48,243 bases of DNA from Phaeodactylibacter luteus (GTDB taxonomy: Bacteria; Bacteroidota; Bacteroidia; Chitinophagales; Saprospiraceae), in the NCBI RefSeq assembly GCF_007993045.1, contig NZ_VOOR01000041.1, positions 1-48,243 on the forward strand. Direction: 5' to 3'. The position numbers and the translations under genes were made by a program. The notes beneath the pieces were generated by a model. The model was not told the DNA's origin. It searched no databases and saw only the letters and a list, made by a program, of their open reading frames with translations. Shown one piece after another: positions 1-48,243 of this stretch; position 1 is the first letter of the stretch, and every line of letters starts with the position of its first letter.

Positions 1-173
1 CCCCGGTATCTGCAGGGCTGCAGGACTGCAGGGAAATGAAGGTGGAATCGGTCGGCAGCAGTGCGGTAGAAGTGATGACGACGGAATCGCAGCCGAACTG
101 GTTCTGCAGGATTACAGTGACGTGCCCGGTATCGGCAGGGCTACAGGACTGCAGGGAAATGAATGTGGAATCA
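1..173. repeat. In-frame DNA repeat, period 123 bp
   Basis: Bases 1-50 and 124-173 are near identical (about 45 of 50). The period of 123 bp is 41 codons, so the repeat keeps the reading frame of the giant protein on the minus strand. The encoded unit contains Cys10, Cys28 and an FGCDSVV motif. The high DNA identity, compared with the diverged 95-residue units upstream in the gene, suggests a younger expansion that continues past the left edge. Confidence 0.85.
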
Positions 174-3100
174 GCAGGGGGGCAGCCATCTGAGCAAGAG
201 GAAGGCGCAATCAGTTGAATATTCGTTTGACAAGTGGTATCCGCTAAGTCAAAAATAGGCAACTGCAAGCTATCAGCACTGATAGGGAAGGGGCCTAATA
301 TTGCAGTATCTTGGTAGCTAGCGGTAAAGTCCATTCCATAAGCCATTCCTGCCCAACCATCAGCAGCATTTAGCCCGTTGACCAGCACACTAGCAGTGAA
401 CAAGTCGTCATCAGGGGTTGCAGGTGTGCCATTATCATCACAAAAAGCCTGTATGGCCTGAGCCTCGATGCTACAGGAGTCAGAACAAGGGATAGGAGGC
501 TGTATGTTCAGCAGGACAGCGCAGTCGGCAACGAGGCTATCGGCAAAGATGATGTTCACCGTGCCATCTGCAATAGCGAACGGCCCAAGGGTTAGCGTGT
601 CCCCATAGTTTCCACTTCCTTCCCCCAAAGGAGGGATGGCAAACCAGCCTTTCCCGGCAATAGGGTTCTCCACCAACACACTTGCCCTAAAAAGGTCATC
701 CCCAGAGAAAGCGGAAGACGCATTGTCCAAGCAAATGGTATCCACGAGTGTAGCGGAAATGGCGCAGGAGTCCGAGCAAGTGCCGGATGATGGCAGCTCA
801 AGAGTGGCAGAACAGAGTGGGGAACCAATATCTGTAAAACTGAAAGTGGCACTATTTAGAGCAGAAGGGAATTGAATGGTTACAGGTAGGCCAAAGGGCA
901 CCGTATCTGTAATCTCCCCTGCCCATTCAATTTTAAACGCCCCACTGGTATTTGTACCGTTCAGTAGGACCGTGGCTGCGGTCAAGTCATCTTCGGGGTT
1001 GCCCGGGGTGCCGTTGTCATCACAAAAAGCGGCCAGCACTTCAGGACTGGATATTTCACACAAGTCAGAGCAGGTGCCTGGGTTGTTCAAGACCGAAAGT
1101 TTTGAGCAGCCGGCCATTGCTGCATCCCGAACAACGAGAGGGATATTGCCCAAGCTTGCCGACCCCGCTTCTAGCGTATAGGTATTGAGCAGGCCATAAG
1201 CGCCAAAGCCAGGAGATATTGCGGCATTAGGGCTTTCCAAAAGGAATGTAGAGCCTGTCCCTTGGCCCGATGCTTCAATTTGGAGGGTTAGGAAATCATC
1301 GGCTGGATCAGAGGGGGTGCCGCCGTCTTGGCATTGAATATTTGAAATGCGCACGGAGTCGATAGTGCAATCCTTACAAGGGTCGGGCAGGTTGACGGTA
1401 AGGCTGCAGTCGGGGTTGCCCTCATCCTGGAGGGTAAGGGAAAAGGCTTCTTGTGCGAAGCTTGGAGAGAGGAAGGAAAAGTTGGCCGGCGAGCCATAAG
1501 CTGCGATGGTGTCAGAAAGCCATTGCGCCCCATCAATTTGGACGGCATAAGCTGTGCCGATGGCACTGCCCCCTGGGTTGAGGCTAAATTGAACGGCAGA
1601 GTCGTTGCAGTTTAGGTTGCTAAGGTTAGGCTGGGAAAGCGTGCAGGTATCTGTACACGGGAGGGGGGGCAGGACTTCCACTGCCACCCTACATGCAGGG
1701 GATATGGCATCTTGAAAAGTAACCAACAGCGGGCCATCGCTGAATAGCTGGGGCGCAGTGAAGGTTGAAGCCCCGTAAGCTCCGCTAGTATTGAGGCTGC
1801 CTGAGCCAGCGGTCCAGCCTGAGCCAGCCGGTGGTATGGCGTTCTCAATGGAGATTTCGGCTTGGAAAAAATCGTCTATAGGGTTGCCCGGGGTATCATT
1901 GTCAAGGCAGAAGGTGCTGACAACACTGGCTTCTATGCCACAGGCAGGAGAGCAAGTGCCAGGGGGGGTGACCCAAAAGCCTATATTGCAGGAAGGGTCG
2001 TAGAGGTCTGTGGCTTCCACCCAAATGCTGTCCTGTAAGGCAGAGCCGGCAGGCAGTGCGAAAATAACCGGCTGGCCGTAGTCGCCCGTTGCTGGCTGGA
2101 GCGCACCGGATGGAGAAGCCAGGGCATATTCGTTGCCCCCACCCCCGTTCAGATTTAGGCTAAAGGTCAGGTAGTCGTCGGAAGGGTTGCTAGGCGTGCT
2201 GTTGTCATTGCAGCTTAGATTGGCCGGTGCCCCTGTAAAAAGGCACCCGGGCGAGCAGGATGCTGGCGTAGGGAATTGTAGCATAGCCTGGCAGGCTGGG
2301 TCTTCTAGGTCCTGAATGAGAACCGTAGTGATCGGGGACACAGGCATAGGCAGGCTAAAGGTGGTACTAGTGCCGTAAGGGGCTGCTACAGGGTCTGCCA
2401 ACTGCCCATTGATTTCAACCTGATATTGGGCAGCTGTATTTTCGCCAGTGATATTGAGATTGACGAATAGGATGTCGTCTTCTGGGGCAGAAAGGGTGGT
2501 GTTGTCAAAACAGAAGGCATTGATCAGTTCAGCCGTATTGATGGCGCAGTCATCGCAGGGGTTTTCGAGAGAAGCGGAAATGGAGCAGGAAGGGTCTGCC
2601 ATATCCCGGATGAAAATAGGATAGTTGGGCTGTTGAGGCAGGGTAGGCAGGAAGGTGTAAACGGTAGGGCTGCCATAGACCCCCGTGTTTTGCCCAAGGA
2701 GGCTGCCCCCTGGCATATTGACCTGGTACTGGCTGTTCAGCCCTGTGCCAGACGGGTTGAGGGAGAACGTAAGCAGGCCGTTGTCGCTACAACTGACTTC
2801 TCCAAGCCCGGCCTGGGCCAGGTTGCAATTGGGGGTAGAGCAGGGCGTATTGTTGACGGCCAGGAGGCTGATAGCGCAGCCTTCTTCGCTTAGGTCAGTT
2901 AGGGTAAGCGGCAGCACTTCTCCCATGCCAACCACTCCGCTTAGCGCAAATGTGGTAGGCTGGCCGTATGGTGCAGCGGCTGGAGTGGCTGTGATTCCCG
3001 CAGGTGCAGATAAAGCAAAACTACCGCCAGTATTTATTCCGGACGGGCTTACAGTGATGAGCAGCAGGTCGTCTTCTGGAAGGAGGTCAGTGCCCCGGTC

Positions 3101-3847
3101 GTCACAAGAAACCGCAGAGAGCCCGGCCTCTGATAGCTCACAGGGCGTCACGCAGTCTCCAGGATCAGGCAGGGGTATGGTAAGCGTACACTCGGTATCT
3201 CCGAGATCGGTAATGATTAAGGTGAAGGGGCCCTGCCCTGCTGAGCCCGGGCCCAGCTCAAAAAAGGACGGGCTGCCGTAGGTGCCAATATTCGGGATGA
3301 CGAATGCTCCGGGCACCATGACATTGTAGATTTCTCCAAGCCCTAATCCAGTAGGGTCGAGGGTAAACCGCACCCGGTCGTCGTTGCCATTGGTAGGGGA
3401 GTTGTTGTCAAAGCAGGTGACGGCAGAGAGGTTAGCATTGTCTAGGCTGCAGGGGTCGTTGCAGGGGTTGTCCAGAGAGAAGCTAAAGCTACAATTGGCG
3501 TTGGAGATGGTAGCTGTATAGGAAAAGGCATTGGGGTCGTCCGGGTTGAAAATGAAGCCTGCCGTCTGGCCAAAGATGCCGTCAGAAGGGCTAAGGGCGC
3601 CTCCAGAAACATTGATTTCGTAGGTGCCGCTGAGCCCGGTCCCCTGTGGGTTGAGGTTGAAGATGATGCGGTCATCGGCTGTGGCGGCCGTGCCGCGGTC
3701 GTCGCAGATGACGCCGTTGATGTTTACACCGCTAATGTCACAAGGTGGGTTTTGAGCGCCATTCAGTTGCAGCGCGCCAAGCATCATACATCCCGCAATA
3801 AGGTATGAGCATACTCCTTTCCAGTACCGTTTATAGGTCTCCTTCAT
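1..3847 (-). CDS. Giant secreted Cys/Asp-rich repeat protein, partial (C-terminus beyond left edge)
   Basis: An uninterrupted reading frame runs from ATG at 3847 to the window edge, 1282 codons with no stop. The N-terminus is a signal peptide: Lys/Arg-rich start, hydrophobic stretch, cleavage probably after residue 32 (GAQ). From Cys36 follow 12 diverged tandem units of about 85-100 residues. Each opens with Cys, has a second Cys about 12 residues on followed by an Asp/Asn/Gly/Thr-Pro stretch ending in Asp-Asp, a central YG motif, and a late D-x-x-x-P-x-C segment. Near base 200 the array changes to a 41-residue repeat (DSTFISLQSC...), of which one full and one partial copy are in the window. 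This architecture is typical of surface or exported proteins of Saprospira-like bacteria. A C-terminal sorting domain would be expected outside the window (inference). The function, adhesion or matrix, is unknown. I recognise no catalytic domain. Confidence 0.85.
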   Translation of the reverse strand, partial: MKETYKRYWKGVCSYLIAGCMMLGALQLNGAQNPPCDISGVNINGVICDDRGTAATADDRIIFNLNPQGTGLSGTYEINVSGGALSPSDGIFGQTAGFIFNPDDPNAFSYTATISNANCSFSFSLDNPCNDPCSLDNANLSAVTCFDNNSPTNGNDDRVRFTLDPTGLGLGEIYNVMVPGAFVIPNIGTYGSPSFFELGPGSAGQGPFTLIITDLGDTECTLTIPLPDPGDCVTPCELSEAGLSAVSCDDRGTDLLPEDDLLLITVSPSGINTGGSFALSAPAGITATPAAAPYGQPTTFALSGVVGMGEVLPLTLTDLSEEGCAISLLAVNNTPCSTPNCNLAQAGLGEVSCSDNGLLTFSLNPSGTGLNSQYQVNMPGGSLLGQNTGVYGSPTVYTFLPTLPQQPNYPIFIRDMADPSCSISASLENPCDDCAINTAELINAFCFDNTTLSAPEDDILFVNLNITGENTAAQYQVEINGQLADPVAAPYGTSTTFSLPMPVSPITTVLIQDLEDPACQAMLQFPTPASCSPGCLFTGAPANLSCNDNSTPSNPSDDYLTFSLNLNGGGGNEYALASPSGALQPATGDYGQPVIFALPAGSALQDSIWVEATDLYDPSCNIGFWVTPPGTCSPACGIEASVVSTFCLDNDTPGNPIDDFFQAEISIENAIPPAGSGWTAGSGSLNTSGAYGASTFTAPQLFSDGPLLVTFQDAISPACRVAVEVLPPLPCTDTCTLSQPNLSNLNCNDSAVQFSLNPGGSAIGTAYAVQIDGAQWLSDTIAAYGSPANFSFLSPSFAQEAFSLTLQDEGNPDCSLTVNLPDPCKDCTIDSVRISNIQCQDGGTPSDPADDFLTLQIEASGQGTGSTFLLESPNAAISPGFGAYGLLNTYTLEAGSASLGNIPLVVRDAAMAGCSKLSVLNNPGTCSDLCEISSPEVLAAFCDDNGTPGNPEDDLTAATVLLNGTNTSGAFKIEWAGEITDTVPFGLPVTIQFPSALNSATFSFTDIGSPLCSATLELPSSGTCSDSCAISATLVDTICLDNASSAFSGDDLFRASVLVENPIAGKGWFAIPPLGEGSGNYGDTLTLGPFAIADGTVNIIFADSLVADCAVLLNIQPPIPCSDSCSIEAQAIQAFCDDNGTPATPDDDLFTASVLVNGLNAADGWAGMAYGMDFTASYQDTAILGPFPISADSLQLPIFDLADTTCQTNIQLIAPSSCSDGCPPADSTFISLQSCSPADTGHVTVILQNQFGCDSVVITSTALLPTDSTFISLQSCSPADTG

Positions 3848-4274
3848 CACTTTTTGATACTTTCTCTGGAAGTCTTAGACACCAAGTAGAAGGGCGCAGC
3901 ACTTGCGCGTGCATTTCCTTCATTGTTAGCTATGTGCAAATTTGCGGACTGAGGCAGAAGTCGATAGGCGTTAGGTAGTTAAGTTCCGCCATTTCGTTTT
4001 AGCGATAGCTGTGCTGCCGCATAGCGTTTGATGCCCTGCCAAGGAGCTTAGAGGCACTGAAGCCGGGAAATGGCTAGTACCAGCCGTAAATTTAGCATAA
4101 AGGTTTGATAATTTATATTTTAGGTACAAGCAGCAGTTCTTTTGTGAGGGAGGGGCTCCTGGGCAAGAGCTGTTAGGCTTTTGAAAATGGCGCACAACAA
4201 TCAATCGCATAACTGGCAAGGGGCGATATTTTTTCGTTTCTTAGCTAAGCACTTGTTTGGCTTTATTTTTTGGC
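3848..4274. other. Intergenic spacer between divergent genes
   Basis: This stretch lies between the start of the giant repeat protein (minus) and the hairpin element before treS (plus). It must hold promoters for the minus-strand gene and possibly for treS, but I find no clear TTTG-19-TAnnTTTG match on either strand. A T-rich stretch occurs near 4227-4270. No open frame with coding character was seen. Confidence 0.5.
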
Positions 4275-4445
4275 GCTAGTGCCTTAAGTCATAAATCTCT
4301 GATACTTAAGTTGAAGTTATTTTCCGACTAATCAAGGTGAAGGTTCGCGACTTTAGCCCGAGCTAAAGGAGCGGTTCTTTAACGAAGAGTAGGCGGAAAA
4401 GAACGAAACTTGGGGTGGCAAGGATTTATGGCTTGAGGCACTAGC
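4275..4445. repeat. CTAG-ended hairpin element, copy B
   Basis: The ends are inverted repeats: 4275-4297 and 4423-4445 match at 21 of 23 positions and both carry CTAG. An inner arm pair (GTTATTTTCCGACTA near 4316 with TAGGCGGAAAAGAAC near 4390) is also complementary. The central loop starts AATCAAGGTG and ends AACGAAGAGT, as in copies A (8226-8394) and C (36201-36359), although the outer arms differ in sequence. The element ends 31 bp before the treS start, so it lies in the treS promoter or leader region. It has no coding capacity. Confidence 0.75.
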
Positions 4446-4476
4446 CTCTAATCTTGGTTAAACCCACCACCCTGGT

Positions 4477-7400
4477 ATGACATCGCAAACGAACAACCCC
4501 TTGTGGTTTAAAGACGCTATTATATATGCCCTGCCGGTACATGCTTTTTACGACAGCAACGGCAGCGGCATAGGAGACATCAACGGGCTCATCGAAAAAC
4601 TGGATTACCTAGAGGACCTTGGCGTCAATTGTATTTCCCTCCTGCCATTCTATGAGTCGCCTCTAAAAGACGATGGCTATGATGTGTCTGACTTTAAGCA
4701 GGTACATCCCAATTATGGAGCGCTAGAGGACTTCCAACGGTTTTTGGAAGAAGCCCATAAACGGGGGATCTACGTGGTTATCGATATCATTATGAACCAT
4801 ACTTCCACGGAGCACGAGTGGTTCAAAAGGGCCCGCATGGCAGCGGAAGGTGACCCGGAGCGCGATTTTTATATCTGGAGCCCTACCCCTGAGCCTTTTT
4901 CTGATGCACAGATCATCTTCTCGGATTATGAAACGTCTAACTGGGAATGGGACAATCAGGCAAAATCCTATTACTGGCACCGCTTTTATAGCCATCAGGC
5001 AGACCTGAACTACAATAACCCCCGGGTGAGGGAGGAAATACGCGGGGTCATAGATTTCTGGTTCAACCTCGGTGTAGATGGGCTTCGCCTTACTTCGGTC
5101 ATGTTCATCTTCAGAGAAGAGGGCACCAACTGTGAAAACCTCCCGCAGGTGCACGAGTACCTGAGGGAGCTGAGGAGGTATGTAGACCAAAAACACCCCA
5201 ATAAAATCCTGGTTGCGGAAACCAACCTCTGGCCAGAAGAGGCTGCTGAATATTATGGGGCGGGCGATGAGTGCCATATGAACTACCACTTTCCGCTCAT
5301 GCCGAGGCTGTATATGGGCCTGCAGACCGAAGACCGCTATCCCATCATCGATATCTTGGAGCAAACCCCAACGGTGCCGGAAAATTGTCAGTGGGCGCTT
5401 TTCCTCCGTAATCATGATGACCTAATGCTCTCTATGGTCACAGAAGAAGAGCGCGACTATTTGTATAAGGTGTTCGCCCAAGATCATGGCGCGAAGATCA
5501 ACGAAGGTATCCGGCGGCGCCTGGCCCCCTTGCTGAACAACGACCGCAGGAAAATTGAACTGCTCAACAGCCTGCTCTTTAGCCTGCCTGGCACCCCGGT
5601 CATTTATTACGGCGACGAGATCGGCATGGGTGACAATATTTACTTGGGCGATCGCAACGGGGTGCGTACCCCTATGCAGTGGAACTCTGACCGCAACGCT
5701 GGCTTCTCAGCGGCCAACCCTCAAAAGCTCTTCCTGCCGGTCATCCGCGATCCCCTTTACCGTTACGAAGCCATCAATGTTGAGATTCAAAACCGAAACT
5801 CTTCTTCTCTGCTCTGGTGGATGAAGAACATCATCAGCATGCGCAAACGCCTGAAAGCCTTCAGCCACGGCAAAATTGAGTTCCTGGATTCGCTCAATGG
5901 TAAAGTCCTTTCCTTTATCCGCTCCTACGAGGGCGAGAGCATTCTCGTAGTGGCGAACCTTTCCAAGTTTTCCCAGGCCATAGCCCTTGACCTGAGCCGC
6001 TATAAAGGTATCCGGCCTATGGAAATTTTCAGCCAGAACAAGTTTTTCCCTATCAGCGCAGGGGAGCCTTATCAGTTTACTGTGGGGCCGTACGGCTATT
6101 ATTGGTTCCTGATGGAGCAGGGGGAGGAAGCAGAGGAGGTGCCTAAAGAACGGGCTATCCAAGAGGCTACCGCTGATGTTGACTGGGCGGGATTCTTCGA
6201 CAACTATTCTGCCAAGCGCCGGTTTGAGAAAAAAATCTTGCCAGGGTACCTGCGCTCCTGCCGTTGGTTTGGGGGCAAGTCCAGGAAAATGGTCTCGATC
6301 AATGTGGCGCATTACCCTAGCGTATCTTATGGGGAGGCCCACGCTTTTTTCTTGAGCATACAGGTACGCTATACTGACGGCCTGCCGGAGACTTACTTCC
6401 TGCCCATTACTTTCGTATCTGATGCCGGGCAGATGGTCCATTACCTGAAAAATGAAGTGCAAAGCGTAGTCTGTTACCTCAAAACGCCCGAGAAAGAGGG
6501 CATCTTGGTCGATGCTATTTACGATGAAGCTTTCCGGAATGATTTGTTCTGCCGCATCAAAGGGCACGAACGGGTGAACGTGCAAGGCGGGCAGCTCGCG
6601 TTCGAAGCTGGCAAAACCCTCAATGAGTTGCAGATCGAGCCCGAAGATGTGGTTTCTGAAGTCCTTAGGGCAGAGCAGAGCAATACATCTGTGATTTACA
6701 ATAACCAGTTCTTTTTCAAAATCTACCGGAAACTGGATATCGATATCAACCCAGACCTGGAGGTCGTCCGCTACCTGTCGGAGCAGACCGCTTTCAGCCA
6801 TTCCCCCCGCTACGGGGGCGGGGTGCAATTTGAAGATACCATAGAAAAGTCCTTCACCATTTTGGGCTTGCTGCAAAATAAAATACCCAATCAGGGCGAG
6901 GCTTGGACCATGATGCTGGAAGCCCTGAACCGTTATTATGAGAAAGTGCTGGCGAAGGTAGAACGGGATACGCCCCCTCCTGCGCTTGTAGAAAAAAACC
7001 GCCTGTATTTTGAGGATACGCCGGAGCGCCTGCAGCGCTTGATCGGCAGTGTGATATATGAGCGGGCTGCACTGCTCGGGCAGCGCACAGCGGAAATGCA
7101 CATAGCCTTGGCACAGGAAACTACTGACCCCGCATTTGCCCCGGAGCGCTTTACGCAAAACTATCAGCGCTCTATTTATGCGCAGCACCGCAAGCTGGTC
7201 AATGAAAAGCTATCTGCCCTAGAGCGGCGCCTGCCATCGTTGCCGGAGCACATTGCATCGGAGGCCCGGCAGGTGCTCGATATCCGGGAGGAGATCATGG
7301 CGGCCTTCAGTGAGATCTACAGCCGCAAGATTGAGGCAACAAAAACCAGGGTGCATGGCGACTACCACCTTGGGCAGGTGCTCTTCAACGGGCGGGATTT

Positions 7401-7842
7401 TTACATCATCGACTTCGAGGGCGAGCCGATGCACTCCATTAGCGAACGGAGGCTGAAGCGTACCCCTTTCAAGGATGTAGCAGGCATGATACGATCTTTC
7501 CATTATGCAGCCTACGGGCAGCTTGTGCTCAATCAAAACTATCGGGCTGCTGATATGCCGCAGCTCGAAGCTTGGGCCAATCAATGGTTCCACTACGTCA
7601 GCCAGTATTTCCTGACGGCCTATCTGGATACGGCTGCCGGCCAGCATTTCATCCCCGAAGACTTGCAGGCAATGCAGTTGTTGCTTAGGATCTACATCTT
7701 GGAGAAAGCCATTTACGAAGTCGGCTACGAAATGAATGCCCGCCCAGAATGGCTCCGCATTCCGGTAAGGGGCGTACTATATGCTATGCAGCAATACAGG
7801 GGGCAAGCTGGCAGCACAATGGAGGGCAGGGGAGATGAGTGA
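4477..7842 (+). CDS. treS: Trehalose synthase-maltokinase fusion (TreS-Mak), GH13 nucleophile replaced by Thr
   Basis: 1121 residues. The N-terminal part (about 8-550) is a GH13 trehalose synthase: it starts WFKDAIIYALPVHAF and carries PFYESPLKDDGYD, MNHTS, GTNCENLP, HFPLMPR, FLRNHDD and RTPMQWNSDRNAGFS. The C-terminal part (about 575-1105) is a maltokinase: an RWFGGKSRK cap motif, HGDYHLGQ with Asp962, and DFEGEP with Asp979. Known family role: TreS interconverts trehalose and maltose, and Mak phosphorylates maltose to maltose-1-phosphate for the GlgE glucan pathway. No glgE or glgB is in this window. Of the GH13 residues, Asp103, the acid/base Glu248 and Asp314 are present, but the nucleophile of the R-x-D motif is Thr206 (LRLTSV in place of FRLDAV). 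The isomerase half may therefore be inactive, changed in chemistry, or a scaffold for the kinase (inference). It overlaps the next gene by 8 bp. Confidence 0.93.
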   Translation: MTSQTNNPLWFKDAIIYALPVHAFYDSNGSGIGDINGLIEKLDYLEDLGVNCISLLPFYESPLKDDGYDVSDFKQVHPNYGALEDFQRFLEEAHKRGIYVVIDIIMNHTSTEHEWFKRARMAAEGDPERDFYIWSPTPEPFSDAQIIFSDYETSNWEWDNQAKSYYWHRFYSHQADLNYNNPRVREEIRGVIDFWFNLGVDGLRLTSVMFIFREEGTNCENLPQVHEYLRELRRYVDQKHPNKILVAETNLWPEEAAEYYGAGDECHMNYHFPLMPRLYMGLQTEDRYPIIDILEQTPTVPENCQWALFLRNHDDLMLSMVTEEERDYLYKVFAQDHGAKINEGIRRRLAPLLNNDRRKIELLNSLLFSLPGTPVIYYGDEIGMGDNIYLGDRNGVRTPMQWNSDRNAGFSAANPQKLFLPVIRDPLYRYEAINVEIQNRNSSSLLWWMKNIISMRKRLKAFSHGKIEFLDSLNGKVLSFIRSYEGESILVVANLSKFSQAIALDLSRYKGIRPMEIFSQNKFFPISAGEPYQFTVGPYGYYWFLMEQGEEAEEVPKERAIQEATADVDWAGFFDNYSAKRRFEKKILPGYLRSCRWFGGKSRKMVSINVAHYPSVSYGEAHAFFLSIQVRYTDGLPETYFLPITFVSDAGQMVHYLKNEVQSVVCYLKTPEKEGILVDAIYDEAFRNDLFCRIKGHERVNVQGGQLAFEAGKTLNELQIEPEDVVSEVLRAEQSNTSVIYNNQFFFKIYRKLDIDINPDLEVVRYLSEQTAFSHSPRYGGGVQFEDTIEKSFTILGLLQNKIPNQGEAWTMMLEALNRYYEKVLAKVERDTPPPALVEKNRLYFEDTPERLQRLIGSVIYERAALLGQRTAEMHIALAQETTDPAFAPERFTQNYQRSIYAQHRKLVNEKLSALERRLPSLPEHIASEARQVLDIREEIMAAFSEIYSRKIEATKTRVHGDYHLGQVLFNGRDFYIIDFEGEPMHSISERRLKRTPFKDVAGMIRSFHYAAYGQLVLNQNYRAADMPQLEAWANQWFHYVSQYFLTAYLDTAAGQHFIPEDLQAMQLLLRIYILEKAIYEVGYEMNARPEWLRIPVRGVLYAMQQYRGQAGSTMEGRGDE

Positions 7843-8212
7843 GGTAGAAGCCTATATCCTGGGGCTTCAGCCTCAGCAGCGGGAAATATTGTTTTTCCTG
7901 CATCAGGTTTTGATGGGCCACCCTGAGATGACAAGCCGCATCCGGTATAAAATCCCTTTCTACAGCCGGAAGAGCTGGGTTTGTTATGCCAATCCCCGGG
8001 ATGGCGGCATTGAGCTGGCCTTCATTCAGGGCGCTGAGCTGTCAAATGAGCAGGGGCTGCTGCATGCCCGCGGGCGCAAAATGGTCACCGGCGCCGTCTT
8101 CCATTCCGTGGGCGATATACCCCAAGCTGCCTTGCTGGAGGTCATTCAGGAAGCCCTTTTGCTGGATGAGGTGGCGCCTTACAAAGGGCCAAAAAGAGGG
8201 AAGGGTAAATAA
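7835..8212 (+). CDS. DUF1801 (YdhG-like) domain protein
   Basis: 125 residues from ATG 7835, which lies inside the last codons of treS-mak (ATGAGTGA overlap of 8 bp), preceded by a purine-rich AGGGGAG. This start gives the usual DUF1801 N-terminus MSEVEAYI; the longer frame from 7781 adds only read-through sequence from treS. The body (PEMTSRIRYKIPFYSRKSW, VCYANP, GIELAFIQG) matches the DUF1801 pattern, a small alpha/beta fold of unknown biochemical role. No signal peptide or membrane segment. The overlap implies translational coupling to the TreS-Mak fusion. The Lys/Arg-rich tail (GPKRGKGK) is common in the family. Confidence 0.85.
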   Translation: MSEVEAYILGLQPQQREILFFLHQVLMGHPEMTSRIRYKIPFYSRKSWVCYANPRDGGIELAFIQGAELSNEQGLLHARGRKMVTGAVFHSVGDIPQAALLEVIQEALLLDEVAPYKGPKRGKGK

Positions 8213-8225
8213 GCGGATGGCTGCA

Positions 8226-8394
8226 CTAGTGGTCTGTCAAGTGTTAATTTATGGGTTGAGTGGGAGCGAATTTTGAGGCTAATCAAGGCGGATGTTCCCG
8301 CGCATAGCAGCGCTACGTAAGGGGTTGTCCAACGAAGAGTAGCCTCAAAAGTCGCCGCAGGCAACCCCTAGTTTTAGCCTTGACAGACCACTAG
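8226..8394. repeat. CTAG-ended hairpin element, copy A
   Basis: The outer arms 8226-8241 and 8379-8394 are a perfect 16-bp inverted repeat (CTAGTGGTCTGTCAAG). Further inside, CGAATTTTGAGGCT pairs with AGCCTCAAAAGTCG with one mismatch, and GGGTTG pairs with CAACCC. The loop begins AATCAAGGCG, holds GCTACGT and ends AACGAAGAGT. The element lies between the convergent DUF1801 and thioesterase genes. The TAG stop codon of the thioesterase (8391-8393) is part of the terminal CTAG. A transcript from either side would form the hairpin, so a terminator role here is possible. Confidence 0.8.
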
Positions 8395-9152
8395 CCCCAC
8401 CGCGTAAAAGCATTGGCCAGCACCTTCCCATCTGCCGGCCGCAGTATACGGTGGCGGTAAGTGCCTATCGCAGCTTCTTCAACTTCCGATTGGAGTACGT
8501 CTGCAAGCTGCCCCTCAGCCCGGTATTCGATATCCAGGAAGCGCATTTGGCGTTCGGCCAGTACCGTTTCGGGCACGGGGTCTAGCATCCACTGTATATA
8601 TAAGGTGTTATTAAGGTGGCGGTTGAAGTCGAGATCATGCCAGTGCACGGTGTAACTTTCCTGATGGCCTACCGCCCCGAGCTTATCCAATTGCCCGGAA
8701 ATCCGGGGCAGGCATTGCTCCTTGGGCGGCATCCGGCGATTAAAAGCTAAGACAAAATCTGGCGGGTTTGCCATTTTGCGGGAGCGGGTATCCATCAACA
8801 GCCAGGTAGAGGCCGAGTGGGCGAGGGGCTCGCCATCAAGGGTTTCTACCCAAAAGTCACGCAGTGCAAACGCTTTGAGGAACCCTGCGGGGTAGGTATG
8901 GATACGAATGTGCTCATTGAGGTTGGGAAGGCGCTGTACTTCAATCTGCTGACGGGTCAGTACCCATGAAATGTGATAAGGGGCGAGGTCCCAGTAGGAC
9001 ATTCCGATTTCAATGACATTCTGCAGGGCTGCCTCTTGCATCAGGCGCGATAAGGCGGGCAGGGTCATACGCTGCTGTGCGTCGATCTCATAAGCTCTGA
9101 CCTGATAGGTATGGGTGTAGAGCAGATCAGAATCTACCATAGTTTTTGGCAT
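8391..9152 (-). CDS. Acyl-ACP thioesterase (FatA/FatB-like, PF01643)
   Basis: 253 residues, a tandem double hotdog fold. The first hotdog is about residues 10-125 (ISWVLTRQQIEVQRLP, ending in STWLLMDTRSRKMANPP). The second is about 145-250 with the motif DLDFNRHLNNTLYIQW, which holds the Asn/His part of the family's active site. The enzyme hydrolyses acyl-ACP to release free fatty acids in the cytoplasm; no signal peptide is present. The gene converges with the DUF1801 gene across hairpin element A, whose end supplies the TAG stop. The start at 9152 (MPKTMVDSD) could instead be the in-frame ATG four codons later. Confidence 0.93.
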   Translation of the reverse strand: MPKTMVDSDLLYTHTYQVRAYEIDAQQRMTLPALSRLMQEAALQNVIEIGMSYWDLAPYHISWVLTRQQIEVQRLPNLNEHIRIHTYPAGFLKAFALRDFWVETLDGEPLAHSASTWLLMDTRSRKMANPPDFVLAFNRRMPPKEQCLPRISGQLDKLGAVGHQESYTVHWHDLDFNRHLNNTLYIQWMLDPVPETVLAERQMRFLDIEYRAEGQLADVLQSEVEEAAIGTYRHRILRPADGKVLANAFTRWG

Positions 9153-9271
9153 AAAGATATATGACTAGTGGATTGAGCCGTAATTTTTGACCATTAAAGA
9201 CCACGCACCAGAAAAGGCTTAAGTACGGAGATATTATCAAATAGTTCGGTCTAGCCGCACTAGAGCAAAGG

Positions 9272-9445
9272 TGGGCCTGCCCCTGCCGCAAGGGCAGGTG
9301 CCGCTATGCTCCGGGGCTCGCTGTCCGCTCGGCTCCTCGCCCTACAGGCCTCGGCTCTGGCCTTCGGCCACCCCTTCGCAGCGCTAGGCCAATGCCAGCC
9401 TAAAGCCCAAAAAGCTTGAACGCCTGTGATATTTGGGTTTGCGCC
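9272..9445. repeat. GC-rich dispersed repeat (182-bp family), copy 1
   Basis: Shares with copies 2, 3 and 4 the blocks GGGCCTGCCCCTGCC, GCTATGCTCCGGGGCTCGCT, CCGCTCGGC, CTTCGCAGCGCTAGGCC and the right end GGTTTGCGCC (9436-9445). The left end found in the other copies (GCAAACCAGATTG) is missing or strongly diverged here. The spacer on either side (9153-9271 and 9446-9650) holds no gene I can support; only the rpsL promoter beyond it is recognisable. Confidence 0.75.
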
Positions 9446-9652
9446 TTTCAGCAAGGCCGGAAAAATCCTTTGGCACCGAGCCGGCTATCCTGGCAGGGCC
9501 ATCCTCCGCAGCATGAGCGCTGAGCAGTGGGAATATCGGATGAGAGGTTGGTATACCATATTATATGGTGTGGCAGAGAACCTGTTGAGCTTCAGTGGGA
9601 AGCGCAATTGAGCTAAATCTTCAATTATCAAGGAATTATTTTAAAACGCCTT

Positions 9653-9683
9653 TTTGGATTTAGCTGAAAAAGGTCTACCTTTG
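9653..9683 (+). promoter_or_regulatory. Promoter of the rpsL-rpsG-fusA operon
   Basis: TTTG at 9653-9656, a 19-bp spacer, then TACCTTTG at 9676-9683 match the Bacteroidota sigma-70 consensus (TTTG-19/21-TAnnTTTG). The expected transcript start is near 9690, giving an A/T-rich leader of about 70 nt before rpsL. The rpsL start is preceded by AAATTAAAAAGT rather than a Shine-Dalgarno sequence, which is usual in this phylum. Confidence 0.8.
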
Positions 9684-9759
9684 CAATCGCTTTTCGAGCA
9701 AGGTATGTTAACCTCTGCCGATAAGGTATTGTTAAATACAACTCAAATTAAAAAGTCAT

Positions 9760-10131
9760 ATGCCTACTATTAATCAACTTGTACGCAAGGGCAGGAAGAA
9801 GATTGTAACTAAGAGCAAATCACGGGCTTTAGATGGTTGTCCGCAAAAGCGTGGTGTTTGCACTCGTGTGTACACAACGACGCCAAAGAAGCCGAACTCC
9901 GCTTTGCGTAAGGTTGCTAAAGTGCGCCTGACCAACGGATTGGAGGTTATCTGCTACATCCCCGGCGAGGGGCACAACCTGCAAGAGCACTCCATCGTAT
10001 TGGTGCGCGGCGGTCGTGTAAAAGACCTTCCTGGTGTACGCTATACCATCGTTCGTGGTGCATTGGATACCAACGGGGTTGAGGGCCGCCTTCAGGCTCG
10101 TTCCCGTTATGGAGCTAAGCGCCCGAAGTAA
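9760..10131 (+). CDS. rpsL: 30S ribosomal protein S12
   Basis: 123 residues, the usual length. Decoding-centre protein of the small subunit. The conserved segments [30 protein letters not shown] and [14 protein letters not shown] are intact, including the Lys in [10 protein letters not shown] and the PGVRY loop where streptomycin-resistance changes arise; both look wild type. First gene of the str operon, 42 bp before rpsG and behind a consensus promoter. Confidence 0.99.
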
Positions 10132-10173
10132 TAATTATGTTTCAATAATTTGAGAAACCTCTAATTTAGAGTA

Positions 10174-10641
10174 ATGAGAAAAAGAAAGCCGAAGTTAAGA
10201 GTCATCCAGCCAGACCCTCGTTATAAGGACCCACTGGTAACGCAATTTGTCAACAACCTCATGCTGGAAGGTAAGAAAAGCACTGCTTTTACCCTCTTTT
10301 ATGATGCTATGGACAAAATCAAGGAGCGTACCGAGCAGGACGAGCACGCAGTTTGGAAAAAGGCACTCAACAACGCCATGCCTCAAGTAGAGGTGCGCAG
10401 CCGCCGTATTGGTGGTGCGACGTTCCAAATCCCTACGGAAATCCCCGCTAAGCGCAAAGTCGCTATCGGGATGAAGTGGCTCATCAAGTTCTCGCGTCAG
10501 CGGAGCGGTAAGGGTATGGCAGAAAAACTGGCTGCAGAGCTGATCGCAGCTAGCAAGGGAGAAGGCAGCGCAGTTAAGCGTAAAGAAGACACGCACAAGA
10601 TGGCAGAATCTAACCGTGCCTTCGCTCACTTCCGCGTCTAA
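10174..10641 (+). CDS. rpsG: 30S ribosomal protein S7
   Basis: 155 residues. Primary 16S rRNA-binding protein that starts assembly of the 30S head. MRKRKPKL at the N-terminus, FVNNLMLEGKKS, NAMPQVEVRSRRIGGATFQI and the C-terminal NRAFAHFRV are all typical. Lies between rpsL and fusA with a 50-bp gap to fusA, the standard str order. Confidence 0.99.
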   Translation: MRKRKPKLRVIQPDPRYKDPLVTQFVNNLMLEGKKSTAFTLFYDAMDKIKERTEQDEHAVWKKALNNAMPQVEVRSRRIGGATFQIPTEIPAKRKVAIGMKWLIKFSRQRSGKGMAEKLAAELIAASKGEGSAVKRKEDTHKMAESNRAFAHFRV

Positions 10642-10691
10642 CCTTACATCATCCTTTTCTATAAATTCAAAAATTCCTTCGAGGAGTAGTC

Positions 10692-12830
10692 ATGGCACAA
10701 AAAGATCTCAAGTATACTCGTAATATTGGTATTGCTGCGCACATTGACGCCGGCAAGACGACTACTACCGAGCGTGTCCTTTTCTACACCGGCCTTAGCC
10801 ACAAGATTGGTGAGGTACACGACGGTGCAGCAACCATGGACTGGATGGAGCAGGAGCAGGAGCGTGGTATTACCATTACCTCTGCTGCAACTAAGACATC
10901 CTGGAATTGGAAAGAACAGGAGTACACCGTAAACATCATCGATACACCGGGTCACGTTGACTTTACGGTGGAGGTGGAGCGCTCGCTCCGCGTACTCGAC
11001 GGTGTGGTGGCTTTGTTCTGTGCAGTTTCTGGTGTAGAGCCTCAGTCTGAAACGGTTTGGCGCCAAGCCAACCGCTACAAAGTACCCCGTATCGGTTTTG
11101 TTAATAAAATGGACCGTTCTGGTGCAGACTTCTTCAACGTTGTCAACGACGTAAAGGAGAAACTGGGCGCTAATGCCGTCCCACTTCAGGTACCTATTGG
11201 TGCTGAGGAGACGTTCAAGGGCGTTGTCGACCTGATTACGAATGAGGCGCGTATCTGGAATGAGCACGATATGGGCATGACTTACGAGGTCGAGCCAATC
11301 CCCGAAGATTTGAAGGAAACCGTAGCAGAATATCGGGAGGCACTCCTCGAGGCAGTCGCTGAATACGATGAGACGCTCATGGAGAAGTACTTCGAAGATC
11401 CAGATAGCATTTCTCCAGAAGAAATCCGCGCAGCTATCCGTGCGGCAGTTATCGACATGAGCATCATCCCAATGATGTGCGGCTCTGCCTTCAAAAACAA
11501 AGGCGTACAGGCTGTACTCGATGCTGTATGTGCTTTCATGCCTTCTCCTGTCGACGTTGATGCCATCACGGGCACCAACCCGAAAACAGACAAGGAGGAG
11601 CTCCGCAAGCCGGATGTGAACGCGCCGTTCTCTGGCCTAGCTTTCAAAATTGCAACTGACCCTTACGTAGGCCGCTTGGCATTCTTCCGGACGTACTCCG
11701 GCCGTCTTGATGCAGGTTCTTACGTACTGAATACCCGCTCTGGCAAGAAAGAGCGCATCTCACGCTTGTACCAGATGCACTCCAACAAGCAGAACGCCAT
11801 CGATTATGTCGAGGCTGGCGACATCGCTGCTGCTGTAGGTTTCAAGGACCTGCGTACCGGAGATACCATCTGTGACGAGAACGCACCGATTGTACTGGAA
11901 AGCATGACTTTCCCCGAGCCGGTTATCGGCCTTGCAATTGAGCCTAAGTCTCAAAAAGACTTGGACAAGCTGGGCATGTCCCTGGCCAAGCTGGCTGAGG
12001 AAGACCCGACTTTCCGCGTACGTTATGACGAAGACACCAACCAAACCGTAATCAGCGGTATGGGCGAGCTGCACTTGGAAATCATCGTTGACCGCTTGCG
12101 TCGCGAGTTCAAAGTGGAGGTAAGCCAAGGTGCTCCTCAGGTGAACTACAAAGAAGCGCTTACTGGCCTAGTTGGCCACCGTGAGCGCCTCAAGAAGCAG
12201 TCTGGTGGTTCAGGTCTTTTCGCAGACATGGAGTTCGAGCTCGGCCCTGCCGATCAGGAATTCCTGGACAGCGACGAGTTCAAAAATGGCAAAGAGAAGC
12301 TTCAGTTCGTATGGGACATCGTAGGTGGCTCTATCGACAAGAACTATCAGAAGCCTATCCGAGACGGTTTCCTCGCAATGATGGACAACGGTATCTTGGC
12401 AGGTTACAATATCGACAGCATGAAAGTCCGTGTTTTTGACGGTTCTATGCACGCGGTCGACTCTAAGCCAATCGCCTTCGAACTCTGTGCGAAGGAAGGT
12501 TTCCGCGCTGCAGCGCCAAAAGCGAACCCGGTTCTGCTTGAGCCTATCATGAAGCTCGAGATTGTGACACCCGAGGAGTTTGTAGGTGCTGTGATCGGCG
12601 ACTTGAACCGCCGCCGCGGCCTGCCGAAAGGACAGGAGCCACGTGCTGGAGGAGCCGTTGCTATCAAGGCGGATGCACCACTGTCTGAAATGTTCGGTTA
12701 TGTAACATCGCTTCGTACTATCACTTCTGGCCGTGCCAACTCTACTATGGAGTTCTCACACTATGCGGAAGCTCCATCTGGCATCGCCAAGGAGATCATC
12801 GCAGCCGCCAAAGGTGAAGTAAAAGCATAA
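10692..12830 (+). CDS. fusA: Elongation factor G
   Basis: 712 residues. Ribosomal translocase GTPase. P-loop HIDAGKTT (17-24), switch II DTPGH (84-88) and the specificity motif NKMD near residue 140 are intact, followed by domains II-V, including the domain IV region [16 protein letters not shown] and the domain V stretch [16 protein letters not shown]. It starts at ATG 10692 after GAGGAGTAGTC, one of few plausible Shine-Dalgarno-like leaders here. tuf does not follow; the next gene is rpsJ. Confidence 0.99.
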
Positions 12831-12844
12831 GGATATCAACAGGG

Positions 12845-12864
12845 GAGGGGTGCATGCACCCCTC
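12845..12864. other. Perfect palindrome between fusA and rpsJ
   Basis: AGGGGTGCATGCACCCCT at 12846-12863 is an exact 18-bp palindrome, extended by one G/C pair on each side. It lies 15 bp after the fusA stop and 35 bp before rpsJ. As RNA it would make a short tight hairpin. It is not followed by a T run, so full termination is unlikely. It may protect the 3' end of the str transcript or mark a processing point. Confidence 0.6.
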
Positions 12865-12898
12865 TCTATACTATCACACACTTATTTGAATTCAAGGC

Positions 12899-13207
12899 AT
12901 GAATCAAAAAATCAGAATCAAGCTCCGCTCTTACGATCACAACCTGGTGGATAAGTCTACGGAAAAGATCGTGAAGACGGTGAGAAACAGTGGCGCTGTC
13001 GTTACTGGGCCGATTCCGCTGCCCACTAAGAAGAAGATTTTTACCGTGCTCCGTTCGCCGCACGTCAACAAAAAATCTCGTGAGCAGTTCCAGCTTCGCA
13101 CCCACAAACGTCTCATCGAAATCTATACTCCCACCCAGAAGACAGTAGATGCCCTGTCCAAACTGGAACTGCCAAGTGGGGTTGACATTCAGGTTAAATT
13201 AACGTAA
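12899..13207 (+). CDS. rpsJ: 30S ribosomal protein S10
   Basis: 102 residues, usual length. Contains [36 protein letters not shown] and the C-terminal [10 protein letters not shown]. First gene of the S10 cluster, and here physically joined to the str genes. Followed by an unusually long 185-bp spacer before rplC. Confidence 0.99.
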
Positions 13208-13392
13208 GAACGTAACATTATCCGTTAGCATAGAGGCGGCAGATACTAGGTGCCTTCAGGCGCAAGGTGGAGGAAAAGACAGCTCTCTTACGTGCTGTTG
13301 TTTTCTCAGGCCAAGTGCCAGCTCGAATCTTTGGGGCTCCCTGAGCACCCCAGTCTCAACTCTACTGCGGCGTATTCAAAAACCATGTACTG
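13208..13392 (+). other. Long spacer rpsJ-rplC with hairpin potential
   Basis: 185 nt with no open frame I would support. ACAGC...GCTGT followed by TGTTTTCTC (near 13280-13310) and GGGGCTC...GAGCACCCC (near 13333-13351) can form stem-loops. Most other genes of the cluster are separated by 20-90 nt, so this region may act as a leader for the rplC part of the operon. I see no consensus promoter. Confidence 0.35.
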
Positions 13393-14016
13393 ATGAACGG
13401 TATTATCGGTAAAAAGATAGGAATGACCAGCATCTTTGATGCTAATGGTCGGAACGTAGCATGTACCGTAATCGAAGCGGGCCCCTGCGTAGTAACGCAG
13501 GTGAAGACCGAAGAGACTGATGGTTACAACGCTACACAGATTGGCTATGGCGATGCCAAAGCCAAGAATACTTCTCAAGCACTTCTAGGGCACTACGAAA
13601 AGGCCAAAACGGCCCCCAAACGGAAAGTTGTGGAGTTCCGTGATTTCTCTATTCCTGAAAAGGCGCTTGGCGATCTGATCAAGGTGGATGAGGTCTTCGT
13701 TGAAGGAGATCTTGTTTCAGCTGTAGGAACGTCTAAGGGCAAAGGTTTCCAAGGCGTAGTTAAGCGCCACGGCTTCAGTGGTGTAAACGATGCTACCCAC
13801 GGTCAGCACAACCGTCAGCGTGCACCGGGTTCTATTGGTGCTGCCTCTTACCCAGCAAAGGTGTTCAAGGGGATGCGCATGGCCGGCCGTACCGGCGGTG
13901 AGCGGATCAAGGTGAAAAACCTCCGCGTGCTGAAAGTTTTCCCAGACAAAAACCTTATCCTGGTCAAAGGGGCTATCCCTGGCCACAAAGGCTCATTTGT
14001 CATTATTGAAAAGTAA
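13393..14016 (+). CDS. rplC: 50S ribosomal protein L3
   Basis: 207 residues. Starts [15 protein letters not shown]. The loop reaching toward the peptidyl transferase centre is intact (GHQ-type region [14 protein letters not shown], then KGMRMAGR). The C-terminal [13 protein letters not shown] is typical. Standard place between S10 and L4. Confidence 0.99.
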
Positions 14017-14087
14017 TTCATTCGTGCGTCGCATCCACTGCGGCCCTGCCAAAGCGCCGGCCGTAGCATGCTCAAACACACAAAGCA

Positions 14088-14717
14088 ATGAAACTCGAAG
14101 TTTTAAATATCCAGGGTCAGCAAACAGGCCGCTCTGTAGAACTCCCCGCTGAGATTTTTGGCGTTGAGCCCAATGAGCACGTCGTATACCTGGCCATCAA
14201 GCAATACCTGGCTGCACAGCGGCAGGGAACGCACAAAGCAAAGGAGCGAAACGAAATCGCAGGCTCTACTAAAAAACTGAAGCGCCAGAAAGGAACGGGC
14301 ACGGCTCGTTTCGGCGATATCAAGAACCCACTTTTCCGTGGAGGTGGCCGGGTCTTTGGCCCTCGCCCCCGCAAATACGATATCTCCCTGAACCGCAAGG
14401 TTAAGTTGGTTGCTCGTAAGTCTGCACTTTCTGCAAAAGCTGGTGCCGGCAAGCTCATTATTGTTGAGGACTTCTCTTTCGACAAGCCCAAGACCAAGGA
14501 GTTTGTCAATATCCTCAATGCACTGAAAGTAGCTGATCAGAAGCCTGTGATCGTAACTCCTGAGTACGAGAAGGAGGTTTACCTGTCAAGCCGCAACCTG
14601 CAGAAAGTAAGTGTGGTACGTGCACAGGACCTGAACACTTACGCAGTGATGAACTCCGGTACGCTTATCCTCGCAGAGGGTGCTATCGAGAAGATTAAGG
14701 AAGCATTTGCAAACTAA
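14088..14717 (+). CDS. rplD: 50S ribosomal protein L4
   Basis: 209 residues. The extended loop lining the exit tunnel (KKLKRQKGTGTARFG, RGGGRVFGPRPRKY) is conserved. In some bacteria L4 autoregulates the S10 operon; no matching leader was recognised here. 71 bp after rplC and 55 bp before rplW. Confidence 0.99.
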   Translation: MKLEVLNIQGQQTGRSVELPAEIFGVEPNEHVVYLAIKQYLAAQRQGTHKAKERNEIAGSTKKLKRQKGTGTARFGDIKNPLFRGGGRVFGPRPRKYDISLNRKVKLVARKSALSAKAGAGKLIIVEDFSFDKPKTKEFVNILNALKVADQKPVIVTPEYEKEVYLSSRNLQKVSVVRAQDLNTYAVMNSGTLILAEGAIEKIKEAFAN

Positions 14718-14772
14718 TTGAAAGCGCTGCCCACGGCTTGCCGAGGGTACCTTTCCATAATTATTCGTAACC

Positions 14773-15069
14773 ATGGCCAAGACTATTTTGGTAAAGCCAC
14801 TGATTACTGAAAAAACTGAGCGGCTTTCTGACCAGCTCGGTAAGTACACCTTCGTTGTCAACAAAGATGCCAATAAAATTGAGATCAAGAAGGCTATCGA
14901 AGACATGTACCAAGTAACAGTGGAAGAAGTGAAGACCCTCATTATGCCTGCTAAGACCAAGAACCGTTCTACGCGTTCTGGTATCTTGACTGGCCGCAAA
15001 GCTGCTTTCAAGAAGGCAGTGGTCACACTAGCAGATGGAGAGGAGATCGACTTCTACGGCGATATTTAA
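14773..15069 (+). CDS. rplW: 50S ribosomal protein L23
   Basis: 98 residues. VKPLITEKTERL, KYTFVVNKDANKIEIKKAIE and VKTLIMPAKTK match L23, the docking protein for signal recognition particle and trigger factor at the tunnel exit. Followed by a 151-bp spacer before rplB. Confidence 0.99.
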   Translation: MAKTILVKPLITEKTERLSDQLGKYTFVVNKDANKIEIKKAIEDMYQVTVEEVKTLIMPAKTKNRSTRSGILTGRKAAFKKAVVTLADGEEIDFYGDI

Positions 15070-15220
15070 TTTTAGTTTATATAGATAGACTCAGGGGCAA
15101 AGCCTGCCCTGTAGCCTTCCCCAAGCAAGGCACCCTACCGGTTAGTCTGTTCACCCGGTGGTGCTATGGTGGAGCACTCGCTGCAGCAGGCATGTATCTC
15201 TGAGCTGAAAAACAGAACCA

Positions 15221-16057
15221 ATGGCAGTTAAAAAACACAAGCCGGTTAGCCCGGGCACCCGTTTTTTGGTGACCAATGCATTCGCAGAGGTAACCACGGA
15301 CAAGCCCGAAAAGAGCCTGTTAGCTCCAATGAAGAGCTCCGGTGGCCGTAACAATCAGGGCCGTATGACTTCCCGCTATCGTGGCGGGGGCCATAAGCGC
15401 CGCTACCGTATTGTCGACTTCAAGCGCGATAAAGATGGCGTTACAGCTACCGTAAAAACAATCGAGTACGATCCGAACCGCAGTGCTTACATCGCATTGC
15501 TTGAGTACCAAGATGGAGAAAAACGCTACATCATCGCCCCCAACGGCCTGCAGGTCGGCAAGGAGGTGGTTTCTGGCGAGGGTGCAGCTCCTGTAGTAGG
15601 AAACACTCTCTTCCTCAAGGACATCCCCCTTGGTTCTACCATTCACGCAATTGAAATGCGCCCTTCTCACGGCGCAGCATTGGCGCGCGCTGCGGGTACT
15701 TACGCAACGCTGATGGGCCGCGAGGGCCGCTACGCTGTAGTCAAAATGCCTTCTGGCGAAGTCCGCCGCATCTTGTCTGAATGTAAAGCCACGATTGGCA
15801 CAACTTCCAACCCTGACCACAGCCTCACTGTAGTGGGCAAAGCAGGACGGAGCCGTTGGCTGGGCCGCCGCCCACGCACACGTGGTGTAGCGATGAACCC
15901 TGTCGATCACCCAATGGGTGGTGGCGAAGGCCGCGCATCAGGTGGGCACCCACGCTCCCGCAACGGGCAGATGGCGAAAGGGCAGAAAACCCGTAAGCCG
16001 AAGAAGCAGTCCAACAAGCTCATTATTACTCGACGTAAATCAGGTAAGCGGCGCTAA
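15221..16057 (+). CDS. rplB: 50S ribosomal protein L2
   Basis: 278 residues. [20 protein letters not shown] in the N-terminal part and [20 protein letters not shown] in the C-terminal part, including the conserved His near the peptidyl transferase centre, identify L2. Basic tail [18 protein letters not shown]. The spacer upstream (15070-15220) is one of the two longest in the S10 cluster. Confidence 0.99.
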
Positions 16058-16133
16058 CCGGCGGGCAGCATAGGCGCCCCTTCTGCGGCAGGCTATGCAA
16101 CCACTGGTGTCAGCTTCTAAATCAATTAGAACA

Positions 16134-16403
16134 ATGGCAAGATCAATAAAAAAAGGACCTTACATTTTCCATAAGCTGATGGACAAGGTCGAGAAGTCAA
16201 AAGCTTCTCAGAAAAAGACCGTCATCAAAACTTGGTCTCGCGCTTCCATGATCTATCCGGATATGGTGGGCGAAACTATCGCGGTGCACAATGGCAAAAC
16301 TTTTGTTCCTGTGTTTGTGACTGAGAACATGGTGGGCCATAAGCTGGGCGAATTTGCTCCTACCCGCAATTACAAGGGGCACTCCGGAAACCGTAAGAAG
16401 TAA
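16134..16403 (+). CDS. rpsS: 30S ribosomal protein S19
   Basis: 89 residues from ATG 16134, which gives the family N-terminus [15 protein letters not shown]; a longer in-frame start at 16095 adds 13 residues not found in S19. [30 protein letters not shown] and KGHSGNRKK are conserved. Binds with S13 in the 30S head. Confidence 0.98.
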
Positions 16404-16461
16404 TCTTTTTAACGTTGCAAGCCCCATCTGTTGGGGGGAACTGCAATGCAAATTTTAGAAA

Positions 16462-16860
16462 ATGGAAGCAGTAGCTAAACTCAAAAGTGTCCCCATGTCT
16501 GCGCGCAAAATGCGCCTGGTTGTGGACTTGATACGCGGAAAAAGCGCTGAGGAAGCTCTTGATATCCTTCGTTTTACGAAGAAGGAAGCCGCTGTGTGGC
16601 TTGAAAAACTGGTACTTTCTGCTGTAGCCAACTGGGAAGTAAAGACAGGCGAGAGCGCGGATGAATACGATTTGTTTATCAAAGCTATTTCTGCCGACGA
16701 TGGCAGTATGCTGAAGCGATTCCGCCCGGCTCCCCACGGCCGTGCTCACCGTATCCGCAAGCGCACTACTCACGTCAATCTGATTGTGGCGAACCGCGCT
16801 GAACTGAGCGCAAGTGCTCAGGCTGAGGATGCTGTAGAAGTAGAATCAGTAGAAGAATAA
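16462..16860 (+). CDS. rplV: 50S ribosomal protein L22
   Basis: 132 residues. The VPMSARKMRLVVDLIRGK start and the tunnel hairpin region RFRPAPHGRAHRIRKRTTH are conserved. An acidic C-terminal tail of about 20 residues (EDAVEVESVEE) is longer than in E. coli L22 (110 residues). Located between rpsS and rpsC as usual. Confidence 0.98.
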   Translation: MEAVAKLKSVPMSARKMRLVVDLIRGKSAEEALDILRFTKKEAAVWLEKLVLSAVANWEVKTGESADEYDLFIKAISADDGSMLKRFRPAPHGRAHRIRKRTTHVNLIVANRAELSASAQAEDAVEVESVEE

Positions 16861-16888
16861 CCATTAAAAAAATTCTAATTCCATAAAT

Positions 16889-17638
16889 ATGGGGCAGAAG
16901 ACAAATCCAATCGGTAATCGCCTGGGCATCATCCGGGGTTGGGACTCCAACTGGTTCGGTGGCAAGGACTACGCAGAGAAGGTAGTGGAGGATGAGAAAA
17001 TCCGTACCTATCTCGAAGCGCGGATCTCCAAAGGCGGTATTGCCAGGATCATAATCGAGCGCACACTGAAGCGCATCACCGTTACCATCCACACATCCCG
17101 CCCAGGCATCATTATCGGTAAGGGAGGCCAAGAGGTTGACCGCATCCGGGAAGAGCTCAAGAAGCTGACTGGAAAGGATGTACAGATCAATATCATCGAG
17201 ATCCGCAAGCCTGAGCTTGACGCTGCCATCGTGGCGGAGTCTATTGCGAAGCAGCTGGAAGCTCGTATCAATTATCGCCGTGCCATTAAGATGGCCATTC
17301 AGTCTACCATGCGTGCAGGTGCTGAGGGCATCAAGGTGCGTATTGCTGGCCGCCTGAACGGTTCGGACATGGCCCGCCGCGAGGAGTACAAAGAGGGGCG
17401 TACCCCGCTGCACACTTTCCGTGCGGATATCGACTACTCCCTCAAGGAAGCCCTTACGGTTTATGGTAAAATCGGCATCAAGGTCTGGATTTGCAAGGGC
17501 GAAATCCTTGGCAAGCCTGATCTTTCTCCACACGCTGGCGTACAGGAGCGTGGCGGTAGCGGCAAGCCTAGCAACGACCGTGGTGGTGACCGCAGGGGTG
17601 GACGCCGTGGTGGCGGAAGAAATCAGCGCCGCCGCTAG
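16889..17638 (+). CDS. rpsC: 30S ribosomal protein S3
   Basis: 249 residues. An N-terminal KH domain with the GKGG loop ([17 protein letters not shown], about residues 70-86) and the C-terminal S3 domain ([17 protein letters not shown]). The tail from about residue 220 is Gly/Arg-rich ([15 protein letters not shown]), a low-complexity extension. S3 lines the mRNA entry channel. Confidence 0.98.
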
Positions 17639-17658
17639 AATTTTTCAGAAAAACGCTG

Positions 17659-17666
17659 TACCTTTG
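17659..17666 (+). promoter_or_regulatory. Possible -7 promoter box in the rpsC-rplP spacer
   Basis: TACCTTTG matches the Bacteroidota -7 element and is identical to the box of the rpsL promoter, but no TTTG lies at the expected distance upstream. A weak internal promoter is possible; chance occurrence is equally plausible. Confidence 0.3.
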
Positions 17667-17734
17667 CCGGGCTTTTCAGGGCACGGTACGTACAGCCTTT
17701 TCATTTGACGTAGCACGTTTAAACATATTGTAAG

Positions 17735-18154
17735 ATGTTACAGCCAAAAAGAACGAAATATCGCAAGCAGCAGAAGGGCCGCAACCGCGGGCTGGCCTAC
17801 AAGGGCAGTCAGTTGGACTTTGGCTCTTTCGGCCTGAAGACGATGGATGCATCCCGCATCACCAACCGTCAGATAGAAGCCGCGCGTATCGCGATGACCC
17901 GTTATATGAAGCGTGAAGGTAAAGTCTGGATCCGTATTTTCCCGGACAAGCCTATCACATCCAAGCCTCAGGAAGTACGTATGGGTAAGGGTAAAGGAGC
18001 CCTTGACCACTGGGTAGCTGAGGTTAAGCCTGGCCGTGTACTTTTTGAACTTGATGGTGTACCCAAGGATATAGCGCAGGAAGCGCTCCGCCTGGCTGCT
18101 CAGAAGCTGCCTGTACGCACGAAGTTCATTGTGCGCTACGATTATGCGGGCTAA
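17735..18154 (+). CDS. rplP: 50S ribosomal protein L16
   Basis: 139 residues. [21 protein letters not shown], the Arg-rich middle ([20 protein letters not shown]) and [19 protein letters not shown] are characteristic. L16 sits near the A-site tRNA elbow and organises the central protuberance. Confidence 0.99.
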
Positions 18155-18186
18155 TTTTTTGAGGACCCTTTAATTTGGAATAGATC

Positions 18187-18447
18187 ATGGCAACAAAAAA
18201 ATACCTGGAGCTACAGGATTATGCTGAGGCAGACCTGAAGAGCGAACTGGCAAGCACGGAAGCTCAGTACCAAAAGCTGAAGTTTGACCACGCTATCCGG
18301 GGGCTGGACAACCCGCTTGTCCTCCGCGAAGTACGCCGGGACATCGCCCGGCTGCGCACGGAGGTCCGTCGACGCGAGCTTGCTGCTGCGGAGCCGGAAG
18401 CCATCGCCCAGCGTTCTAAAATCCGCGCCCGCAGACGGCGCAAGTAG
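18187..18447 (+). CDS. rpmC: 50S ribosomal protein L29
   Basis: 86 residues, about 20 longer than the common L29. The helical hairpin region ([40 protein letters not shown]) is typical. The extra C-terminal part is basic ([10 protein letters not shown]). Between L16 and S17 in the normal order. Confidence 0.96.
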
Positions 18448-18482
18448 TAATTTATTGGGAAGGTTCCAAACCACCGAATACA

Positions 18483-18740
18483 ATGGAAGAAAGAAATCTG
18501 AGAAAGACCCGTGTCGGGCTGGTGACGAGCAACAAAATGGACAAGACCATTTCTGTCTCTGTCGAGCGTAGGCTACAGCACCCTATCTACGGTAAATTCG
18601 TCAAGAAAAGTAAGAAATTCGTAGCTCACGACGAGAACAACGATTGCAATGAAGGCGATCTTGTCCGGATCATGGAAACTCGTCCATTGAGCAAGCGTAA
18701 GCGTTGGAGGCTCGTAGAGATTATCGAGCGCGCCAAGTAA
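18483..18740 (+). CDS. rpsQ: 30S ribosomal protein S17
   Basis: 85 residues. [38 protein letters not shown] and [14 protein letters not shown] identify S17, an early-binding protein of the 30S body. 78 bp before rplN. Confidence 0.99.
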
Positions 18741-18818
18741 CAATCATTGCGCCTGGACAGGCCTCTGCCCACATAGGGTAATGCCTGCCAGCCATAACTT
18801 CTATAAATCCTTACAACG

Positions 18819-19187
18819 ATGATCCAACAAGAGAGCAGGTTAAGGGTAGCGGACAACAGCGGTGCGAAAGAAGTACTGTGTATCCGTGTACTGGGAGGCT
18901 CTAAGCGTCGATACGCTTCTATTGGTGACCAGATCGTGGTTACGGTAAAAGAGGCGACCCCTGGGGGCAACGTAAAAAAAGGCAGCGTATCTAAGGCTGT
19001 AGTTGTGCGTACCCGCAAGGAAATCCGCCGCCGTGACGGCTCCTACATCCGCTTCGATGACAATGCTGTCGTCCTGCTGAATGCAGCTGATGAGCCTCGT
19101 GGTACTCGTATCTTCGGCCCGGTTGCCCGTGAGCTCCGTGAGCGTGATTACATGCGTATTGTATCGCTCGCACCTGAGGTACTGTAG
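18819..19187 (+). CDS. rplN: 50S ribosomal protein L14
   Basis: 122 residues, usual length. [35 protein letters not shown] and [15 protein letters not shown] are conserved. L14 forms an intersubunit bridge and is the binding site of the silencing factor RsfS in bacteria. Confidence 0.99.
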
Positions 19188-19225
19188 TTAACGAATTTTT
19201 GAATGCGATCATAAGTCAAGATACA

Positions 19226-19579
19226 ATGCAAAAGAAATCTCATCAAGGCAAAAGGTTCACCCCTAAGCTCAAGGTCAAGAAAGGGGACCGCGTGATAGTG
19301 ATTGCAGGTGCATACAAAGACCGTGGGCGCGTGCGCGAAGTACTCGAAGTTCTTCCTAAGGAGAACCGCGTAATCGTAGAAGACGCAAACATGGTGAAAA
19401 AGCATACTCGGCCTTCACAGGATAACCCTGGCGGCATTAACGAGGTGCCTGCGCCTATCCACATCTCCAACGTACAGTTGGTAGACCCTAAAAGTGGGGA
19501 GCCTACCCGCGTTGGCCGTAAAGAGGTCGACGGTAAGCTGACCCGCTATTCTAAAAAATCCGGCGAAATCATTAAGTAA
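19226..19579 (+). CDS. rplX: 50S ribosomal protein L24
   Basis: 117 residues from ATG 19226 ([11 protein letters not shown]); the frame can be extended to a TTG at 19199, but that overlaps the short rplN leader and adds sequence unlike L24. KOW motif region [19 protein letters not shown], then [20 protein letters not shown]. The stop TAA at 19577-19579 shares its last A with the ATG of rplE, a one-base stop/start overlap that implies coupled translation. Confidence 0.97.
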
Positions 19580-20136
19580 TGAGCTATACTCCAAGACTTA
19601 AGAAAAAGTATCGGGAAGAGATTGTGCCTGCCTTGATGGAACAGTTCCAGTACAGCTCTATCATGGAGGTTCCCCGCTTGGTCAAAGTTGCCATCAACCA
19701 AGGTGTTGGCGCAGCAACCCAAGACAAGAAACTGGTTGACAACGCAGTACAAGAACTCAGCGCCATCGCTGGGCAGCGTGCGGTTTCAACTAAAGCCCGC
19801 AAGTCTGTTTCTAACTTTAAACTGCGCGAAGGGATGCCTATCGGCGCCCGTGTAACCTTACGGGACATCCGCATGTTCGAATTCCTCGACCGTCTCATCA
19901 CCGTGGCGCTCCCACGTGTACGTGACTTCCGCGGGGTAAACGACAAGAGCTTCGATGGCCGTGGAAACTACTCTATGGGCATCACTGAGCAGATCATCTT
20001 CCCTGAAATCGAGTTGGACAAAGTCAACAAGATCACAGGAATGGATGTGACTATAGTGACAACAGCCAAGACAGATGCAGAGGCTCTGGCACTGCTCAAA
20101 CTGCTCGGCATGCCGTTCAAGAACCAACGCAATTAA
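19579..20136 (+). CDS. rplE: 50S ribosomal protein L5
   Basis: 185 residues. [51 protein letters not shown] and [19 protein letters not shown] are L5 signatures. Binds 5S rRNA in the central protuberance. Overlaps the rplX stop by one base. Confidence 0.99.
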
Positions 20137-20166
20137 TCCGAACTTACTCACAGCAATTTTATAAAA

Positions 20167-20436
20167 ATGGCTAAGAAATCAATCATCGCTCGCGAACGCA
20201 AGAGAGAAAAGCTGGTAGCCAAGTATGCTGCGCTGCGTAAGCAACTTAAGGAAGAAGGCCGCTGGGAAGAGCTCGATAAGCTGCCCCGCAACTCTAATCC
20301 TATCCGCTTGCACAACCGCTGTAAGCTGACTGGCCGCCCAAAGGGCTATATGCGTCAGTTTGGCCTTTGCCGGGTTAAGTTCCGTGAAATGGCACTAGAC
20401 GGCAAAATCCCAGGCGTTACCAAGTCAAGCTGGTAA
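20167..20436 (+). CDS. rpsN: 30S ribosomal protein S14 (zinc-free type)
   Basis: 89 residues. [40 protein letters not shown] and [18 protein letters not shown] match S14. The four-Cys zinc motif of the short type is absent, and the length is that of the zinc-independent form. 92-bp spacer before rpsH. Confidence 0.98.
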
Positions 20437-20528
20437 GTCCTAACTCATATCATTAAGACAATTCACAGACCGTCTGCAGGCTCAATAGTATTTCGAGGAG
20501 TCTTTGACGGCTACATAATCAGGATAAA

Positions 20529-20936
20529 ATGGCAGTTTCAGATCCAATAGCAGATTATCTGACTAGAATCCGCAACGCACAACAGGCGGGCCACCGCATC
20601 GTTGACATCCCTGCCTCTAAGCTCAAAAAGAGCATGACAGAGATCCTCTATAATCAGGGGTATATCCTCAAGTACAAATTTGAGGACGACGCTCATTTCG
20701 GTCAGGGTATTATCCGTATCGCCCTGAAGTATGACCCCAAAACCAAGCAGCCGGTCATCCGGAAGCTGGGCCGGGTCAGTACTTGTGGCCTTCGTAAGTA
20801 TTACAAAGTGGATGAAATCCCACGTATCATCAACGGACTTGGCATCGCTATCGTGTCTACCTCCAAAGGGGTAATGACAGACAAGCAGGCCCGTGAAGAG
20901 AATGTTGGTGGTGAGGTACTCTGCTACGTTTACTAG
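20529..20936 (+). CDS. rpsH: 30S ribosomal protein S8
   Basis: 135 residues. DPIADYLTRIRNAQQAGHR, RVSTCGLRKYYKVDEIPRI and the C-terminal GIAIVSTSKGVMTDKQARE plus GGEVLCYVY are typical. S8 binds helix 21 of 16S rRNA and represses the spc operon in E. coli; no equivalent operator was recognised before rplE here. Confidence 0.99.
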   Translation: MAVSDPIADYLTRIRNAQQAGHRIVDIPASKLKKSMTEILYNQGYILKYKFEDDAHFGQGIIRIALKYDPKTKQPVIRKLGRVSTCGLRKYYKVDEIPRIINGLGIAIVSTSKGVMTDKQAREENVGGEVLCYVY

Positions 20937-20981
20937 GTGCCACCTTATATTCTGTTTTAACGCTCCAAAAAAAGAGTAAAA

Positions 20982-21536
20982 ATGTCAAGGATAGGAAAAG
21001 CCCCCATCAGTGTACCGAGCGGTGTTTCAATCGACATTAGCAAGGGCAACCTGGTTACCGTAAAAGGGCCAAAAGGCGAGCTGACGCAGCAGGTCGATCC
21101 AGACCTCTCCATCTCTTTAGAAGATGGAACGCTTACCATCAGCCGCCCAACAGAACAGAAGCGCCACCGCGCCATGCATGGTTTGTACCGTGCCTTGCTG
21201 AGCAATATGGTCACTGGCGTAACAGAAGGTTTTGTGAAAGAGCTTCAGCTTGTTGGCGTTGGTTACCGTTGCTCAAACACTGGCCAGCTGCTAGAGCTTT
21301 CAGTAGGATATTCTCACCCCATTATGTTCGCACTTCCCGATGAAGTAAAGGTGACGACTGCAATGGAAAAGGGTAAGGACCCTAGCATCCGCCTGGAGTC
21401 TCATGATAAGCAGCTTTTGGGCGAGGTCGCCAACAAAATCCGCAGCTACCGCAAGCCTGAGCCATACAAAGGCAAAGGTATCCGGTTTGCAGGGGAGTAC
21501 ATCCGCCGTAAGGCTGGCAAATCTGCTGGTAAGTAA
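20982..21536 (+). CDS. rplF: 50S ribosomal protein L6
   Basis: 184 residues. SRIGKAPISVPSGV at the N-terminus, KGPKGELTQQV, and the C-terminal domain motif EPYKGKGIRFAGEYIRRKAG. Tail AGKSAGK. Standard place between S8 and L18, with a 99-bp spacer after it. Confidence 0.99.
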   Translation: MSRIGKAPISVPSGVSIDISKGNLVTVKGPKGELTQQVDPDLSISLEDGTLTISRPTEQKRHRAMHGLYRALLSNMVTGVTEGFVKELQLVGVGYRCSNTGQLLELSVGYSHPIMFALPDEVKVTTAMEKGKDPSIRLESHDKQLLGEVANKIRSYRKPEPYKGKGIRFAGEYIRRKAGKSAGK

Positions 21537-21635
21537 ATCCACAGAGGCTCGCTTAATTGGTATAATCAGGCAATTCAAATTATCAGGGCATTGGGTTCGG
21601 GCTTTCCCCTTACACTAATGCCAAAATAGAAAGTC

Positions 21636-21989
21636 ATGCAATTTTCAAAGCGAAATCGACGCAAGCGGATACACTGGCGCATCCGTAATAAGGTAAAGGG
21701 CACTGCGCAGCGCCCGCGCCTGAACATTTTCCGGAGCAACCGCTCCATCTATGTTCAGGTCATCAATGACCTCGATGGGACTACCCTCATCTCCGCGAGC
21801 TCTCGCGAAGATGCGATTTCCAATGAGGGCACTAAGATCGAACAGTCTAAAGCAGTAGGCAAGCTTCTTGCTGAACGGGCCAAAGAAGCTGGTATCGAAA
21901 CAGTCCTTTTTGACCGTGGCGGCTACCTCTACCACGGCAGAGTCAAAGCACTCGCTGATGGCGCTCGCGAAGGAGGACTGAAATTTTAA
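21636..21989 (+). CDS. rplR: 50S ribosomal protein L18
   Basis: 117 residues. [39 protein letters not shown] and the C-terminal [19 protein letters not shown] identify L18, a 5S rRNA-binding protein. 21 bp before rpsE. Confidence 0.99.
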
Positions 21990-22010
21990 AAAACTACAAG
22001 CAGAATTATA

Positions 22011-22529
22011 ATGGCTAAGAGAAGCTCTAACAGGGTAAAGCCTGCTGAAACAGAACTGAAAGAAAAATTGGTTAACCTCAACCGTGTTGCTAAGGTAACC
22101 AAGGGTGGCCGTACCTTCAGCTTTGCTGCTATCGTAGTAGTTGGAGACGGAAATGGCACCGTTGGGCATGGTTTGGGCAAAGCCCGGGACGTATCCGAGG
22201 CGATTTCCAAAGCAGTCGATGACGCCAAGAAGAACCTCATTCAGGTGCCTCTTCACAACGGTACTATCCCTCACGAACAAAAGGGGAAATATGGTGCTGG
22301 CCGTGTACTGATAAAGCCTGCCTCTGATGGTACCGGTGTAATTGCCGGTGGTGCGATGCGCGCTGTTCTTGAAATCGCGGGCGTCCACAACGTATTGGCT
22401 AAGTCTATGGGGTCTTCCAACCCGCACAACGTGGTTAAGGCAACAATTGATGCCCTGACTAAGCTGCGCAGCCCTTTAGTCGTTGCCAAGCAGCGCAATA
22501 TTTCTACCGAAAAACTGTTTAACGGTTAA
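22011..22529 (+). CDS. rpsE: 30S ribosomal protein S5
   Basis: 172 residues. [11 protein letters not shown]-type start of the double-stranded RNA-binding domain, [20 protein letters not shown], and the C-terminal domain [19 protein letters not shown] and [21 protein letters not shown]5 acts in decoding fidelity and helicase activity at mRNA entry. Confidence 0.99.
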
Positions 22530-22604
22530 CACCGGCCGCAGGATGCCCGCTGCACAGGACAAACTTGCAGCAACAAGGCATTCATCGGCTACAAAGCTGA
22601 AGTA

Positions 22605-22787
22605 ATGAGTAAGGTAAAAGTCACTCAGGTCAAAAGCGTTATTGATCGGTCTAAGAAGCAGAAGGCTACCATGCAAGCCCTGGGCCTCCGCAAAATCCGC
22701 CAGTCTGTGGAAGTCGAACTGACACCACAGATCCAAGGGATGATCAATAAGGTAAGCCACCTTGTCACTGTTGAACAGGCTGGCTAA
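22605..22787 (+). CDS. rpmD: 50S ribosomal protein L30
   Basis: 60 residues, usual length. [31 protein letters not shown] and [13 protein letters not shown] are typical. Its stop lies 84 bp before the rplO start; an internal promoter lies in that gap. Confidence 0.98.
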
Positions 22788-22806
22788 TTTTAATCAATAG
22801 AAAAAG

Positions 22807-22837
22807 TTTGCAAAGGCCGTTACTGCGGATATCTTTG
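22807..22837 (+). promoter_or_regulatory. Internal promoter before rplO-secY
   Basis: TTTG at 22807-22810, a spacer of exactly 19 bp, then TATCTTTG at 22830-22837: a full Bacteroidota promoter consensus inside the spc cluster. The expected transcript start is near 22844, leaving a leader of about 27 nt before the rplO ATG at 22871. It would give rplO, secY and genes further down their own transcription. Confidence 0.75.
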
Positions 22838-22870
22838 CAGTCATTCTTCGAGGGAATAAACGATTTAGCA

Positions 22871-23317
22871 ATGGAACTTCATAGCTTAAAACCGGCTGCA
22901 GGGGCAGTGAAAAAGCGCAAGCGCATCGCGCGTGGTATCGGTTCTGGCCACGGCCGCACCGCCACACGTGGGCACAAGGGCGCTAAATCCCGCTCCGGTT
23001 TCAAAAATAAGCGCAATTTCGAAGGCGGTCAGATGCCTATCCAAATGCGCCTGCCTAAGGTTGGCTTCAAAAGCCCTAACCGGAAGGAATATACCGCAAT
23101 CAACTTGGAACGCCTTCAGAGCATCGCTGATAAGTATAGCCTGACCAAAGTAGATCAGGAGGCGCTTGTCAAGCATGGCATTCTGACTAAAACCGAGCTC
23201 TTTAAAGTCCTTGGGGCTGGCGAGCTGAAGTCGAAACTAGAAGTGCACGCTCACGCATTCTCTGCCAGCGCCAAGCAGGCCATCGAGACTGCAGGCGGTA
23301 CCGCTACAGTTGCTTAA
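22871..23317 (+). CDS. rplO: 50S ribosomal protein L15
   Basis: 148 residues from ATG 22871 (MELHSLKPAAGAVKKRKR). A longer frame opens at TTG 22808, but that TTG is inside the promoter, so it cannot be the start for that transcript. GRGIGSGHGRTATRGHKG-like region (RGIGSGHGRTATRGHKGAKS), FEGGQMPIQMRLPKVGF and the C-terminal KLEVHAHAFSASAKQAIE are L15 signatures. Confidence 0.98.
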   Translation: MELHSLKPAAGAVKKRKRIARGIGSGHGRTATRGHKGAKSRSGFKNKRNFEGGQMPIQMRLPKVGFKSPNRKEYTAINLERLQSIADKYSLTKVDQEALVKHGILTKTELFKVLGAGELKSKLEVHAHAFSASAKQAIETAGGTATVA

Positions 23318-23448
23318 GGTTAACTAATATTGCGCTGCTTTTGTCAGCGCTTTATTAATAATAGGGCTTTTGGGCTCTTGAGGAAGTGGAAAAGTGGTTA
23401 CCTTGTGGCTAGCCACATCAGAGGTAGAATGGCATTAAATTATTGCAG

Positions 23449-24822
23449 ATGAAAAAGTTTATCACTACTCTACAGAACATCTGGAAAATCAAGGAGCTGA
23501 GGAATCGCATCCTCTTTACCTTGGGGATGCTCTTGGTTTTCCGGTTTGGATCATACGTGGTCCTGCCAGGTGTGATTCCGGAAGTTCTGGATAATGCAAC
23601 TCAGAACAACAGCACTCCAAATGACCTGCTCGGGCTGATCAATGTCTTTACAGGCGGGGCATTCAACAATGCAGCTGTTTTTGCACTGGGTATCATGCCT
23701 TACATCACCGCTTCCATTATCATTCAGCTGATGGGCTTTGCGGTGCCTTATTTCCAGCGCCTTCAGCAGAAAGAAGGCGAATCGGGCCGTAAAAAGCTCA
23801 ACCAGATTACCCGTATCCTTACCGTAGCGATCACGCTGGTACAGGGCGGTGGGTACCTGACCTACATCAACAGCCTCGGGGCTGTTGACCCACGCATACC
23901 GCTTGGTGTGTTCTGGATTTCTAATATCATTATCCTCTCCTCCGGTACGGTCTTCGCTATGTGGCTGGGCGAGCGGATTACAGACAAAGGGATCGGCAAC
24001 GGCATCTCTCTGCTTATCACAGTAGGGATTATCGCAACTTTGCCTCAAGCGCTGATTTTCGAATTCCAGTCTCAGCTGGAAAATAATGGCCTTATCATCT
24101 TTGTACTGGAAATGGCAGCCTTGTTTGCTATCGTCATGGCTACTGTACTGATTGTTCAGGGAGTACGCCGGATACCCATTCAGTTTGCTAAACGGATGGT
24201 CGGCCGTGGGGCTAATCAGATGCCACAAGCTGGGGCAAGGGATTATATCCCGCTCAAGGTAAATGCTTCAGGTGTTATGCCAATCATCTTTGCTCAGGCA
24301 TTGATGTTCCTTCCGGCTACTGCAGCCCAGTTCATTGCTGGCGAGGGAAGCGATCTGGCTACCAACCCTGTGCTCCGTGCGTTGAACGACTTTACTTCAG
24401 CACCTTACAATGTGATTTACTTTGTTTTGGTGGTGCTTTTCACTTACGTGTATACCGCCCTGCTGGTAAACCCACAGCAATACGCTGAATACTTGAAGCG
24501 GCAGAATGCTTTCATCCCTGGCATCAAGCCAGGAAAGCCAACAGCTGATTTTATCGATGCGGTTACGACTCGTATCACGCTCCCAGGCTCTATTTTCCTT
24601 GGCCTGATTGCGATCCTCCCTGCTTTTGCAGCTGGTTTCGGTGTGAACATCGCATTTGCGATGTTCTTCGGTGGCACTTCCCTCCTGATTTTGGTAGCAG
24701 TTGTATTGGATACGCTGCAGCAAATTGAGAGCCACTTGCTGATGCGCCGTTATGACGGCCTCGTCAAGTCTGGCAAAATTCAGGGCCGCAGCCGTATGCA
24801 GGGGATTGGCGCAAACATGTAA
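23449..24822 (+). CDS. secY: Protein translocase subunit SecY
   Basis: 457 residues from ATG 23449 (MKKFITTLQNIWKIKELRNR); a TTG two codons earlier is not needed. Ten membrane segments are visible as hydrophobic blocks. The plug/TM2 region (GGAFNNAAVFALGIMPYITA), the family motif GESGRKKLNQITR and the cytoplasmic loop near TM8-9 are conserved. Central pore of the Sec channel with SecE/SecG. The 131-bp gap after rplO holds a small stem (GCGCTG...CAGCGC followed by TTTATT at 23332-23356). Confidence 0.99.
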   Translation: MKKFITTLQNIWKIKELRNRILFTLGMLLVFRFGSYVVLPGVIPEVLDNATQNNSTPNDLLGLINVFTGGAFNNAAVFALGIMPYITASIIIQLMGFAVPYFQRLQQKEGESGRKKLNQITRILTVAITLVQGGGYLTYINSLGAVDPRIPLGVFWISNIIILSSGTVFAMWLGERITDKGIGNGISLLITVGIIATLPQALIFEFQSQLENNGLIIFVLEMAALFAIVMATVLIVQGVRRIPIQFAKRMVGRGANQMPQAGARDYIPLKVNASGVMPIIFAQALMFLPATAAQFIAGEGSDLATNPVLRALNDFTSAPYNVIYFVLVVLFTYVYTALLVNPQQYAEYLKRQNAFIPGIKPGKPTADFIDAVTTRITLPGSIFLGLIAILPAFAAGFGVNIAFAMFFGGTSLLILVAVVLDTLQQIESHLLMRRYDGLVKSGKIQGRSRMQGIGANM

Positions 24823-24890
24823 AATAGGCTATGGCCCGTGTGCTAGCCATGTGCAAACATTGATCAGCTTAGGCTGTTAGTCAGATACTG

Positions 24891-24923
24891 TACCGCCTCA
24901 GTGCCTATGGCGCTGAGGCGGTA
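24891..24923. other. Strong hairpin between secY and map
   Basis: TACCGCCTCAG (24891-24901) and CTGAGGCGGTA (24913-24923) form a perfect 11-bp stem with an 11-nt loop. No T run follows. A second small stem (GCCCGTTTTAGAGCGGGC, about 24988-25008) lies closer to map. The 211-bp secY-map spacer has no gene I would support. Adenylate kinase, which follows secY in many bacteria, is absent. Confidence 0.6.
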
Positions 24924-25033
24924 TGGTGCTAAGAGGAGACGGGGCTGCAGCATTGCACCTGCTTCCTCTTTCATTCTTATTAGAAGCAGCCCGTTTTAGA
25001 GCGGGCAGTTCAGTACTTAATCTTGCAGGATAG

Positions 25034-25867
25034 ATGGGAATGGTTTTCTACAAGACGGATGAAGAGATTGAGCTTTTGAAAAAGAGCAATGAAGTAGTCT
25101 GCAAAGCCTTGGCCCACGTGGGCAGTATGTTGCGGCCTGGGATGACAGGGGCGGAAATAGACAAGGCTGCAGAAGAGTTGATCCGAGACCACGGTGGCGT
25201 TCCTTCCTTTAAGGGCTATCAGGGGTTTCCTGGAAGCCTATGTGTCTCTGTCAATGAGCAGGTAGTGCATGGCATTCCCAATAAAGATCAGGTCTTCCAA
25301 GATGGCGACATCGTTTCTGTGGATTGTGGGGTACAGCTCAATGGTTTTCATGGCGATTCGGCCTTCACCTTTCCGATAGGGGAGGTAAAGGAGGAAGTGA
25401 TGGAGCTCTGCCGGGTTACGAATACCTCTCTTTACAAAGCGATAGAGGCTGCTGTAGTGGGGGCGCGCCTAGGTGATATAGGCTTTGCAGTGCAGCAATA
25501 TGTTGAGCGCGAGCATGGCTACGGAGTAGTCCGAGAATTGGTAGGTCACGGTATTGGGCGCGACTTGCACGAAGGGCCGGAAGTGCCCAACTATGGCAAA
25601 AGGGGCAGAGGGGCTGTCCTCAAGCATGGCCTGGTTATTGCAATCGAGCCAATGGTCAATCTGGGGCGCAAAGAAGTGCGCACAGAGCGAGATGGATGGA
25701 CCATTTTTGCTAAAGACCGCCTGCCCTCAGCTCATTATGAGCATTCCGTTGCGGTACTGACAACTGGCACGGTAAAGCTTTCGGACCACAGCGTGGTCGA
25801 GGAGGCAATATCTAAAAACCCGAATGTACGCTACGTCGGTGTGGTAGCAGAGGCACTTCAGGGTTGA
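25034..25867 (+). CDS. map: Methionine aminopeptidase type I
   Basis: 277 residues. Removes the initiator Met from nascent proteins in the cytoplasm. The metal ligands are visible: the two Asp of VDCGVQLNGFHGDSAFTFP, the His of GHGIGRDLHEGPEVPNYG, the Glu of AIEPMV and the Glu of the EHSVAV segment. No N-terminal zinc-finger extension. Start ATG 25034; the ATG two codons later is also possible. Directly before infA as in other Bacteroidota. Confidence 0.97.
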   Translation: MGMVFYKTDEEIELLKKSNEVVCKALAHVGSMLRPGMTGAEIDKAAEELIRDHGGVPSFKGYQGFPGSLCVSVNEQVVHGIPNKDQVFQDGDIVSVDCGVQLNGFHGDSAFTFPIGEVKEEVMELCRVTNTSLYKAIEAAVVGARLGDIGFAVQQYVEREHGYGVVRELVGHGIGRDLHEGPEVPNYGKRGRGAVLKHGLVIAIEPMVNLGRKEVRTERDGWTIFAKDRLPSAHYEHSVAVLTTGTVKLSDHSVVEEAISKNPNVRYVGVVAEALQG

Positions 25868-25950
25868 TCAGGTAGGCCGGGGCAAAGCCCTAACTTGCTG
25901 AGGAATACGATTTTTTGTATCCCGAAGCGTGGAAGTCAATAAAAAATAGT

Positions 25951-25958
25951 TATCTTTG
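25951..25958 (+). promoter_or_regulatory. -7 promoter box before infA
   Basis: TATCTTTG lies 18 bp before the infA ATG, in an A-rich stretch. No good -33 TTTG is at the right distance, so this is a partial match. A separate promoter for infA would be sensible because infA output is often set independently of its neighbours (inference). Confidence 0.5.
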
Positions 25959-25976
25959 CACACCGAAAATTGAAGT

Positions 25977-26195
25977 ATGGCTAAGAAAAATCTTATCAAA
26001 CAAGACGGGATTATTGAGGAAGCATTATCGAATGCAATGTTCCGCGTCCGTCTAGAGAATGACCATGAAATCGTAGCCACTATTTCGGGCAAGATGCGGA
26101 TGAACTACATTCGGATCTTACCAGGCGATAAAGTTGCGGTTGAGATTTCCCCATATGATTTGACACGTGGGCGGATCACTTACCGTTACAAATAA
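25977..26195 (+). CDS. infA: Translation initiation factor IF-1
   Basis: 72 residues, the usual length, an S1-type OB fold. [40 protein letters not shown] and the C-terminal [12 protein letters not shown] are typical. Blocks the A site during initiation. Preceded by a possible promoter box. Confidence 0.99.
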
Positions 26196-26239
26196 GCAGC
26201 ATTGCACCTTGCAATTGATCAACCTGAAAAACGTTTGTT

Positions 26240-26356
26240 ATGAAAGTTAGAGCATCGGTCAAGAAGCGCTCAGCAGATTGTAAGATTGTCCGTCGCAAGG
26301 GCAAGATCTACATCATCAACAAGAAGAATCCAAAGTTTAAGCAGCGTCAAGGCTAA
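26240..26356 (+). CDS. rpmJ: 50S ribosomal protein L36 (Cys-poor form)
   Basis: 38 residues starting [15 protein letters not shown] and ending KQRQG, the normal L36 length and ends. Only one Cys is left and the other zinc ligands are replaced (C-minus form), as common in Bacteroidota. Lies between infA and rpsM. Confidence 0.98.
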
Positions 26357-26404
26357 TCAGTAGCCCGCTGAAGTTGCATTACCTGAATAATTAAATAGCT
26401 ACAA

Positions 26405-26782
26405 ATGGCTCGTATAGTAGGTGTTGACCTGCCTCGCAACAAGCGCGGTATCATCAGCTTGACTTACATTTACGGTATTGGCACCTCCAAGGCTGCTTAT
26501 ATCCTACAGCAAGCAGGCATAGACGAGAACATCAAGGTTCAGGACTGGACAGACGAGAACGTGCGTGAGATTTCCAGTATTATCACGGAAGAGCATACTG
26601 TCGAAGGTGAGTTGCGTTCAGAAGTACAGTCTAACATTAAGCGCCTGATGGATATCGGATGTTACCGTGGGTTGCGCCACCGTAGAGGGCTCCCTCTTCG
26701 TGGCCAGCGTACACAGACCAACGCACGTACCCGTAAAGGTAAGCGTAAGACTGTTGCGAACAAGAAGAAGGTAACCAAGTAA
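26405..26782 (+). CDS. rpsM: 30S ribosomal protein S13
   Basis: 125 residues. [38 protein letters not shown] and [20 protein letters not shown] are S13 signatures. Basic C-terminal tail. Forms intersubunit bridges in the 30S head. Confidence 0.99.
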
Positions 26783-26865
26783 TCATTATCGCTTCGCACA
26801 CGATGGCGCTGTAGGAAAGCGTGCATCCGCTGTATTGGCGAACCTTTAAATAAATTCCAACCACA

Positions 26866-27267
26866 ATGGCAAAGGGAAAAGGAAAAACGGCTAAGAAAGT
26901 CAAAAAAAGGAATGTAAAGGTAGAGTCTGAAGGAATGGCTTATATCCAAGCATCCTTCAACAATATCATTATCTCCCTGACCAACAAAAAAGGTCAGGTT
27001 ATCTCTTGGGCTTCTGCTGGTAAAGCTGGATTCCGGGGCTCTAAGAAGAATACACCCTACGCTGCTCAGGTAGCTGCTGCAGACGCTTCCCGCGTGGCCT
27101 ATGATGCCGGCTTGCGTTCTGTAGAGGTTTACGTCAAGGGGCCTGGCTCCGGGCGTGAGGCTGCAATCCGTGCAATTGATGTTGCAGGTATCAAAGTATT
27201 GCGTATCAAGGACGTTACTCCAGTGCCTCACAACGGCTGCCGTCCTCCTAAGCGCAGAAGGGTTTAA
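26866..27267 (+). CDS. rpsK: 30S ribosomal protein S11
   Basis: 133 residues. The Lys-rich N-terminus ([20 protein letters not shown]), [30 protein letters not shown] and the C-terminal [18 protein letters not shown] are conserved. Part of the platform near the E site. Confidence 0.99.
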
Positions 27268-27290
27268 TCAATCGAAAATAGTTTATTCAG

Positions 27291-27902
27291 ATGGCGAGAT
27301 ATACTGGTCCAAAGACAAAGAAAGCAAGAGCGTTCGGCGAGGCCATTTACGGTGCGGACAAATCTTTCGAGCGTAAGAAATACCCTCCGGGGCAGCATGG
27401 CAACGGCCGTCGGCGTAAGCAGAAGTCTGACTATGCTCTGCAGCTGATGGAAAAGCAAAAAGCGAAGTACACTTATGGTGTGCTCGAGCGTCAGTTCCGC
27501 AACTTATTTGATCGTGCCAACCGCAACGACGGCGTCACAGGTGAAGTACTGCTTCAGCTGCTCGAAGCGCGTCTGGACAACACCATCTTCCGCCTTGGCC
27601 TTGCGCCTACCCGCCGTGCTGCACGTCAGCTGGTTTCTCACCGCCACGTGGTTGTGAATGGGGTAGTGACCAACGTGCCTTCCTGTCAGCTCCGCCCTGG
27701 CGATACCGTTGGTATCCGTGGCCGCTCACAGGGTTTGGAAATCGTTAAGGATGCCGTAGGGGCCAAGTCTGATGTGCGGAAGTTCGGATGGCTGGAGTTC
27801 AACCCTGACACCATGGAAGGGAAGTTCTTGGGCTATCCTGAGCGCGAGCAAATCCCAGAAAAAATCAACGAACAGCTGATCGTTGAACTTTACTCTAAGT
27901 AA
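27291..27902 (+). CDS. rpsD: 30S ribosomal protein S4 (zinc-free type)
   Basis: 203 residues. The N-terminal region lacks the zinc-binding Cys set. [40 protein letters not shown] and the S4 RNA-binding domain [19 protein letters not shown] are intact. In E. coli S4 represses the alpha operon; here two hairpins follow directly in the gap to rpoA. Confidence 0.99.
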
Positions 27903-27944
27903 TGTCATTGTGGTAGTAACTCACTACAATACACATATAATATA

Positions 27945-27989
27945 GACGGTTCAAAAGTGCCTTTCGAAAGGAAGGCACTTTTAGCCGTC
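27945..27989. other. Large hairpin in the rpsD-rpoA spacer
   Basis: AAAAGTGCCTT (27953-27963) pairs perfectly with AAGGCACTTTT (27972-27982), and the outer GACGG pairs with CCGTC. The total stem is about 16 bp with a small internal bulge. It lies 43 bp after the rpsD stop and just upstream of a second hairpin with a T run. Candidate regulatory or mRNA-processing structure. Confidence 0.65.
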
Positions 27990-27993
27990 ATAT

Positions 27994-28022
27994 GGCATTT
28001 ATGTAAAATGCCTATTTTTATT
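27994..28022 (+). terminator. Terminator-like hairpin upstream of rpoA
   Basis: GGCATTT (27994-28000), loop ATGTA, AAATGCC (28006-28012), then TATTTTTATT: a 7-bp stem with T-rich tail. It lies 28 bp before the rpoA ATG, so full termination would silence rpoA; an attenuator or partial terminator is more likely (inference). Confidence 0.55.
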
Positions 28023-28049
28023 CCTTACAAAGCACACAGGTCTATACAT

Positions 28050-29048
28050 ATGAGCATTCTTAACTTCCAGAAGCCGGACAAGATCGTAATGCAGAAAGCC
28101 AACGACTTCGAAGGGCTTTTTGAATTCAAACCCCTTGAGCCGGGCTTTGGTCAAACCGTAGGCAATTCCCTGCGTCGCGTTCTGCTGTCTTCCCTCGAGG
28201 GTTTCGCCATCTCCGCCGTCCGTATTGCTGGCGTTGAGCATGAGTTTGCGACTATCCGCGGTGTGGTAGAGGATGTGGTTGAGATTATCCTTAACCTGAA
28301 ACAGGTTCGCCTCAAGCAACTCATCAGTGACGAAGATATCACTACCGAGAAGGTCTACCTGACCATCAATGGCAAGGAAGAATTCCGGGCCGGGGATATT
28401 GAAGAGCATACCAATGTCTTCAAAATCATGAACCCCGACTTGCTCATCTGCCAAATGGAGCCTTTCGTCAACCTCGAAGTGGAGCTTACGGTCACCAAAG
28501 GGCGGGGATATGTCCCTGCTGACGAAAACCTGCCTAAAGATGCACCTATTGGTGTCATCCCTGTGGATGCTATCTATACGCCTATCAAAAATGTGGCTTA
28601 CCGCATTGAGAATACGCGTGTTGGGCAGCGTACTGACTACGAGAAGCTCTCTATCGATGTGAAAACGGACGGTACTATCCACCCGGAGGAGGCCATCAAA
28701 GAAGCATCTCGTATCCTGATTCAGCACCTTATGCTGATTACAGATGAAAATATCACCTTCGACGATGCAGCTACCCGCGAGGAGAATATTGTAGATGAGC
28801 ATATCCTTCATATGCGCAAACTGCTGAAAACTTCCCTCGAAGACCTCGACCTGTCTGTCCGGGCTTACAACTGCCTGAAAGCTGCTAAAATCAATACCTT
28901 GGCTGAGCTGGTGCGCTATGATACGCACGAGCTGCTGAAGTTCCGCAACTTCGGTAAAAAGTCTTTGGTTGAGATTGAAGAGCTCCTGCAGGATAAAGGG
29001 CTTACTTTTGGCATGGACTTGTCTAAGTACAAGCTCGAAGAAGAATAA
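28050..29048 (+). CDS. rpoA: RNA polymerase subunit alpha
   Basis: 332 residues from ATG 28050 ([20 protein letters not shown]), chosen because the longer frame from 27957 runs through the two hairpins and adds sequence unlike alpha. N-terminal assembly domain with [17 protein letters not shown], a linker near residue 235, and an intact C-terminal domain ([38 protein letters not shown]) for UP-element and activator contact. Followed by terminator-like stems before rplQ. Confidence 0.98.
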
Positions 29049-29055
29049 TAAGACA

Positions 29056-29130
29056 ATAAGGGCGGCTGGCACAGTATCTACAGCATGCCCTTATTTTATA
29101 TTACAGGCAGCACTTTTATCGTGCTTTATT
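29056..29130 (+). terminator. Two terminator-like stems between rpoA and rplQ
   Basis: ATAAGGGC (29056-29063) pairs with GCCCTTAT (29087-29094), followed by TTTAT. A second stem, AGCAC/GTGCT (29109-29125), is followed by TTATT. Both lie within 80 bp of the rpoA stop. The rplQ start is another 100 bp away. They may end or reduce transcription before rplQ. Confidence 0.5.
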
Positions 29131-29227
29131 CTATAACCTGTGATAACCATCTGATGCCTAGAGGACCGGCCTGTGGTCCACGCTTTGAATAGCTTCGCTC
29201 AGATCGTGTCACGAAGTCATTTTTCCA

Positions 29228-29725
29228 ATGAGACACGGAAAGAAATTCAACCACCTTGGCCGTAAGGAAGGCCACCGCCGCGCACTCATGCGCAACCTGG
29301 CTTGCGCACTGATCGAGCACAAGCGTATCAACACAACGCTCGCAAAGGCTAAAGCTTTGCGCAAGTATGTTGAGCCTCTGGTAACCAAATCTAAAGACAA
29401 CACCACGCATTCCCGCCGGGTAGTTTTCAGCTATCTGCAAAATAAGGAAGCTGTAACGGAGTTGTTTAGCGCTATATCTGCAAAAGTCGGTGACCGCCCA
29501 GGTGGATATGTACGCATCATCAAGACTGGCTTCCGCCGCAGCGATGCAGCTGAAATGGCCATGATTGAATTCGTTGACTTCAACGAAGTGTACACTGCCG
29601 GGAAATCTCAGGGTGGCGGACGCCGCCGCCGCCGTCGTGGTGGCTCTGGCAAAGGCGCCGCTGCTGCTGCAACTGCTGCTACAGCTGCTACGGCTACAGC
29701 TGCCGCTGCTGAAGAAGAGGAATAG
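29228..29725 (+). CDS. rplQ: 50S ribosomal protein L17 with low-complexity C-terminal extension
   Basis: 165 residues; the first 120 are normal L17 ([60 protein letters not shown]). The last 40 residues are low complexity: Arg run, Gly/Ser/Lys, Ala/Thr repeats, then four Glu. The DNA of that tail (29660-29720) is a GCTGCT/GCTACA-type simple repeat, which could vary in length between strains. Last gene of the ribosomal block. Confidence 0.97.
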
Positions 29726-29765
29726 GCCTCATCTGGCTTTTACCTGCTTAACAAAACGAAAAAAA

Positions 29766-29797
29766 GGGGCGGGCTTCGCAAGAAGCCTGCCCCTTTT
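29766..29797 (+). terminator. Rho-independent terminator after rplQ
   Basis: GGGGCGGGCTTC, loop GCAA, GAAGCCTGCCCC followed by TTTT. A 12-bp stem with one G-T pair and an A run before it, so it may also work from the other strand. It lies 40 bp after the rplQ stop and closes the ribosomal protein block. Confidence 0.85.
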
Positions 29798-29860
29798 CGT
29801 TGGTGCGCCTTTAAGCGCTGAAGAGGGGTATAAGGGCTTGTTTAGAGTGGATTTATTGTG

Positions 29861-29928
29861 AAAATCAAGGGGTTATTCCCCGGCAACGGGCCTCTTCACT
29901 AAACTTGAGTTCAGCGGGCTATAAATTA
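29861..29928. repeat. Intergenic motif shared with 35951-36045
   Basis: Starts TGAAAATCAAGGGG and ends with TTGAGTTCAGCGGGCTATAA. The copy at 35951-36045 has the same start and end with a different middle. In each copy the G run after ATCAA is followed by a matching C run (GGGGTTATTCCCC here, GGGTTTGCCC there), which suggests a conserved stem-loop. Both copies lie shortly before a GC-rich 182-bp repeat in the same orientation. Confidence 0.5.
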
Positions 29929-29931
29929 AGA

Positions 29932-30013
29932 GCGTGTTGGGACTTTAGTAATCGGTCTGTCCCGCTAGACAGCGGGACAATTTTTTGATTAGAAGGCCAA
30001 AATCCCAACACGC
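29932..30013. repeat. Imperfect palindrome of 82 bp (element E)
   Basis: The outer arms 29932-29946 and 29999-30013 match at 14 of 15 positions (GCGTGTTGGGACTTT). Inside, TAATC pairs with GATTA and GTCCCGCT with AGCGGGAC (29959-29978) around AGAC. GGTCTGTC in the inner arm also occurs in hairpin element A and fragment D. Compared with the second copy of the flanking repeat near 36045, the palindrome looks like an insertion in the linker. Confidence 0.6.
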
Positions 30014-30028
30014 GAAGCCAGGTTTATC

Positions 30029-30210
30029 GGGCGCAAACCAGATTGTTGTTTTTTTGGGGGCCTGCCCCTGCCGTGAGGGCAGGGGCCGCTATGCTCCGGG
30101 GCTCGCTGCCCGCTCGGCCTTATCAGGCCTGCCGCCCCTTCGCAGCGCTAGGCCAATGCCAGGCTAGAGCCCCAAAAGCATAAACGCCTGTGACATTTTG
30201 GTTCACGCCC
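30029..30210. repeat. GC-rich dispersed repeat, copy 2, with 8-bp direct repeats
   Basis: 182 bp. Terminal inverted repeats GGGCGCAAACCAGAT (left) and the complement of ATTTTGGTTCACGCCC (right). Immediately outside, GGTTTATC occurs at 30021-30028 and again at 30211-30218, an exact 8-bp direct repeat as left by transposition. The internal blocks match copies 1, 3 and 4. No open frame. It looks like a non-autonomous mobile element; the helper transposase is not in this window. Confidence 0.75.
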
Positions 30211-30241
30211 GGTTTATCAAGTGTTGATTTGCAATAAGGAC

Positions 30242-30271
30242 GAGCTCCAAATAGGTGCTTAGTTGGAGCTC
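30242..30271 (-). terminator. Hairpin over the stop codon of the DUF3078 gene
   Basis: GAGCTCCAA (30242-30250) and TTGGAGCTC (30263-30271) form a perfect 9-bp stem whose loop holds the TAA stop of the minus-strand gene. No clear T run follows on the minus strand, so this is a possible terminator or 3' end stabiliser only. Confidence 0.4.
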
Positions 30272-31215
30272 AGGGCATAGGTAATGCCTAAGATATAGTA
30301 AGCTTGCAGTGGGTTGTCTTCCAGTTCAGCAGCCATGGCTTCCTGTTTGTTGCTCCTAAGCCCGATGTCTAGCCCAATGCCTATCCCTTTGTAAGCCGTG
30401 CTGAAGGTATTGACCCAAGTGTAGTTGGAAAAGTCTCCGTCTTCATAGCTCAGGAAAGCAGAGAAGTTGGATTTCCAATTCAGCCCCTTTACAATCCGCT
30501 TGGTGTAATCCGCTACAATTTTGGCGCCAAGGGAGGACTCATAGCTGAACGCTTCGTCTGAGAAGACGAAATTGTAGTTGAGCGGGTGCATGACCACAAC
30601 TAGATCAGGGATAGGGGTCCAGGTTGCACCTAAGCCCAGGTCGAGGTATCCAGGGTTGTTGAACTTGCCTTCCAAGACGGAAGTCCGGTATTCTCCAAGC
30701 GTTGAGATGGCAAATTTAGGAGAGAGTTTGTAGCCATAGAGGGAGGTCATGTTCAGGGCATCCGCTGAAACTTGGAAGCGGTCGATATCATCCGGGTTGT
30801 CTTTGTCATCAAACTTGAGCCATCCGAGAGTGAGGTTAACGTTGTTGCGCCAGAATGCATTTTCCCAATCCCCGTTGATGAAGCCATTGGTGGTAAACCC
30901 GATATTGATGGCCGAGGTATTTGGCTGCTCTTTTGGCAGCCAAGAATCGAAAGACGAAAAGTTGAAGCCCAGATTGGCGAGCAGCCCTTTTTTCCAGCGC
31001 GGGTAAGGGGTCAGCTGATCAGTCAGGCTTGCCACGTCCGTTTCCAGGTTGTTGACCGATTTGGTGAGGGCCTTCAGCTCTTTTTTGAGGGAATCAAGTT
31101 GTTGGCTCTTTTGGGCTTTCTCGGCTGCCAGCTCTTCGGCTGTCTGCGATAAAAGTGCCAAAGGTGCAGAAAGCAAAAAGGCTATGGTGAATAGCCAGGT
31201 CGTGTTGTTGGTCAT
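30259..31215 (-). CDS. DUF3078 family outer-membrane-type protein
   Basis: 318 residues. Signal peptide MTNNTTWLFTIAFLLSAPLA ending near LLSQ. Then a coiled-coil stretch (about 28-70: AEELAAEKAQKSQQLDSLKK, heptad pattern through the TDQL segment), then a beta-rich body of alternating segments (GLLANLGFNFSSFDSW, WRNNVNLTLGWLKF, YYILGITYALSSN) as in an outer-membrane beta-barrel. DUF3078 is a Bacteroidota family without known biochemical function. Divergent from the M23 peptidase gene, with a short shared upstream region. Confidence 0.85.
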   Translation of the reverse strand: MTNNTTWLFTIAFLLSAPLALLSQTAEELAAEKAQKSQQLDSLKKELKALTKSVNNLETDVASLTDQLTPYPRWKKGLLANLGFNFSSFDSWLPKEQPNTSAINIGFTTNGFINGDWENAFWRNNVNLTLGWLKFDDKDNPDDIDRFQVSADALNMTSLYGYKLSPKFAISTLGEYRTSVLEGKFNNPGYLDLGLGATWTPIPDLVVVMHPLNYNFVFSDEAFSYESSLGAKIVADYTKRIVKGLNWKSNFSAFLSYEDGDFSNYTWVNTFSTAYKGIGIGLDIGLRSNKQEAMAAELEDNPLQAYYILGITYALSSN

Positions 31216-31365
31216 TAGATTGTTTTTTGTGAAGTAAACGTGTTTTTCTTGACGCCAAAGCTAAGGATAGGTAACCACTCTTCAGCGAATTATCTCACCC
31301 TTTTAGGCTGTATTGCCTGGCTGCAGCGTACAATATTTGGGAGCCCCGGAGAGTTATGGCAACTG

Positions 31366-31950
31366 ATGAAAGGACAAGATTGGAACCTACTTGGGGCAGC
31401 CCTTCTTCTAGCCTTGGCTTTTGGGCCTCTGGTCTTTTGGGGTAGCCGGAGCCGCTTTGAATACCAAATTGAAACGGAAGCCCGCAGGCGGATGTTCAGC
31501 CCGGCAGCTGTGCCTATCTCTGCTGCTGAGGATATTGCAGAGGCCTTGCCGATATTGGCTTTCCCCGTGGCAGGGGCAGGCCCCCGGGACGTGATCTCTT
31601 TTTTTGGCGACCCCCGGAGTGGCGGCGCAAGGGCACATAAGGGGATTGACATCCGTGCAAGCCGAGGGGCCCCGGTCCTTGCCGTTGCTGATGCTGAAGT
31701 TCTCCGGACAGCAGACAAGGGGAATGGCGGGCGGCAGATCTGGCTGCGTTTGGCTGGTGGCGTGAAAGTTTACTATGCTCACCTGCATGAAATCCACGTA
31801 GAAAAAGGAGATTGGGTGAGCCGGGGCCAGGTATTGGGCACGGTCGGGAATACTGGAAATGCCCGGCATACCATCCCCCACCTTCATTTCGAGCTTATCA
31901 ATGCTAGGGGGAAGGAAGAAGACCCTTTGCCTATTTGGGGAAAGCCATAG
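31366..31950 (+). CDS. M23 family metallopeptidase, membrane-anchored
   Basis: 194 residues from ATG 31366 (MKGQDWNLLGAALLLALAFG), which places one membrane helix at residues 8-25. The frame can be extended to GTG 31240 (236 residues); I prefer the ATG because the extra part looks non-coding. LytM domain: the zinc ligands are the His and Asp of AHKGIDIRAS and the last His of the HLHFEL motif, with the auxiliary His in YYAHLHEI. The full set suggests active peptidoglycan cleavage in the periplasm. The gene ends directly against GC-rich repeat copy 3. Confidence 0.88.
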   Translation: MKGQDWNLLGAALLLALAFGPLVFWGSRSRFEYQIETEARRRMFSPAAVPISAAEDIAEALPILAFPVAGAGPRDVISFFGDPRSGGARAHKGIDIRASRGAPVLAVADAEVLRTADKGNGGRQIWLRLAGGVKVYYAHLHEIHVEKGDWVSRGQVLGTVGNTGNARHTIPHLHFELINARGKEEDPLPIWGKP

Positions 31951-31952
31951 GA

Positions 31953-32119
31953 AAAGGGGCTCCAGATTGGCATTGGCCTAGCGCTGCGCAGGGGTGTAAG
32001 CCCGGTAGGGCCGAGCGGACAGCGAGCCCCGGAGCATAGCGGCACCTGCCCGTTGGGCAGGGGCAGGCCCCCATCCATGTGGAGGGGGCAAGCAAAAAAA
32101 CGACAATCTGGTTTGCGCC
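31953..32119. repeat. GC-rich dispersed repeat, copy 3 (reverse orientation)
   Basis: Reads in the opposite direction to copies 1, 2 and 4. It has the GGCGCAAACCAGATTG end at 32119 and the blocks AGCGAGCCCCGGAGCATAGC and GGCATTGGCCTAGCGCTGCG. The other end, with the GGTTCACGCCC repeat, is missing; the element stops at the M23 peptidase stop codon, so that end is truncated. Confidence 0.75.
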
Positions 32120-32123
32120 TTAG

Positions 32124-32150
32124 TAAAAAGGCAGGCTCTAAGAGCCTGCC
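32124..32150 (-). terminator. Rho-independent terminator of ettA
   Basis: On the minus strand GGCAGGCTC, loop TTA, GAGCCTGCC, then TTTTTA. A perfect 9-bp stem with a T run, 9 bp after the ettA stop. It separates ettA from the converging M23 peptidase gene and repeat copy 3. Confidence 0.9.
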
Positions 32151-32158
32151 CCTGCTGT

Positions 32159-33838
32159 TTATCGGTTGATAACGTTTTTGAAGCGAGGACGCTTAGACTT
32201 CTGATCGCCCTGTTCTGCCTTTCTCATGGCTTCGAATTGAGAGTAATTGCCTTCAAAGAAAACGGGCTGCTCGTCGTATTCAAAGGAAAGGATGTGGGTG
32301 GCGAGGCGGTCGATAAACCACCGGTCGTGCGAGATGACCAACACACAGCCTGCGAAATTATCTACGGCATCTTCCAGTGCTCGCAGTGTATTCACGTCAA
32401 TATCGTTTGTGGGCTCATCGAGCAGGAGCACGTTGCCCCCCTCCTTGAGGGTCATAGCGAGGTGTACCCGGTTGCGCTCTCCTCCCGACAGTACGCCCAG
32501 CTTTTTCTGCTGGTCTTGCCCCGTAAAGTTGAACCTGCTGATATAGGCCCTGGCATTCATGACATGATTACCGATCTCTAGGTTTTCATTGCCGCCAGAA
32601 ATGGCTTGGTATACCGTCTTTTCTCCATTTTGCAGCTGCTCGTGGCTTTGGTCTACGTAGGAGAGGTCAACGGTTTCCCCTATAGTCACACTACCGCTAT
32701 CAGGCTGTTCCTTCCCCATGATGATACGGAACAGGGTAGACTTGCCAGCGCCATTGGGCCCGATAATGCCAATAATGGCATTTTTCGGGATATCCAGACT
32801 GAAGTTTTCAAAAAGAGTGCGCTCGCCATAAGCTTTGGAGATTTGGTCGAGCTGTATCACATTATCGCCCAAGCGGCGGCCCGCAGGGATATAGAGCTCC
32901 AGCTTGGCTTCTTTGGCTTTGGCTTCCTCTCCGGCCAGCTTTTCATAGGCGTTGAGGCGGGCTTTCCCTTTGGCCTGCCTAGCCTTAGGTGCCATCTTGA
33001 TCCATTCCAGTTCCCGTTGGAGGGTCTTTCTCCGCTTGCTTTCTGTTTTCTCCTCCTGTTCCAGGCGCTTAGCCTTCTGTTCCAGCCAGCTGGAGTAGTT
33101 CCCTTCCCAGGGAATGCCTTCTCCCCGGTCGAGCTCCAGGATCCACCCCGCTACATTATCAAGGAAGTAGCGGTCGTGAGTAACGGCAATGACCGTCCCT
33201 TGGAAATTTTTGAGGTACTGCTCTAGCCAGTGGACCGACTCGGCATCCAAGTGGTTGGTCGGCTCATCAAGGAGCAGGATATCCGGATTGCTGAGCAGCA
33301 GCCTCGCCAGGGCTACCCGTCGGCGCTCCCCACCAGAGAGTACGCTGACCGGTGCATCATCGGGCGGGCACCGCAGGGCTTCCATCGCCGTATTGATGCG
33401 GTTGTCGAGCTCCCAAGCGTTTTGGTGCTCCAGTTTTTCCATCATTTCCCCTTGCTGTTCAATCAGTTTGTTCATCTCGTCATCGCTCATGGGCTCTGAG
33501 AACTTCAGGTTGATGGCTTCATAGGCCTTTAGCAGGTCTACGACATCCTGAACGCCCTCTTCGACTACTTCGCGCACTGTCTTGTTGGCATCAAGCTCCG
33601 GTTCCTGATCGAGCAGGCCGATTTTGTAGGTGCCATCAAAATGAATTTTCCCTTCGTAGTTCTCGTCCTTGCCAGCTATGATTTTGAGCAAGGTCGATTT
33701 GCCGGAGCCATTGAGCCCGAGTACCCCGATTTTAGCGCCATAGAAAAAGCTGAGCCAGATGTTATTGAGCACTTTCTTCCCAGGGGCAAAGGTTTTGGAG
33801 ACGCCCTCCATGGAAAAAATGACTTTGTTGTCAGACAT
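32159..33838 (-). CDS. ettA: Energy-dependent translational throttle protein EttA (ABC-F)
   Basis: 559 residues, the usual EttA length. Two ABC cassettes: Walker A GLNGSGKST and GPNGAGKST, signatures LSGGERRRVALARLL and LSGGERNRVHLAM, Walker B ILLLDEPTNHLD and LLLDEPTNDID. Between them is the long basic linker (KTESKRRKTLQRELEWIKMA) and the arm region that contacts the ribosomal E site. No membrane segment. Gates early elongation according to ATP/ADP ratio (known for E. coli EttA). 129 bp downstream of the CBM48 gene on the same strand. Confidence 0.97.
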   Translation of the reverse strand: MSDNKVIFSMEGVSKTFAPGKKVLNNIWLSFFYGAKIGVLGLNGSGKSTLLKIIAGKDENYEGKIHFDGTYKIGLLDQEPELDANKTVREVVEEGVQDVVDLLKAYEAINLKFSEPMSDDEMNKLIEQQGEMMEKLEHQNAWELDNRINTAMEALRCPPDDAPVSVLSGGERRRVALARLLLSNPDILLLDEPTNHLDAESVHWLEQYLKNFQGTVIAVTHDRYFLDNVAGWILELDRGEGIPWEGNYSSWLEQKAKRLEQEEKTESKRRKTLQRELEWIKMAPKARQAKGKARLNAYEKLAGEEAKAKEAKLELYIPAGRRLGDNVIQLDQISKAYGERTLFENFSLDIPKNAIIGIIGPNGAGKSTLFRIIMGKEQPDSGSVTIGETVDLSYVDQSHEQLQNGEKTVYQAISGGNENLEIGNHVMNARAYISRFNFTGQDQQKKLGVLSGGERNRVHLAMTLKEGGNVLLLDEPTNDIDVNTLRALEDAVDNFAGCVLVISHDRWFIDRLATHILSFEYDEQPVFFEGNYSQFEAMRKAEQGDQKSKRPRFKNVINR

Positions 33839-33967
33839 AGTTTAGTTTTTTGTCATCAAAAGGTGCAGCCTTGCTGCCACGGCCTGGCACCGCCCTTGCT
33901 AAAGGGGCGGCTGCGCAGCTGCTAAAGATAAAGACCTGTCTGATGACTGCCAAGGAAAATCAGCGGG

Positions 33968-34960
33968 CTATTCCATACGGAGGACGGAATTCAGATGCCC
34001 ATCGCGGTCGTACTCCCTGAAGGGGTTGGAAGGGTCGTTCACCCACTCCCCATCAACGATGAATTTGTAAGTATGCTTGCCCCCGCCGAGCTCTACTGTG
34101 GTTTCCCATCCTCCGGGCACAGCCTGCATAAGGATAGCCCCGGTTTCCCATTGCGTGAAGGAACCCGCTAAACGGACGGAAGAAGCGTTCTCGTAGCCCG
34201 GCAGAAAGAAACTACAGGGTTTAGAAATATGGCGGACAGAATTGAGGGTGTGGTATTCGTTGGGGCGTGTCTCTTCATTGGCAGGATCGTGCAGCCATTC
34301 GCCATCTACAATAAATTTGTACTCGTAGGTGCCAGCTGGGAGCTCTAGGCAAAGCTCCCAGCCCTGCCCCGTCCACTGCATAGGCAGCCCGTCTTCAGAC
34401 CAATCTATAAAAGTGCCGGTCAAGATGGCCTGGGCTGCTTTGGGGGGCCCTTTAAGCTCAAAACAGGCGTTCCCTCCTTGTACCGGCTGCAGCAGTTGCA
34501 GCTTATGGTTGTAAATGGAGCTCCAGAACGGGCCAGACTGAATAATGTCTGCTTTGCTGATGTACGCAGGGTCGGGCTCTGCCCAATAGGCACCATTGAT
34601 GACAAACTTGAAGGCCCAGGTAAAGTGGTCGTTGAAGTCCTGCACTGATTTGCGCAGCTGATAAAGGCCTGGCCCAATCTCATCCATTTCCCACCCATCC
34701 ACAGACCAATCGTTGAACGATCCGGAAAGGGCGACCGATTCGATCGCTAGCCCCTCAAACTCGGTTTGCGCATGGCTGCCATGCCGGGTCACTTCGCTAA
34801 AATATTGCCGGTTGAATTCGAAAACGACTTCTTCCCCATCCATATAATAAGCCCGGTAGGACAGGGAGTCCTGTGCGATGATAGGCCAGGGCAGCGCCAG
34901 GCAGAAGAGCCACAGCATGATGGGCCGCCGGGCTAAGGTTTTGGAGCAGTAGTGTACCAT
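33968..34960 (-). CDS. Secreted protein with three glycogen-binding (AMPK1/CBM48-like) domains
   Basis: 330 residues. Signal peptide with a hydrophobic core ending PIIAQ (residue 30). Three tandem early-set carbohydrate-binding units at about 74-132, 177-245 and 261-328, with VALSGSFNDWS, AILTGTFIDWS and VRLAGSFTQW starts and KFVINGAYW, YKFIVDGEW, YKFIVDGEW cores; the last two also share a TLNSV or HLNSV end. No catalytic domain follows, so the protein may bind alpha-glucan or act as a scaffold in the periplasm. The start at 34960 overlaps the protease gene upstream by 28 bp; ATG 34918 gives a shorter signal peptide without overlap and is also possible. Confidence 0.85.
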   Translation of the reverse strand: MVHYCSKTLARRPIMLWLFCLALPWPIIAQDSLSYRAYYMDGEEVVFEFNRQYFSEVTRHGSHAQTEFEGLAIESVALSGSFNDWSVDGWEMDEIGPGLYQLRKSVQDFNDHFTWAFKFVINGAYWAEPDPAYISKADIIQSGPFWSSIYNHKLQLLQPVQGGNACFELKGPPKAAQAILTGTFIDWSEDGLPMQWTGQGWELCLELPAGTYEYKFIVDGEWLHDPANEETRPNEYHTLNSVRHISKPCSFFLPGYENASSVRLAGSFTQWETGAILMQAVPGGWETTVELGGGKHTYKFIVDGEWVNDPSNPFREYDRDGHLNSVLRME

Positions 34961-35919
34961 GGCAGAAAATATAGTTTTTCACGTTTATAGTTGAGGATGG
35001 TCCTGCGGGTAACTAGGAATTCGTACCCAATAAGCCCATCAAGCCGGGAGCCAAAGCTGTGGTTCAGCTCGGCCATATTGGTCAGTATGGTGCGCATGCC
35101 CGAGCAGCGCTGCTTCCCGCTACTGAAATGATACAGCTTGCCGGCTATGACTTCTACCCCTTTGCTCCCCGCCATGCCGTGCAGTACCGCCCGCCGGTTG
35201 GGCTGGAAATGTTGTAGCACCTTTCGCCCTGCCCGCTTGTCGATCAGATTGAGCTCAGCGCCAGAGTCTAGCCCAAAGGTAACGCTATGGCCGTCAACCT
35301 CGCCTTCAATAGCCAGGATATGGTCCTGTAGCCTGGCTTCCAGGCTGTCGGTAGCTGCATCATAAATGGCCAGGCTGTCAAGCCGGTTGCCAAGGCGGTC
35401 TAGCTGAGTCAGGGTCAGCTGCCTAAGCTGGAAATCAATCAGCAGCTCGTACGCTTTAATGACATCATAACCGATAATGCCAAGCAGCCGGATGTGTTTT
35501 TTTTCTTCAATATGCCTCAAATCTATAACGTGCGCTCCAAGACGTTCCATACGGGAACTATCAATCGCCAGGTCGCTTACCGCTGTAACGCGCACGCCTT
35601 CCACCCGCCCCGTGGTGCCTGTAGAGGCCAGCATGGGCTGCTCCACGCCTCCCGCAAAGTGGGCTGCATTAAGGATGAGGGCTTCCGAACCTGTATCGAG
35701 GATGAAATTGCCCGACTGCCCAGCTACTTCTGCCTGAATGAGGATGAGGTGGCCTGCTAGCTCGAAGGGGGCGCGTATGGTGTAGGGGCTAATTTGTTCG
35801 CCCTCCACCAGTAACGGTGGAAGGACCCGCCGAAGAGGGGGCGGCCCCTCAGGGGTAGCTGCGCCGAGCGGGGCAGCACAGATCAGAGCCAGTAGGAAAA
35901 GGTGTAGCCAGGGAGTCAT
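34933..35919 (-). CDS. Secreted two-lobed retropepsin-like aspartyl protease
   Basis: 328 residues from ATG 35919, which gives a clean signal peptide (MTPWLHLFLLALICAAPLGA); the longer frame from 35988 adds 23 residues before it. Two aspartyl-protease lobes in one chain: FILDTGSEA (Asp75) with the flap-side motif LLGIIGYDVIKAYELLIDF, and FGLDSGAEL (Asp218) with LDGLIGYEFL. Each lobe has its own DTG/DSG and GYD/E motif, so the chain can form the two-Asp active site that viral retropepsins make by dimerisation. Substrate unknown. Overlaps or abuts the CBM48 gene downstream, so the two are probably co-transcribed. Confidence 0.87.
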   Translation of the reverse strand: MTPWLHLFLLALICAAPLGAATPEGPPPLRRVLPPLLVEGEQISPYTIRAPFELAGHLILIQAEVAGQSGNFILDTGSEALILNAAHFAGGVEQPMLASTGTTGRVEGVRVTAVSDLAIDSSRMERLGAHVIDLRHIEEKKHIRLLGIIGYDVIKAYELLIDFQLRQLTLTQLDRLGNRLDSLAIYDAATDSLEARLQDHILAIEGEVDGHSVTFGLDSGAELNLIDKRAGRKVLQHFQPNRRAVLHGMAGSKGVEVIAGKLYHFSSGKQRCSGMRTILTNMAELNHSFGSRLDGLIGYEFLVTRRTILNYKREKLYFLPWYTTAPKP

Positions 35920-35950
35920 GCTTAAACGCTTGTTTGGGTTAGGTTTGTTT

Positions 35951-36045
35951 TGAAAATCAAGGGTTTGCCCTGTATGCTGTGCTAGCATGGCCGGCAGGGC
36001 CCTGGCAAAGCCGCTGAATTTGAGTTTAGCGGCCCTTATGAAATA
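35951..36045. repeat. Intergenic motif, second copy
   Basis: Shares the TGAAAATCAAGGG start and the TTGAGTTTAGCGGCCCTTAT end with 29861-29928; the middle is longer here. CCGCTGAA and TTTAGCGG near the end form a stem. Lies just upstream of the protease gene start (minus) and 32 bp before GC-rich repeat copy 4. Confidence 0.5.
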
Positions 36046-36076
36046 TAGTGCGGAAGCCGGTCCCTAAAGTATTGTA

Positions 36077-36440
36077 GCCGCAAACCAGATTGCCGTTTTT
36101 TGAGTGCTTGCCCCTGCACAATGTGAGGGGCCTGCCCCTGCCTGCGGGCAGGTGCCGCTATGCTCCGGGGCTCGCTGTCCGCTCGGCCCTATCGGGCTTA
36201 GAGCTAGATAGGATTTTGCTTTTGGAGCGAACGCAGCCAAATTTTGCCCTGATCGAGGCGTGATGAGGGAACATAGCCTTAGCTACGTGACCGAAGAACA
36301 ACGAAGAGCAGGACAAAATTCGGCAAGAGCAGCCCGAAGGGTAAAATCCTAACTAGCTCTTAAACCCCTTCGCAGCGCTAGGCCGATGCCAGGCTGTAAA
36401 GCCCGAAAAGCACAAACGCAAGCGGCATTTTGGTTCACGT
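36077..36440. repeat. GC-rich dispersed repeat, copy 4, interrupted by hairpin element C
   Basis: Left end GCCGCAAACCAGATTG at 36077, right end TTTTGGTTCACGT at 36428-36440, same orientation as copies 1 and 2. The block order is normal up to CCCTATCGGGCTTA (36187-36200), is then interrupted by 159 bp (36201-36359), and resumes with TTAAACCCCTTCGCAGCGCT. Without the insert the copy would be about 200 bp. No 8-bp flanking repeat was found here. Confidence 0.8.
36201..36359. repeat. CTAG-ended hairpin element, copy C, nested in the GC-rich repeat
   Basis: Arms GAGCTAGATAGGATTTT (36201) and AAAATCCTAACTAGCTC (end 36359) are complementary with one mismatch. The inner pair GCCAAATTTTGCCCT and AGGACAAAATTCGGC fits with two mismatches. 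The loop starts GATCGAGGCG, holds GCTACGT and ends AACGAAGAGC, as in copies A and B. TTA (or CTTA) is present on both sides and only once in the uninterrupted copy 3, so it looks like a target duplication of 3-4 bp. Confidence 0.8.
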
Positions 36441-36559
36441 TTAATGTTTTTTGGCGGAAGCTGCCCATTTTGAGGCTTCGGCAGGTTTGTCCAAGTACAC
36501 CTATTTTCCGTTGAGGTTGCAGCATGCTCTACCAGGCGGGATGACTTTTCGGCCAGCGC

Positions 36560-36593
36560 AAAAAAAAAAGCTGCCCGGAACAACCCGGGCAGC
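36560..36593 (-). terminator. Strong terminator downstream of the TspO-like gene
   Basis: On the minus strand GCTGCCCGG, loop GTTGTT, CCGGGCAGC, then ten T. It lies 130 bp after the stop of the TspO-like gene, which it probably ends. The stretch between (36594-36724) holds a small stem (AAGCA...TGCTT) and no open frame I would support; a short 3'-UTR-derived RNA is possible but unsupported. Confidence 0.88.
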
Positions 36594-36724
36594 ACCATAC
36601 TACTGCATACTGAAAGCACAACTCTAATAATTCTTTTGGGCTATAAGGTTAGGACAAGCAGGTAAACCCGCTTGCTTGATAGTGTTACTATTATGGACAA
36701 ACACAAAGCTCTTTGGTTCGTGTG

Positions 36725-37480
36725 TCAGCTTGTTTTTTTAATTTTTTTTCCGGGAAGTAGGTTTCTCAGCAAGATGCCGGCTACCCCGCCCCCTGTGATG
36801 CCCATGGCAAACTGCAGCGTCTCCTGCAACAGGCCGCCTTCTGCCTGCCCGGAATAAATGCCGTACAGGGCCCAGAGTACTACCAGCCCAAAGGCGATAT
36901 CCTTATACCGCACCAGAAAAAACAGGCCGATTGCTGTGCCTGCAGCTGCCATGATCGCTGCCCAAGTGGCCTGCGCCAGCCCTCCGCCATCCCAGCCAGC
37001 GTAAGTCAGCACTGCTGTCGTATTGGCAATCGTTGCGATACAGATCCACCCAAGATAGAGTTGGAAAGGAAGGATGCCGGGCCAGTTTTCCCGAAAGGGC
37101 AGGGCTGTGACCCTAAGGTAGATCTGCACCAATGACCACAGCAAGAATAGCATAATAAGCAGCGCTAATATGGGCTGCATATAGTGCCAGGCAAGGATCC
37201 AGGAAGCATTGGCCAAGCAGGACAGGAAAAACCACTGTCCTATACTATCTCTAAGGCGATTGCCCGCCGGACGGAATTGAAAGGCAACAAAACCGACAAG
37301 GGCTAAATAAATGACGCCCCAAATGCTGAAGGTAAAGCCCGCAGGGACAAACCTGTTGGGGTATAAGGCAGAGAGCTCTCCGGTCGTCAGCCCATTGATC
37401 GGGAGAGTATTGGCAAGGGTGTTGAGGAGCAAGACAAGGAGAAGGCCTCCCAGGTTGGCCCACTTTAGAGGATTGGTCAT
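36725..37480 (-). CDS. TspO/MBR-like tryptophan-rich membrane protein
   Basis: 251 residues with about seven hydrophobic segments. NRFVPAGFTFSIWGVIYLAL near residue 42 and the later WLGWICIATIANTTAV-like segment (YLGWICIATIANTTAVLTYA) fit the long TspO/MBR branch, which is larger than classic 160-residue TspO. TspO proteins bind tetrapyrroles and sterol-like ligands; the role of the long branch is not established. Basic C-terminus (PGKKIKKTS). Divergent from icd, sharing a 135-bp upstream region. Confidence 0.8.
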   Translation of the reverse strand: MTNPLKWANLGGLLLVLLLNTLANTLPINGLTTGELSALYPNRFVPAGFTFSIWGVIYLALVGFVAFQFRPAGNRLRDSIGQWFFLSCLANASWILAWHYMQPILALLIMLFLLWSLVQIYLRVTALPFRENWPGILPFQLYLGWICIATIANTTAVLTYAGWDGGGLAQATWAAIMAAAGTAIGLFFLVRYKDIAFGLVVLWALYGIYSGQAEGGLLQETLQFAMGITGGGVAGILLRNLLPGKKIKKTS

Positions 37481-37520
37481 GGCTTGGCGTTTTATTTAAG
37501 AAAGTTGGGCTGCCGCCCAG

Positions 37521-37551
37521 TTGTTCACCAATTGGAAAATAATATACTTTG
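37521..37551 (+). promoter_or_regulatory. Probable icd promoter
   Basis: TTG at 37521-37523, a 19-bp spacer, then TATACTTTG (one base longer than the TAnnTTTG consensus) at 37543-37551, about 65 bp before the icd start. Imperfect but well placed in the divergent gap to the TspO-like gene. Confidence 0.4.
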
Positions 37552-37615
37552 GCACGAACAGGATTTTGCTGCTGTTGTTGATAGTAAAACTTCTATAAAA
37601 TAGAACCCAACTATC

Positions 37616-39142
37616 ATGAAAGAGCAATGGAATAACAATCAGCCCACCATGGACAGCGGTAGCGCACTGCAGCCCCAATCTGCAGGCGGGCAAGCACCGG
37701 CTTCGGCAGATACCATCACAGTGGCTTATGGCGATGGCATAGGCCCTGAGATCATGAAGGCAACGCTCCGGGTACTGGATGCCGCTGGCGCCGGGCTGGC
37801 CTACGAGCGTGTCCGCATAGGAAAAGAAGTATACCTCGACGGGCATGCATCGGGCATAGCCCCAGAAGCCTGGGAAGCCTTGCGCAATAACCGGGCTTTT
37901 CTGAAAGGCCCTATTACAACGCCTCAAGGCAGTGGGTACAAGAGCCTGAATGTTACCATCCGGAAAACACTGGGCTTGTTTGCAAACGTTAGGCCATGCC
38001 GGGCTTACACCCCTTACGTGCCCAGCCACTTCCCCAATATGGACCTGGTCATCGTCCGTGAAAATGAAGAGGACCTCTACGCAGGCATTGAGCATCAGCA
38101 GACTGCCGAAGTGGTACAGTGCCTGAAGCTGGTTTCCCGCCCAGGCTGCGAGCGGGTCATCCGTTACGCTTTTGAATACGCACGGGCCAACGGCCGGAAA
38201 AAGGTCACTTGCATGTCTAAGGACAACATCATGAAGCATACCGATGGCCTTTTCCATCAAGTATTTGATGAGGTGGCCCAAGAGTACCCTGATATCGAAA
38301 ACAATCATTTCATCATCGATATAGGTGCTGCGATGCTGGCTGACCGTCCGGAGCAGTTCGATGTGGTGGTCACCCTCAATTTGTATGGGGATATCGTCTC
38401 GGATATAACAGCACAGGTAGCAGGCTCTGTCGGCCTGGGCGGCTCGGCCAATATCGGCTCTAAGATTTCCATGTTCGAAGCCATACATGGCTCTGCCCCA
38501 GATATAGCAGGAAAAGATATTGCTAACCCCTCAGGCTTGATCCATGCTGCTTGCCTGATGCTGGCCCACTTGGGCAAAGGGGATATTGCTGCCCGGGTGC
38601 AGAATGCCCTACTGGCTACTCTGGAGGATGGCATCCATACTGCCGACCTTTATTCCGAAAACTATACGCGCCGAAAGGTCGGGACTCAAGCGTTTGCCGA
38701 TGCCGTCATCGAGCGGCTGGGAAGGTCGCCCAAGCACTTTTCACCTGCAGTGGGCAGCCAAGCTAAACCAATAGAGGTGAAGGTAGCCCCTTACAAAGGA
38801 GCCGATAAACAGCTGGACGGAGTGGATGTTTTCCTAGACTGGGCAGCGGCAGACCGCGATCCCAATGTGCTGGGGCAAATGCTGGAAGAGCTCGCAGGAC
38901 CAGAGCTAAAGCTCAAGATGATAACCAACCGGGGCGTGAAAGTATACCCTGGCGGTTTTCCGGAGACATTCTGCACCGATCATTGGCGCTGCCGGTTTAC
39001 CCCCACTGAGGGCCCCATTGGCTACACTGACATATTGGGGCTGATGCAGCGGCTGACTACGGCCGGGCTGAATTTCATCAAGATAGAGAACTTGTACCAA
39101 ATCAATAGGCAGCGGGCCTATTCTTTGGGGCAAGGGGAATAA
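37616..39142 (+). CDS. icd: Isocitrate dehydrogenase, long form with C-terminal extension
   Basis: 508 residues. Oxidative decarboxylation of isocitrate to 2-oxoglutarate in the TCA cycle. N-terminal about 32 residues are low complexity; the catalytic part starts TITVAYGDGIGPEIMKATLR. Substrate and nucleotide motifs: KSLNVTIRKTLGLFANVRPC, ENEEDLYAGIEH with the catalytic Tyr, CMSKDNIMKHTDGLF with the Lys, NLYGDIVSDITAQVAGSVGL, AIHGSAPDIAGKDIANPSG. The extra C-terminal domain from about residue 385 (GVDVFLDWAAADRDPNVLGQ) is the one known from Thermus and Rickettsia type enzymes. Cofactor, probably NADP, is not proven by sequence here. Confidence 0.93.
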   Translation: MKEQWNNNQPTMDSGSALQPQSAGGQAPASADTITVAYGDGIGPEIMKATLRVLDAAGAGLAYERVRIGKEVYLDGHASGIAPEAWEALRNNRAFLKGPITTPQGSGYKSLNVTIRKTLGLFANVRPCRAYTPYVPSHFPNMDLVIVRENEEDLYAGIEHQQTAEVVQCLKLVSRPGCERVIRYAFEYARANGRKKVTCMSKDNIMKHTDGLFHQVFDEVAQEYPDIENNHFIIDIGAAMLADRPEQFDVVVTLNLYGDIVSDITAQVAGSVGLGGSANIGSKISMFEAIHGSAPDIAGKDIANPSGLIHAACLMLAHLGKGDIAARVQNALLATLEDGIHTADLYSENYTRRKVGTQAFADAVIERLGRSPKHFSPAVGSQAKPIEVKVAPYKGADKQLDGVDVFLDWAAADRDPNVLGQMLEELAGPELKLKMITNRGVKVYPGGFPETFCTDHWRCRFTPTEGPIGYTDILGLMQRLTTAGLNFIKIENLYQINRQRAYSLGQGE

Positions 39143-39182
39143 AGATCCTGTTTTAATTTTAACGTTGGTCAAACCATGTTCC

Positions 39183-39217
39183 ATCAGGCTACGGAGTACC
39201 CGTGGCCTGATTTTTTT
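39183..39217 (+). terminator. Rho-independent terminator of icd
   Basis: ATCAGGCTACGG, loop AGTA, CCCGTGGCCTGAT, then seven T. Long stem of 12 bp with one bulge, 40 bp after the icd stop and 9 bp before the stop of the convergent esterase gene. Confidence 0.88.
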
Positions 39218-39225
39218 CACGGCGG

Positions 39226-40056
39226 CTATTCCTCTTGGTAAGGGAAAAGGTGAAGCAGGCCATCGTATATGCTCTGGTGCAGAATGGTCGCGTGGTTCTC
39301 TTCAGGCATGAGGTTGAACTGCAGCTGGAAGCCAGGATCTTGTACTTCGCGCAGTACCTTGTACAGCCGCTTGGCGTCTTTGACCATGACAGGGTGTTCT
39401 TCTCCTCCTACTGAGAGGTACACGAAAAGCTTGTCCAACTGTTGTTGTTGGAGCAGTGCAGGGGCTTCGTCCAGCAGGCTTTCATCGTCCCACCACAGAC
39501 TGGGGCTGATGATGAAGTAGTGGCTGAACAGCTGAGGGTTTCTTAACAGGATCTCCGAAGCCAGCAGCCCTCCGAGCGATTGCCCAATGAGGTAGCGTTC
39601 TGTATTGGCGGGGTAATGTTTTTCGATAAACGGCTGTAGTTCTTCCGCCACGAAGCGTATGAAAGGGGCAGAGCCCCCCGCTGTGGGCAAATCTTTAAGC
39701 AACTCCTGATCATAAGTCTGAAAGGTGAAGTCCCGTTTGCGGTCTACATTGGCAATGCCTACTACGATGGCCGGCGGCATTTTGAACTGTAGGTTGAAAA
39801 ATTGCAACAGCCCACAGATGTGCATAAAGTCTTCGTGCATGCTGCCGTCCAAGAGGTAAAGCACAGGATAGGTGGCAGTGGTGTCAAGCCCAGGGGGCAA
39901 GTAGATGTTCAGTCTCCGTTCTTCTTTTAGGATGTCGGATTGTAGCCATTGGGTGTGGCCGATGCTGAGCGGGGCCACATCCCGTGCTGGCTGCTGTGCC
40001 AGGGAAAAGAGGGGCAGGGTGAGCCATGCAAGAGACAGGAGAAGCGCGTACTTCAT
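39226..40056 (-). CDS. Secreted alpha/beta-hydrolase esterase (Fes/IroE-type putative esterase)
   Basis: 276 residues from ATG 40056 (MKYALLLSLAWLTLPLFSLA, signal peptide ending AQQ); the frame extends to 40107 but that adds 17 residues before a good signal peptide. Esterase D/PF00756 features: YPVLYLLDGS, nucleophile Ser160 in LIGQSLGGLLA, a late His255 in EENHATILHQ and an acidic residue near VGGEEH. The family includes ferric-siderophore esterases and feruloyl esterases; the substrate is not known. Third gene of a minus-strand group after dapF, 73 bp downstream. Confidence 0.87.
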   Translation of the reverse strand: MKYALLLSLAWLTLPLFSLAQQPARDVAPLSIGHTQWLQSDILKEERRLNIYLPPGLDTTATYPVLYLLDGSMHEDFMHICGLLQFFNLQFKMPPAIVVGIANVDRKRDFTFQTYDQELLKDLPTAGGSAPFIRFVAEELQPFIEKHYPANTERYLIGQSLGGLLASEILLRNPQLFSHYFIISPSLWWDDESLLDEAPALLQQQQLDKLFVYLSVGGEEHPVMVKDAKRLYKVLREVQDPGFQLQFNLMPEENHATILHQSIYDGLLHLFPYQEE

Positions 40057-40129
40057 GGTTTTAAAGGTTTTGGTTAAGCTTGGCCAGTGGCTTCCTTGCA
40101 ATACCACAATAGGCTGTATTTTTCAGCAG

Positions 40130-40927
40130 TCAAAAGCCAGGCAGGCTGAGCTGCCCTTGGAACACCTGTACAGCCGGGCCGCACAGCCATATGTCTGTGT
40201 ACCGGGCGCCCTCTTTGCGGAAGCGGACTTCCAGCTGCCCGCCCTTGGTCTGTATGGGCGTCAGCAAAGGGCCATCGGCTAGTGCTCCGGCGAGGCTATT
40301 GGCGAGGGCACAGGCCGTGGCTCCAGTGCCGCAGGAAAGGGTTTCATCCTCTACGCCCCGCTCGTAAGTAGCGGCCTCCAGCCCCTGGCTTGTTTTTTGT
40401 ACAAAATTGACGTTGGTGCCTTGGGCCTTAAAGCGTTCGTTGAAACGGATGGCCCGCCCGGCCTGCACCACGTCTATTTCGGCAAGGTCAGTCACAAATT
40501 GCACATAATGTGGTGATCCGGTATCGAGGAAATAATAACCGGCCCCAGCTTCAATGTGCTGGACATCCGCCATTTCCAGTTCTACCCAGCCATCGGCTCT
40601 CAGGCGTGCCCGGTGAGGGCCGTCAGGCGCCCAGAACTGGCACTCTTCCACTGGTATGCCCAGAGCGTGGGCGAAGGCGACCGTGCACCGCCCCCCATTG
40701 CCGCACATCGACCCCCGCCGCCCATCAGCGTTGAAGTAATCCATTTCAAAATCATACCCTTCCCGGTTGCGCAGGAGGATAAGGCCGTCTGCGCCTATGC
40801 CCAAACGCCGGTGGCAAAGGTGGGCGATGGCCTCCTGTTCTTCTCCGCTCAGCCATTGCTGCTTTCGCTGATCAATCAGGATAAAGTCATTGCCGGTGCC
40901 TTGGTATTTGTAAAAGGGGACTTTCAT
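40130..40927 (-). CDS. dapF: Diaminopimelate epimerase
   Basis: 265 residues. Converts L,L- to meso-diaminopimelate for lysine and peptidoglycan. Both catalytic Cys are present: Cys75 in MCGNGGRC and Cys199 in LSCGTGATA. N-terminal FYKYQGTGNDFILID, and GTNVNFVQ for substrate contact. Three bases separate it from the small membrane protein gene upstream. Confidence 0.97.
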   Translation of the reverse strand: MKVPFYKYQGTGNDFILIDQRKQQWLSGEEQEAIAHLCHRRLGIGADGLILLRNREGYDFEMDYFNADGRRGSMCGNGGRCTVAFAHALGIPVEECQFWAPDGPHRARLRADGWVELEMADVQHIEAGAGYYFLDTGSPHYVQFVTDLAEIDVVQAGRAIRFNERFKAQGTNVNFVQKTSQGLEAATYERGVEDETLSCGTGATACALANSLAGALADGPLLTPIQTKGGQLEVRFRKEGARYTDIWLCGPAVQVFQGQLSLPGF

Positions 40928-40930
40928 GGC

Positions 40931-41152
40931 TTATTGGTTGGGTAAAGTTGCGGTGGTATCCACAGCGGGCCCGGCTTCTTTGGCGGGGTCGTCAAAGCCT
41001 ATTGGCACCCCTAGTGTGTAGTGCCGGTAGGCGGCCAAAGAAGTGAGCAGAAGCAGGCCGATAGCCCCGATGATCGAAAACCTCCAGCCCCAGATATTGC
41101 CAACGTAATCCCCGTCGAAGGGGTCTCGTTTCTCTTTTTTAGGTTCAGCCAT
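40931..41152 (-). CDS. Small single-pass membrane protein, hypothetical
   Basis: 73 residues. Charged N-terminus (MAEPKKEKRDPFDGDYVGNI), one membrane helix (WGWRFSIIGAIGLLLLTSLA, about residues 21-40), then a short outer tail. I do not recognise the family. It ends 3 bp before dapF on the same strand, so the two are co-transcribed. A membrane anchor or regulatory role for the cell-wall precursor pathway is only a guess from position. Confidence 0.7.
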   Translation of the reverse strand: MAEPKKEKRDPFDGDYVGNIWGWRFSIIGAIGLLLLTSLAAYRHYTLGVPIGFDDPAKEAGPAVDTTATLPNQ

Positions 41153-41261
41153 AAAGATGATTATCGTGTGAGGGGCTGAATTTACGGAAATATACCGGCA
41201 AGCGGATAGGAAGTACGTCTTCTATACGCTGTAAGCGCTGTCGGGCGCTGCTTTTGCCAAC

Positions 41262-41292
41262 TTGATTTCGAGCTAAGTATTGCTTATCTTTG
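41262..41292 (+). promoter_or_regulatory. Promoter of the DUF6660-TonB receptor operon
   Basis: TTG at 41262-41264, a 20-bp spacer, TATCTTTG at 41285-41292. Good Bacteroidota consensus. The transcript start would fall at about 41297-41300, next to or on the GTG start of the first gene, leaving little or no leader. Confidence 0.7.
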
Positions 41293-41297
41293 CATTC

Positions 41298-41672
41298 GTG
41301 AAAAGAGTAATTGCCATTTTATTAGCAGTATTTACCTTATGGTCAGGGGCTAAAACCTGCACCGATGCTAAGGTAATGGCAACAGAGGCGGCTCAGGCAT
41401 GCATGGTTAAAGATGCGGGGGCTTCTTCCTACTGTATGGGGAAAGCTGAAACAGCGGAAGCGCCCTGTGGGCAAGAGCATGAGCATGGCGAAGACGATTG
41501 CTCCCCATTTTGCTCGTGCCAGTGCTGTGGGGTTTTTATGCTCCCGGTAGAGCTGATTGCCCTAGAAATAGAGCTTCCCATCCTCAATGGGAGCGAGCCT
41601 GCTTTTCACCTTTCCTATTCTTATGACCATCAACGCCTTATCTGGCAACCGCCCCCCTTTTTTCTTGTCTGA
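41298..41672 (+). CDS. DUF6660 family small periplasmic Cys/His-rich protein
   Basis: 124 residues from GTG 41298 (VKRVIAILLAVFTLWSGAKT, a signal peptide). The earlier TTG at 41280 lies in the promoter, and the first in-frame ATG would delete the signal peptide. Middle part is rich in Cys, His and acid residues (CGQEHEHGEDDCSPFCSCQC), then CGVF. This matches DUF6660, a Bacteroidota family found beside TonB-dependent receptors with metal-binding domains. Likely binds a metal ion in the periplasm and works with the receptor encoded next (inference). Confidence 0.8.
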   Translation: MKRVIAILLAVFTLWSGAKTCTDAKVMATEAAQACMVKDAGASSYCMGKAETAEAPCGQEHEHGEDDCSPFCSCQCCGVFMLPVELIALEIELPILNGSEPAFHLSYSYDHQRLIWQPPPFFLV

Positions 41673-41794
41673 CTTTTTCGTGAAAACTGGACAACTGCTT
41701 TGCAGTGGTTGGCCTCATTATTATGTCTTTCTGGCAAAAAGCGACGTCTTGTGTGCTTTTCCCAGAGGGCAGGAACATTTTATACAGACAAGAA

Positions 41795-44356
41795 ATGATC
41801 AATTACAAGAAAATAATATTTAGCCTTTTTATAGGGCTGTCACCTGTCTGGCTGTTGGCACAGGCTGGTACGGTCCACACCCTTTGGGTTGACGGTATTT
41901 GTGGGATGTGCAAAGACCGTATCGAAGACGCTGCTTATGGTGTACGGGGGGTCGCTTTCGCGGAATGGAATGTCGATACCCGCATCCTGACGATCCGGCA
42001 GAGCCCCGAGCCTTTCTCGGAGGTTGAGGCTCACAGCGCACTAGCTGCTGTAGGGCATGATACTCGGGAAGTTAAGGCTTCTGATGAAGCCTACGACGCC
42101 CTGCACGCGTGTTGCAAATACCGGGACTCGGAAGTGGTCGCTGCCCATGCTCCGCAGGAGGAGAGCGCTCACAGCGAAGGGCATGGCCATCTTCATGGTA
42201 CGGTTTACGAGCCAGGCAAGCGGGGCCGCAAAGCCCCTCTCATTGGCGCTAATGTCACTTGGGCGGGCACAAGCATAGGTGCGGTGACCGATGAAAAAGG
42301 CTTTTTCGAGCTAGATTACGTGGAGAGCACCCGGCAACTGGTGGTCAGTTACGTGGGCTTTCCTACGGATACAGTGCTCATCAGCCAAGATGGCGAAGTC
42401 GAGATTGTCTTATCCGGCGGTATCGACCTTGAGGAGGTGGAAGTCACACACCGCCGGCGCAGTACGGAGGTTTCCTTCATTGATCCCATCAAAGTGCAGC
42501 GCATAGGAGAAAAGGAGCTGGCGAAAGCGGCCTGCTGCAACCTTTCCGAGAGTTTTGAAACGACCCCTTCCGTAGATGTAGGCTTCACAGATGCCGTCAC
42601 GGGTACTCGTCAGATTCAGATGCTGGGGCTGTCAAGCCCTTACATTCAGATTGCCAGAGAGAACATGCCCGATGTGCGTGGGCTGGCCGTGCTCCACGGG
42701 ATGGAGTACACCCCCGGGCCATGGATCAGCAGCATTATGCTGAATATGGGTGCCGGCTCTGTGGTAAATGGTTTTGAAGGCATTGCCGGGCAGATCAACG
42801 TAGAGCTGCACAAGCCTGAGGCGGGCCCTCGCCTGTTCTTCAATGCTTACACCAACGCTATGCAGCGCTTGGAAGGCAACCTCAGCCTGCGGCATTCTTT
42901 CAACGAGCGCTGGCATACGGGCCTGCTCGTACATGCTAAGCAACAGCAGCGCCGTTTTGACCAGAATAATGATGGCTTTCTGGACAACCCCCTATCAGAG
43001 ACCCTCACGGCAATCAATCGTTGGAAGTTTATAGGTGAGAACGGCCTGATGGGGCAGTTTGGCGTAAAAGCCACGCGCACCGGCTCGGTCAGCGGGCAAT
43101 TCGGGTTTGACCCCGACGATGCGGATCATAACAAGCTCTGGGGCGCTACTCACGATGCAGAGCGGCTTGAGGGCTGGTTCAAAATGGGCAAGGTATTCGA
43201 AAACCGCCCCTATGCGAGCATAGGGCTGCAAGTAAGTGCAACTTACCACAATCAGGATTCACGTTTTGGGCTTCGCAATTACAGCGGTGATCAGCGAAGT
43301 GCCTACGTCAACTTGATTTATCAGACCATTATCACTGATACCCGGCATCAAATCAAAACCGGGCTCAGCTATCAGTGGGATGAGTTTGATGAGCAGCTGG
43401 ATGCTCGCGTGTTTGCCCGTACGGAGTCGGTGCCCGGTGTGTTTGGAGAATACACTTGGAAAGGGGTAGAAGATTTTACAGTAGTAGCTGGCTTGCGCGC
43501 AGACTACCACAACCTCTATGGCGGTTTCCTGACGCCCCGGCTGCACCTGAAGTACAACCTCAGCGAAACGGCGGTACTCAGAGGGGCTGCGGGCCGTGGG
43601 CAGCGCACCGCGAATGTGATCATGGAAAACATTGGCGGGCTGGCTAGTGCCCGTCAGATACAGTTCATAGGGCAGCCGGATAGTGACCTGCCTTTTGGGC
43701 TGGAGGCAGAGGTGGCCTGGAATTTTGGGCTGAACTATGCTCAGGAAATACAGCTAGGCGAGCGCCCTCTGCTCCTGAGCCTCGATGCTTACCGCACCAA
43801 TTTTGAGCAGCAGGTCGTAGCCGATTACGAAACGGCAGGACAGCTCTCCTTTTACAACCTAACCGGCGCTTCTTACTCCAATAGCCTGCAAGTACAGGCC
43901 GACTATGAGGTACTGCCCCGTTGGGACCTGCGCATGGCTTACCGCTTCAACGATGTCAGGATGACTTACGAAGACGCATTGCTGTACAAGCCCCTCGTTG
44001 CACGGCAGCGGGCCTTTTTTAATACCGCTTACGAAACTCGCAACGGCTGGGCTTTTGACGCAACGCTGAGCTGGCAAGGCCCCAAGCGTATCCCCAACAC
44101 TACGGGTAACCCACCTGAGTATCAGCTTGAAGCGGAATCACCAGATTTTTTCCTCCTGAACGCACAAGTGACTAAATCGTGGAAAGACGGCTTGTTCGAG
44201 CTTTATGCAGGTGGGGAAAACCTCCTCAACTTCCGTCAGGAGGACCCCATCTTGAGCAGTAATGAGCCTTTTAGCCCATACTTTGATGCCTCTATGGTAT
44301 GGGGCCCTATCTTCGGGCGCAATCTCTATGCCGGGCTGCGCTACCGCATTGAATAA
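41795..44356 (+). CDS. TonB-dependent receptor with N-terminal heavy-metal-associated domain
   Basis: 853 residues from ATG 41795, which starts a signal peptide (MINYKKIIFSLFIGLSPVWL, ending LAQ); the longer frame from 41705 adds 30 residues before it. Domains in order: HMA-type metal domain (about 26-95) with Cys36-x2-Cys39 (GICGMCKDRIE), a Cys106-Cys107 pair, a His-rich stretch (HSEGHGHLHG, 126-135), a carboxypeptidase-D-like domain (about 134-215), plug (about 235-350, ACCNLSESFETTPSVDVGF) and beta-barrel to the C-terminus. Imports a metal or metal complex across the outer membrane using TonB energy; copper, zinc or a similar ion is likely, the exact one unknown. Operon with the DUF6660 gene. 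Confidence 0.9.
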   Translation: MINYKKIIFSLFIGLSPVWLLAQAGTVHTLWVDGICGMCKDRIEDAAYGVRGVAFAEWNVDTRILTIRQSPEPFSEVEAHSALAAVGHDTREVKASDEAYDALHACCKYRDSEVVAAHAPQEESAHSEGHGHLHGTVYEPGKRGRKAPLIGANVTWAGTSIGAVTDEKGFFELDYVESTRQLVVSYVGFPTDTVLISQDGEVEIVLSGGIDLEEVEVTHRRRSTEVSFIDPIKVQRIGEKELAKAACCNLSESFETTPSVDVGFTDAVTGTRQIQMLGLSSPYIQIARENMPDVRGLAVLHGMEYTPGPWISSIMLNMGAGSVVNGFEGIAGQINVELHKPEAGPRLFFNAYTNAMQRLEGNLSLRHSFNERWHTGLLVHAKQQQRRFDQNNDGFLDNPLSETLTAINRWKFIGENGLMGQFGVKATRTGSVSGQFGFDPDDADHNKLWGATHDAERLEGWFKMGKVFENRPYASIGLQVSATYHNQDSRFGLRNYSGDQRSAYVNLIYQTIITDTRHQIKTGLSYQWDEFDEQLDARVFARTESVPGVFGEYTWKGVEDFTVVAGLRADYHNLYGGFLTPRLHLKYNLSETAVLRGAAGRGQRTANVIMENIGGLASARQIQFIGQPDSDLPFGLEAEVAWNFGLNYAQEIQLGERPLLLSLDAYRTNFEQQVVADYETAGQLSFYNLTGASYSNSLQVQADYEVLPRWDLRMAYRFNDVRMTYEDALLYKPLVARQRAFFNTAYETRNGWAFDATLSWQGPKRIPNTTGNPPEYQLEAESPDFFLLNAQVTKSWKDGLFELYAGGENLLNFRQEDPILSSNEPFSPYFDASMVWGPIFGRNLYAGLRYRIE

Positions 44357-44374
44357 AAGGGGCCACTGTCAAGC

Positions 44375-44421
44375 AGCAAACCGCAAGGCCCGTGCCCTGC
44401 GGTTTGCTACTATTTGACTTT
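44375..44421 (+). terminator. Terminator-like hairpin after the receptor gene
   Basis: AGCAAACCGCA (44375-44385) pairs with TGCGGTTTGCT (44398-44408), an 11-bp perfect stem with a 12-nt loop, followed by ACTATTTGACTTTTT. The T run is displaced by about 8 nt, so strength is uncertain. 19 bp after the receptor stop. Confidence 0.65.
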
Positions 44422-45115
44422 TTAAATGATTCTGCCCTTCAAATACCTTGCGAGCCAATAAATTTAAAGATTTAACATATTTCCCTATTGCACGATAAAT
44501 GGAAATCAGCGTTATTTGAGCTGTGAAAAAGATGTGGTTCTGTCTTTTGTAAATACAGAGCCTGATTACAACCTACAATAGCAAACAGCGCCGGTAAGGA
44601 TTGAAGCCGGTCCGCTGCATTCGGCAACAAACAGATAGGAATAGTTGATACCCCGCACCGGGCAATCCCCGGCCGGGAGGAAAGCTGCCTGCCCTTCAAT
44701 GATAGCTTCTCCTCTAGGTATGTCTATAAGCGCGCCAAGTTAACCCATCCTTCACCAATAGGTACGCTGCCTTAGCGCAGCGACTGTTTACTACATCCCT
44801 TATTTCGGATAGGCACTAGCGGTCTGTCGTGGCTAATCTATGGGTTGCCTAAGGCGGCTCTTGAAACAGCCCTTCCCGATCCGCTTGACGCACTCAGACA
44901 GGGACGGAGGGCTTCAAGGCCCACTCCCGCTCAACCTGTGCATTGATACCCTACGGGCCACGCTCAGTACATCTGTCTTTTGACGGTGCTCATCCCTTTG
45001 GCAAGGCTGTCGGGGAATGCTATGCTGTGCTGACAATGAGTATTGTGTCAGAAGAGGGGGTGTGTAGCGGAAAGCAAATGGTATTAATCCCAAATTTTTA
45101 TAACAAACTTGATCC
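44422..45115. other. Intergenic region before the second giant protein
   Basis: About 690 bp. I find no gene in it. The part 44814-44950 is a fragment related to hairpin element A (separate entry). CGCTGC...GCAGCG near 44765 can form a small stem. No consensus promoter for the gene at 45116 was found; the last 50 bp are A/T-rich. Confidence 0.5.
44814..44950. repeat. Hairpin element fragment D (related to copy A)
   Basis: CACTAGCGGTCTGTC at 44814 and TAATCTATGGGTTG at 44834-44847 match the left arm of element A, which has CACTAGTGGTCTGTC and TAATTTATGGGTTG. GGCTCTTGAAACAGCCC (about 44856) pairs with GGGCTTCAAGGCC (44909-44921), and GGGTTG with CAACC. The right CTAG end and the AACGAAGAG motif are missing, so this is a decayed or partial copy. 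Confidence 0.5.
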
Positions 45116-48100
45116 ATGAACATCTTTACCATCCCGGGAGGGTACCTCCCAATCGCTCGTGGCCTATTGGCCTGCTGCTTTTTCGCCTTTGTACTTTCCC
45201 CTGCGGCAGCTCAGGGTCAGCCCTGCCCTCAACCTACGCCCGTGACGGTTACCTACGCTTGCGACGGCGCTGTGGTTTTGGACTGGCCAGCCCCTGCACC
45301 GGGCAGTACGGTCCAGAGTTATACAGTAGATATTGAACAAGGCGGGCAGCCTGTTGTCGACTTTGTCAACATGCAGGAGTCTGCGCTCAATGTTTCCCCG
45401 GGCACTTTGCAGCCGGGCACAGATTATAGCTACGCAGTCACTGCCAATTGCGGAGCTTCAAGTGTGGCTTCTGCTGTGGGCATGATTTCAGGAGCTCAAA
45501 TACAGAGCCGTCTTCCAGAGATTGTGATTTCTGCGGTCAATGACCCGCTTTGCCCCAATGATGACAACAGCGGGTCTTTCGCAGTTACTGTGCTCGACGA
45601 TTGTGGGGCAACGTACGACATCATTGCAGCAGGAGAAACCTTTTTGGGTGTGCCAGCCGGTACTGCCATAGTAGCCGGCAATTTGTCTGCATCGCCTCAA
45701 GGCACAGCGTACAACGTAAGCCTGAGCCTAGCAGCCAATGGGGGATGTACTTTTGCGCCAGCCTGCATTGCTACACTGAGCGAGACGGTACAGCTTGTGC
45801 CTACTGATGCCCTCCCGCCCGCTTTTTCCATTCTCGGGCCTGGCGGTGCGGCTATTGATGGCCAAGGCCAAACTTTCAGCTACAGCCTTCCGGAAGGGGA
45901 GTGCGGGGTGCAGCTAGTGTGGTCGGTCTTTCCCGAAGACAACTGCAGCACACCTGGCAGTATCAGCTTTGGGGCCACTATTGGCAACCCTTTCCCGCAG
46001 GCCGACCCTTCCGTAGTGGCTTCTCAGACCGCAGCCAATACGGCTTACAGCCTAGAAATTTTCGCTGCGGTAGGGGCCAATACACTGACCCTCACCGCTA
46101 CAGACGAGCAGGGCAATCAGCGCACCTCTGTTTATACTATTGAAGTCGACGACACTTTGGCCCCTGTATTTTCAGGCCCCGGCGAGGTGGCAGTCCAGAT
46201 CCCCGCTTGCCAGTCTGAAGGTGTACCAGTTTACTATACGGTGGCAGCTACAGACAATTGCGACCTAGATGTGTCGGTTTCCCTGCTTTCTGGCCCCGCT
46301 TCCGGAGACGTGCTACTGCCCGGCAATTATATGGCTTCCTTCGAAGCCATAGACGATGCGGGCAACAGCAGCATATATAACTTGCCTATTAGCGTAGGGC
46401 AGGTTTCCAGCCCTGCGCCTGTAGTGGATGTGTCCGGCAATTATACTGCTCACCTGACGGCTTGCAATGTGGAAGCTGCTGTTTTCTTCTCTGGCAACGT
46501 ATACGATTGTACCCTCAGCGAGGGGGATGATGTGTCTGGACAGATCGTCCTGACTGGCGCGCCGCTATCCATTTCCCATATACAGGTTTTCAACGGCTTT
46601 GCCTATTTCGAAGCAGAGGGGCAATTGCTTCCAGGGGAGTATCTCATCACCACTGAATATGCAGGAACCACTGTGGCATCTACGCTTATCGTAGAGCAGG
46701 CTGTCAACCAGCCTGCAGTATTTCAGGCCCCTGGCCAGTTGAACGTACTGCAGCCCCTTTGCGCCAGCAGTGCTTCGGCCAGCTTCAACCTGAGGCTGAC
46801 CGACGACTGTGATGTAGACTTTTCTGCTGCTGCCTTTACATTAAATGGCAGCCCTGTGGATCCGTCCCCTTTTTCCGACCCCGGTGCGGGCTTGTTCACC
46901 TTCCAGCTGCAGGAGCTGTTGGCTGGCACACACCTGTTTGAGGCCCGCTATACCGACGGAGGCGGGCTGCTGGCCCAGCAAGCCTTGAACATACAGGTTT
47001 CCGCACAGGCCGACTTGATGCCACCGGTCATCGTTTATCCGGCTCAGGACATTCAGGTAGCACTCGACCCCTGTGGGCCTTCGGTAGGCGAGGTGACTTT
47101 TCAAGTCACAGCAATAGACAACTGCTCGGGCGTGCTTGTGCCCAATGTGGCCATCTCTGGCAGTGCCGCTTATACCGTTTCCGGAAACAACTATACAGTA
47201 GCAGGCGCAGTAAATGCAGGCCCCCACCTCGTCACCATTGCCGCTACAGACGCGGCTGGGAATACGGCTACGGAAACCTTCCGCATCAGCTTTACGCAAA
47301 GTGCAGCCCCAGAGGCCAATCTAGCATGCAACGATGAGATCAATGTGACCCTTAGCTCAGCTTGCCAACGGGTGATTACAGCCGATATGGTATTGGAGGG
47401 CAGCTTTGGCTGCCTCGAGAACAGCGACTTTACCGTCCTGATCGTCAATGATGACAACCCATCGAACGGTAATATCCTAGATGGTGATGGCCAATTCATT
47501 TTTGATGTATCGCTCAATGGGGCGCCAATACCTGGCTTTGAAGGTTGTTGGGGCTATATCAGGGGAGAGGACAAAACGGCACCTGTACTGACTTGCCCCC
47601 CAGACAACCCTGTAGACCTGCTGGCCAATGCCTTCGATATTATTTACGGCGGCAATGCAGGAAGTGCCGCACAGCAGACCGCTTTCATTCAGGGCACTTA
47701 CCCTACTTTAGGGGCTCCGGCAGCAGTAGACAATTGTGGTGGCCAGGTGGCTATTTCCGCAACGGACGTTTACACGGAAGCCAGCTGCGGCAATATTGTC
47801 ATCACCCGTACTTTCCGGGCGGTAGATGAGGAGGGCAATGCCGCTCAGTGCCAGCAGCAGATCACTTTGCGCCGGCCACAACTTGAGGAAGTGGTGTTCC
47901 CTGCCCAAGTGGTAGAAATTGAATGCAGTACGCCTTTTTCGGCCCTGAGCAACGGGCTGCCTGCGCCTCAGGTGACCGGAATCCCTGTAGTGCCTTCTGT
48001 TTATGGCGATTACCAGGTAGCGCCTTCCCTTGGCAACTTGGCTGCAGTATATGAAGACACCCCACGGATCGATATTTGCGAAGGCACTTTCAAGTTCAGC

Positions 48101-48243
48101 CGCAGATGGACGGTCTACGATTGGTGCCTGCCTGGCAGCAGCGAAGCGTTTACCCAGCTGGTGAAAGTAGGCGACTTCACAGCCCCTGCCGTTACTTGCC
48201 CACAAAACAGCCCGCTCACCTATTCTACCAGCCCATTTGCTTG
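45116..48243 (+). CDS. Giant secreted protein with FnIII and HYR/Ig-like domains, partial (C-terminus beyond right edge)
   Basis: An open frame of 1042 codons to the window edge. Signal peptide (MNIFTIPGGYLPIARGLLAC, hydrophobic to PAAAQG). A fibronectin type III-like domain at about 38-115 (PVTVTYACDGAVVLDWPAP, LQPGTDYSYAVTANC), then serial Ig/HYR-like modules marked by TxAP-V/L-x-C/P openings (DTLAPVFSGPG about 346, PPVIVYPAQ about 635, KTAPVLTCPP about 818, FTAPAVTCPQ about 1020), AxDNC cores and TDEQGN, TDAAGN and DEEGNAAQC ends. Typical of surface-exposed adhesins or matrix proteins of Saprospira-like bacteria. A C-terminal sorting domain is expected outside the window (inference). Different repeat type from the giant protein at the left edge. 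Confidence 0.87.
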   Translation, partial: MNIFTIPGGYLPIARGLLACCFFAFVLSPAAAQGQPCPQPTPVTVTYACDGAVVLDWPAPAPGSTVQSYTVDIEQGGQPVVDFVNMQESALNVSPGTLQPGTDYSYAVTANCGASSVASAVGMISGAQIQSRLPEIVISAVNDPLCPNDDNSGSFAVTVLDDCGATYDIIAAGETFLGVPAGTAIVAGNLSASPQGTAYNVSLSLAANGGCTFAPACIATLSETVQLVPTDALPPAFSILGPGGAAIDGQGQTFSYSLPEGECGVQLVWSVFPEDNCSTPGSISFGATIGNPFPQADPSVVASQTAANTAYSLEIFAAVGANTLTLTATDEQGNQRTSVYTIEVDDTLAPVFSGPGEVAVQIPACQSEGVPVYYTVAATDNCDLDVSVSLLSGPASGDVLLPGNYMASFEAIDDAGNSSIYNLPISVGQVSSPAPVVDVSGNYTAHLTACNVEAAVFFSGNVYDCTLSEGDDVSGQIVLTGAPLSISHIQVFNGFAYFEAEGQLLPGEYLITTEYAGTTVASTLIVEQAVNQPAVFQAPGQLNVLQPLCASSASASFNLRLTDDCDVDFSAAAFTLNGSPVDPSPFSDPGAGLFTFQLQELLAGTHLFEARYTDGGGLLAQQALNIQVSAQADLMPPVIVYPAQDIQVALDPCGPSVGEVTFQVTAIDNCSGVLVPNVAISGSAAYTVSGNNYTVAGAVNAGPHLVTIAATDAAGNTATETFRISFTQSAAPEANLACNDEINVTLSSACQRVITADMVLEGSFGCLENSDFTVLIVNDDNPSNGNILDGDGQFIFDVSLNGAPIPGFEGCWGYIRGEDKTAPVLTCPPDNPVDLLANAFDIIYGGNAGSAAQQTAFIQGTYPTLGAPAAVDNCGGQVAISATDVYTEASCGNIVITRTFRAVDEEGNAAQCQQQITLRRPQLEEVVFPAQVVEIECSTPFSALSNGLPAPQVTGIPVVPSVYGDYQVAPSLGNLAAVYEDTPRIDICEGTFKFSRRWTVYDWCLPGSSEAFTQLVKVGDFTAPAVTCPQNSPLTYSTSPFA

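Follow-up and report, generated by a model that had tools for sequence, protein, structure and literature searches.

We found that three hairpins, copies A, B, and C, in the 48,243-nucleotide stretch of Phaeodactylibacter luteus (Saprospiraceae) DNA analyzed here (hereafter, the window) share a conserved core of approximately 95 nt with many elements of this and other genomes. These elements are probably RUP-like passengers of resident transposases carrying a new RNA-like core, the fold of which would help the element to spread or to be tolerated.

All three copies lie where a preliminary description had placed them (Table 1), and the loops it reported as conserved, ATC(A/G)AGG and AACGAAGAG, occur in each of them; GCTACGT is found in A and C, that is, in two of the three copies, B being without it. 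Each copy folded better than all of its 200 shuffled versions (z = −10.5 for B, −9.7 for A, and −7.5 for C). CTAG near both ends, another trait named there, was confirmed as the flanks of A and B, but in C it lies at 36204–36207 and 36353–36356, inside the element end, and does not represent a target repeat. We rejected CTAG as the terminus of C: other C copies (L052 and L027) lack it there, and the D and E relatives carry GAGCGTGTTGGGA instead. Nor do CTAG ends hold as a group-wide trait, since the ends of C, and of many relatives elsewhere, are different. For the left TTA of C, an element-free relative reads GGGCTTACACCCC (window, minus strand), and other relatives read GGGCTTGCCACCCC.

Table 1. 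Positions of the hairpin elements and their parts in the window (R2, covariance model described in the text).
Feature	Position	Strand	Remark
Left CTAG flank of copy B	4276..4279	.	Window sequence
Copy B	4280..4440	+	161 nt between CTAGs; R2 core match 4313-4407
5' core loop of B, ATCAAGG	4331..4337	+	
3' core loop of B, AACGAAGAG	4381..4389	+	
Right CTAG flank of copy B	4441..4444	.	
Left CTAG flank of copy A	8226..8229	.	
Copy A	8230..8390	+	161 nt; R2 core match 8264-8357; ends match IS630-family L098:1336-2601 (own genome)
5' core loop of A, ATCAAGG	8282..8288	+	
3' core loop of A, AACGAAGAG	8331..8339	+	
Right CTAG flank of copy A	8391..8394	.	
Short E-type element	29929..30016	+	GAGCGTGTTGGGA-type ends, no core; judged by these ends, a fourth relative within the window
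Left TTA beside copy C (probable target repeat)	36198..36200	.	Sequence
Copy C, GAGC...GCTC	36201..36359	+	159 nt, within larger repeat; R2 core match 36234-36326
5' core loop of C, ATCGAGG	36252..36258	+	
3' core loop of C, AACGAAGAG	36300..36308	+	
Right TTA beside copy C (probable target repeat)	36360..36362	.	Sequence

Genome searches, such as had been proposed earlier, returned far more than three copies. The pair ATCRAGG...AACGAAGAG, 22–52 bases apart, occurred at 174 places in the own genome (reversed control: 0), and a spacing of 60–90 bases gave 14 more widely spaced places, of which 13 were C copies with an inserted hairpin and one was no element; C179:70987, among the first listed of the 174, is clearly no element, and each list contains at least one false place. 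When searched alone with one mismatch allowed, AACGAAGAG was near chance in the window (16 vs. 8.2 expected). BLAST in an unscreened 1.108 Mb sample yielded 28 B, 16 A, 7 C, and 22 E hits. Many A, B, and C copies are housed in a larger repeat (...GGGGCTCGCTGTCCGCTCGGCCCTATCGGGCTT...CGCAGCGCTAGGCCAATGCCAGGCT...) that is very abundant in the genome, with B sitting at two different CTAGs of it; 47 matches to CGCAGCGCTAG were found in the window and L045–L064, the window positions including 9377, 30141, and 36371. Some C and A copies (L001–L010 and L012–L014; L092 and L082) have further hairpins or repeats inserted at the fold tip or in the loops. E-type elements of approximately 90–100 bp with the same kind of ends and no core occur in the window (Table 1), at L051:9208-9295, and at L054:18563-18663.

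The ends of A and B point to a transposase. Among 36 unscreened full-length A/B copies, CTAG was present on both sides in 31 and on one side only in 5. By the script's criterion, 38 of 74 CTAG-flanked sites had an element-free relative; the listed ones lie in the larger repeat, and among 14 listed relatives, the site carried one CTAG in 5 and a changed CTAG in the rest. A and B therefore have the duplicated TA target of an IS630-type MITE, the data fitting duplication of TA or of CTAG alike. The terminal repeats of A match IS630-family L098 of the own genome, and those of B match L101 of P. xiamenensis. A-like CTAGTGGTCTGTCAA ends are found on L098:1336-2601, the only DDE_3 (IS630-family) element detected there, in the own genome, whereas P. 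xiamenensis gave 10 DDE_3 matches, including elements with A-like and with B-like ends; B-like insertion sequence ends were seen only in P. xiamenensis. End alignments separated the two types: A against IS-A gave z = 3.3 and 3.9 (left) and 7.6 and 12.8 (right), and B against IS-B gave 5.5, 6.7, 6.8, and 2.1, whereas B against IS-A reached at most −0.1 and A against IS-B ranged from −0.5 to 2.9, weakly above chance in two of four comparisons (2.2 and 2.9). The ends of C matched neither of these IS630 elements (z = −1.3 to 1.5). IS-A has an HTH frame and a DDE_3 frame overlapping by four bases, and neither IS-A nor the other three scanned IS630 loci contain a core inside, the matches in L098 and L107 adjoining the elements. 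Beside the own IS630 element, L098:2602-2924 holds an E-type end, a B-type end, and R2 matches at 2647–2760 (minus) and 2794–2886 (plus), that is, nested insertions.

The preliminary description had set the hairpins against ordinary inverted-repeat transposons, which keep their terminal sequence. That contrast found no support: terminal sequence is kept within each family, and the ends of A and B match IS630-family insertion sequences, so these copies are also miniature inverted-repeat elements. Judged from their end sequences, the view that A and B would be mobile through borrowed transposon ends is well supported, and other copies are likely mobile in the same manner. GAGC-type ends characterize C, D, and E; some of their copies are flanked on both sides by TTA or TAA, and others are not. 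We read these flanks as a putative 3-bp target repeat, a reading that fails for some copies. To see whether C, D, and E might be MITEs of the IS5/IS1031 type, the genus was searched with the profiles PF01609 and PF13586 for a partner transposase bearing GAGC ends, and none was found: PF01609 gave 0 matches in the own genome, and the 8 loci that PF13586 gave in two other Phaeodactylibacter genomes all lacked paired GAGCGTGTT ends. Y1_Tnp yielded no partner for the other ends either. The own assembly comprises 301 pieces, and some insertion sequences may therefore not be represented in it.

The pairing of the core covaries while its loops are conserved, as the earlier proposal of compensatory stems had it, in two alignments. 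In 13 rows aligned with MAFFT, 92.5% of pair cells were standard, compared with 76.6% when shuffled and 45–58% when slid, and two-sided changes occurred in 18 pairs vs. 11.8 in shuffles; further pair types were not above shuffles in this set (40 vs. 37.0, 85 of 500). For R2, a covariance model built from A, B, E, and F, the best 150 of 163 matches were kept. In a larger set, 56 of 120 intervals were retained as diverse cores (85% identity, incomplete rows out), and 49 of these 56 entered the covariation count. In the model-fitted alignment of these 49 cores, 92.5% of pair cells were again standard, compared with a shuffled mean of 64.8% (maximum 67.9) and 43–51% when slid, and two-sided changes were seen in 30 of 32 pairs, compared with at most 23 in shuffles. 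The most constant positions are non-standard, with C-RAGGC opposite AACG(A/C)AG: G.G stands at 29/144 in 46 of the 49 cores, and a purine pair stands at 22/149 (A.G in 22 and G.A in 22). There is also a nearly invariant stem of four U-A pairs with U on the 5' side. In L092, which has a hairpin inserted at the tip, the loops still face each other in the predicted fold; in C copies with an inserted hairpin, the predicted fold pairs the 5' loop elsewhere and the loops do not face.

The mismatches in the arms single out one strand. Isolated transition mismatches on the core strand, taken from the 60 bases flanking each side of the core match, comprised 145 G.U and 61 A.C (79 of 83 items counted, 4 of 37 loci being left out). 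Per copy, G.U was in excess in 52, A.C in 10, and 17 were ties; copies from related families are not fully independent. A first, smaller set gave G.U 100 vs. A.C 51 outside the core. Inside the core, the difference was not significant in the first set (50 vs. 35, p = 0.13) and weakly significant in the larger one (81 vs. 56, p = 0.04). The excess of G.U over A.C outside the core indicates that one strand folds, and that its fold extends into the end-bearing arms.

These observations bear on whether the hairpins are plain palindromic MITEs, the arms of which are kept complementary by template-switch repair and the core of which is merely inherited. Long palindromes are corrected by known mutational processes, and ends and cores are mostly inherited together, which this explanation would accommodate. 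However, such repair would remove opposed non-complementary loops, yet the loops are among the most constant positions, and it predicts equal numbers of G.U and A.C instead of the 145 and 61 observed. We consider it quite improbable. A conserved one-strand fold is well supported, and the earlier proposal of a folded RNA or single-stranded DNA is also supported. The folding strand could be either, as G.T pairs also form in single-stranded DNA.

The distribution of variants suggests where selection acts. In 39 of 44 A/B hits of the own genome, none of 63 shared variants fell in the loops. Among 50 private changes, 3 fell in the loops vs. 5.1 expected (p = 0.24) and 24 in the core vs. 25.9 expected, which is no significant depletion. 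Shared and private variants taken together fell in the loops in 3 of 113 cases vs. 11.5 expected (p = 0.002). An earlier count indicating strong depletion of changes in the loops and core of B had included flank bases and shared variants and was replaced. We read these numbers, from a small sample, as probable selection that acts more strongly on source elements than on individual inserted copies; because private loop changes were fewer than expected but not significantly so, inserted copies may also be under some constraint. Copies lie mostly between reading frames, 2 of those counted lying in one, and the genes next to 60 own copies were arranged as 15 sense, 23 antisense, 14 convergent, and 8 divergent, with no significant orientation bias. 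Given that shared variants avoid the loops, that private changes reveal no significant core constraint, and that orientation is unbiased, the fold seems to serve the element and not the host site.

This distribution argues against an RNA useful to the host, in which copies in mRNAs would act as terminators, stabilizers, or processing sites, as reported for ERIC and NEMIS. Stable hairpins mostly between reading frames would suit such an RNA, and roles of this kind are reported for other bacterial MITEs in the accessible text of a previous study (PMC2229807), but neither the mixed orientations of the 60 own copies nor the private changes, which are not significantly depleted in the core, agree with it, and we regard it as very improbable. 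A single-copy host RNA as the source of the core was likewise unsupported: in 19 re-searched genomes, with 1–14 core matches each, 18 had a copy with flanks, most with paired ends (by eye).

Another explanation is a structure-recognized single-stranded DNA: while the element is replicated or transposed, its core strand would fold as DNA and be recognized by a protein, for example to pair the ends. The one-strand signal extends into the arms that hold the ends, and a role in movement would fit both the absence of significant gene-orientation bias and the weak constraint seen on inserted copies. Conversely, A and B have ends and CTAG repeats in common with DDE_3 (IS630) elements, which are not known to need single strands, and the single Y1_Tnp gene found in the own genome lies in a 3.3-kb locus (L095) without an R2 match, a result that also speaks against REP/RAYT membership. 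This explanation appears unlikely. The Y1 transposase gene itself (L095:1500-1860) has short repeats on its flanks.

The core is not confined to P. luteus. A model built from A and B only (R1) found C, which it did not contain, at 40–51 bits. At E ≤ 1e-4, R2 matched 85 of 149 Saprospiraceae genomes in 67 of 112 genera, at most 28 candidates being scored per genome, so that copy counts are lower bounds; among the matches listed in the named-genome scan were Phaeodactylibacter xiamenensis KD52, other Phaeodactylibacter, Lewinella, Aureispira, and other Saprospiraceae. At E ≤ 1e-5, 5 of 296 genomes drawn from the phylum had matches, three of them outside Saprospiraceae, and R2 matches were also present in 17 of 199 genomes from another family of Bacteroidota, at a guess Flavobacteriaceae. 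One pattern searched in viral contigs gave 0 matches. L178, a 3.4 kb contig labeled as a Chlamydiia MAG, has three R2 matches at different places, one at a type-B score, and is possibly a misassigned Saprospiraceae contig. In L354 (9830–9925 and 11120–11213; same as L136), two cores are oriented like the genes of an operon-like cluster (amidase, CHAT-domain, and subtilase), the second core having no clear terminal repeats; examined as a possible virus, L136/L354 gave only amidase/endolysin, subtilase/protease, and CHAT hits, with no clear virus.

Approximately five kinds of ends, read by eye, accompany the core: CTAGTG, GAGCNTGTT, GCGACG, TNAGG, and TACCA, and others. With end types labeled by hand on 31 of 45 rows (unclear rows were dropped), the nearest neighbor had the same end type for 22 of 31 cores (shuffled mean, 5.7), and the end type changed 12 times on an approximate tree (minimum, 4; mean of shuffles, 18.8). 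The hand labels took the place of an automatic labeling (20 of 45 vs. 17.0 shuffled), which had proved too crude. Core and ends are thus mostly inherited together, and part of the conservation is therefore descent.

Returning to the passenger explanation, we propose that these non-autonomous mobile elements of approximately 160 bp would be moved through their ends by resident transposases, an IS630-family enzyme acting at the TA inside CTAG in the case of A and B. The core strand, most likely as RNA, would fold along its whole length into a rod, the non-standard internal loops of which are fixed; this fold would be selected in active (source) elements, where it may aid multiplication or tolerance of the element, and inserted copies would decay much like neutral DNA. 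We infer the movement by transposase, the RNA nature, the action for the element, and the recognition by some factor. That the core is an RNA helping the element to spread is the best, albeit unproven, account. A further-reaching version, possible though rather unlikely, is a selfish module of structured RNA, the bacterial equivalent of SINE-like parasites; it would require its RNA fold for its own spread and would have ridden on the ends of several unrelated DNA transposons through two Bacteroidota families. Bacterial MITEs are usually described by their ends, but here the fold is kept while the ends differ; as one strand is also singled out, the non-coding middle seems to do something. The elements offer a defined RNA-like motif, covariance models, and a named cultured relative, P. 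xiamenensis KD52, and they lend themselves to testing clearly whether the spread of a DNA transposon is aided by a folded molecule.

In line with the preliminary description, we found no named family that fits in Rfam and no description of this hairpin family in the open papers searched. Rfam release 15 gave only isrG (E = 0.99, at 29622–29709) for the window at E ≤ 1; the 7 matches obtained for 12 related loci all fell short of their gathering scores, and none covered the core. REP/REPIN elements with RAYT, a Y1-type transposase, are similar in being repeated intergenic hairpins, whereas the hairpins here have DDE_3-type ends and duplicated targets. REP units measure 20–40 bp according to the accessible part of one report (PMC3733652). 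The available text of a 2024 review of prokaryotic MITEs (PMC10969869) describes QMITE2 of Coxiella and others that, like the present elements, combine terminal repeats and a core with a stable predicted transcript fold; words beginning Bacteroid, IS630, Flavobacter, or CTAG are absent from its main text as available. ERIC, NEMIS/Correia, and YPAL are also hairpin elements of approximately 100–200 bp, the transcripts of which form long hairpins (PMC2229807, accessible text), but in the hairpins here, no Rfam link or significant orientation effect was seen, and the core loops have fixed non-standard pairs. The nearest known kind is RUP, which is, in the accessible text of the same study, a 107-bp MITE mobilized by IS630-Spn1, with more than 100 copies in one species and a TA target (PMC2229807). 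The hairpins resemble RUP in their small size, more than 100 copies, TA target, and ends like those of the genome's IS630 element, and differ from it, as described there, in being approximately 160 bp long, in having a core found in two bacterial families, and in their several kinds of ends.
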